Assembly: GCF_000746085.1 (NCBI RefSeq)
Contig: NZ_JQKO01000026.1
Location: 1 to 37,116, forward strand
From: Methylocapsa aurea
GTDB taxonomy: Bacteria; Pseudomonadota; Alphaproteobacteria; Rhizobiales; Beijerinckiaceae
DNA length: 37,116 nt
Direction of reading: 5' to 3'
Shown: positions 1 to 37,116 of the stretch, one piece after another
How the letters are laid out: every line of letters starts with the position of its first letter
Position numbering within the stretch: position 1 is the first letter of the stretch
The notes under the pieces: model-generated
Told to the model about the DNA's origin: nothing
The model's database searches: none
The model's input: the letters and a program-made list of their open reading frames with translations, nothing else
Position numbers and translations under genes: made by a program

Positions 1-94
1 CCCCGACAAATCAGCCAGGGGGAGGTCAAAACATGGGTCAGTTCTCAGTGAAAAACTCTGGCCTTCCAGGGTCACATCTCAGTGGAAATCAACA
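1..94. mobile_element. IS21-family-like insertion sequence terminus
   Basis: Two near-identical 20-bp direct repeats, at 35-54 and 69-88, each begin GGGTCA and contain CTCAGTG followed by a purine-rich tail; they are 34 bp apart. The second runs into AAATCAACA, so the other strand reads TGTTGATTT from about position 94. Multiple direct repeats and a TGTTGATT-type tip are what I know from ends of IS21-family elements in alphaproteobacteria. No transposase remains inside the window, so the body of the element would lie to the left. From 95 to 290 I see no gene or clear site. The family assignment comes from memory of end sequences. Confidence 0.5.
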
Positions 95-290
95 GCCTGA
101 TCATGGAGACTCGCCAGATGCGAGCGCGCTTCGAGGGGGTCTTGGATTGACGAGCTAAATAAGGGTCAATAGCCGGTCGATTGTCAATCAGCCCGCTTTT
201 CGCGCTGCCGTCTATCGAGGGTCGCAGACCCCGGAATTGCGTCGAGGTTTCGTCTTTGATGACTTCGAGTCGTTGATTGTAGTTCCGACG

Positions 291-3200
291 TCATTCGACC
301 ATCAAAACCTCACCCGCGATGGGCAGATGCAGGCCGAGCTTTACCGCCTTCGTAACCGGCATCGCCGCCGTGATCGCGTCGCGATAGAGGCGCAGTTGAC
401 CGCCGTGTTTTCTTGCCTGTTCGAGCCACTGCAGCCGGGCACCGGGGAAGCTCTTGTGGTCGACGACGACGATCACGTCCGAGGTCTCGACGACGACGTC
501 CAGGCGACCGGACATCGTCCTATCCCCTAAGCGATAGATGATCGGCGCCTCGCGGCGAAGGACCGCGCCCGGCCATCGCTTGTCGACGAATGCGCGAAAA
601 CGCGTCCCCATCTCGACGACATGGCGAGGGTCGAGACAAGTGACGCCCCAAGCGTCGAGGAGCCGGGATGCGACCGCGACCCGCCAAGAATCTCCACGGG
701 ATGGGTCATCCGCCGCGAGGAAGCGATGGGTGGCTTCGCCGACGCTCGTCATGTCGGCCGCGCCGCCGAACGGCAGCCGCCAGCCGAGATCAACCTCGTC
801 GACGATCTCGGCCTCGTCGTCGCGTCCGACGTCGCTGGGACGCAGGCGAAGGGGAATATGCGACGCCGATGGGACGGCGACGGCGCCGAAAGCGACTGAC
901 GGCGCCGACGCGATACTGTCGTCGGAGGCGCGGAATTCGGCAACCCTGACGGGATGGTCGACGCCGTTGACGAGAACCGTGGAAACTTCGCCGACTGGGA
1001 CTGCCACGACGGGGCTGCCTGAGTCGGCGACGAGCTCGTCCAGCCATTCGGTTTCGATGCGCTGCTCCTTTTTGGTGACTACCTTTTTCGCCGCGAGAAC
1101 GAGGTAGTCGCGTGCGCGGGTGGCGCCGACATAGAGCAGCCTGGCCCGTTCGGCGCGTTCGGCCCGCGCAGCCTCCCGCCCCTCCGGGGAATTGGCTGCG
1201 ATCACGTCGAACGACACGTCCTTGGCCTGCTTGCCGAGCGGCCAGGGCCAGAACCGGATCCAGCGCCCGGCGAGCGGGTCGCGCCAGTCTATGGCGTTCG
1301 ACGGGACATCACTCGCGATCTGGACGCCGAAGGCGTCGCCCTTGGGCTCGGAATCGAGATCGGTCAGGATCACGAGCGGCCATTCCAGCCCCTTGGAACC
1401 GTGGTAGGTCAGGACGGTGACGGCGTCCTTGGCGCGGCTGGCGGGACGCTCGGCCTCCTGATCGGCCAGCCACGCGCAAAGGTCGGAGACCGTTGCGGGA
1501 GCGCGTCCCCGACGACGCTCCTCCTCGTAGCCGGCGACGACGCCGCGCAGAGCTTCGAGGTTCAAGAGGCGATCGTCGACGCTGCCCCACCGCAGAACAG
1601 CCTGCGAGACCCCGCCGGCCCCGAGGACCGCGTCGAGGAATTCGAGCGGAGTCTTGTGCCTGCCGCCGTCGGCGACGTTCCTTAGGGCGGCGGCGATCGG
1701 GACCATGGCCTCCATCCTGGAGTGGCCGTCCTCTTCGAGGCTGGCCTCAAACCACGCGGGCTGTCCTTCGCCGTTCCCCAACAGGTGCGCCAACTCGGCG
1801 AGTGCGACTCCGTCCCTGCGGTCGACAGACCACCGGAGCGCGGCCAAGGCGAGACGGCATTCGAGCGTCCCGAAGAGGCCGCCGCGCTTGATCGCAACTT
1901 TGAGTCCGGACCGCGCGAGGACGTCCGCGACAGAAAGGCAGGCCGGGTTCGACCGACACAGGATTGCCACGTCGCCGGGGGCTAGCGGACGCGCCTCATT
2001 GCCGCGGGCCACGATCCAATCGCCGGCGTTCGCGAGGGCGTCGAGGATGCCGGTCGCGAGGGAGCCGACGTAGGACGAATTGGAATCCTTGACGGCGCGC
2101 CAGACATTGAGCGGCGTCTGCTGGCCCGGGAGATCTTTCCTTTCCACGTGCGCGATCCGGGTCGCCTCGGGAGGCAAACTATGGGACTGGAAGGTCGGGG
2201 CGAAGGCGTCGTTGAAGAAGTCGACGAGGCCGCGACGACTGCGCCAGTTCCGGTCGAGGGTCAGGTCCGCACCTCCGGTCGCGTTGCGGATGTCCTGCGC
2301 GACGTAGGTGATGAGGTCCGGATCGGTCTGACGAAAACGGTAGATCGACTGCTTCGGATCGCCGACCCACACACTGGAGCCTGCGAGGCGCGACATGGCG
2401 ACGAAAACGGCGAGCTGGAGCGGACTGGTATCTTGGAACTCGTCGACGAACACGGTCTGGAGGCGCTCGCGAAGCTGCTGTTCAAGTTCGCGCTTTCCGA
2501 GCAGTTCGAGGGCGAGCCGCTCCTGGTCCACGAAGTCCACGAGTCCCCAAGCGCGCTTGTATTCCTCGTACGCCAGCACGGCGGCGGCGGCGCATGAGAA
2601 GACCGCTCGGACGTAGGCGTCGACCTGCGTGAGCAAACTCGGGTGCCGCGCGAAGGCGGAGGCGGCCGCCTTGAGTCCGCGGAACTTCGGCTCGTCCTTG
2701 ACGCCGGGCTTCAGTTTGGCGAGCTTCGCCCATCGCTGCCAAGGTTGACGCTCGACCTTGCCGTCGAGAAAGTCGCCCACCTCCTTCAACGCGGTCAGCG
2801 TCACGCCGACGAGGCTGGAAACTCCGTCGAATTCGCGGAGCACGCCCTGCGCCTCGGCGACGAGGTTGGAGTTGATGGAGGATGCGGTCTCTCCGGGGAG
2901 TGGCGCTTCCATCAGTTTACGAAAGCCCTCCATGGAACGGTCTGCACACACGGCGAAAGCGGATTCGGGGATGTTGTTGGCGCGGGCGAGTTCGACGACG
3001 CGGACCACGTCGCCCATCCATTCCTCGGTCCCGAGAAGCGTGGCCAGCCGGTCGAGTTCGTCGGCGTGGGAGGCGACGGCTACGTCCGCCGCCCTGAGAA
3101 AGGCGGCGGCGGCCCCGTCCTGGTCGATCACCTCGACGATGGGGGAAAGCCCGAGGCCGAAGGCGAACTCCTTCACGAGCCCGCCGCAGACGCCGTTGAC

Positions 3201-3443
3201 GGTCCCGACGCGGGCGCCGAGCATGCGAACGGCGTTTGCGGCGTTGCCGCGCGACAGGAGGCGCCCGCGGGCGCGCTCCCGCAGCTCGTCGGCCGCCTTG
3301 ACGGTGAAGGTGGTGGCGACGACTCGGGCCGGGTCGCGCCCTGCGGCGACGTCGATCTCGATGCGTTCGGTCAGCGTGTGGGTCTTGCCCGTGCCGGCGG
3401 AGGCGGTGACGACGCCGACGGGGTGGGAAACATGTTGGTCCAT
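291..3443 (-). CDS. AddA-like UvrD-family helicase with C-terminal PD-(D/E)XK nuclease
   Basis: Predicted 1050-residue SF1A helicase-nuclease, probably the motor subunit of an AddAB/RecBCD-like end-processing complex. Walker A (ASAGTGKT) is at residues 14-21, DEFQD (Walker B) near 350, then GDPKQSIYRF, the LDRNWRS motif, HGSKGLEWP (motif V) and LLYVGATRAR (motif VI). The C-terminus carries a RecB-type nuclease: Asp982 in GRLD, the DHK at 995-997 and a Q-x3-Y at 1016-1020, so both activities look intact. The gene follows the AddB-like gene directly. ATG 3443 was chosen because GGAGG (3455-3451) sits 7 nt upstream; ATG 3449 would overlap the preceding stop as ATGA. It resembles housekeeping AddA but is slightly short and lies in an accessory setting. 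It may be a second AddAB copy or a defence-associated relative. Confidence 0.88.
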   Translation of the reverse strand: MDQHVSHPVGVVTASAGTGKTHTLTERIEIDVAAGRDPARVVATTFTVKAADELRERARGRLLSRGNAANAVRMLGARVGTVNGVCGGLVKEFAFGLGLSPIVEVIDQDGAAAAFLRAADVAVASHADELDRLATLLGTEEWMGDVVRVVELARANNIPESAFAVCADRSMEGFRKLMEAPLPGETASSINSNLVAEAQGVLREFDGVSSLVGVTLTALKEVGDFLDGKVERQPWQRWAKLAKLKPGVKDEPKFRGLKAAASAFARHPSLLTQVDAYVRAVFSCAAAAVLAYEEYKRAWGLVDFVDQERLALELLGKRELEQQLRERLQTVFVDEFQDTSPLQLAVFVAMSRLAGSSVWVGDPKQSIYRFRQTDPDLITYVAQDIRNATGGADLTLDRNWRSRRGLVDFFNDAFAPTFQSHSLPPEATRIAHVERKDLPGQQTPLNVWRAVKDSNSSYVGSLATGILDALANAGDWIVARGNEARPLAPGDVAILCRSNPACLSVADVLARSGLKVAIKRGGLFGTLECRLALAALRWSVDRRDGVALAELAHLLGNGEGQPAWFEASLEEDGHSRMEAMVPIAAALRNVADGGRHKTPLEFLDAVLGAGGVSQAVLRWGSVDDRLLNLEALRGVVAGYEEERRRGRAPATVSDLCAWLADQEAERPASRAKDAVTVLTYHGSKGLEWPLVILTDLDSEPKGDAFGVQIASDVPSNAIDWRDPLAGRWIRFWPWPLGKQAKDVSFDVIAANSPEGREAARAERAERARLLYVGATRARDYLVLAAKKVVTKKEQRIETEWLDELVADSGSPVVAVPVGEVSTVLVNGVDHPVRVAEFRASDDSIASAPSVAFGAVAVPSASHIPLRLRPSDVGRDDEAEIVDEVDLGWRLPFGGAADMTSVGEATHRFLAADDPSRGDSWRVAVASRLLDAWGVTCLDPRHVVEMGTRFRAFVDKRWPGAVLRREAPIIYRLGDRTMSGRLDVVVETSDVIVVVDHKSFPGARLQWLEQARKHGGQLRLYRDAITAAMPVTKAVKLGLHLPIAGEVLMVE

Positions 3444-3445
3444 GG

Positions 3446-6091
3446 TCATTCCTCCCCGCAGATGCCGGCGAATTCGCAGTAGACGCACCTGGGCGGCGCC
3501 AAGAGATAGGGGTCGTCGTATTTCTCGTGGTCCTTAAGCCGTCTGTGTTCGACGGCCGAACGGATCCTGCCCGTTCCCATGTCGGCGACTACCGCCCCAA
3601 ACGAGGCGGCGACCTTGTCCCACGTGTCCTTCGCGGACGGTCCTTCGACCATGACGCCGGCGCCGCCGGGGTCGGTCGTCAGGAACCTGCTCTGGCGCAG
3701 CATGAAATAGCCGACGCGGGCGTCGACGGAAGGGTCGGAGACGTGGCGACCATAGACGCCGACTTGGATGGCGGTCCCGAGCTTCAGATCCCTGCGAACG
3801 TAGGAGTCGGTCCGGTACCACTTGAGATCGATCACGACGGGGCGACCGGCTAGCGTCGTCGCCCTCATGTCGATCCGGCCCGAGACGCCGAAGCCGGGCG
3901 AAAGCGTGTCGGGCTCGGAGAACTCAGTCTCCACGCCCACGATGGTCAGCCCGTCGGCGTGGAGGAAACGGGCGAGGTCGCCTAGCGCGGACGGGATCGC
4001 GGCCTTGGCCGCCGAGAGTTCGGCGGCGAATTCCGGCAGAAGCAGGGTAGCCGCCATTTGGGGAAGAAGTTCGGGCAGGCGGCGTCCGGCGTAGGCCTCG
4101 ACCTCTTCGGGCGCGGGCGGAGGACCGGGCCTAAACGCCTCCTCGGCGACGCGGTGAGCGATGAGGCCGAGGAGCTTTCCTGCTTCGGGGAGGGACTGGC
4201 GCAGTCCGGGCCTGAGTCCGCCGGCATATTGGAGAGTCCAGCGCAGCGGACAGGTGAGCATGGTTTCTAGGGAAGAGGCGGATTCCGTCGGACGGGGATG
4301 CACCGCGTCCGGCCGGGTCGTCCAGTCGCGCCTTGTCGCGGGAGGCGTCGCTACTGCGGTGGCCAGACGCGACACGGCGCGCCCGGCAAAGGAGACTGAT
4401 CCGCTCGAAAAAAACTCCTCGGCCCGGAAAGTGACCTTGTCGCCGACGTCGGGCGCGCGCGCGACGAGCGAATGCCATAGGGGGTGGGCCTTGGTCTCGA
4501 CGCCGGCCACGACGGAGGGTCGCACAAGGAGGATCCTGTCGCGCGCGTGACGGAGCGGTCGCTCCCACGCGGCGGCCAAGCGTCGAAGTTCCAAATCCGG
4601 GTCATCCGGGGGGCATCCTGCGGCCGCGAGTGCGGCCAGCTCCGCCTCGTTCCACCGGGCGAAGGCCGAGGTCTCTCCGGCGTCCGCGAAGTTCCACCAG
4701 ACGACGGTTCCTGCCGTGCCCCATACGCCGCCGGGATGGCGCACGGCGCGCCATGGGGAGGCTTCGGCGACGGCGGACGGATCCGGCACGCCGTTCGACA
4801 AGGCCTCCTCGATCATGCGTTCGATCAGCACCCGGTCGAGCCTGTCGAGCCCCGTCGCGTCGACGGCGGCGGACAAGTCGGCGGAAATGACGGCGAGGGT
4901 GGCCATGAGCCCGTCGTCCTCCATCGTGGCCCGTTTCGTGGCCCATTGCGAGACCCGGTCGGCGATGGCGCGCGCCTCCAGCCTCGGAATGCCGACCTTC
5001 GGATCATGCCGCGTGGGTTCGAGGAACGGTCGCCACGTCGCGACCTTGGCCGCGTGTCCGACTGGATCGGCACCTTCTGGAACATCGGTGGCGATCTCGT
5101 CCCATGCCTTGGCCCACTCGTCGCCGCCTACGCCGGGGTTCTTCGCGACGACCTTGGCCAGCGTTCTGGCCACCAAATGCGGCAGGGGGCTGGTCGGCAG
5201 CAGGAGGAAGTCGAGGAGCCTGTTCGGATCCGGCGGCTCCCACGCGAGGGAGAAGGCGAGCGGCAGCACCTGCAACAGGGCGCGGTGCGGAGACGGCTCC
5301 GAGACGCCGAACCTCGGCAGGCCGCACCGTGCGAGGGCGTGGTCGAGAAGATCCGTGTCCTTGCCGAGTACGAAAGTCAGGTTCCGGTTGGCCTCGGAGT
5401 CGGCGGCAAGCCATGCAGACAGGGCTTCGACGGCCGAAATCTCGGTGTCCGCAGAAAGCAGGACTAGGGTTCCATCGCCGGAGAGTCCAATGTTCTTCGC
5501 CCCGGACGCGAGAAGTCCAAGGTCGCCGGCGACGGATTCTGGCTCCGGAACGGGCATCTGATGAACGGAGGCCCCGGCGTCTTCCAGCGCGCACAGCAGG
5601 GATCGCCACCCGGCCGGCAACAAGGAACGGTCGTCGACGAGGCCGATTTCGAGCGTGGACAGGGGCGGAGACCCGTTCAGTCCTTCGATCGCGGTTCGGA
5701 GCCTGTCGGCCAAGCCGAGCGGCAGGACAGGTCCGGATGTCTCTGCGGCTCCCAGGTCCGCAAGGCGGCTTCGCTCACTGCCGACGCCGGCTTTCCAACC
5801 AGCTTCAATGAGTTCGTCGCGCCATCGAAGAAGTTCGCGGGCGGTCGACCACGGATCGACGGCGAATGACTTCGACCAGAACCTTTCTGGACCGGTGGCT
5901 TCGATCTTTTGCCTGTGCACCGCGATCCGCCGCACGGCGGCGATGTCGGGACGCCCAAGTCCGAGCATGGTCTCTACATGGTCCAGCAAACGAAGCGGGC
6001 CGACGACTTCTTGGTCAAGAACGGCGCAATCTGTCCCCGGATGCTCGGGCCAAGCACCGGCGTCGGCGAACCATGAGAAGACCAGTTGCAT
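3446..6091 (-). CDS. AddB-like PD-(D/E)XK nuclease with Fe-S cluster ligands
   Basis: Predicted 881-residue partner of the AddA-like protein. I see no Walker A in the N-terminal two thirds, so that part is likely a helicase-like scaffold without ATPase activity, as in many alphaproteobacterial AddB proteins. The C-terminal nuclease has Asp741 (GRID), Asp755 and Lys757 (IDLK) and Gln776/Tyr780. Four cysteines, Cys614 ahead of the nuclease core and Cys869, Cys872 and Cys878 at the extreme C-terminus (CxxCx5C), match the iron-sulfur staple of AddB/Cas4-type nucleases. ATG 6091 is preferred over ATG 6118 because AGAGG (6102-6098) lies 6 nt upstream. The stop overlaps or abuts the AddA-like start, so the two are translationally coupled. 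A LexA box (6240-6254) lies 148 bp upstream, making SOS control possible. Confidence 0.85.
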   Translation of the reverse strand: MQLVFSWFADAGAWPEHPGTDCAVLDQEVVGPLRLLDHVETMLGLGRPDIAAVRRIAVHRQKIEATGPERFWSKSFAVDPWSTARELLRWRDELIEAGWKAGVGSERSRLADLGAAETSGPVLPLGLADRLRTAIEGLNGSPPLSTLEIGLVDDRSLLPAGWRSLLCALEDAGASVHQMPVPEPESVAGDLGLLASGAKNIGLSGDGTLVLLSADTEISAVEALSAWLAADSEANRNLTFVLGKDTDLLDHALARCGLPRFGVSEPSPHRALLQVLPLAFSLAWEPPDPNRLLDFLLLPTSPLPHLVARTLAKVVAKNPGVGGDEWAKAWDEIATDVPEGADPVGHAAKVATWRPFLEPTRHDPKVGIPRLEARAIADRVSQWATKRATMEDDGLMATLAVISADLSAAVDATGLDRLDRVLIERMIEEALSNGVPDPSAVAEASPWRAVRHPGGVWGTAGTVVWWNFADAGETSAFARWNEAELAALAAAGCPPDDPDLELRRLAAAWERPLRHARDRILLVRPSVVAGVETKAHPLWHSLVARAPDVGDKVTFRAEEFFSSGSVSFAGRAVSRLATAVATPPATRRDWTTRPDAVHPRPTESASSLETMLTCPLRWTLQYAGGLRPGLRQSLPEAGKLLGLIAHRVAEEAFRPGPPPAPEEVEAYAGRRLPELLPQMAATLLLPEFAAELSAAKAAIPSALGDLARFLHADGLTIVGVETEFSEPDTLSPGFGVSGRIDMRATTLAGRPVVIDLKWYRTDSYVRRDLKLGTAIQVGVYGRHVSDPSVDARVGYFMLRQSRFLTTDPGGAGVMVEGPSAKDTWDKVAASFGAVVADMGTGRIRSAVEHRRLKDHEKYDDPYLLAPPRCVYCEFAGICGEE

Positions 6092-6239
6092 GAAGAACCT
6101 CTCGGCTCGAAAGCACATGAATGAAGCAGGCTGGGAAGCCTCTGAGATCCAATGGTCACGTCAACGGTTTTCTATTTCAACGTACCTGCCAATGCTGCCG
6201 GACGGGCACCAGACCCCATTGACTCGATATCTCCAAAAT

Positions 6240-6254
6240 GTTCTATTTTTGTTC
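6240..6254 (+). promoter_or_regulatory. LexA (SOS) box, alphaproteobacterial type
   Basis: The sequence GTTCTATTTTTGTTC is a perfect GTTC-N7-GTTC direct repeat with an AT-rich centre, the known LexA operator form of Alphaproteobacteria. It lies between the AddB-like gene (start 6091, minus) and the small gene starting at 6278 (plus). On the plus strand a TTGACT hexamer at 6219-6224 ends 15 nt before the box, so the box would cover the -10 region of a rightward promoter and repress it. Which of the two genes it controls, or whether both, cannot be read from sequence. Confidence 0.75.
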
Positions 6255-6277
6255 TTATATCAAGACGGAGCGGAACG

Positions 6278-6486
6278 ATGCCCGCAACGGCCGAGCAAGA
6301 CCCCTTTGCCGAGCCGGCCGACGAAAAGATCGCCGAGATCATCGCCAAATTTGGCGGGAGTCGGAGCGGGTTTTGGCTGTCCGTCAACGCGCGCTGCGCA
6401 CCTTCAATGGCCCACTGGGAAAACTGGTCGATTACCTTGGGTTTGAGCGCCGCGACCTCTTCGTTGATGGTGAGACTGGAGAGTAA
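6278..6486 (+). pseudogene. Small SOS-box-associated gene, apparently frameshifted
   Basis: The ATG at 6278 follows GGAG by about 6 nt and starts 23 bp after a perfect LexA box. The first frame gives an acidic, coding-like N-terminus (begins MPATAEQDPF, ending near IAKFGG at about 6357) and then turns implausible. The +1-shifted frame from about 6365 to the TAA at 6484-6486 reads like ordinary protein (contains LGKLVDYLGFERRDLFVDGE). The simplest reading is one gene of about 70 codons with a frameshift near 6358-6380; a sequencing error or two unrelated reading frames are alternatives. I do not recognise the product. A 131-codon minus-strand reading frame over the same stretch (6172-6567) looks less protein-like and is not called. 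Confidence 0.35.
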
Positions 6487-6673
6487 ATTATTCAAGACTA
6501 CACCATATGGGTGGGGTTCACGACGGAGGCGAAATGAGACTGTTGACTCATGCTCCTGCACCGTCAATGTACGTAGACAGAATATATATCATAAACAATG
6601 GGATAAAAGACATAATCTTATACCGTGGGCGATCGATCTTTAGCGTTGCCTGAAACGACATGCAATCGCCAAT

Positions 6674-9600
6674 CTAACCGTCTCGTAATATGTCTTCAGT
6701 CTGCTCAGAATTCGGAAATACCGAAGTGACCCACCGATAGTCGTTGAAGCCGCGGACCGGTTGCAACCGACGCTGCTCGAGCGTCTTTACGAGTTTTTCG
6801 GTTTCACGCGCCGGGTTGTCGAACCAGTCTGTCGACCAAACGCGGATTAGATCCCAGCCGAGCCCTCGGAGTACCTCCTCGCGCAGGCGGTCGCGATCTC
6901 GTGCGCTCTTGCTCGAATGATAGCTCGCGCCATCGCATTCGACACCGGCGAGAAACATCTCGGGGTGATCTGGATGGCGAACACCGAGATCGATCCTGTA
7001 ACCGGAAACGCCGACCTGCCGGACGATATCGTAACCCTTACGGCGCAGACGATCTGCCACTTCAATCTCGAAGTCGCTGTCTGGCTCGCCCCCAAGCGTC
7101 TGCACCGCCGCGCGCCCCCGCGTCTCAGCGTATTCCAGATAGCGTTTTAGAATCTGGACGCCTTGGTGGCTCCCTTCGGGCGGCTTCACATCGGCCGATC
7201 CAAATGATGCGAAAATGCAAACGCGTATGCGCGCTCGCGAAAAGAGGACGTTGAGACGCCGATGGCCTTGCTTCCCATTTATGGGCCCGAAACGCTGCTT
7301 CATAGCTGTCGCACCTGGCTCACGGCCATAAGTAAGGGAGATGAATATAAAGTCTCGCTCGTCTCCTTGAACGTTCTCGAGATTCTTTATGAAGACTTCC
7401 TCTCCCTTTGATTTCACCTTCTCCCGATAGCGGTCGACCAGCACATCATTGGCGGAAAGGCGATGTACCTCCTCGCGAAGCAATTCAAACTGGGTCGCGT
7501 TGACCGCCACAATGCCGAGCGTCGGGATCGACTCTTCACTTTCCTCTGCGAAACGCCGCATGAATTCGACGGCTTCTTCCGCGAGCCTACCCGCTTCGAT
7601 CACATTTCTGCGAGCCTGATAGAAGCCATCAACACGCACGAGGTCCACCGAAAACGATGCGGGCCTTGCTTGTGGAAAAGTGATGAGGGCATTGTCATAG
7701 AATTCGGCGTTCGAGAATGCGATCAAGCTTTCGCAGCGACTACGGTAATGCCATTTTAGACGACGGAGTTCACGGAAACTTCTCTGGCAGGCCTCAAGGA
7801 TCGATTCATCATCGATATCCTCGAAATCATCGTCAGAGGAGGGTCTGTCGTCCGAACGCGTAAAGAAATCGGTCGGGGGCAACTGCTTGGGATCACCGAC
7901 CACAACAATTTGCTTGGCCCGCAACAATCCACCAAGAGCATCCTCAGGCTGCATCTGAGAGGCTTCATCGATCACGATGAGATCGAACGCGAGCTTTCCG
8001 GGCGTGAGAAACTTGGCAAGAGAGAGCGGCGACATCATGAAGCACGGCTTCAATGTCTGGATGGCTTGGCCGCCTCTTGACAGAAGGTCCCTCACTGGTG
8101 CGAAGCGCCGCTGCTTTGCGAATTCATTGCGGAGAAGCGCCGCATCCGTCCAAGTTGATTTCGGTCCGTAATTTGAACCATTGGGTGGCGTAGCGTGGAG
8201 GAGCTTGTCCTTCACCGTCTTTCGATCGCTCTTAATTTTTCGATGATCCCTCTCAGCAAATATTTTGCGCCGCGCTTCAAGAGTAGATCCGTTGCTACCG
8301 AGGGCTGGCGTCATTCGGCGTATGCGGTCGGCGCGCCGCTCCGAGACAAACGTTTCGAACACGTTCTGTAAGCGGATGCCTTCTAGCAAGAGCTTGTCTG
8401 CGCTGGTCAGGAATTCGGAAAGGCCGGCCTGTGAGAGGATCTGCCGTTGACGGCCTATAGCGATCAATTCGTTGAGTTCTACCTGGTGTTCGGTCAAGAG
8501 ATCGATTTGCTCGGCAAGGGACGACGCTGGAAGCGTTTCGAAATCACGCATCCCGAATTCGCCAGTGACAACAGCCAACAGCCCTTTGTATCGTGATTTG
8601 AGCGATCCTCCATCTTGGGCGACCTCGCGTAATATTTCGCGCTGGGTACTCGCATTTGCGGAGACGAGGCGTTTTTTCCAGAATTCGGGACAATTGGATC
8701 GGCGAATATCCCGGATCCATGCGATTGCCGCAAAGGCGGAGTCTATGTCGGCCTCGCTGTGCCCCAGCGCTTCAATAACGTCCCGCGTCGGCCTAGCTGC
8801 GATCCGCTTACCAAGCTCCTCCAGTCTGGCGATGCGCTCCGCCGTCTCGGCGATTTGCTTGATCGGAAAGTGAATCAGCGCGAGCTCTTGTTGCGGATCC
8901 AGCGAGAGGAATTGCCGTATGGTCGCAATTTCGGCGTCAAGTTCGACGAGTACGCGATCAATGGATTTTGAACTTAATAGGCACTTGATCTCCGGACTTA
9001 GCGTCCCCAACGTTTGTCCTAGGTCGGCATAAAGGCCGATCGCCTCAATTTGGCTAGGGCTGAGCGAGAATATTCGCGCGCTCACACGCGCGCCGGTCGG
9101 AAGCGTCGAAACTTTCGTTTCGATAAAGCCACGTAGCTTCAGACCGATTGAGATATTCTCAAAGGGACTGTCGAGGCCGCGCCAATGCACGCCCAACATC
9201 GTGGCGGCGCCGACATCGTTTACGAAGGCGGATAACTCCTGGACGTGTCGGCTTAACGACTCGAGATGATCCGCGGTATCGTTTGTTTCGTCCAGAGAGA
9301 GCTTAGCAACGAGTGCGCGCGCCGCCTTCCCTGCTGCCGTCAGGCTAGCGAGTCCCTTTCCTATTCCCCTTTTTCGAAAGAACGGAGCCGCCGCGTCAAT
9401 TTCGTCGGCTGGCAGCCAGTTTCGTGAGCCATAGCGGTGGAGCTTGTCGCGCCAGTCCTGTTCCAAGGATACGAGGGCTGCCCATCTGGCATATAGTGGC
9501 CAAAAGGCGGCGTCGTGGAGAGTCGGCAGCTCGCCAATCCAAGGCCGATGTTCTGGATTTATCTTGGAAGCGATTACAGCCGCTGCGGCGACAGCATCAA

Positions 9601-11860
9601 GGCCGTTCGCTGGGTGCGAGCGGTCCAGTCCGATCTGATCGAGAAGAGGCATGAATTCATTTAGGATTTCGACAACCGCCAGAGCCTGAGCCAATCGTCC
9701 TCCGGCAGCCGCGTAGGCGTCCCGAGCTGTCAATGTTCGAAATTCATTTGCCAGAGGATGTCTTAGGATAGATGTTGCGACGTTGAGCCTGTCGAGTGGT
9801 TCGCAACGAAGGTCTGGCAGCGATCTCAACTCAGCTTCGATGCCGAGAATGTCACGCCGCAATGCAAAACCGTGCTCAAGTTCGGCGAGGTCGAAATTGA
9901 CGAGTTCCGCAATGAGGCGATCGTCGGGCGCATCGGCGATTTGATCATTAAGCACGACAAGATGATCAATGCCCCCGAGTGTTCCGGCGCCCAGATCATC
10001 ATTCCGAGCGAAATACTTAGTGAGCTCCGACGCAGCGTCATGCAGCTTCGTCAACGTGTCGATGAGCCGGGGAATCTCAAAGGTTGGGAAGTCCCCGAGT
10101 TGAACGCACGCCCAAGGGGAATGGGCTGGATGGCCGAAGCTCGATGCAAAACTTGTCGAGAGGTGAGCATAAATTTCGATCTGGCCGCGCAGCTCGGCGA
10201 GTCGATTTGGGTCATCGAGGACGTCGGATGAAAGAACAATTGGTCGCATCGAGTCCATCACATCGCTATTGCGACTTCGGCCACGCACTGCCCTCCAGAT
10301 GAGGTTGAAAGGCGTCAATCCATCTGCGTCCTCCGCATGCAGGGCAGCAACATAGCGACTAATCTCATCGCGGCTTTCAACCCAAGTTGGGTCTTTAGCG
10401 GTCACTGTGCCGCTTGGAGTGGATTCCCGGCCGAGCTGCACGCGCGCCTGAAGGCTCTCGATCACCGACTTTGGTGAAGCCTTGTCCGAATGGAGCTCAA
10501 GACAAAAGTCGCCGAGGCCAGCCTGATCGAGACGGCGCTTGACGACGTCGAGAGCAGCCTGCTTTTCAGCAAGGAACAAGACGCGTTTGCCCGCCCCTAG
10601 CGCGTTTGCTACGATATTGGTGATCGTTTGCGATTTGCCGGTGCCAGGCGGTCCCTGAATCACCAAATTTTTTTCTTTCATCACATCGATAAGCGCGCTG
10701 TGCTGCGATGCGTCCGCGTCATGGATCAGGATCGGTGCGATCTTCTCGAATTCTGGATCGTCAATTGGATAATCCGCTGGGACGCCAAGCAGTCCCGGCC
10801 CCTCGCCAGTGCGCTCGACTCCACTCAAAATCGCGTTTACGAGACTGTGGGCGGAAGGGTGCTCGGTCCAATTTTCTGGATTGAGGTCCGCATACATTGC
10901 GAACCGGCCGAATGCAAAATGTCCAAGCACGAGCCATCGCCGGATCCCCCATCGCTTCAGTCCATCAACGGCGGCGCGCGTCTTCTCTAAATAGGACTCG
11001 ATGGACCCGAAAGGATCGTCTTCGCTGCATTCGAAGTCGGGAAGGGCGCGGTTGAAATCCTTTTCTACAACTTTCTGAAGGCTGAGATTTACCTCGACGG
11101 AACCTTCACGGATCGAGAGGTAATAGACGGATTTTCCCTTGACCTTTTTCTCCTCAAGTCGCACCGGAAGGAGCAGCAATGGGGCGAAGAATTTTTTATC
11201 AGAATTGTCGGCTTCATACCATTCCAAGAAACCGAAAGCGAGAAACAGTGTTGAAAGCCCCATCTCTTGATCAGCAAGCCGTGCATCGCTCGAGATTTTT
11301 TCGAGGATGCTTTCGAGTTCGTCCGAATACATGAGAGTCTGGAGCGCAGAATCGGGGTGAACTTCCCTTTGCCGATTCGGTCGGAGCTCGAGACTGGGGT
11401 CAACCCCAATCGATCTCGCGTGGTCAGCCCGATTAATCTCTTTTCTAGACGGCCGCGGCGGTAGCCCTAGCTGACCTCGAACCTTTTCACGTAGTTCACG
11501 TTCGAGAGTTGCGACGGCGATCTCGTCGTCCCTGCCCTTGCTCTCGAGGGCCTCGCGCTTAACGAGGTATTCAACATCTGACACCCTTGCATGCTCCAGG
11601 GCCGACTTAAACTCTTCGCTTCTCTCATCCGCCGGGATGTCGTCGGGATCAGGGAGGCCCTGGATCTCGAGAGCGGCTTCTTCCGCGACGAGTTTGCGGT
11701 AAACATCCTCAAATACATGATCGATGATTTGCAGATGCTTCTTCGACCTCGTGGCGAAGCTGTAATTCAGCATTCGGTTTCTTTTCGACAAGTCGAGAAG
11801 TTTCAGGCGAAGCTGCTCATAAAGTTTCGCAAGGCGGGATTGTTCGGTCTCGTCCTGCAT
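6674..11860 (-). CDS. DUF4011-SF1 helicase-Vsr-like nuclease (Hhe-type defence protein)
   Basis: Giant 1728-residue protein. The N-terminus has the DUF4011 signature (LLDLSKRNRMLNYS, about residues 21-34). A UPF1-like SF1 helicase (COG1112 type) follows, with Walker A GPPGTGKS near 403-410, an insertion of roughly 850 residues, DEAS at 1298-1301, GDPKQLPP near 1322, WHYRS, VQGDERD and the arginine-finger motif LNVLFSRAR near 1537. The C-terminal 130 residues form a Vsr/REase_MTES_1575-like nuclease (Asp1624 in YRIDLG; VECDG near 1640-1644; then WSTDWF). This domain order is known as the single-gene anti-phage system Hhe (DUF4011-helicase-Vsr). ATG 11860 was chosen because AAGGAG lies 11 nt upstream; TTG 11887 is less likely. 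Base composition is visibly less GC-rich than either flank, suggesting separate acquisition. All motor and nuclease residues I can check are present. Confidence 0.85.
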   Translation of the reverse strand: MQDETEQSRLAKLYEQLRLKLLDLSKRNRMLNYSFATRSKKHLQIIDHVFEDVYRKLVAEEAALEIQGLPDPDDIPADERSEEFKSALEHARVSDVEYLVKREALESKGRDDEIAVATLERELREKVRGQLGLPPRPSRKEINRADHARSIGVDPSLELRPNRQREVHPDSALQTLMYSDELESILEKISSDARLADQEMGLSTLFLAFGFLEWYEADNSDKKFFAPLLLLPVRLEEKKVKGKSVYYLSIREGSVEVNLSLQKVVEKDFNRALPDFECSEDDPFGSIESYLEKTRAAVDGLKRWGIRRWLVLGHFAFGRFAMYADLNPENWTEHPSAHSLVNAILSGVERTGEGPGLLGVPADYPIDDPEFEKIAPILIHDADASQHSALIDVMKEKNLVIQGPPGTGKSQTITNIVANALGAGKRVLFLAEKQAALDVVKRRLDQAGLGDFCLELHSDKASPKSVIESLQARVQLGRESTPSGTVTAKDPTWVESRDEISRYVAALHAEDADGLTPFNLIWRAVRGRSRNSDVMDSMRPIVLSSDVLDDPNRLAELRGQIEIYAHLSTSFASSFGHPAHSPWACVQLGDFPTFEIPRLIDTLTKLHDAASELTKYFARNDDLGAGTLGGIDHLVVLNDQIADAPDDRLIAELVNFDLAELEHGFALRRDILGIEAELRSLPDLRCEPLDRLNVATSILRHPLANEFRTLTARDAYAAAGGRLAQALAVVEILNEFMPLLDQIGLDRSHPANGLDAVAAAAVIASKINPEHRPWIGELPTLHDAAFWPLYARWAALVSLEQDWRDKLHRYGSRNWLPADEIDAAAPFFRKRGIGKGLASLTAAGKAARALVAKLSLDETNDTADHLESLSRHVQELSAFVNDVGAATMLGVHWRGLDSPFENISIGLKLRGFIETKVSTLPTGARVSARIFSLSPSQIEAIGLYADLGQTLGTLSPEIKCLLSSKSIDRVLVELDAEIATIRQFLSLDPQQELALIHFPIKQIAETAERIARLEELGKRIAARPTRDVIEALGHSEADIDSAFAAIAWIRDIRRSNCPEFWKKRLVSANASTQREILREVAQDGGSLKSRYKGLLAVVTGEFGMRDFETLPASSLAEQIDLLTEHQVELNELIAIGRQRQILSQAGLSEFLTSADKLLLEGIRLQNVFETFVSERRADRIRRMTPALGSNGSTLEARRKIFAERDHRKIKSDRKTVKDKLLHATPPNGSNYGPKSTWTDAALLRNEFAKQRRFAPVRDLLSRGGQAIQTLKPCFMMSPLSLAKFLTPGKLAFDLIVIDEASQMQPEDALGGLLRAKQIVVVGDPKQLPPTDFFTRSDDRPSSDDDFEDIDDESILEACQRSFRELRRLKWHYRSRCESLIAFSNAEFYDNALITFPQARPASFSVDLVRVDGFYQARRNVIEAGRLAEEAVEFMRRFAEESEESIPTLGIVAVNATQFELLREEVHRLSANDVLVDRYREKVKSKGEEVFIKNLENVQGDERDFIFISLTYGREPGATAMKQRFGPINGKQGHRRLNVLFSRARIRVCIFASFGSADVKPPEGSHQGVQILKRYLEYAETRGRAAVQTLGGEPDSDFEIEVADRLRRKGYDIVRQVGVSGYRIDLGVRHPDHPEMFLAGVECDGASYHSSKSARDRDRLREEVLRGLGWDLIRVWSTDWFDNPARETEKLVKTLEQRRLQPVRGFNDYRWVTSVFPNSEQTEDILRDG

Positions 11861-12018
11861 GGACGCGTTAGCTCCTTGTACCGGCAATTTTAAAATCCAA
11901 ATATTTGCTTCGTATCACATACGCTAGCGATGGACAGGGGTGCCGCTCCCCGACCCAGAACCGACCAAATTAAGCGGGAAGACTCCAAGTGCGATGGAAG
12001 TTCTCCAAAACAATCTTC

Positions 12019-12219
12019 TCATGATTTGATGATCTCGACATAAGGATTGTGCATGTTCTCTCCTAACGCCCCCGCGTCAATGATCTTCAACCCCTCCTCG
12101 AAAATATTGCCGTACACGCGTTGCGCGAGACATGTCATGCTGTCGCATAACTCCTCAATACGGAACTGGAAACGCCGGCAATGCTGTAAAGGCGATTGAG
12201 GACTTGAATATTGCCCCAT
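12019..12219 (-). CDS. Small hypothetical protein (uncertain)
   Basis: A 66-codon reading frame between dinB and the DUF4011 helicase gene, on their strand. The N-terminal 15 residues look random. The remainder (contains CLAQRVYGNIFEEGLKIIDA) has the amphipathic pattern of a real protein tail. I do not recognise it. It may be the C-terminal remnant of a lost gene. No convincing ribosome binding site precedes the ATG. The rest of the gap (11861-12018 and 12220-12267) holds nothing I can identify. Confidence 0.25.
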   Translation of the reverse strand: MGQYSSPQSPLQHCRRFQFRIEELCDSMTCLAQRVYGNIFEEGLKIIDAGALGENMHNPYVEIIKS

Positions 12220-12267
12220 TACGCCTAGTGGACAGCCGGTCGCGCGTCATTTCGGCTCACAAATCGA

Positions 12268-13416
12268 CTAAAGCGCTAGGCTCAATTGAGACTGCTCGTT
12301 CGCCCGATCGTCGTCCAGCGACGACAATGACGCGCCCAGAAGCCGGATGCCTTTTGCGAGCGGAAAAAGGCTTTCGAGGAGTTCGAGGCTTTGCCGTTCA
12401 AGGTCGGCGCGCGTCTCAAATGGCGCTGCGCTCGTCCGGCTTCGCGTGATCTGCTGGAAATCGGCGTATTTGACCTTCAGCGTCACCGTCCGCCCACGCG
12501 CTCCAGCGCTCTCGCAATGACGCCAGACCTTTTCCACGATCGGCTGCAGCGCATCGCGCGCTGCCTCAACGGTGAAGAGGTCAGCGAAAAAGGTGTTTTC
12601 CGCGCCAACCGACTTGCGAATCCGATCGGCGCGAACCGGCCGTTCGTCGATCCCGCGCGCGATCCAGTAGTAGTATGGCCCTGCTTTCCCGAATTGATCC
12701 TGCAGATAGGCAAGCGGATGCGTCTTCAGGTCGAGTCCCGTCGCAATTCCGAGCCTGTTCATCTTCGCGGCGGTCGCAGGTCCGACGCCATGGAATTTTC
12801 GGACCGGCAGTGTCTCGACAAAGGCCGGCCCCATCTTTGGCGTGATCACGAAGATCCCGTCGGGCTTGCGATGATCCGATGCGAGCTTCGCCAGAAACTT
12901 GTTGTAGGATACACCGGCGGAGGCGGTGAGCTTCGTCTCGGCGCGGATCTTCGCTCGGATCTGTTCCGCTATCTCGGTCGCGGAGGATATCCCCTTGAGA
13001 TTTTCAGTCACGTCCAAATAGGCTTCGTCGAGTGACAGCGGCTCGATGATCGGCGTATATTCGGCGAAGATCGCCCGCATCTGTTGGGAGACTTCCCTGT
13101 AGACGTCGAACCTCGGCTTCACGAAAATCAGGTCTGGGCATTTCCGCTTGGCCGTGATCGACGGCATCGCCGAGCGGACGCCGAATTCCCGCGCCTCGTA
13201 GCTCGCGGCCGCGACAACTCCGCGTTCGCGTGAACCACCGACCGCGACCGGCTTTCCCCGTAGCCAGGAATTGTCGCGCTGCTCAACTGAAGCGAAAAAG
13301 GCGTCCATGTCGACATGGATGATCTTGCGTTGTCGCGCGGGTTCGATCGACTGGCTTCGATCCTGATGATCGAACGGGGTCGTTGACTTGTTTCGATCGG
13401 AATCCTGCACGAGCAT
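12268..13416 (-). CDS. dinB: DNA polymerase IV (Y-family translesion polymerase)
   Basis: Predicted 382-residue Y-family polymerase that extends past lesions. Metal-binding residues are present: Asp36 and Asp38 in HVDMDAFFASVE, and Asp130/Glu131 in SLDEAYLD. The finger motif YEAREFGV is at 73-80. The extreme C-terminus ends QLSLAL, which fits the sliding-clamp-binding motif (QL[SD]LF-like), so the enzyme should dock on DnaN. ATG 13416 was chosen: it lies 5 nt after the stop of the SRAP gene, whereas the longer frame from 13536 would overlap that gene by over 100 bp and adds an Arg-rich, non-conserved extension. It is the third gene of a helicase-SRAP-dinB operon. Confidence 0.93.
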   Translation of the reverse strand: MLVQDSDRNKSTTPFDHQDRSQSIEPARQRKIIHVDMDAFFASVEQRDNSWLRGKPVAVGGSRERGVVAAASYEAREFGVRSAMPSITAKRKCPDLIFVKPRFDVYREVSQQMRAIFAEYTPIIEPLSLDEAYLDVTENLKGISSATEIAEQIRAKIRAETKLTASAGVSYNKFLAKLASDHRKPDGIFVITPKMGPAFVETLPVRKFHGVGPATAAKMNRLGIATGLDLKTHPLAYLQDQFGKAGPYYYWIARGIDERPVRADRIRKSVGAENTFFADLFTVEAARDALQPIVEKVWRHCESAGARGRTVTLKVKYADFQQITRSRTSAAPFETRADLERQSLELLESLFPLAKGIRLLGASLSSLDDDRANEQSQLSLAL

Positions 13417-13421
13417 GACGA

Positions 13422-14087
13422 TCAGGCCGCAAAGCCTCCCTCGTCTTTCTTTTCGCCCCTTGCGACGATCATGAGAGCGGCGTCGGGAAGCGGCCGCTGC
13501 AGCTTCAGAGCCTCCGCCGCGGGCGCGGTCATCCAAAAATCGATTTCTTCCTGCGTCGTCAGAATGACGGGCATGGCTTTCGGATGGATCTGAGCCACGA
13601 CCGCGTTGGGCTTAGTCGTCAGAAACGCGAAGATGTCGTTGTTCGTCTCGCCTTCTTTCACTTTCCTGACCGACGTCCAATTGGTCCAGATTCCGGCGAA
13701 GAAAGCCAGAGGACGGGCCTCGTCGAATGCAAACCAGACGGATGGATGCGTGCCGTCAGGCAGCGCCTCGTTCTCAGAAAAACTCGTGAAAGGCACAACC
13801 GCGCGATTCTCGACGCCGAGCCATCGGCGCCAATGCGGCGATTTCACATTGCGGACATTTGTGACGCCTGGATCAGATTTCTTCCCCTTTAGCGCGAAGA
13901 CAGGCGACGGCATGCCCCACCGCGCCATCGTGAGTTCGCGTCCGTCAAGCTGATTGCGCACAATCGGGGCCGCATAGTCGGGAAAGATCCCAGGAAAGGG
14001 TGGCAGGTTGCCCGTGCGGTCGCTCATGGCGCGCGCGAACTCGCGGATCGCCTGCTGCCCTTTGGTCAACGAATATAAATTGCACAT
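13422..14087 (-). CDS. SOS response-associated peptidase, SRAP (YedK/HMCES) family
   Basis: Predicted 221-residue SRAP protein. Members of this family crosslink covalently through Cys2 to abasic sites in single-stranded DNA and protect them from cleavage. ATG 14087 places Cys at position 2 (MCNLYS), which the mechanism requires after Met removal; AGGA lies about 9 nt upstream. An upstream start at 14108 would bury the cysteine and overlap the helicase gene. Other family positions are visible: Asn77 in TNVRN, Glu105 in SFSE and His168 in IHPKAMPVIL. The gene lies 11 nt after the helicase stop and 5 nt before dinB, so the three probably share a transcript and act on stalled or lesion-bearing single strands. 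Confidence 0.92.
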   Translation of the reverse strand: MCNLYSLTKGQQAIREFARAMSDRTGNLPPFPGIFPDYAAPIVRNQLDGRELTMARWGMPSPVFALKGKKSDPGVTNVRNVKSPHWRRWLGVENRAVVPFTSFSENEALPDGTHPSVWFAFDEARPLAFFAGIWTNWTSVRKVKEGETNNDIFAFLTTKPNAVVAQIHPKAMPVILTTQEEIDFWMTAPAAEALKLQRPLPDAALMIVARGEKKDEGGFAA

Positions 14088-14098
14088 CGGCGGTTTTC

Positions 14099-16168
14099 CT
14101 AGCGCCACATGCCGCGCATGCGCGCGCCGACATCGACTCGGACCCGCCTCGCATCGAGCCGCCCCTCAGCCGCGGCCGGCGCCGCGGGCCATGCGCAGAT
14201 CTCGAAGAGCTGCAGAAGCTTCGCTGGAATGAAGCGCGTGCGCGAGGCATAGACATGACGGTCGCCCTGCGCGTTCTGGCCATGGGTGAAGAAGCGCTGC
14301 GGCAAGACGAGATGCAGATCGTCCTTCGCGCGCGTCATGGCGACGTAGAGAAGGCGCCGCTCCTCCTCGATTTCGGCGGTCGTTCCCGCGCCAAGATCGG
14401 ACGGAATGCAGCCATCGACGACATTGAGCAGAAACACCGATTTCCATTCCTGCCCCTTTGCGGAATGAATGGTGGACAGGATCAGATAGTCTTCGTCCAA
14501 GTGCGGCGCGCCAGCCTGATCACTGGTCGCATCCGGCGGGTCGAGCGTCAGTTCGGTCAAGAAGCGCTCGCGGGAGGCATAGCCGGACGCGATCTGTTCG
14601 AGCTGCAGGAGGTCGGCCTGCCGGACGGAAGCGTCTTCGTGGATGCGGGTGAGATGCGGCTCATACCAGAGCCGCGCCTGCTCGATTTCCGCCGGCCATC
14701 CGGCCTTGCCCGCACTAACGCGCAGCAAGATTTCCACGAACTCCGTCCAGGCGGCGCCGGCGCGCGGCGGCGGTGGACTGTCCGCAAGCACGGAAAGCGG
14801 ATCCGGCCCATCCGCCATGAGGTCGAGCGCGCGCTGCGCCGTGGTCGGCCCGACGCCTGGCAGGAGCTGCATGAGGCGGAAGCCAACGACCCGGTCGCGC
14901 GGGTTCTGCACAAAACGCAGCAGCGCCAGCATGTCCTTGACATGGGCGCTGTCGAGGAATTTGAGGCCGCCGAATTTGACGAAGGGAATGTTGCGCCGGG
15001 TCAGTTCGACCTCAAGCTGGCCGCTGTGATGGGATGCGCGGAACAAGACGGCCTGCTGCTTCAGCGCCGCGCCGCACTCGCGGTTTTCCAGAACCCTCTC
15101 GACGACGTAGCGCGCCTGATCGGCCTCGTCGCGGACGCTGACGAGACGGGGGCGATCCGCTGACTGACGCTCGGTCCAGAGCTTCTTGGTGAAGCGCTCC
15201 GCGGCGAGATCGATGACGCCATTGGCGGCGGCAAGGATCGGCTGGGTCGAGCGATAATTCCGGTCCAGCGTGATGACGTCGGCCGGCGGGCTGAACCCGG
15301 CGGGAAAATCGAGAATGTTGCGCACCGAAGCGGCGCGGAAGGAATAGATCGACTGCGCATCGTCGCCGACGACCGTGAGGCCCCTGCCGCCGGGCTTCAG
15401 CGCCATCAGGATCGAGGCCTGGAGACGGTTGGTGTCCTGATATTCATCGACCAGCACATGGTCAAACCGGCCGCCGATATCCTCGGCGAGCATCGGATCG
15501 CCGACCGTCTGCGCCCAATAGAGCAGGAGATCGTCGTAATCGAGAACATTCTGCGACTGCTTGGCCTCGACGTATGCCGCGAAAAGTTCGCGCAATTGCT
15601 CGCTCCATCCGACGCACCACGGGTAGGAGCCGCGCAGCACGTCGGCCAGCGGCAGTTCCGCATTGACGGCGCGGGAGTAGATCGCGAGGCATGTCCCCTT
15701 GGTCGGAAACCGGCTTTCCATCTTTGAAAAGCCGAGCTCGTGCCGGACGAAGTTCATGAGGTCGGCGCTATCTTCCCGGTCGTGGATCGTGAAAGCCGGA
15801 TCGAGGCCGATTTGTTCGGCATAATCGCGCAGCAGCCTTGCGCCGATCCCATGAAACGTCCCCGCCCATGCGAGCGCATCGGTCATGACGCCGGCTTTGC
15901 TCCCGAGCACCTTGGCGTAGATGCGCTCGACGCGTCGGCTCATTTCGGCCGCCGCCCTTCGGGAAAAGGTCATCAGCAGGATGCGGCGAGGATCGGCGCC
16001 GCTGACAATCAGATGGGCGACGCGGTGCGCCAGCGTGTTGGTCTTGCCCGAACCCGCTCCTGCGATGATCAGCAGCGGACCGCCGATCGCTCCGTCGGCG
16101 AGGCCAACCCCATGCTCCACGGCGCGGCGCTGTTCGCTGTTCAATGTCTCCAGATGCGCCGCGCTCAC
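14099..16168 (-). CDS. UvrD/PcrA-like ATP-dependent 3'-5' DNA helicase
   Basis: Predicted 689-residue SF1A helicase. Motifs in order: Walker A AGAGSGKT at 36-43, motif Ia MTFSRRAA near 66-73, TFHGIGARLL near 104, DEYQD at 241-245, GDDAQSIYSFRAA near 275, LDRNYRST, HSAKGQEW near 565 and LLYVAMTRAKDD near 605. No nuclease domain follows, unlike the AddA-like protein. It is shorter than housekeeping UvrD (about 720-800 residues), and the operon with SRAP and DinB suggests a dedicated role at damaged forks. Its start lies 125 bp from the LexA box at 16294-16308, divergent from imuA, so joint SOS control is possible, but I see no clear leftward promoter. Confidence 0.92.
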   Translation of the reverse strand: MSAAHLETLNSEQRRAVEHGVGLADGAIGGPLLIIAGAGSGKTNTLAHRVAHLIVSGADPRRILLMTFSRRAAAEMSRRVERIYAKVLGSKAGVMTDALAWAGTFHGIGARLLRDYAEQIGLDPAFTIHDREDSADLMNFVRHELGFSKMESRFPTKGTCLAIYSRAVNAELPLADVLRGSYPWCVGWSEQLRELFAAYVEAKQSQNVLDYDDLLLYWAQTVGDPMLAEDIGGRFDHVLVDEYQDTNRLQASILMALKPGGRGLTVVGDDAQSIYSFRAASVRNILDFPAGFSPPADVITLDRNYRSTQPILAAANGVIDLAAERFTKKLWTERQSADRPRLVSVRDEADQARYVVERVLENRECGAALKQQAVLFRASHHSGQLEVELTRRNIPFVKFGGLKFLDSAHVKDMLALLRFVQNPRDRVVGFRLMQLLPGVGPTTAQRALDLMADGPDPLSVLADSPPPPRAGAAWTEFVEILLRVSAGKAGWPAEIEQARLWYEPHLTRIHEDASVRQADLLQLEQIASGYASRERFLTELTLDPPDATSDQAGAPHLDEDYLILSTIHSAKGQEWKSVFLLNVVDGCIPSDLGAGTTAEIEEERRLLYVAMTRAKDDLHLVLPQRFFTHGQNAQGDRHVYASRTRFIPAKLLQLFEICAWPAAPAAAEGRLDARRVRVDVGARMRGMWR

Positions 16169-16293
16169 GAATGCCCCGATATCTTGCTGTTATTCCTCAG
16201 TGATTCGCCGACCCCTTTTACATACCGCACTTCAAGCTCCGCGGCTGCGTCAATGAAGGTTGATGCGACGGATTGACTCACGCGGCCAGATCA

Positions 16294-16308
16294 GAACATT
16301 TAGGGAAC
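16294..16308 (+). promoter_or_regulatory. LexA (SOS) box in the imuA/helicase divergent promoter
   Basis: GAACATTTAGGGAAC is a perfect GAAC-N7-GAAC, the reverse complement of the alphaproteobacterial LexA operator. It is 52 bp upstream of the imuA start. TTGACT at 16273-16278 ends 15 nt before it, so the operator would overlap the -10 of the imuA promoter. A further GAAC at 16320-16323 follows at 11-nt spacing. In Alphaproteobacteria the imuAB-dnaE2 cassette is a known LexA target, which supports the call. Confidence 0.85.
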
Positions 16309-16360
16309 ATAACATTCGAGAACTGCGTTGGGAAGACCGCCTGGAGGGCCTTTTTGTCCG

Positions 16361-17122
16361 ATGAACGAAGCCGCGGCCAGCCCCATCGTCGCCGAGCTTC
16401 GCGAGCGCATTCAGCGCCTTGAAGGCAAACGCGCGCACCGTCGCGCGGTGCTGCCCTTCGGGATCAAGGAGATAGACCAGCATTTGCCGGGAGGAGGGCT
16501 GGCGCTGGGCGCGCTGCATGAGGCGGCGGGCGGCGGCAATGGCGCGATCGACGGCGCGGCGGCCGCGCTTTTCGCAGCGGGGATCGCGGCGCGGACGCGC
16601 GGCAAGATCCTGTGGTGCGTCGCCCGCCAGGATCTTTTCGCCCCCGCGCTCGCGCAGGCGGGATTGCCTCCAGACCGCGTGATCTATGTCGAGGCCGGTG
16701 ATGAGAAGTCGGTTCTCTCCTGCTTCGAGGAAGGTCTGCGCCATGGCGGGCTTGGCGGGGTCGTCGCCGAAGTGGCCCGTCTCTCCATGACGGCCTCGCG
16801 CCGGCTGCAACTCGCGGCCGAAAGCTCCGGCGCGATCGGCGTCGCCATCCGTCGCTGGCGGAGGCAGGCTGAAGCCGCCGAATTCGGGCAGCCGACCGCC
16901 TCCGTCACCCGCTGGCGCGTGACGGCGCTTCCCTCTGCCCCTTTGCCGGTCCCAGGCGTTGGACGCGCAAGGTGGCGGCTCGAATTGATCCGGTGCCGCG
17001 CCGGCGAAAGCGCCGATTTCGAAGTGGAGGCCTGCGATGCCAAGGGTCGTCTCCATCTTCCTTCCGACCTGGCCCACAGACCGGATCAGAAGAAAGCTGG
17101 GCGCCACCGCGCCGCCGGCTGA
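16361..17122 (+). CDS. imuA: ImuA, RecA-like mutasome protein
   Basis: Predicted 253-residue ImuA (SulA/RecA-fold). It contains the family pattern from IDQHLPGGGLALGALHEAA (about residues 38-56), a degenerate nucleotide-binding region (AAGGGNGAIDGAAA) and a RecA-like core (GKILWCVARQDLFAPALAQAG). ImuA works with ImuB and DnaE2 in damage-induced mutagenesis. ATG 16361 was chosen, with GGAGGG upstream at 16343-16348; the TTG at 16328 is less likely. The 3' end overlaps imuB by 86 bp, implying coupled translation. The last 15 or so residues are basic and poorly conserved-looking. Confidence 0.9.
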   Translation: MNEAAASPIVAELRERIQRLEGKRAHRRAVLPFGIKEIDQHLPGGGLALGALHEAAGGGNGAIDGAAAALFAAGIAARTRGKILWCVARQDLFAPALAQAGLPPDRVIYVEAGDEKSVLSCFEEGLRHGGLGGVVAEVARLSMTASRRLQLAAESSGAIGVAIRRWRRQAEAAEFGQPTASVTRWRVTALPSAPLPVPGVGRARWRLELIRCRAGESADFEVEACDAKGRLHLPSDLAHRPDQKKAGRHRAAG

Positions 17123-18560
17123 GGCACCGCTTGTGCTCGTCGGCAGGGATGGGAGACGGCGCGTGGTGCTCGCTGTCGATGCGGCCGCTCAAGCCGCAGG
17201 CCTAGATGTCGGCATGCCCGTGACCAAGGCGCAGGCGCTGACGCCGGGTCTCATCGTCATGGACGCCGATCCGGAGGCCGACGCCGAAGCGCTCGAGCGC
17301 CTCGCCCTTTGGGCGCTGCAGCGCTATGCGCCGATCGCCGCGGCCGACCCGCCGGATGGGGTCGTCCTCGACATCTCCGGCGCGGCGCATCTTCATGGCG
17401 GAGAAGACGCCATGGTGAAGGGGATGGTCGAGCGGATCGTCGCCGCAGGCATCGCCGCCCGCGCTGCGCTGGCCGACAGTTGGGGCGCCGCTCATGCGCT
17501 CGCGCGTTTCGCCCCGCGTCCATCCATCATCATTCCTACAGGCGAGAGCGCGAAGGCGATCCTCGGTCTGCCGATCCGCGCCTTGCGCCTGCCGAAGGAT
17601 ATGGTCGACGGACTTCGCGTCCTCGGTTTTGAGAGCATCGGCGAATTGGCGGCGACGCCCCGCGCGCCGCTCGCCCTGCGCTTTGGTCCCGAACTCGGCC
17701 GCCGCCTGGATCAGGCCTTGGGGCGGCTTTGCGAGCCGATCGATCCTGTGCGGCCGCCGGACCTTGTTGAGATTCGCCGAGCCTTTGCCGAACCGATCGG
17801 AGCGGCCGAAACAATAGCGCGCTACACCGGCAAGCTTGTCGTCCTGCTTTGCGACGCGCTCGAGGCGAAAGGCCTCGGGGCCCGACGCCTGGACCTTGTC
17901 TTTCATCGCGTCGACAATCGCATCGGGGCTATCCGCATTGGAACGGCGCTGCCCGTTCGCGACGCGAAGCGTCTCACGAGGATGCTCTGCGACAAGATCG
18001 AGACCATCGATCCCGGCTTTGGCATCGAGATCATGCGGCTGGCGGCTTCCGTCGCCGAGCCCCTGGAGGCCAAACAGACGATCTCGTCATTGACGGACGA
18101 GCCGGAGGCCGACGTCTCGGCTCTGATCGATGCGCTCGCCAACCGCGTCGGCGAAGACCGCATCTATCGTTTCGCCCCGGTCGCCAGCGATGTGCCGGAA
18201 CGGTCCGTTGCGCGGATCGCGCCGTTGGCGCCCGGCACGGGGGAGGGATGGCCGGACCATTGGCCGCGGCCTTCCCGCCTATTGGCCGTTCCGGAGCCGA
18301 TAGACGCCTTGGCGCTGCTTCCCGATCATCCGCCGGCGAGCTTCACCTGGCGCGGGGTTCGCCGCCGCGTGAAACGCGCCGATGGTCCCGAGCGCGTCTT
18401 TGGCGAATGGTGGAAACGCGACGCCGAACTGGCGGCGGTGCGCGATTATTTTCAGGTCGAGGACGAGGCGGGCGAACGGTTCTGGATCTATCGCGCCGGC
18501 GACGGCGAGGACGCCGCAACCGGTTCGCAACGCTGGTTTCTGCACGGACTATTCGGATGA
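17037..18560 (+). CDS. imuB: ImuB, non-catalytic Y-family polymerase-like mutasome hub
   Basis: Predicted 507-residue Y-family-like protein. The N-terminus ([16 protein letters not shown]) aligns with the DMDAFFASVE site of true Y polymerases but lacks the acidic residues. The second site reads [11 protein letters not shown] instead of SLDEAYLD. Loss of catalytic acids is the family hallmark: ImuB is a clamp-binding scaffold that recruits DnaE2 and ImuA. The C-terminal segment ends RWFLHGLFG, as is usual for the family. The stop overlaps the dnaE2 start as ATGA (18557-18560), so translation is coupled. Confidence 0.93.
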
Positions 18561-21500
18561 GCGCGCCGCGTTACGTCGAACTGCAATGCACATCGCATTT
18601 CAGTTTTCTGCGCGGGGCGAGCTCCTGTGACGAACTGTTCGCCCAAGCCTCATTGCTCGGCATGGAGGCGCTCGCGATCGTCGACCGCAACAGCCTGGCC
18701 GGAATCGTTCGCGCCCATGAGGCGGCGAAGGCGACCGGAGTCCGCCTGATCGTCGGCTGCCGCCTCGACCTCACCGACGGCGCGTCGGTCCTCGTCTATC
18801 CGACCGATCGGCCTGCCTATGCCCGGCTCTGCCGGCTGCTTTCGCTCGGCAAGAGGCGCGGCGGCAAGGCGCAATGCCGGCTCGACTGGTCCGATCTCGT
18901 CGCCTATGCCGAGGGCCTGATCGCGATCCTCGTCCCCGACGAGGCCGATGACGCCTGCGCGCGGCGCCTGCGCCGGCTCGCGCAAACGTTCGGCGACCGC
19001 GCATATCTGGCGCTGACGCTCCGCCGCCGGCCGAACGATGCGCTGCGGCTCCATCATCTTTCGGAGATGGCGGCGCGGGCAGGGGTCGCGCCCGTCGTCA
19101 CAAATGACGCGCTCTTCCATGTCCCGGCCCGGCGCATGCTGCAGGATGTGGTCACCTGCATCCGGCACAATTGCGCCATCGATGACGCCGGGGTCCGGCG
19201 CGAGCGTCATGCCGATCGCAATCTCAAAGCGCCGGAGGAAATGGCCCGGCTCTTCAGCCGCTATCCTGAAGCGCTGGCGCGCACGCTCGAAATTGCCGAT
19301 CGCTGCCGCTTCTCGCTTGAGGAACTCGCCTATCAATATCCGCACGAGGCCACGATCCCGGGCCTGACGCCACAGCAGGCGCTGGAGAAGCAGGTTTGGG
19401 ACGGCGCGGCCGAGCGTTATCCCGAGGGCGTCCCCGACAAGGCAGTCGCGCTCCTCAAGCATGAGCTGCGTCTGATCGAGACGCTGCATTATGCGCCGTA
19501 TTTCCTGACAGTGAATGCGATCGTCCGCTTCGCCCGCAGCCAGGACATTCTCTGCCAGGGCCGCGGCTCCGCCGCCAACAGCGCCGTCTGCTACGTGCTT
19601 GGCGTCACCTCGATCGACCCTGAGCGCAACGACCTTCTATTTGAGCGCTTCGTCTCGGAGGAGCGGCGCGAGCCGCCCGACATCGACGTGGATTTCGAGC
19701 ACGAGCGGCGCGAGATCGTCATGCAATGGGTGTTTAATCACTATGGCCGCGATCACGCCGCGCTCTGCTCCACCGTCATCCGCTATCGCGCCAAAGGCGC
19801 GCTGCGCGACGTCGGCAAGGCCCTCGGCCTGCCCGAAGACCTCATCAAAATGCTCTCCTCCCAGATCTGGGGCGGGTCGAGGGAAGGCGTCGATCCCAAG
19901 CACGTGGAGGAGCTGAACCTCAACCTCGGCGACCGGCGTCTGCGCCTTGCTCTGGACCTCGCCCGCGAGCTGATCGGCGCCCCGCGCCATCTCTCGCAAC
20001 ATCCGGGCGGCTTCGTCCTCACCCATGACCGCCTCGACGAGCTGGTTCCGATCGAGCCGGCGGCGATGAAGGACCGGCAGGTGATCGAATGGGACAAGGA
20101 CGACATTGACGCGCTGAAATTCATGAAGGTCGATTGCCTGGCGCTCGGCATGCTGTCCTGCATGAAGCGCGGCCTCGACCTCCTGGCCGACCACAAAGGC
20201 GTCGCGCTCGACCTCGCCTCGATCCCGGCCGAGGATCCCAGCACCTATGCGATGATCCGCAAGGCCGACACGATCGGGGTCTTTCAGATCGAGAGCCGCG
20301 CGCAAATGGCCATGCTGCCGCGGATCAAGCCGCGCACCTTCTATGATCTTGTCATCGAGGTGGCGATCGTCCGGCCCGGCCCCATCCAGGGCGACATGGT
20401 CCATCCCTATCTGCGCCGCCGCGAGGGCAAGGAAAACGTCGTCTATCCCAAGCCCGAGCTGGAGAAAGTGCTCGGCAAGACGCTCGGCGTTCCCTTGTTC
20501 CAGGAGCAGGCGATGAGGGTTGCGATCGAATGCGCCGGTTTCACCGCCGCCGAGGCCGATCAGCTTCGCCGGTCGATGGCGACATTCAAGCATACAGGCG
20601 GGGTCTCGAAGTTCCGCGACAAACTAATTTCCGGCATGGTCGCCAAGGGCTACGAACGCGAGTTTGCGGAAAAGACCTTCAACCAGCTGGAGGGCTTCGG
20701 CAGTTACGGCTTCCCCGAAAGCCACGCCGCCTCATTCGCGCTCATCGCCTACGCTTCGTCATGGCTCAAATGCCATCACCCGGATGTTTTCTGCGCGGCG
20801 CTCTTGAACGCGCAGCCCATGGGTTTTTACGCGCCCGCGCAGATCGTCAGGGACGTCCGCGACCACGGCGTCGAGGTTCGCCCCATCTGCGTCAGCGCCT
20901 CCCGTTGGGACTGCACGCTGGAGCCGGCCGGCCCCGAGGACCGCTTCGCCGTGCGGCTCGGCCTGCGCATGGTTCGGAGTCTGTCCAATACCAGCGCCGC
21001 CGCCATCATCGGCGCGCGCGCCGACCGCCCCTACGCATCCGTCGATGATCTTTGGCGTCGCGCCGGCGTTCCAGCCGCCTCCCTCGTGCAAATCGCAAAG
21101 GCCGACGCCTTCCAACCGTCGTTGAAACTCGCCCGGCGCGAGGCCCTTTGGGCGATCAAGGCGCTACGCGATGAACCGCTTCCGCTCTTCGCCGCCGCCT
21201 CGGCCCGCGAGGCCCGGACAGTGGCTGAAATCCACGAGCCTGCGGTTGCGCTCCGCCCGATGACGGACGGCGGCGAGGTCGTCGAGGACTACGGCCATGT
21301 CGGGCTGACGCTCCGCGCCCACCCTGTCTCATTCCTCCGCGAAGACCTGCGTGGCAAAGGCGTCGCAACCTGCGCCGAAGCGATGCAGGCGCGCGACGGG
21401 CGCTGGGTTCGCGCCGCCGGACTTGTCCTCGTTCGGCAAATGCCAGGCTCCGCCAAGGGCGTCATGTTCATCACCATCGAGGACGAGACCGGCGTCGCCA

Positions 21501-21814
21501 ATCTCGTCATCTGGCCAAAGCCCTTCGAAAAGCAGCGCCGCATCATCCTCTCCGCCGGCATGCTCGCCGTCGACGGCCGGATTCAGCGGGAAGGGGATGT
21601 CGTGCACCTCGTCGCCCGGCAACTTGCCGACCTCTCGGGGCTCCTCGCGAGCGTTGGCAATCGCGACTTGGCCGTTCCGCCGCCGGATGGGCGCGGAGAC
21701 GAGCTCCATCACGCAAGTCCCGGCCTCAATCCGCCGCCCGGCGGACCTAAAACCCACGGCGCCCCACCTCTCTGCCCCGATGCGATCAAGGTGAAGGCGC
21801 GGGATTTCCGGTAG
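18557..21814 (+). CDS. dnaE2: Error-prone DNA polymerase III alpha subunit DnaE2
   Basis: Predicted 1085-residue C-family polymerase, the usual DnaE2 length. The N-terminal PHP domain starts [17 protein letters not shown] and has lost metal-binding histidines, typical of DnaE2. Catalytic aspartates sit in PPDIDVDF (about 375 and 377) and [11 protein letters not shown] (about 525). A C-terminal OB-fold reads [22 protein letters not shown] 18557 overlaps the imuB stop by ATGA. The frame is open further upstream to 17849, but that stretch is imuB in another frame. It synthesises across lesions in the SOS mutasome. Between its stop and the convergent gene at 21839 is a GC-rich inverted repeat without a U-tract, not a convincing terminator. 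Confidence 0.95.
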
Positions 21815-21838
21815 GGCCGGCGGCTCTGTTGGCAGCCT

Positions 21839-22306
21839 TTAAGCCGCCGCCTGCGTCTCGTTCGCGCTGACGGCGGACGCTGATGCTGCTTTACGACCGC
21901 GCGCCTTTGGCGCGGCCCACTTGCCGTCGATGTTTTTGGCGAGGCCGCGCTTTTTTAACGCTTGAAGCGAAAAGGACACGGTCCGATTATTGATGTCCCG
22001 GCCTGTGGCCTTGACCTGCTCGGCGATCTCGGCGGCCGAAAGGGGACCATGCTCGGCGAGGACCGCGGAGATCGCGGCGCCGATGGTCTGGCGCGGCTCG
22101 CCCGCTTCCAGCTTACCCTTGAGCTTCGGTTGACGAACCGGCTTTGGCCCTGGCTTCTGTTTCGCCTTTGGCTCCGACGCCGCTTTTGTCGGTCGCGCCG
22201 AAGTCTTTTCCAGAGCCTGGAGCTCCCGCTCGGCGATGCGTAGGTCGCCGATCTTCGCCTCCAGATCAGCAATCTTCGCGTGGATGCGTTCGAGTGCAGT
22301 GTCCAT
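21839..22306 (-). CDS. Coiled-coil plus winged-helix putative DNA-binding protein
   Basis: Predicted 155-residue protein, not assigned to a named family. Residues 1-34 form a heptad-rich coiled coil (ERIHAKIADLEAKIGDL). Residues 35-72 are a Lys/Pro/Ala-rich linker (AT-hook- or H-NS-like in composition, contains KPGPKP). Residues 75-132 resemble a winged helix (LSAAEIAEQVKATGRDINNRTVSFSL, ending GKWAAP). The tail is Lys/Ala rich. AGGAG lies 10 nt before the ATG. A paralogue with the same layout lies at 30648-31124 but is interrupted. Both share an upstream element about 130 bp before the start. A nucleoid-associated or regulatory role is inferred from architecture only. Confidence 0.7.
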   Translation of the reverse strand: MDTALERIHAKIADLEAKIGDLRIAERELQALEKTSARPTKAASEPKAKQKPGPKPVRQPKLKGKLEAGEPRQTIGAAISAVLAEHGPLSAAEIAEQVKATGRDINNRTVSFSLQALKKRGLAKNIDGKWAAPKARGRKAASASAVSANETQAAA

Positions 22307-23053
22307 GATGAATTTGCTCCTGTTGATCGGGGGGCGGGGATTGTTGCTGTCGAATCAAACCGAGTCGGCCGATCCTGCAAACTATGAAATGGCGAGCGCG
22401 TACTCTGAATTCAATTATTCAGATCGCTCCCTTTGTAGGAAACCTTTTCCAAGGGGCGCTGTGAGTCGCATTGATTCGTCTTCGAATATATCGTGACCGA
22501 AAAGTCAACAGCTGATTTCCAACAACGCCGTTTGAGATTTGAAGTTCCAGCTTTCCAATCGCGCAGTTCCTTGACGCTACGCCAACTGAGAATCCGTCAG
22601 GAGACCATCGGATAGGTAAGTATCCAAAGCGCTGGCTATCGGCGTCCGTAATGAGACTTTCTGCCGGCTTAAGGATCCGCTTAACTAATCCTGGCTGGTC
22701 AGGCTGAGGCAACTCCCCGAGGATTTTACGCACGCGATATCCAATCTGCGCATGCCAAACGCCTCAACCGGAGATATGGCGCCGGCTTCCCAACCTCCGC
22801 CTCCCAACGAGCATTCGCCGTCGCCGCATCGCGCGGCAGGCTTATTTGGTTGCCGCCAAATCCACGCAAACGATCGTAAGAATTTCCCAGCCTATCGTGA
22901 GACCGCGGTCCATCCCGAGCGCCGAACAACTCCTCGGCCATGACCAAACGAAAGCGCATCGGCCGCCGCTGATGGCTTGGGCGTGATTGCAAGTGGATCG
23001 GAAGAGTCGTTTGATATCATTTATTCTTCCACTTTGAGCAAAGGCCGTGAGCC
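22307..23053. other. 747-bp gap between the winged-helix gene and recD2
   Basis: The gap holds the conserved element at 22435-22462. Two minus-strand reading frames of 104 and 88 codons (22419-22733 and 22726-22992) are open, but neither looks like a known protein nor has a good ribosome binding site; I treat them as unproven. They could be decayed fragments of one former gene, because they abut in different frames. No LexA box was seen here. Confidence 0.4.
22435..22462 (-). promoter_or_regulatory. Conserved upstream element shared with the paralogous locus (copy 1)
   Basis: A 28-bp block beginning GTAGGAAAC and ending GGCGCTGT on the plus strand. About 22 of 28 positions match the block at 31260-31287. 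It lies 129 bp upstream of the winged-helix gene start at 22306, nearly the same distance as copy 2 from its gene (136 bp). A shared promoter or operator, possibly autoregulatory, is a reasonable inference; simple remnant homology after duplication is the alternative. Confidence 0.45.
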
Positions 23054-25246
23054 TTGAAACCCGCCGTCTCCGCCGCCTCTTCCCGTGAAACGCTCGTCGG
23101 CTCCGTCGAGCGAGTGACTTTTCACAATGAGGAGAATGGCTTCGCGGTCCTGAGGGTGAAGGCGCGCGGGCGGCGCGACCTCGTCGCGGTGGTCGGCCAT
23201 GCCGCTTCGATTTCCGCCGGCGAATTCATCCACGCCGTCGGCGTCTGGCTCACCGACCGAACGCATGGCCTTCAGTTCAAGGCCGATCTGCTCAAGACGA
23301 CGCCGCCGACGACGGCCGAAGGCATCGAGAAATATCTCGGCTCCGGCATGGTGCGCGGCATCGGTCCCAAGCTCGCCAATCGGATCGTCGCCGCCTTCGG
23401 CGAAGCGACCTTCGAAATCATCGAGGCCAATCCAGAGAAGCTAAGGGAAGTGTCTGGGATCGGCGAATTCCGCGCTGGGAAGATCGCCGCGGGCTGGGCC
23501 GAACAGAAAGCGGTGCGGGACATCATGGTCTTCCTGCATTCGCATGGCGTCGGCACGTCGCGGGCGGTGCGCATCTTCAAGACCTATGGCCATGACGCCA
23601 TTCAGGTGATGACCGAGGATCCCTATCGGCTCGCCCGCGACATTAAAGGCATCGGCTTTCGGACCGCCGACGCGATCGCCATGAAGATGGGCATGACCCG
23701 CGAGGCGCCGCAGCGGGTTCGAGCCGGGATCTCCTTCGCCCTGCAGGAGGCGACCGACGAAGGCCACTGCGGGCTTCCGGTTGAGACACTCGTCGAGCTC
23801 GCGACCAAGCTCCTCGAAGTCGACAAGACCATCGTCAAATCGGCGCTGGAGCATGAGCTCGCTCATGACGAGGTCGTCGCCGACGCGATCGGCGGAGAGC
23901 CCTGCATTTTCCTGCGCGGCCTCTATCTCGCCGAACGCGGCGTCGCGGACCGGCTTCTCGTCTTGGCGAAGGGCGCCCCGCCTTGGCCCGCGATCGACGC
24001 CGAAAAGGCGATCCCATGGGTCGAGAAGAAGACCGGCAAGACGCTCGCCGCGTCGCAACGCGCAGCCATTGGGATGGCGCTGCAGGCGAAGGTGGCGGTG
24101 GTCACCGGAGGGCCCGGCGTCGGCAAGACGACGCTGCTCGACGCCATCCTGCGCATCCTCGCCGCCAAAGGCGTGAAAATCCTCCTCGGCGCGCCGACCG
24201 GGCGCGCCGCCAAACGGATGACGGAGCAGACCGGCCTCGAGGCGAAAACCATCCATCGCCTGCTCGAGATCGATCCCATGCACGGCGGGTTCAAGCGCAA
24301 TGCCGAGAATCCGCTCGACTGCGACCTGCTCGTGATCGACGAGACGAGCATGGTGGATATTTCATTGATGTTCGCCGTCATGAAGGCGGTCCCATCGAGG
24401 GCGGCCCTGCTGCTCGTCGGCGACGTCGACCAGCTCCCCTCGGTCGGGCCCGGCCAGGTCCTCTCCGATGTTATCAATTCCGGCGCGATCCCGGTCGCCC
24501 GCTTGACCGAAGTGTTCCGCCAGGCCGCCGAGAGCCGCATCATTGTCAACGCCCACCGGATCAATCGCGGCGAGATGCCGGAATGGCCGAAGCGCGGCGA
24601 AGAGTCGGACTTCTGGTTCGTCGAGGCCAAGGGTCCGGAGGACGGAGCGGCCAAGGTCGTCGAACTCGTCCGCGAACGCATTCCGCGGCGGTATCACCTC
24701 GACCCGATCCAAGACATCCAGGTTCTGTGTCCCATGCAACGCGGCGCACTCGGCGCGCGTTCGCTCAACGCCGATCTTCAAAAGGCGCTCAACCCCAACC
24801 CCTCCGTCCGCATTGAAAAATTCGGCTCGGTCTTCGCGCCCGGCGACAAGATCATGCAGACCGAGAACGATTACGACCGCGACGTCTTCAACGGCGACCT
24901 TGGGACGGTGCTGCGCATCGATGAGGCTGAAGGCCTTCTGGTCGCCGGCTTCGACGGGCGCGAGGTCGAATATCCGCTCAGTGAGCTCGACGCGCTGCTT
25001 CCCGCCTATGCGATGACGATCCACAAATCGCAAGGTTCCGAATATCCAGCCGTCGTCATCACCCTTGCAACGCAGCATTACACGATGCTGGCGCGAAACC
25101 TCGTCTATACCGCCGTTACGCGCGGCAAGCGCCTCGTGGTCATTGTCGGCCAGCGCCGGGCGATGGCGATCGCGGTGAAGAGCGGGGCAGGACGGCGACG
25201 CTGGACGAAACTGGAAGAGTGGATGAGGCCAGCGCGAAAGACCTGA
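23054..25246 (+). CDS. recD2: RecD2-type 5'-3' DNA helicase
   Basis: Predicted 730-residue SF1B helicase. The N-terminus has an OB-like start (LVGSVERVTFHNEENGFAVL) and helix-hairpin-helix repeats (GSGMVRGIGPKLANRIV, VSGIGEFRAGKI) typical of RecD2, which lacks RecBC partners. Walker A GGPGVGKTT is near residue 352, DETSMVD near 428, GDVDQLPSVGPG near 456 and the VFRQ motif near 482. The UvrD-like C-terminal motifs AMTIHKSQGSEYP and YTAVTRGKRLV follow. The start is TTG at 23054: no in-frame ATG precedes the conserved region, and AAAGG lies about 9 nt upstream. It stands alone between non-coding gaps. The 253 bp after it (25247-25499) show no gene. Confidence 0.92.
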   Translation: MKPAVSAASSRETLVGSVERVTFHNEENGFAVLRVKARGRRDLVAVVGHAASISAGEFIHAVGVWLTDRTHGLQFKADLLKTTPPTTAEGIEKYLGSGMVRGIGPKLANRIVAAFGEATFEIIEANPEKLREVSGIGEFRAGKIAAGWAEQKAVRDIMVFLHSHGVGTSRAVRIFKTYGHDAIQVMTEDPYRLARDIKGIGFRTADAIAMKMGMTREAPQRVRAGISFALQEATDEGHCGLPVETLVELATKLLEVDKTIVKSALEHELAHDEVVADAIGGEPCIFLRGLYLAERGVADRLLVLAKGAPPWPAIDAEKAIPWVEKKTGKTLAASQRAAIGMALQAKVAVVTGGPGVGKTTLLDAILRILAAKGVKILLGAPTGRAAKRMTEQTGLEAKTIHRLLEIDPMHGGFKRNAENPLDCDLLVIDETSMVDISLMFAVMKAVPSRAALLLVGDVDQLPSVGPGQVLSDVINSGAIPVARLTEVFRQAAESRIIVNAHRINRGEMPEWPKRGEESDFWFVEAKGPEDGAAKVVELVRERIPRRYHLDPIQDIQVLCPMQRGALGARSLNADLQKALNPNPSVRIEKFGSVFAPGDKIMQTENDYDRDVFNGDLGTVLRIDEAEGLLVAGFDGREVEYPLSELDALLPAYAMTIHKSQGSEYPAVVITLATQHYTMLARNLVYTAVTRGKRLVVIVGQRRAMAIAVKSGAGRRRWTKLEEWMRPARKT

Positions 25247-25499
25247 GGGACTATTTCGCGGATAATGCTCCAACGCAGCGACAGCTGTGATCGACGGCGG
25301 CGGTCACCCGGATCGCGGCTCCCGGAAAATGGCGCGGGTCTGGTCGTTGGCTGCAAGCGGCGACGCCTCAGTTGGATTATGAGACCTGCATAGCAATCGA
25401 GAGCCGCCAACCGCCAACGCGACTCTGCTCTTTGCTCACTCGCGCTTTGAGCATATCGGCCGGCGCGGACTTAAGGCGTGATCAAGCGCGCTTAGACGA

Positions 25500-25931
25500 T
25501 TACCCGAATTTGTAAGGCCCGAGGAACAGATCGCCGAGCGCTTTGCGCATGCGCAGCGTGAGCCAGCGCTGGCGGCGATGCTCGTCCCGATCATGCCGCA
25601 GGTGGCAGCGCTGGCAAAGAGCCTTCAGATTGCGCGGACGGTTGTTTGCTGGATCATGGTCGAGATGCGCCGTCGCCAAATAAACGCGTGTGGAGCGGAT
25701 CTCAGCCAACGAGATTATCTCGGGCCCATGCCGCAAAAGTCGGCCTTGGCCGTCGCGCCACGCCGAGCGCCCTGCGTCCCACCAACGCCCGTCACTGAGG
25801 CAGATGACGATCCGACCATGCGGCCGCGCGCAATGTTCGCAGCAGCCTTTTGCCCGCTCGAAGCGGATCACGGCCGAAAGCTCCCGCCAATCGATCGGAT
25901 AGAACCAGCGAAATTGCGGCCGAATAGGCAT
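25500..25931 (-). CDS. HNH endonuclease-fold protein
   Basis: Predicted 143-residue protein. It has a zinc-binding HNH layout: a CxxC knuckle (CCEHC) near residues 30-34, a histidine-rich core ATAHLDHDPANNRPRNLKAL and a second knuckle CQRCHLRHD. The N-terminus (MPIRPQFRWFYPIDW) is Trp-rich, and this type is common in alphaproteobacteria, often of phage or mobile origin. ATG 25931 begins the conserved part; ATG 25967 adds 12 non-conserved-looking residues. No strong ribosome binding site is visible. Nuclease activity is likely from the motif; the substrate is unknown. It is divergent from the SOS-box-linked genes at 26392. Confidence 0.75.
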   Translation of the reverse strand: MPIRPQFRWFYPIDWRELSAVIRFERAKGCCEHCARPHGRIVICLSDGRWWDAGRSAWRDGQGRLLRHGPEIISLAEIRSTRVYLATAHLDHDPANNRPRNLKALCQRCHLRHDRDEHRRQRWLTLRMRKALGDLFLGPYKFG

Positions 25932-26391
25932 GTTGAATCGATAGACGAGAACCGATGCTCTCGGCAAGACCCGGAAGCGCTTGACGGGTCCGGCAGCGCC
26001 ATGACCTTAAATGCGCCAAAACCCGGCCGCTCTGCGGCGAAGGCGTTGGAGACACGACCATTGACGTCCAGGGGCGAAGTGTCGAAGGCATTTGCATCGG
26101 CGCGCCTCAGACCGGACTCCACAGCGGGAGCGGCTCGGTGCGAACGGGGGAATGCCCGGGACATCGCGGCGAGCGGCCTGTTTGCAGGGGCGCACGGCGG
26201 GGCCTATTCACAGTCGGGCCTATCGGAGCTGACGATTGCAACCGAGCGCACTGCTCTTGCGCCCGCCACCAACCAGTGGTAGAACGAACCGCGAACATAA
26301 GGGCCGGTGCGCAGCGTCAAGGCGATCGAATTGATCGTCCAGGCGGCCGTTTGAGATCGCGAAAAATGCGGGGGCAAAGAGGGGATATTCC
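25932..26391. other. 460-bp divergent intergenic region
   Basis: Between the HNH gene (minus) and the small gene at 26392 (plus). Several long reading frames cross it on both strands, but they are high-GC artefacts with arginine-rich, non-conserved translations. The only recognisable element is the LexA box at 26282-26296. Confidence 0.5.
26282..26296 (+). promoter_or_regulatory. LexA (SOS) box upstream of the PLD nuclease operon
   Basis: GAACGAACCGCGAAC is a perfect GAAC-N7-GAAC. It lies 95 bp upstream of the small gene at 26392 and is followed by ATAA, as in the imuA box. TTGCGC at 26257-26262 with a 17-nt spacer to TAGAAC (26280-26285) could form a promoter whose -10 overlaps the operator. 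On the other strand a TTGACG at 26320-26315 points to the HNH gene. The centre is less AT-rich than in the other two boxes, so I am less sure of this one. Confidence 0.6.
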
Positions 26392-26655
26392 ATGGCGAGG
26401 ACAATCAAAAGCGTGTGGCGTCAGCCCGCGCGAACGGACTATCGGATCGAGTTCATCCGTCACATGGACGGATTTACGGAGCCTGAAGTCTTGCACGTTG
26501 TCGCCGGCGCGTTTGAAAGCCTCGACGACGCCGTTGCCGAGGGAAATCAGCTCTGGCCGTCCATTCACGACGCGCGCGGGGCGGAAGGCTTTCGAGTATC
26601 GCCAAACGGCGGAAAGCCAATCGCGCATCGATTCCGCGGCGATTCACGCCTTTAG
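26392..26655 (+). CDS. Small hypothetical protein upstream of PLD nuclease
   Basis: Predicted 87-residue protein, not recognised. It has a compact alpha/beta pattern without signal peptide or membrane segment (RIEFIRHMDGFTEPEVLHVV, then FESLDDAVAEGNQLWPSI). The stop is followed after one base by the ATG of the nuclease gene, so the two are very likely co-transcribed. The LexA box at 26282-26296 is upstream. It could be an accessory or unrelated cytoplasmic protein; since the downstream product is exported, a direct immunity role is speculative. Confidence 0.55.
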   Translation: MARTIKSVWRQPARTDYRIEFIRHMDGFTEPEVLHVVAGAFESLDDAVAEGNQLWPSIHDARGAEGFRVSPNGGKPIAHRFRGDSRL

Positions 26656-26656
26656 C

Positions 26657-27226
26657 ATGACTTATCGCCGCATCGTCTATGTCATCGCAGCAGCGGCTAG
26701 CCTTCTCGCTTTGACGACGGCCGGCCCTGCCATGCGCCTGCATCATGACGGCGCCGAGCGGATTGTCGCCGAGGCGGCCGCCCTCCACTATGCGCCGGCC
26801 GAAAACCTGGAGCATATAGACGTCGCCCTGATCGATCAGGCAAAGACGCGCATCGATATGGCGGCCTACGTTCTCACCGATTTTGCCGTGATCCAGGCGC
26901 TTACGCGAGCCGCAGATCGTGGCGTCGCCATTCGTGTCTATCTCGACGGTGGGCAGTTTGGCTCGCGTGATCCGAAACAACCCTTCCATGACTTGAAGCT
27001 GACGCCTGGCGTCGTAATCAAGAAAAAGCAAGCGGGCGAGCCGCTCATGCACCTCAAAGCGTTCCAGATTGACGGGCGCGTCCTACGCACCGGCTCCGCC
27101 AATTTCTCGCCGTCAGGCCTGAAGCGGCAGGACAATGACCTCGTGGTCATTGAGAGCGTCAATGCGGTCGGAGCGTTTAGACGGAATTTCGATCGTGTTT
27201 TTCAGACTAGCGAGGCGCTGCAATGA
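26657..27226 (+). CDS. Exported phospholipase D-family (Nuc-type) single-HKD endonuclease
   Basis: Predicted 189-residue PLD-superfamily protein. Residues 1-25 form a signal peptide: basic start (TYRR), hydrophobic core (IVYVIAAAASLLAL), and a likely cleavage after AGPA. One HxKx4D motif is present (His132, Lys134, Asp139), followed by GSANFSPSG. A single HKD motif and this size match Nuc-like nucleases, which form an active site by dimerising. The product would act in the periplasm or outside. ATG 26657 is 1 nt after the preceding stop. A LexA box lies upstream of the pair, an unusual regulation for an exported nuclease. Phospholipase activity is the less likely alternative. Confidence 0.82.
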   Translation: MTYRRIVYVIAAAASLLALTTAGPAMRLHHDGAERIVAEAAALHYAPAENLEHIDVALIDQAKTRIDMAAYVLTDFAVIQALTRAADRGVAIRVYLDGGQFGSRDPKQPFHDLKLTPGVVIKKKQAGEPLMHLKAFQIDGRVLRTGSANFSPSGLKRQDNDLVVIESVNAVGAFRRNFDRVFQTSEALQ

Positions 27227-27234
27227 GTGTTGGA

Positions 27235-27251
27235 GCGACGCGGCGCGTCGC
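27235..27251 (+). terminator. Hairpin after the PLD nuclease gene
   Basis: A perfect 7-bp stem (GCGACGC / GCGTCGC) with a 3-nt loop begins 9 bp after the stop codon. There is no U-tract, so it is at best a weak or Rho-assisted terminator or an RNA-stabilising structure. Confidence 0.3.
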
Positions 27252-27431
27252 GTGAAGGCGGCGGCGCAGCGAACTAAACATGATGTTGGCGCGTCGCGCT
27301 TTAAAGTGACCCGGATATTGTTGTGGCGACGGACAGCAGAATGCGATTTCCGCTCTTCCAAAAGGTCTATCCCGGATCTGAACGTTGACAGGGCCAACAG
27401 ATAACTGCCGTATAATGGCCAGGTGTATTTA

Positions 27432-28094
27432 ATGAGGGTTGGGCCTGGCTTGATCAAAGATTGTAGCGCTTTCATCCGCGCCAACACCAGGCTCTCGCAG
27501 GTCCCTCTGACGCCGCGTATAAAACTCTATCTCGCTGAAGAGGGGACGGAACTATGGCGAAAGACCGAGGATGAAATGGAGCGAGGGCTTGGCCCGCCAC
27601 CCTTCTGGGCTTTTGCCTGGGCCGGAGGCCAGGCGCTTGCGCGCTATATCTGCGATCATCCCGAACTGGTAAGGGGAAAAAGAGTGCTCGATTTGGCGGC
27701 GGGCTCCGGCCTTGTCGCAATCGCCGCGGCGCGGGCTGGGGCAAGTGAAGTTGAAGCCAATGATCTCGATTGTTTCGCCGGGGCGGCGATTGCTCTGAAT
27801 GCAATTGAAAACGCGGTGATCATCAAAACGCGACTCTGCGACCTGGTCGGCTCCGAGGAGCCATGGGATCTTATTTTGGCGGGTGATGTTTCCTATCAGC
27901 CTGATATGGCCGCGCGAATTACAATCTGGCTGGAAGATCGCGCAAGGAGCGGAACCCCGGTTCTCATTGGCGACCCGGGGCGCGCTTATCTTCCCCGAGA
28001 AAAGCTTTGCTCGCTCGCTTCCTATGATGTTCCGGTCCCGCTGGCTTTGGAAGGCGCCACGATGAAGCGGACAGACATCTGGAGCTTTCTCTGA
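27432..28094 (+). CDS. Class I SAM methyltransferase, EtfB lysine methyltransferase-like
   Basis: Predicted 220-residue methyltransferase. The N-terminal segment FIRANTRLSQVPLTPRIKLYL and the block PPPFWAFAWAGGQALARY (residues 55-72) match the methyltransferase-16/METTL20-type family, which in alphaproteobacteria trimethylates lysines of the electron-transfer flavoprotein beta subunit. The SAM-binding motif I, VLDLAAGSGL, is at 85-94; an acidic DL after EAND follows, and the catalytic-loop equivalent is GDVSYQP near 150. The ATG at 27432 is preferred; an in-frame GTG at 27423 is possible. It probably belongs to the background genome rather than the SOS island. Confidence 0.82.
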   Translation: MRVGPGLIKDCSAFIRANTRLSQVPLTPRIKLYLAEEGTELWRKTEDEMERGLGPPPFWAFAWAGGQALARYICDHPELVRGKRVLDLAAGSGLVAIAAARAGASEVEANDLDCFAGAAIALNAIENAVIIKTRLCDLVGSEEPWDLILAGDVSYQPDMAARITIWLEDRARSGTPVLIGDPGRAYLPREKLCSLASYDVPVPLALEGATMKRTDIWSFL

Positions 28095-28117
28095 AAGCCT
28101 AAAATTTTCGCCGCGGC

Positions 28118-28134
28118 GCGCCACGATGTGGCGC
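28118..28134. terminator. Hairpin between methyltransferase and Nudix genes
   Basis: A perfect 7-bp stem (GCGCCAC / GTGGCGC) with loop GAT lies 23 bp after the methyltransferase stop. No U-tract follows on the plus strand. It may be a terminator-like structure. Confidence 0.3.
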
Positions 28135-28186
28135 CCCAATTAGGGGAAGACCGATTTCCAGAAGCAAATCTGCTCCGAAGCCCAGC

Positions 28187-28642
28187 TTGGCGGTCCGCCT
28201 TCAATATGGCGCTTTGCCTTACCGCCTGACGAAATCAGGAGCTCCTGAGATTCTTCTCGTCACCACAAGGCAGACGAAGCGGTGGATCATTCCCAAAGGC
28301 TGGCCCATCAAAGGACTGACTCCGGCGAAGTCGGCCGCCCGCGAAGCTTTCGAGGAGGCCGGGGTCCGGGGCTCGATCAAGACAAAGGCCATAGGAGTTT
28401 TCTCCTACGACAAGCGCCCGGATGAGGATGGAATTATCATTCCCTGCGAAGTGCGCGTATTTCCCCTGCTGGTGAAGCGGCAGAGCAAGACCTGGCCTGA
28501 GTCCCAACAGCGAGAGACGCGCTGGGTTGAACCGACGGCGGCGATGTCTTTGATTGAAGAGGAAAGCTTGCGCATATTGATATCCTCTTTCTTCGAACAT
28601 CTGGCTGCCGGAACATTGGCGTCAAAGTCGCCCACGCGATAG
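28187..28642 (+). CDS. Nudix hydrolase
   Basis: Predicted 151-residue Nudix protein. The Nudix box runs from GWPIKG (about residue 38) through REAFEEAGV (about 53-61). The catalytic RExxEExG half is intact, but the first glutamate of the canonical Gx5E is a leucine, a variation seen in the DIPP/diadenosine-polyphosphate-like branch that has the IPKGWP signature. Likely substrates are nucleoside or inositol polyphosphates; the sequence does not decide. The start appears to be TTG 28187, since no in-frame ATG or GTG is near and the conserved part begins at QYGALPYR. Confidence 0.82.
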   Translation: MAVRLQYGALPYRLTKSGAPEILLVTTRQTKRWIIPKGWPIKGLTPAKSAAREAFEEAGVRGSIKTKAIGVFSYDKRPDEDGIIIPCEVRVFPLLVKRQSKTWPESQQRETRWVEPTAAMSLIEEESLRILISSFFEHLAAGTLASKSPTR

Positions 28643-28714
28643 GGTGTGGTTTGAGGATTGGGGCGGGGGAGGTCCGCCGGGCCTTTCGAGACTATGGAAG
28701 GTCCTTTCCAATTC

Positions 28715-28740
28715 GCGCAGGCACATGGCGCAGGCACATG
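28715..28740. repeat. Tandem duplication of a 13-bp unit
   Basis: GCGCAGGCACATG occurs twice in perfect tandem (28715-28727 and 28728-28740) in the gap before the gene at 28809. It is probably a replication-slippage product. No function is apparent. Confidence 0.6.
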
Positions 28741-28808
28741 GCGGAGGTCCGGGCGGCTGACCCGGCGCCAACGCTCGGCGGCTGAAGCCCGAGAAGCACA
28801 CGAAGCTG

Positions 28809-29918
28809 ATGGGGGAGCAAGCAATTCCTGATTTGATCCCTTGGGATAAAATTTCGGGTCCGCTCGCGGCCGCGGAAGACGCGCTCGCCCGGCTCGACGA
28901 ACGACTGCGGTCGAGCCCGATCGCAGAGGGCTGGATCAGCCGAACTCATTTCCAGGACGCCTGCGCGAGCCTTTGGCTCGCCGGCGAGCTCGTGACTCTC
29001 GAGGATCTCGTCCTGCACGACGCGCGGATGGACGTCCGTTCGCCGACGCATGAATTGACCCGCGCCCAGGCGGCGCTGCGGATCCGTCGGCGGATCGCCG
29101 GCGGCGCGCCGGATTGGGCCATGAGCGCAGAGGGCCTCGCCGCCCTTCACGGCGATGGCGAAAGCGGACCGGCGGACGCAACGCGCGCGGATGAAGCCGC
29201 GGATTGCGGGGACGGGACAGCGCCGGGATTGCTCGACGACGCCGGCGCAGACCCACTCGCCGACGAACTCGCGGCGCTGGATCGCGCGCTCGAGCGCAGC
29301 AACCAATTTCTCGCCGCAGGCCCAGCCGTGGCGAGGCTCGTGCGGGATCCGCTCATTTATGATCCGGATTGGGAGGATGGCGAGAAGCTGGAGGCTTGGC
29401 GGAGCGGCGCCGCGGCGTCCCGATCCACTCCTCCCCTCCTGGCGGCGGCTCTGCTGTGGGACGCCTGGGAGACCAATCCGCCGCTCGAGCGTCAGGTTTG
29501 GCTCGGCAATCTGCTGGTTCCTGCGCTGATTCGGGAGCGGCGGAAAACGCGGGCGCATCTCCTTTGCCTCAATTCCGGGCTGCGCCACATCCGCCGCGAG
29601 AAGCGTCGGTCCCCGGATCATGCGACGCGGCTAGTCGCCTTCCTTGAGGCGATCGCGACGGGGGCCGAGGCCGGCATGAAGGACCACGACCGCTGGCTGC
29701 TCACCCGGCGGAGCTTGGAGGGCAAGCTCAAAGGCAAGCGATCCAGCTCCCGGTTGCCGGCCCTGGTCGATTTCGTCATGGCGAGGCCGATCGCCTCGGC
29801 CGGGATGATCGCAGCGGAACTCGGCGTGACGCCGCGCGCGGCGCAAGACATGGTCGCCGAGCTCGGCCTCCGCGAGATCACTGGGCGCGGCCGGTATCGC
29901 GCTTGGGGAATCTTGTGA
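28809..29918 (+). CDS. RHE_PE00001-family (DUF1612/HTH) protein
   Basis: Predicted 369-residue protein of a family found mostly on rhizobial plasmids and islands and named after a Rhizobium etli plasmid gene. The N-terminal half contains LARLDERLRSSPIAEGWISR and the conserved HDARMDVRSPTHELTRA block. The C-terminal domain has a helix-turn-helix (MIAAELGVTPRAAQDMVAEL, about residues 337-356) and ends RGRYRAWGIL. A DNA-binding role is likely; the biological function is not established. An acidic, low-complexity stretch (about 115-150) separates the halves. ATG 28809 is the only sensible start. The gene is convergent with the Uma2 gene, 13 bp apart. Confidence 0.82.
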   Translation: MGEQAIPDLIPWDKISGPLAAAEDALARLDERLRSSPIAEGWISRTHFQDACASLWLAGELVTLEDLVLHDARMDVRSPTHELTRAQAALRIRRRIAGGAPDWAMSAEGLAALHGDGESGPADATRADEAADCGDGTAPGLLDDAGADPLADELAALDRALERSNQFLAAGPAVARLVRDPLIYDPDWEDGEKLEAWRSGAAASRSTPPLLAAALLWDAWETNPPLERQVWLGNLLVPALIRERRKTRAHLLCLNSGLRHIRREKRRSPDHATRLVAFLEAIATGAEAGMKDHDRWLLTRRSLEGKLKGKRSSSRLPALVDFVMARPIASAGMIAAELGVTPRAAQDMVAELGLREITGRGRYRAWGIL

Positions 29919-29931
29919 TGAGGAGATTTTG

Positions 29932-30516
29932 CTATTTGTTCGTCGCGAGCCGCGTCGTTCGATAAGCGGCGGCGAGAGGAATGCCGAAGCCTATGCTCTC
30001 GAGCGTCAGCTCGCCGGTCTCGATGGTCAAGGGCTTGCTCGGCCAGGATCCGTCCTGATTGCGGCGGAGGAGCTCGGCGCCGATCGAGGCGGTCTTGAGG
30101 ACGAGGATTTCCTGAACGCTGGGGATGGTCGTGTAGGCCCAGACATTGGCCCAGGTTTCCGCCTGATTGCTCGGGGAGAGAATCTCGATCAGCAGGATGG
30201 GATTCGCAAGAGCGCTTTCTTCGGCGTCATAGCCGGAACAGGTCACGGCGAGGTCGGGGATGCGGACGTTGGTCTCCGACTGAACGCGGGGGATCACGCC
30301 GGGTGTGACGACGACATGGCAGGGGCTCCCCCGTTCCCCGAGCGTATTGCCGATGAGTCGGGCGAGCTCGGCTTGGATGGCTCCGTGGGTATGGTTGGGA
30401 GGAGCCATAGCCTGCGGCTCGCCATCCACCAGCTGCCAGAGCTGGGGCGAGGGCGGGTTCCAGGCGAAGAACTCCGCGACGGTCATCCGGATCGGGATCT
30501 TGGGCAGCGCGCTCAT
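29932..30516 (-). CDS. Uma2-family PD-(D/E)XK endonuclease-fold protein
   Basis: Predicted 194-residue Uma2 (DUF820) protein. Features: MTVAEFFAW start, VDGEPQAMAP, THGAIQAELAR, and the nuclease-fold core with IPDLAV (Asp88) and LLIEILSPSN (Glu111). Family members have a restriction-endonuclease-like fold and are numerous in cyanobacteria and some alphaproteobacteria; their cellular role is poorly known. The gene is solitary and convergent with the gene at 28809. The 131-bp gap on its upstream side carries no clear signal. Confidence 0.88.
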   Translation of the reverse strand: MSALPKIPIRMTVAEFFAWNPPSPQLWQLVDGEPQAMAPPNHTHGAIQAELARLIGNTLGERGSPCHVVVTPGVIPRVQSETNVRIPDLAVTCSGYDAEESALANPILLIEILSPSNQAETWANVWAYTTIPSVQEILVLKTASIGAELLRRNQDGSWPSKPLTIETGELTLESIGFGIPLAAAYRTTRLATNK

Positions 30517-30647
30517 GCAAGTAATTTAGCAGGAAATCGGGCCGATGGTAAGGTGGCGGCGGAACATTCGATTGCTTTCGGCGGACTGGATTTCTGGCTC
30601 TTCCTGGCGCTTCGGATGGCAATGATAATCCAGAAATCCTGCCTTCC

Positions 30648-31124
30648 TTAAGCCGCCGGGCCTGTCTCCTGGGCCCGACCGGCGGGCAACGTCGGAACAC
30701 GAGGAGAGCGGGTCTTCCCCGGTTGCCACTTGCCGTCCGCGCTTTTGACGAGTCCGCGTTTTTTCAACGATTGAAGCGTAAAGGAGACAGACCGGTTGGT
30801 GATGTCTCCGCCGGCGGCATTGATATGCTCGACGATCTCGGCGACCGAAAGGGCTCCATGCTAATCGAGGACCCCTGCGATGGCCCCGCCGATGGTTTGA
30901 GGCGCCGCGTCGCCGCCGCTTGCCTTCGGCCTGACTCTGAGCGCCGGTCGAATGATTACCTTTGGCCCAGGCTTCTGTCTTGGCTTTCGCCCAGGCGCAA
31001 CACTTGTCTTTGGCTCCGGACTCTTATCGAGAGCCTGGATTTCGCGCTCGGCCATCCGAAGATCCGCGATCTTCGCTTCCAGTTCAGTGATCTTCGCGTG
31101 GATGCGTTCGATTGGAGTGTCCAT
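30648..31124 (-). pseudogene. Coiled-coil/winged-helix paralogue interrupted by an amber codon
   Basis: A 158-codon frame homologous along its whole length to the gene at 21839-22306: same coiled-coil start (ERIHAKITELEAKIADL), Lys/Pro linker (RQKPGPK) and winged helix (LSVAEIVEHINAAGGDITNR, then SLKKRGL and GKWQP). One in-frame TAG at 30863-30861 falls exactly where the paralogue has GAG (AVLAEHG against GVLD-stop-HG), a single G-to-T change. The reading frame is otherwise intact, so this is a recent nonsense mutation or, less likely, readthrough. The truncated product would keep the coiled coil but lose the DNA-binding domain. AAAGG lies 4 nt before the ATG. Confidence 0.8.
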
Positions 31125-31259
31125 GATGCCTTTGCTTACGAGGAGTGTGGTGACGGGAAGGATTGAATCGAACTCAAATCGAGATCAGCGATCCTCGAAA
31201 CTAACAGATATTCTCCCGGCTGCACCTTATCTCCTTCAATTGTCCAGTCTCTGCATATG

Positions 31260-31287
31260 GTAGGAAACTTTGGCGAAGAGGCGCTGT
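31260..31287 (-). promoter_or_regulatory. Conserved upstream element shared with the paralogous locus (copy 2)
   Basis: A 28-bp block starting GTAGGAAAC and ending GGCGCTGT, matching copy 1 (22435-22462) at about 22 of 28 positions. It lies 136 bp upstream of the interrupted paralogue. Conservation in a non-coding position while the sequence between it and the start has diverged suggests a functional promoter or operator. Confidence 0.45.
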
Positions 31288-31448
31288 CACCCGACGGTCG
31301 TCGTTGTTGGCAGGTTCAGCCGCGAGTCGATGATGCGAAGATCCTCCAAACTGCTCCGAGCCCCGAGGATCGTGACGTTGCCGTAGTTGGACCTGCGGCC
31401 GAGCAGTGTTTGCTCGCCTCTGCCGCTTTCAACGTTCTGCATGCTCAT
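31287..31448 (-). CDS. Possible 53-residue small protein
   Basis: A short minus-strand frame whose translation looks coding (contains LLGRRSNYGNVTILGARSSL, then EDLRIIDSRLNLP). The ATG at 31448 is followed by a second at 31442; no strong ribosome binding site is visible. The stop codon touches the conserved element at 31260-31287. I do not recognise it; it could be a genuine small gene or the remnant of a larger one. The rest of 31449-31652 shows nothing identifiable. Confidence 0.25.
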   Translation of the reverse strand: MSMQNVESGRGEQTLLGRRSNYGNVTILGARSSLEDLRIIDSRLNLPTTTTVG

Positions 31449-31652
31449 CTTGACGGTGGCCTGCCGTAAAAAACCGCGCTCTGAGATGATCGAACCGCAA
31501 AGCTCGCCAGACTAAAGGTCATGCCGGCGCAGTCCCTCCCCGGCTCGTATCTCCAGCCTGGACGCAGGAGCTTGCGCCGCTGAATAATTGGTCAATCGCG
31601 AAGGCTGCCGGCGAGTTGCGCCGAATGCTTGGAGGAGGGGCGGCGGGGATCG

Positions 31653-31874
31653 TCACTTCGGGTCGATCTGTTGGAGCAATTTCTGGAATTCGTCGGGCAT
31701 GTCTTCGCCGAACGGCGTCGGGAAGAGTTCCCGCAATCCCTCGCGGAGCGAGTCTGGCAGCGATGGTTTGGATGGGAGCTTTTTGGTCGGCGACTCAAAT
31801 CGCTTTTGGATGTGGGGATCTGCTGGTTGAGCATGCCCATGAGGGCTTTGTTGGGGCGCGCGAAATTTGGTCAT
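31653..31874 (-). CDS. NepR-like anti-sigma factor candidate
   Basis: Predicted 73-residue protein. The first 40 residues are Pro/Gln/Lys rich and probably disordered. The C-terminal part (LREGLRELFPTPFGEDMPDE, then FQKLLQQID) resembles the two-helix NepR core, in which an LRxxY-type helix is linked through an E-x-PD segment to a FxxLL helix. NepR binds the general stress sigma factor EcfG and is displaced by PhyR. No ecfG or phyR lies nearby, so this would be an orphan paralogue. GAGG lies 3 nt before the ATG. The match rests on a short motif and could be convergent. The 316-bp gap to the divergent gene at 32191 shows no clear operator. Confidence 0.45.
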   Translation of the reverse strand: MTKFRAPQQSPHGHAQPADPHIQKRFESPTKKLPSKPSLPDSLREGLRELFPTPFGEDMPDEFQKLLQQIDPK

Positions 31875-32190
31875 GGTCCTCGATCTCGACTGCATGAGCC
31901 GAGGATCGTTGAGATCCGCGCGAATGCGAAAAGGCAGGGGCTTCGTGGTTTCGAATTGGCGCGGCATCTCGTGGGCTGGGCCGTCGCCTTTAGCTTTGTC
32001 ACTGCGGTGGAAAGCCAAAGGGTCCGGATCGTGCGTGCGGCGCATAGAAACAAGGCCAAATGACGGCGGCCGGGGAGAGCGCTGTTGATGGAGGTTGCGG
32101 CACATTCCCCTCCCCATTTAGTGGAATATGATCTTGGTCGAGCTTGAGCTATGGACCGACAACTATTGCTCTAAGGTCCCAGTGAGATGA

Positions 32191-32937
32191 ATGAGAAATC
32201 TTGATAATGTCGATTTAAGGACACTGCTTCAATTAGAGGCGGATCTGACAGAAATGGCGCTGCACGGGTTTCTCGAATTCGTTCGCGGGCGCTACAGGCT
32301 GGCCCACATCGCTTACATATGCCCATCGTTTGGCTGGGGGCGGATCAAGGACCCGTTCTTGGCTCTGGCCTATAGCGACGCCTGGTTCGCTCATCGGCAG
32401 GCACAAGGCGAAGGACAAGGCGAAGCGCGGGACAATTTGTTCGGCGCCGAAGAGCTGCGCAGGCGCCACTCGCTTGAGTGGTCGCTTTTACCGCGAGTCA
32501 AGGCCGAAATCGCACGCCTACTGAACGACGCCGCGGATGCCGGCACCGGTCGGCAGGGCCTCGTAATTCCGGTGAGTGGACCGATGAATGGGCTCTCCGC
32601 GATCTTCGTGGCGACATCGCACGAAGGCGACGCCGAATGGTCCGCGCGGCGCGATGAGCTCATGAAGGACATGGTCCAAATCGCCCATTACGTGCATCAA
32701 CGCGCGCGTCACCTACATGTGCAGGAGGATTTCGCCGATTTGGATGAGATCGCGGAGCACGAGATCACCGCGTTGAAATTGTTCGCGGAAGGAAACCGCC
32801 TGAGGGAGATCGCGATCTTGATGCGCATCTCGCCAGAAACGGTGAGGGCGGTTCTCAATTCCGCCCGACACAAACTACAGGCGCTGAATAGCGCCCATGC
32901 CATCGCCAAAGCGCTTCGGGCGGGGTTGATCGATTGA
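32191..32937 (+). CDS. LuxR-family transcriptional regulator (LuxR solo)
   Basis: Predicted 248-residue regulator. The N-terminal half resembles an autoinducer-binding domain (SLLPRVKAEIARLLNDAADA, then GRQGLVIPVSGPMNGLSAIF), but the usual W-x3-Y...D ligand residues are only partly recognisable (AWFAHR), so acyl-homoserine-lactone binding is uncertain. The C-terminal LuxR helix-turn-helix is clear: ALKLFAEGNRLREIAILMRI followed by SPETVRAVLNSARHKLQALN and the tail AIAKALRAGLI. No luxI-type synthase is in the window. ATG 32191 begins the conserved part. It is divergent from the NepR-like gene. Confidence 0.82.
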   Translation: MRNLDNVDLRTLLQLEADLTEMALHGFLEFVRGRYRLAHIAYICPSFGWGRIKDPFLALAYSDAWFAHRQAQGEGQGEARDNLFGAEELRRRHSLEWSLLPRVKAEIARLLNDAADAGTGRQGLVIPVSGPMNGLSAIFVATSHEGDAEWSARRDELMKDMVQIAHYVHQRARHLHVQEDFADLDEIAEHEITALKLFAEGNRLREIAILMRISPETVRAVLNSARHKLQALNSAHAIAKALRAGLID

Positions 32938-33342
32938 TCCATGCGCATCTCGAATGTGAGTACTGGGGCGGGCCGGCTCGAGCGCTTGGCCACGAACGCG
33001 CGTTCGGGCGTGGCATGCAGGGGTATGTGGAGTGCGGAGGTGCGGCAAAGCGACTCAGCTTGGAAGCCGGTGAGAAAGAGTGGCGAGGAACCGCCTGGCG
33101 TGTCGTTTAATCAGAAGGGCGATTGCCAAGCCGTCAGCGGCTGGCGCTACTAAGTGTGATAAATATATGAACTTGGTTGTTGCTGTAGGATGTGGAACAC
33201 TTGGTCAATGCAACAATCACTTAGTCGCGCTACGTCTGACTGCGGTATTGGCAATTTCTGACGCGCGCTGCCAGATGAGTGGTTGTTCGATCATTGAGTA
33301 GCAAATATTTTGAGGGGTAGTCGGGTGTCGGGGCTGACGTTT
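32938..33342. other. 405-bp gap with a shift to lower GC
   Basis: No gene, RNA or operator recognised. From about 33140 the sequence becomes visibly more AT-rich than the flanks, and this continues to about 33960, suggesting a different origin for this segment. Confidence 0.4.
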
Positions 33343-33825
33343 ATGGACTTTCGCGTCAAGGGCGGAGATGCGGTTGAAGATGACTCGTGCGAAGAAGGTG
33401 GCGGGACGGTGTTTGGTGATGAGAGGAAAGTGGGACATCAGTCCGGTTTAGATGGCGATGTAATCTTGGTGCGGATGCGCGACGAGTGTCTTTATATCGT
33501 AGCGAGGCTTGGAGCGTCCTCCGAAGACAGGTCTTCCCTTGAAATAAGTTTTAGATGTGGAATACCTGACTGGATGGGGCGTGATCCTTGGGAGGCGTGG
33601 GTGGAAGCTATGGAAAGAATAGCAAGGACGCAGGCAAGAAGCATTGTAGGGCTGGCAGCAAAGAAAACAGTGCTAGAAGCATGTATAAGCGTTGAATGGT
33701 GCTGTAGAGAGCGAGTGGATGCGTTGCAACGATCGTTTTTCGACGATTTTGACCGACTGGTTGGGACCGGTAACGGGGCTTTGAGGATAAGGCGTCGGAG
33801 CAACGATGCCGAGGCAGCCGAGTGA
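33343..33825 (+). CDS. Hypothetical protein in AT-richer segment
   Basis: A 160-codon frame, not recognised. The part from about residue 38 looks protein-like (DVILVRMRDECLYIVARLGA; DPWEAWVEAMERIARTQARS; RERVDALQRSFFDDFDRLVG), consistent with a small soluble helical protein with several cysteines. Codon use is more AT-rich than that of its neighbours. ATG 33343 is taken; a TTG at 33310 would extend it. An opposing 103-codon frame exists but is rich in Ser and Thr and less convincing. It may belong with the two conjugation-like genes downstream. Confidence 0.35.
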   Translation: MDFRVKGGDAVEDDSCEEGGGTVFGDERKVGHQSGLDGDVILVRMRDECLYIVARLGASSEDRSSLEISFRCGIPDWMGRDPWEAWVEAMERIARTQARSIVGLAAKKTVLEACISVEWCCRERVDALQRSFFDDFDRLVGTGNGALRIRRRSNDAEAAE

Positions 33826-34003
33826 ATCGAGGTCGTTCTAATTGTTTGTATGTGGCGGGTGGATTTATGGCCCCCTTTTAGACGGAGTCGCCAGCGCTAT
33901 CGCGCCTAGCCCTGATTATTTTGAGCCATTGTTTCTGGTAGTTAATCTGTACGCGTTCGCGCTGGGTCCCTGTAGCCTGTCGGCAGGTAACAGGAGGTTT
34001 GTA

Positions 34004-35146
34004 ATGCGCACCGGTACTTTTCTCATCGCTATGTTCCTCGCGCCAAGCATTTGTAGCGCGGATAGTCTTCTCAAAGCGCCGAGCTGCGCGTTGGAAGCGC
34101 CGTTGATCAAGATCGCCGAGAATGCAAAGGAGGCTGCCTTAGAAAGTCAGCCTCCAATTGTGTTCCAGGACGCGGTCAATTCAAGGCCGGTTTCGGAAGC
34201 TCTTGACGGGTTGGTGCTGGGGACGCCGGTCGATATAGATCGTGTCCCCGTGCTCAAGCATATCGCGGGGACCGGAGCGAAGATCACCGATCTCGGTTCG
34301 GCGCATGGATTGCGAAGCGTCCTCGCCCGGCATGGCGAGGAGTTCATGCTGCTCGAGGTGACCCCCGACGGGGAAGCCGTGGTCGCAGGCCTACAGTCGG
34401 ATTTGCCGGTGTCGAAACTGCTGACGATCGCTGGAAGTCAGGTGACGGAGATGGGCTCCGCGCATGGATTGCGCGGGCTGTTCGTGCGTAACGGAGAGCA
34501 GTTTCAGGTGCTCTATGCGACGCCGGATGGCGAGCGCGTGATCCCGGGGGTCATGTGGGACGCGACGGGCAAGAATGTCACGCGCGAGCAGGTGACGCCG
34601 ATCACCGGAGCCGTGCCGACAGCGGTCATCGGGAAGGACACTACCGCATCAGTGCCCGTTGGCGCGAAGCGATCGGCGCTCGATCTCGTAAGGGGGACGA
34701 CTTTCGGGACATCCGGTCCGGATTCCGCACCGCGGCTGTGGGTTTTCGTGGATCCGCTTTGCGGCTATTCCGTCAGGGCGCTGCAGGAACTGCAATTGTT
34801 TGTGGCAGGCGGAAAGGTCCAGCTTGCGATCATTCCGGTCTCGGTTCTCGACTATGAAGATCAGGGTAGGAGCACGGCCGCCGCGCTGGCGATGGTGAGC
34901 AAGTCCGCCGATCAAATGGTGACGGCATGGTCGCGCGGCGATTTGAAGGGGCATGCCGGCCCGGAGGCTGCGGCGCGGCTTGGCGTGAATATGGCGGCGG
35001 CCGAGGAGATCGGGCTGCGCGGTACGCCGACGGTCGTGTGGCGCAAGGCGGATGGGTCAGAAGGGAGAGTCGATGGGCTCCCGGATGATTGGAACGCCGT
35101 GATCGGATCAATGGGGAGCGAGAGCCATGCCTATCTTGCGCGCTGA
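34004..35146 (+). CDS. Exported DsbC/DsbG-like thioredoxin-fold protein with duplicated N-domain
   Basis: Predicted 380-residue periplasmic protein. The signal peptide is residues 1-19 (hydrophobic TFLIAMFLAP, cleavage near CSA/D). Two tandem repeats follow: 81-130 and 134-183, both carrying GSAHGLR, an RxGExF segment and TPDGE. These resemble the DsbC-type dimerisation domain. The thioredoxin fold starts about 243; its active site is FVDPLCGYS, so CxxC is CGYS (Cys253, Ser256). The cis-proline is Thr341-Pro342. A lone cysteine suggests isomerase- or holdase-like function rather than oxidation. ATG 34004 has AGGAGG 6 nt upstream; the frame is open upstream but lacks such a site. It overlaps the next gene by 20 bp. 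Similar proteins accompany I-type conjugation systems. Confidence 0.72.
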   Translation: MRTGTFLIAMFLAPSICSADSLLKAPSCALEAPLIKIAENAKEAALESQPPIVFQDAVNSRPVSEALDGLVLGTPVDIDRVPVLKHIAGTGAKITDLGSAHGLRSVLARHGEEFMLLEVTPDGEAVVAGLQSDLPVSKLLTIAGSQVTEMGSAHGLRGLFVRNGEQFQVLYATPDGERVIPGVMWDATGKNVTREQVTPITGAVPTAVIGKDTTASVPVGAKRSALDLVRGTTFGTSGPDSAPRLWVFVDPLCGYSVRALQELQLFVAGGKVQLAIIPVSVLDYEDQGRSTAAALAMVSKSADQMVTAWSRGDLKGHAGPEAAARLGVNMAAAEEIGLRGTPTVVWRKADGSEGRVDGLPDDWNAVIGSMGSESHAYLAR

Positions 35147-35672
35147 GAAGAAGTCCGCCGGAGCTGAGAAAAGGTCGCTATTGAGCGGAGCATGGGGCGG
35201 TGCGAAGTGGCTCGCCGCCAGCCCGTTGCAGTCCATTCCAAGAGATCAGATCGCGCAGAACGCACGGCTGATCCAGTCGCTTGGCGGGGCGGTTTTTGGT
35301 GGGCATCGCGTTAATGGAGGAATACGGACGCTGGCCGATCGAACTTTCGATCTGGCCGCGACCGCGTTTCATCACGGGATATCGATTGAGGAGCTCGAGA
35401 ATCTGCTTTTCCGACGTCAATGCGAGACCGCGCGGACCGCTTATCTGTCCTTCGGACTGGGTTGGCTGTTCTTTGTTGCCTGGCTGATTAGGTCCGCGAC
35501 GATGCCGTGGGCGGCGGGGCATATTCTTCCGGTGCTGGAGTTTGCGCCGTTTTGCCTGATTTTCTTTCTGACGGCTTTCAGAGCCGCTCTGAAAAACTAC
35601 CAAATTCGAACGCGTAGGCTGGCGACCGCGGGTGAATATCTTCGGACAGAGAGATCCTTCTGGCCGAAGTAA
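35127..35672 (+). CDS. Two-TM membrane protein, possibly TraX-like conjugal transfer protein
   Basis: Predicted 181-residue protein. A cytoplasmic N-terminal part of about 105 residues is followed by two membrane segments (about 108-124, FGLGWLFFVAWLI; about 130-152, HILPVLEFAPFCLIFFLTAF) and a basic tail. The layout and the HGISIEELENLLFRRQ block before the first segment recall TraX of I-type conjugation systems, but this is from memory and weak. It is translationally coupled to the DsbC/G-like gene by a 20-bp overlap. Without other tra genes in view, the pair may be a relic or the edge of a transfer region. Confidence 0.5.
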   Translation: MPILRAEKKSAGAEKRSLLSGAWGGAKWLAASPLQSIPRDQIAQNARLIQSLGGAVFGGHRVNGGIRTLADRTFDLAATAFHHGISIEELENLLFRRQCETARTAYLSFGLGWLFFVAWLIRSATMPWAAGHILPVLEFAPFCLIFFLTAFRAALKNYQIRTRRLATAGEYLRTERSFWPK

Positions 35673-35853
35673 GCAATGACGAAATTCATCTCGGCGCCCC
35701 GGCCGGAGTTATCGTTGGCGCCGGGGCCGCTGAGAATGGGGATTGCAGGTGAGGAAGGTCCGGGCTTCCAATCTGATCTGACTCACCGAAAAAGCCGCGC
35801 CAAAAGTCTTGCTTCATAGACTTCCGTCAAACGATCGCAGAGCGTCAAGAACT

Positions 35854-35877
35854 GGATGGGCGGGGCGCTGCCCATCC
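35854..35877 (-). terminator. Stem-loop at the 3' end of the GNAT gene
   Basis: A perfect 8-bp stem (GGATGGGC / GCCCATCC) with an 8-nt loop immediately follows the GNAT stop codon (35879-35877), sharing its last base. Only a short U-containing run (AGTTCTT) follows on the minus strand. It is a plausible intrinsic terminator for that gene and perhaps for the plus strand too. From 35673 to 35853 nothing else is recognised. Confidence 0.5.
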
Positions 35878-36329
35878 TACAGGACAAACCGATATTGCAA
35901 AAACCCCGACTTCTCCGCCACTTGGTCGTAGAGCCACATGGCTTGTTTGTTCGTCTCGTGCGTCAGCCAATAGACGCGCGAGGCTCCTTGCGCCTTGGCG
36001 CGCGCGACCACGGCCTCAATCAGCGCCCGCCCGACGCCGTTGCCCCGCCGCGTCTCCAATACGAATAGATCCTGAAGATAGCAGTAATCTCCGGGCGTCC
36101 ATGTCGATCGATGGAACAGAAATTGGGCAATGCCGACGATAGCATCGCCATCGGTCGCGACGACGCAATGCATCGGCTCGGCGGGCTCGAGCAGGCGGGC
36201 GAAGGTGAGATCAATGGACGAGACGGGAAGCGCCACTTCGTAGAAAGTCTGATAGCCTTTCCATAAAGGCTCCCAGCCAGCCCGATCGAGGGCCTCGAGC
36301 GGACGGATGCGGATTGGAGCATCGCTCAT
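35877..36329 (-). CDS. GNAT-family N-acetyltransferase
   Basis: Predicted 150-residue acetyltransferase. The fold is recognisable throughout: IRPLEALDRAGWEPLWKGYQ at the start, CVVATDGDAIVGIAQFLFH, the beta-4 strand YLQDLFVLETRRG, and the acetyl-CoA pyrophosphate loop RRGNGVGRALI near residues 94-104. It ends with WLTHETNKQAMWLYDQ, typical of motif B. The substrate is unknown. It is a single gene with a stem-loop after it and no linked partner. Confidence 0.85.
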   Translation of the reverse strand: MSDAPIRIRPLEALDRAGWEPLWKGYQTFYEVALPVSSIDLTFARLLEPAEPMHCVVATDGDAIVGIAQFLFHRSTWTPGDYCYLQDLFVLETRRGNGVGRALIEAVVARAKAQGASRVYWLTHETNKQAMWLYDQVAEKSGFLQYRFVL

Positions 36330-36372
36330 TAAGATAGCCTTTCAAGGACGCAGGGCAGAGGCTCTGTCGGTT

Positions 36373-36528
36373 GCCAAATATCCTGACACTGGCCTAATTG
36401 ATTTTACGCGAGTTTCTTTTTGGTTCGCCAGTTGTCGGGGCGCGCTTTGCCAAAATACGTGACACTGCGGGCCAGATTTGCCAGAAAAAATGACACTGCG
36501 TGCCAAAGTTCGTGGACGTTGCGTGCCA
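36373..36528. repeat. Insertion-sequence-terminus-like direct repeats
   Basis: Four related units start with GCCA at 36373, 36449, 36480 and 36502, and a fifth GCCA starts at 36525. Units 2 and 3 carry TGACACTGCG; unit 1 reads GCCAAATATCCTGACACTG; unit 4 is diverged (GTGGACGTTGCG). The last two unit lengths are 22 and 23 bp. On the minus strand they read TGTCA...TTTTGGC, the kind of multiple terminal repeat seen at ends of IS21-like elements. No transposase is recognisable beside them. The stretch 36529-36762 shows nothing identifiable. Confidence 0.45.
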
Positions 36529-36762
36529 ACCGGTCGATGAGGACCGCGTATTGGGGCGCGGTCAGCTCGAATTTGGTCTTCAACGGGCCGGAAGCGGAAT
36601 TACCAGTTCGGAGTGTTGAAGTCGGAATAGCCGCCATTTGTCCGTATTGGGAAAGACGCTTTCGTCTTCGATCCCAGGTCATGGACCACCACCGCCAACT
36701 TTGCGCTGGAAGCGGGCTTCCAATGGGAGTTGTCAGGCGCTGCTTCATCTGCCGTGAGGCGT

Positions 36763-37116
36763 TCATTCGGGCGCGGCGACGCGAATGGGACGTGTTCCGA
36801 CCGGAGCGCCGGTCGCGCGGTCGATGGTGACAGGATCGATCTCCGTTCCGGTCTCGGCGTCGAAGAACCGGGTCACCTTGCCCCCGCCGCGATGCTTGCG
36901 TCCCCACGAGCCGATCGCAAACAGCACCGGCAGAAAATCGCGGCCGGCTTCCGTCAGCACATATTCGTCACGTGGCGGACGGTCGGAATAGCGGCGTTTA
37001 TCCAGCAGCCCCTCGTCGGTCAGGGCCGAAAGCCGCCCCGTCAGCATCGTCGGCGCGATACCGAGACTCTTGCGGAAATCATCGAAGCGGGTCAGCCCCG
37101 CATGGGCGTCACGCAT
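36763..37116 (-). CDS. HxlR-family winged-helix regulator, truncated by window edge
   Basis: The last 117 residues of an HxlR-type transcriptional regulator. The pattern RFDDFRKSLGIAPTMLTGRL, then LTDEGLLDKRRYSDRPPRDE and YVLTEAGRDFLPVL covers the recognition helix and wing. The canonical N-terminal part (CGxWTLLILRD-type, with the conserved cysteine) would lie beyond position 37116, so the ATG at the edge is internal and not the true start. HxlR proteins commonly sense redox or electrophiles and regulate a neighbouring gene; the target is not visible here. Confidence 0.85.
   Translation of the reverse strand: MRDAHAGLTRFDDFRKSLGIAPTMLTGRLSALTDEGLLDKRRYSDRPPRDEYVLTEAGRDFLPVLFAIGSWGRKHRGGGKVTRFFDAETGTEIDPVTIDRATGAPVGTRPIRVAAPE

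Follow-up and report, generated by a model that had tools for sequence, protein, structure and literature searches.

The three exact GTTC-N7-GTTC sequences of the DNA analysed here (the window, 37,116 nucleotides of Methylocapsa aurea) are very probably operators of the host LexA repressor. Two of them, boxes 2 and 3, lie in a plasmid-type accessory SOS module, and the three units preceded by boxes would be derepressed when LexA is inactivated. The motif, its positions and its conservation, the boxes of recA and lexA and the synteny with other replicons are observed in the sequences; LexA binding, repression, induction, the extents of the operons, the export of a nuclease and the plasmid nature of the window are inferred.

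The LexA motif of the host genome

According to the published description, GTTC-N7-GTTC is the LexA motif of the Alphaproteobacteria (PMC3323433). The genome of M. aurea contains a single LexA match, which scores over the NCBIfam cut-off, and an exact box is located 109 bp upstream of its gene; another exact box precedes recA by approximately 90 bp. The initial annotation would have been refuted if the genome's own LexA motif differed from GTTC-N7-GTTC, and both the recA and the lexA promoters carry this motif. Judged by sequence, the host LexA uses it. Exact boxes also precede a copy of uvrD, a second imuA and genes that resemble ssb, ogt, comM and parC, the last four names being given from N-termini recognised by eye rather than by a family search.

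The genome of 3.97 Mb contains 105 exact matches to the motif, compared with 197 matches to a reversed control pattern. We inspected 101 of the 105 sites (98 elsewhere and the three in the window; the remaining four were left out), and our own gene caller placed 40 of them outside genes and 61 in coding sequence, with box 2 wrongly counted as coding owing to a spurious ORF opposite imuA. Spacers rich in A and T (at least six of the seven bases) were found in nine of the 40 intergenic sites vs. three of the 61 sites called coding. A scan with a matrix derived from the host's own SOS promoters had been proposed by the initial annotation, and we built such a matrix from seven sites of the genome (recA, lexA and other presumed SOS promoters). 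Among the 101 sites, box 1 ranks 7 (score 25.2), box 2 ranks 8 and box 3 ranks 14; the spacer of box 3 is G+C-rich, its matrix score is lower, and an equally high score is reached by one of the 60 genome sites that were called coding. A middling matrix score is weak evidence in either direction because the matrix has only seven sites, its training sites are bound to rank high and the lexA training site scores only 1.6 when it is left out. For the same reasons, the matrix alone was considered a weak proof.

Number and position of the boxes

The initial annotation had reported three perfect boxes and had estimated approximately one chance match for the whole window and 0.1 for its non-coding part. 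All three boxes are exact, and there is no fourth in the whole window (Table 1). Shuffles of the whole window gave a mean of 1.30 matches, and three or more occurred in 14 of 100 shuffles; a total of three is thus near chance, and the raw count was rejected as proof of operators. When the shuffles were restricted to the intergenic DNA (6119 bases, or 6.1 kb, with the gene limits drawn by hand), the mean was 0.179, near the earlier estimate, and none of 2000 shuffles reached three. Therefore, the significance of the boxes derives from their intergenic position and not from their number.

The further claim that the boxes are intergenic and just upstream of genes stands for these hand-set gene limits, with a reservation for box 3. 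The first base of box 3 coincides with the final base of an ORF at 25578-26282, which has no family matches, and the reading frame of the downstream phospholipase D-type (PLD) nuclease is open back to 26138, i.e., beyond the box. Box 3 is therefore intergenic only if neither this ORF nor the 5' portion of the open PLD frame is coding, and it is upstream of the PLD gene only if that gene starts at 26657 or, according to the annotation of plasmid pRX1, at approximately 26606. With these starts, box 3 is 95 bases from an 87-codon ORF and approximately 310-360 bases from the PLD gene. Box 2 is 52 bases from the start of imuA and 125 from that of uvrD. A consensus scan around boxes 1 and 2 found no sigma-70-like promoter.

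Table 1. Predicted LexA operators and genes of the window.
Feature	Position	Strand	Sequence	Evidence or remark
AddA-like UvrD helicase with PD-(D/E)XK nuclease domain	291..3449	-		Pfam UvrD-helicase, PDDEXK_1; addA_alphas 153 bits
AddB-like, PD-(D/E)XK nuclease domain	3446..6091	-		Pfam PDDEXK_1; homologues on 27 plasmid records
Box 1	6240..6254	+	GTTCTATTTTTGTTC	Predicted LexA operator; candidate targets AddB-like gene (left) or short ORF (right)
Short open frame directly downstream of box 1	6278..6643	+		No relatives found
dinB, Y-family polymerase IV	12268..13416	-		Pfam IMS, IMS_C
SRAP (HMCES/YedK-type) gene	13422..14069	-		Pfam SRAP
uvrD/pcrA-like helicase, second copy in genome	14099..16168	-		Pfam; 91.7% identical to copy on contig C2
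Box 2	16294..16308	-	GTTCCCTAAATGTTC	Predicted LexA operator between divergent uvrD and imuA
imuA	16361..17122	+		NCBIfam ImuA 67 bits, under cut-off of 150
imuB	17037..18560	+		Pfam IMS, DUF6504
dnaE2/imuC, error-prone polymerase	18557..21814	+		Pfam DNA_pol3_alpha, finger, PHP, HHH_6
recD2 helicase, without own exact box	23054..25246	+		NCBIfam helicase_RecD2 876 bits, cut-off 500
Box 3	26282..26296	-	GTTCGCGGTTCGTTC	Predicted LexA operator upstream of 87-codon ORF and PLD nuclease
87-codon ORF	26392..26655	+		First frame after box 3; no Pfam match; DNA aligns with pRX1, where the PLSDB table lists no gene
PLD nuclease, Nuc-type, single domain	26657..27226	+		Pfam PLDc_2; phmmer to 1byr (pKM101 Nuc structure) E 1.1e-08

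The predicted two-way operator between uvrD and imuA

The imuA, imuB and dnaE2 genes are adjacent, in this order and on one strand, as in a mutasome, with ImuA scoring under its NCBIfam cut-off. Box 2 faces two divergent operons, uvrD-SRAP-dinB on its left and imuA-imuB-dnaE2 on its right, a point on which the initial annotation was silent. Its claim that the mutasome locus is under a LexA box is borne out by conservation. ImuA matches were found in 51 of 80 genomes of the family, at 58 places in total. Of these, 30 ImuA loci were compared, each from a different genome and our own among them; in 28 an exact box occurs within 600 bp upstream of imuA, whereas the other 92 kb of these loci contain three. 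Furthermore, the half-sites of box 2 are identical in all eight homologous promoters aligned, including those of pRX1 and of the uvrD copy on contig C2 of the same genome, and these promoters are 71-92% identical to our own where identity was measured. The uvrD/imuA intergenic DNA was found in five of 15 genomes of the genus, including our own; it occurs twice in one of them, and in another (G199) the match extends over 90 bases only.

That box 2 acts on both uvrD-SRAP-dinB and imuA-imuB-dnaE2 is best supported by the uvrD copy on C2, which has no imuA match beside it and nevertheless retains the box in the same orientation and at a nearly equal distance (131 bp). A UvrD homologue is located within 1.5 kb of imuA in only two of the 30 ImuA loci, our own and that of genome G037, which indicates that only some lineages have the two-way arrangement. 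We consider box 2 to be a very strongly supported case of a conserved two-way operator, with LexA binding predicted.

The same genome has a second imuA-imuB-dnaE2 cassette (contig C6, 110000-119000), where an exact box is common to the cassette and a divergent ogt-like gene. On contig C14, a box at site 91109, which ranks 5 among the 101 sites, is located 105 bp before a small-nucleotidyltransferase-like gene, and a transposase-like gene lies 20 bp away on the opposite side; a possible reading is an SOS-linked toxin-antitoxin pair, on the contig that carries the genome's repB.

Box 3 and the nuclease unit

The PLD protein has one PLDc domain, and its sequence HLKAFQID fits the HxKx4D pattern, as expected of a Nuc-type nuclease. 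The Nuc protein of plasmid pKM101 has an N-terminal export signal; the N-terminus of the present protein is hydrophobic, with an apparent signal peptide (by eye only), and the nuclease is probably exported from the cytoplasm.

Box 3 is present in three syntenic copies (the window, a contig of another genus member, G185:C1, and pRX1), with the sequences GAAC-GAACCGC-GAAC, GAAC-AAATAAC-GAAC and GAAC-AAACAAC-GAAC. All eight half-site bases are constant, and four of the seven spacer bases vary. Such conserved ends around a varied middle were found in two of 191 alignment windows, namely box 3 itself and its neighbour shifted by one base. We consider box 3 a well-supported candidate operator of the ORF-PLD unit, with LexA binding predicted. 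The initial annotation, which had placed an exported-nuclease operon under this box, gains support from the conserved half-sites, with export read from the N-terminus.

Within the family, an exact box occurs within 600 bp upstream in five of 30 PLD loci (our own included), compared with two in the remaining 86 kb. Among 12 plasmid PLD genes of Methylocystis, Methylosinus and Bosea (taken from 15 hits, H22-H36, leaving out H25, H27 and H29), four have an exact box, all four on Methylocystis plasmids; one plasmid of this set, pSS37A-Re-4, was taken to be the same as a locus of the 30-locus sample. Because most relatives have no such box (25 of 30 and eight of 12, respectively), the box before PLD should be considered a trait of particular plasmid lineages rather than of the PLD family. 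In a PLD tree of 42 rows, nine of them boxed (locus L202, with the same length and box as L155, was taken as the same plasmid and left out), the box label requires five changes, compared with a mean of 8.3 for shuffled labels, and three of 500 shuffles were as low, a comparison in which near-copies favour a low value. The label clusters in a Methylocapsa-type clade and in one Methylocystis plasmid clade.

Replicon context

The region 12268-28910 is syntenic with plasmid pRX1 of Methylocapsa polymorpha RX1 at 91-92% identity, with a short unaligned stretch in imuA, and the region 6603-30536 is syntenic at 91-92% with G185:C1, a contig of 187 kb that carries a repB scoring over its cut-off. No replication gene was found in the window, and the genome's own repB is located on another contig, C14. 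The window itself is presumably plasmid DNA, and the best explanation for boxes 2 and 3 is that they belong to an accessory SOS module of plasmid type, carried on large plasmids of Methylocapsa-related bacteria.

The synteny with G185:C1 ends at approximately 6.6 kb, and the genes to the left of dinB are different ones in pRX1. Therefore, the AddAB-like operon and box 1 represent a separate graft, and the earlier description of one island does not hold, since neither syntenic replicon has the AddAB-like part next to the module. At 6674-11887 lies a gene for a DUF4011-helicase-MTES_1575 protein of 1737 residues, whose relatives include the anti-phage proteins Hhe and ProA. Its scores of 1093 of 2000 and 1022 of 1500 bits are under both NCBIfam cut-offs, and it matches PADLOC PDC-S37 with 1078 bits. 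This gene is present in the syntenic G185 contig and absent left of dinB in pRX1.

Box 1 and alternative explanations

Pfam identifies the domains expected of AddAB, a helicase and a nuclease domain in the AddA-like protein and a nuclease domain in the AddB-like protein. However, the AddA-like protein is far under the addA_alphas cut-off of NCBIfam (860.75 bits), compared with 1203 bits for a protein of the usual type on contig C5 of the same genome; therefore, we name the window pair only AddAB-like. In nine of 11 annotated plasmid neighbourhoods (flanks of 3.5-15 kb), genes of defence or toxin-antitoxin type occur near homologues of this pair (window 291-6118), including a CBASS cyclase, multiubiquitin/ThiF, N6-methylase/WYL, SIR2 with an ATPase, and AbiE; one of the nine has a WYL-domain gene only. 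The pair may be linked to defence rather than being a repair enzyme. Two genus members (G185:C2 and G144:C81) retain only fragments of the AddB-like gene, which points to gain and decay of the pair.

The initial annotation had assigned to box 1 the control of either the AddAB-like operon or a small gene. If box 1 is the operator of the AddAB-like operon, an SOS-induced end-processing enzyme would be encoded there, a reading that we hold to be a little short of an even chance. The gap of 148 bp to the AddB-like start is similar to those of the two uvrD copies and of lexA, box 1 is seventh in the matrix ranking, and on the Methylocystis MJC1 plasmid a box, a PLD gene, an AddB-like gene and an AddA-like gene follow in series on one strand, with approximately 430 bp between PLD and AddB. 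However, when 600 bp upstream of AddB-like genes were compared in 18 cases (our own, six other full-length copies and 11 of the 27 plasmid records), with some regions ending at the match start and not at the annotated start, an exact box was present only in our own case and in Bradyrhizobium septentrionale. The latter box is 548 bp from the AddB-like gene and near the start of a divergent topoisomerase gene, which explains it better. The 17 other regions thus gave one box with another explanation, and conservation of box 1 before AddB-like genes was rejected; three AddB-like fragments have no exact box upstream either. Somewhat less probable again is that box 1 controls the short rightward ORF or is the relic of a lost SOS gene. 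The ATG at 6278 is only 23 bp downstream of the box, which is short, yet not far from the presumed parC gap of the same genome (36 bp). Against this reading, the first 30 codons of the ORF match only our own genome among the 119 family genomes searched, and the intergenic DNA around box 1 matched the plasmid records over only one stretch of 35 bases (E 0.04). Both targets are thus candidates, and box 1, a strong matrix match without a conserved counterpart before AddB-like relatives, is probably a LexA operator that arrived together with either the AddAB-like graft or the short ORF.

A more sceptical explanation is that box 2 is the only real operator and that boxes 1 and 3 fit the short motif by chance. 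The raw count of the window, which is close to the shuffle mean, agrees with this explanation, as do the G+C-rich spacer of box 3 and the absence of conservation for box 1. Nevertheless, we consider it improbable, given that the intergenic shuffles never reached three matches, that the half-sites of box 3 remained constant while its spacer drifted, that boxes precede some related PLD genes elsewhere, and that the matrix score of box 1 falls among known SOS sites. We therefore retain the explanation in which all three boxes are predicted host LexA operators.

Proposed working of the module

SRAP proteins cap abasic sites, as is known from work on HMCES and YedK. In a resting cell, LexA would occupy the promoter region shared by uvrD and imuA as well as that of the ORF-PLD unit. 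After DNA damage, RecA filaments on single-stranded DNA would induce the self-cleavage of LexA, and the three units would be derepressed. The imuA-imuB-dnaE2 products would then perform error-prone lesion bypass, with DinB as a second bypass polymerase, while from the divergent uvrD-SRAP-dinB operon UvrD would remove strands or proteins and SRAP would cap abasic sites. The Nuc-type PLD nuclease would be sent out of the cytoplasm and cut DNA there.

A further idea, which we offer tentatively and consider rather unlikely as it stands, is that an exported Nuc-type nuclease has come under the control of the host LexA more than once on plasmids of methanotrophic Alphaproteobacteria. Damage would then send a nuclease to the periplasm or beyond at the same time as mutagenic bypass, and the nuclease would be aimed at foreign DNA, incoming DNA or the DNA of neighbours and not at the cell's own chromosome.

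Comparison with known systems

Most of this is known biology, and the nuclease under a LexA box and the shared two-way operator are the less expected parts. The imuA-imuB-dnaE2 cassette has been described as persistently LexA-regulated where it is present, and additional SOS genes on secondary replicons as a trend (PMC3323433). The cases described there, from Vibrio and other multi-chromosome groups, likewise combine duplicated core SOS genes with lineage-specific additions on small chromosomes or plasmids (PMC3323433); we found neither the present module nor its nuclease among these cases. LexA control of plasmid-borne imuABC has been described for pRalta, plasmid cassettes are enriched among rhizobia that carry symbiotic plasmids, and in one case a plasmid-borne SOS mutagenesis cassette sped the adaptation of the recipient bacterium (PMC4151985). 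The pRalta imuA2B2C2 genes also form a plasmid mutasome that follows a LexA box in a lineage with a chromosomal cassette (PMC4151985), but in the present case the box is of the alphaproteobacterial type and is shared with a divergent uvrD-SRAP-dinB operon, and a LexA-boxed nuclease is located downstream.

SRAP genes have been reported together with DinB, near ImuA-ImuB-DnaE2 and in operons with a RecD-related helicase (PMC3765255). The present neighbourhood resembles these in having SRAP with dinB and near imuA-imuB-dnaE2, and differs in that uvrD heads SRAP-dinB and the module is of plasmid type; the words UvrD and plasmid each have 0 occurrences in the main text of that paper (PMC3765255). 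Nuc of pKM101 (1byr) and NucT of Helicobacter are single-domain PLD nucleases as well, the former plasmid-borne and the latter with an N-terminal export signal (PMC5714352), whereas the present PLD gene has a predicted LexA operator upstream. In the open-licence literature that we searched, we found no report of a Nuc-type plasmid nuclease controlled by SOS or LexA and none of a uvrD/imuA two-way operator.

The module suggests that a larger package may be placed under one alarm, in which strand removal and abasic-site protection would be coupled to error-prone synthesis through the two-way operator. A nuclease that is probably exported also belongs to this package; LexA-type boxes precede it in two plasmid lineages, and the operator footprints allow specific tests of LexA binding and induction.
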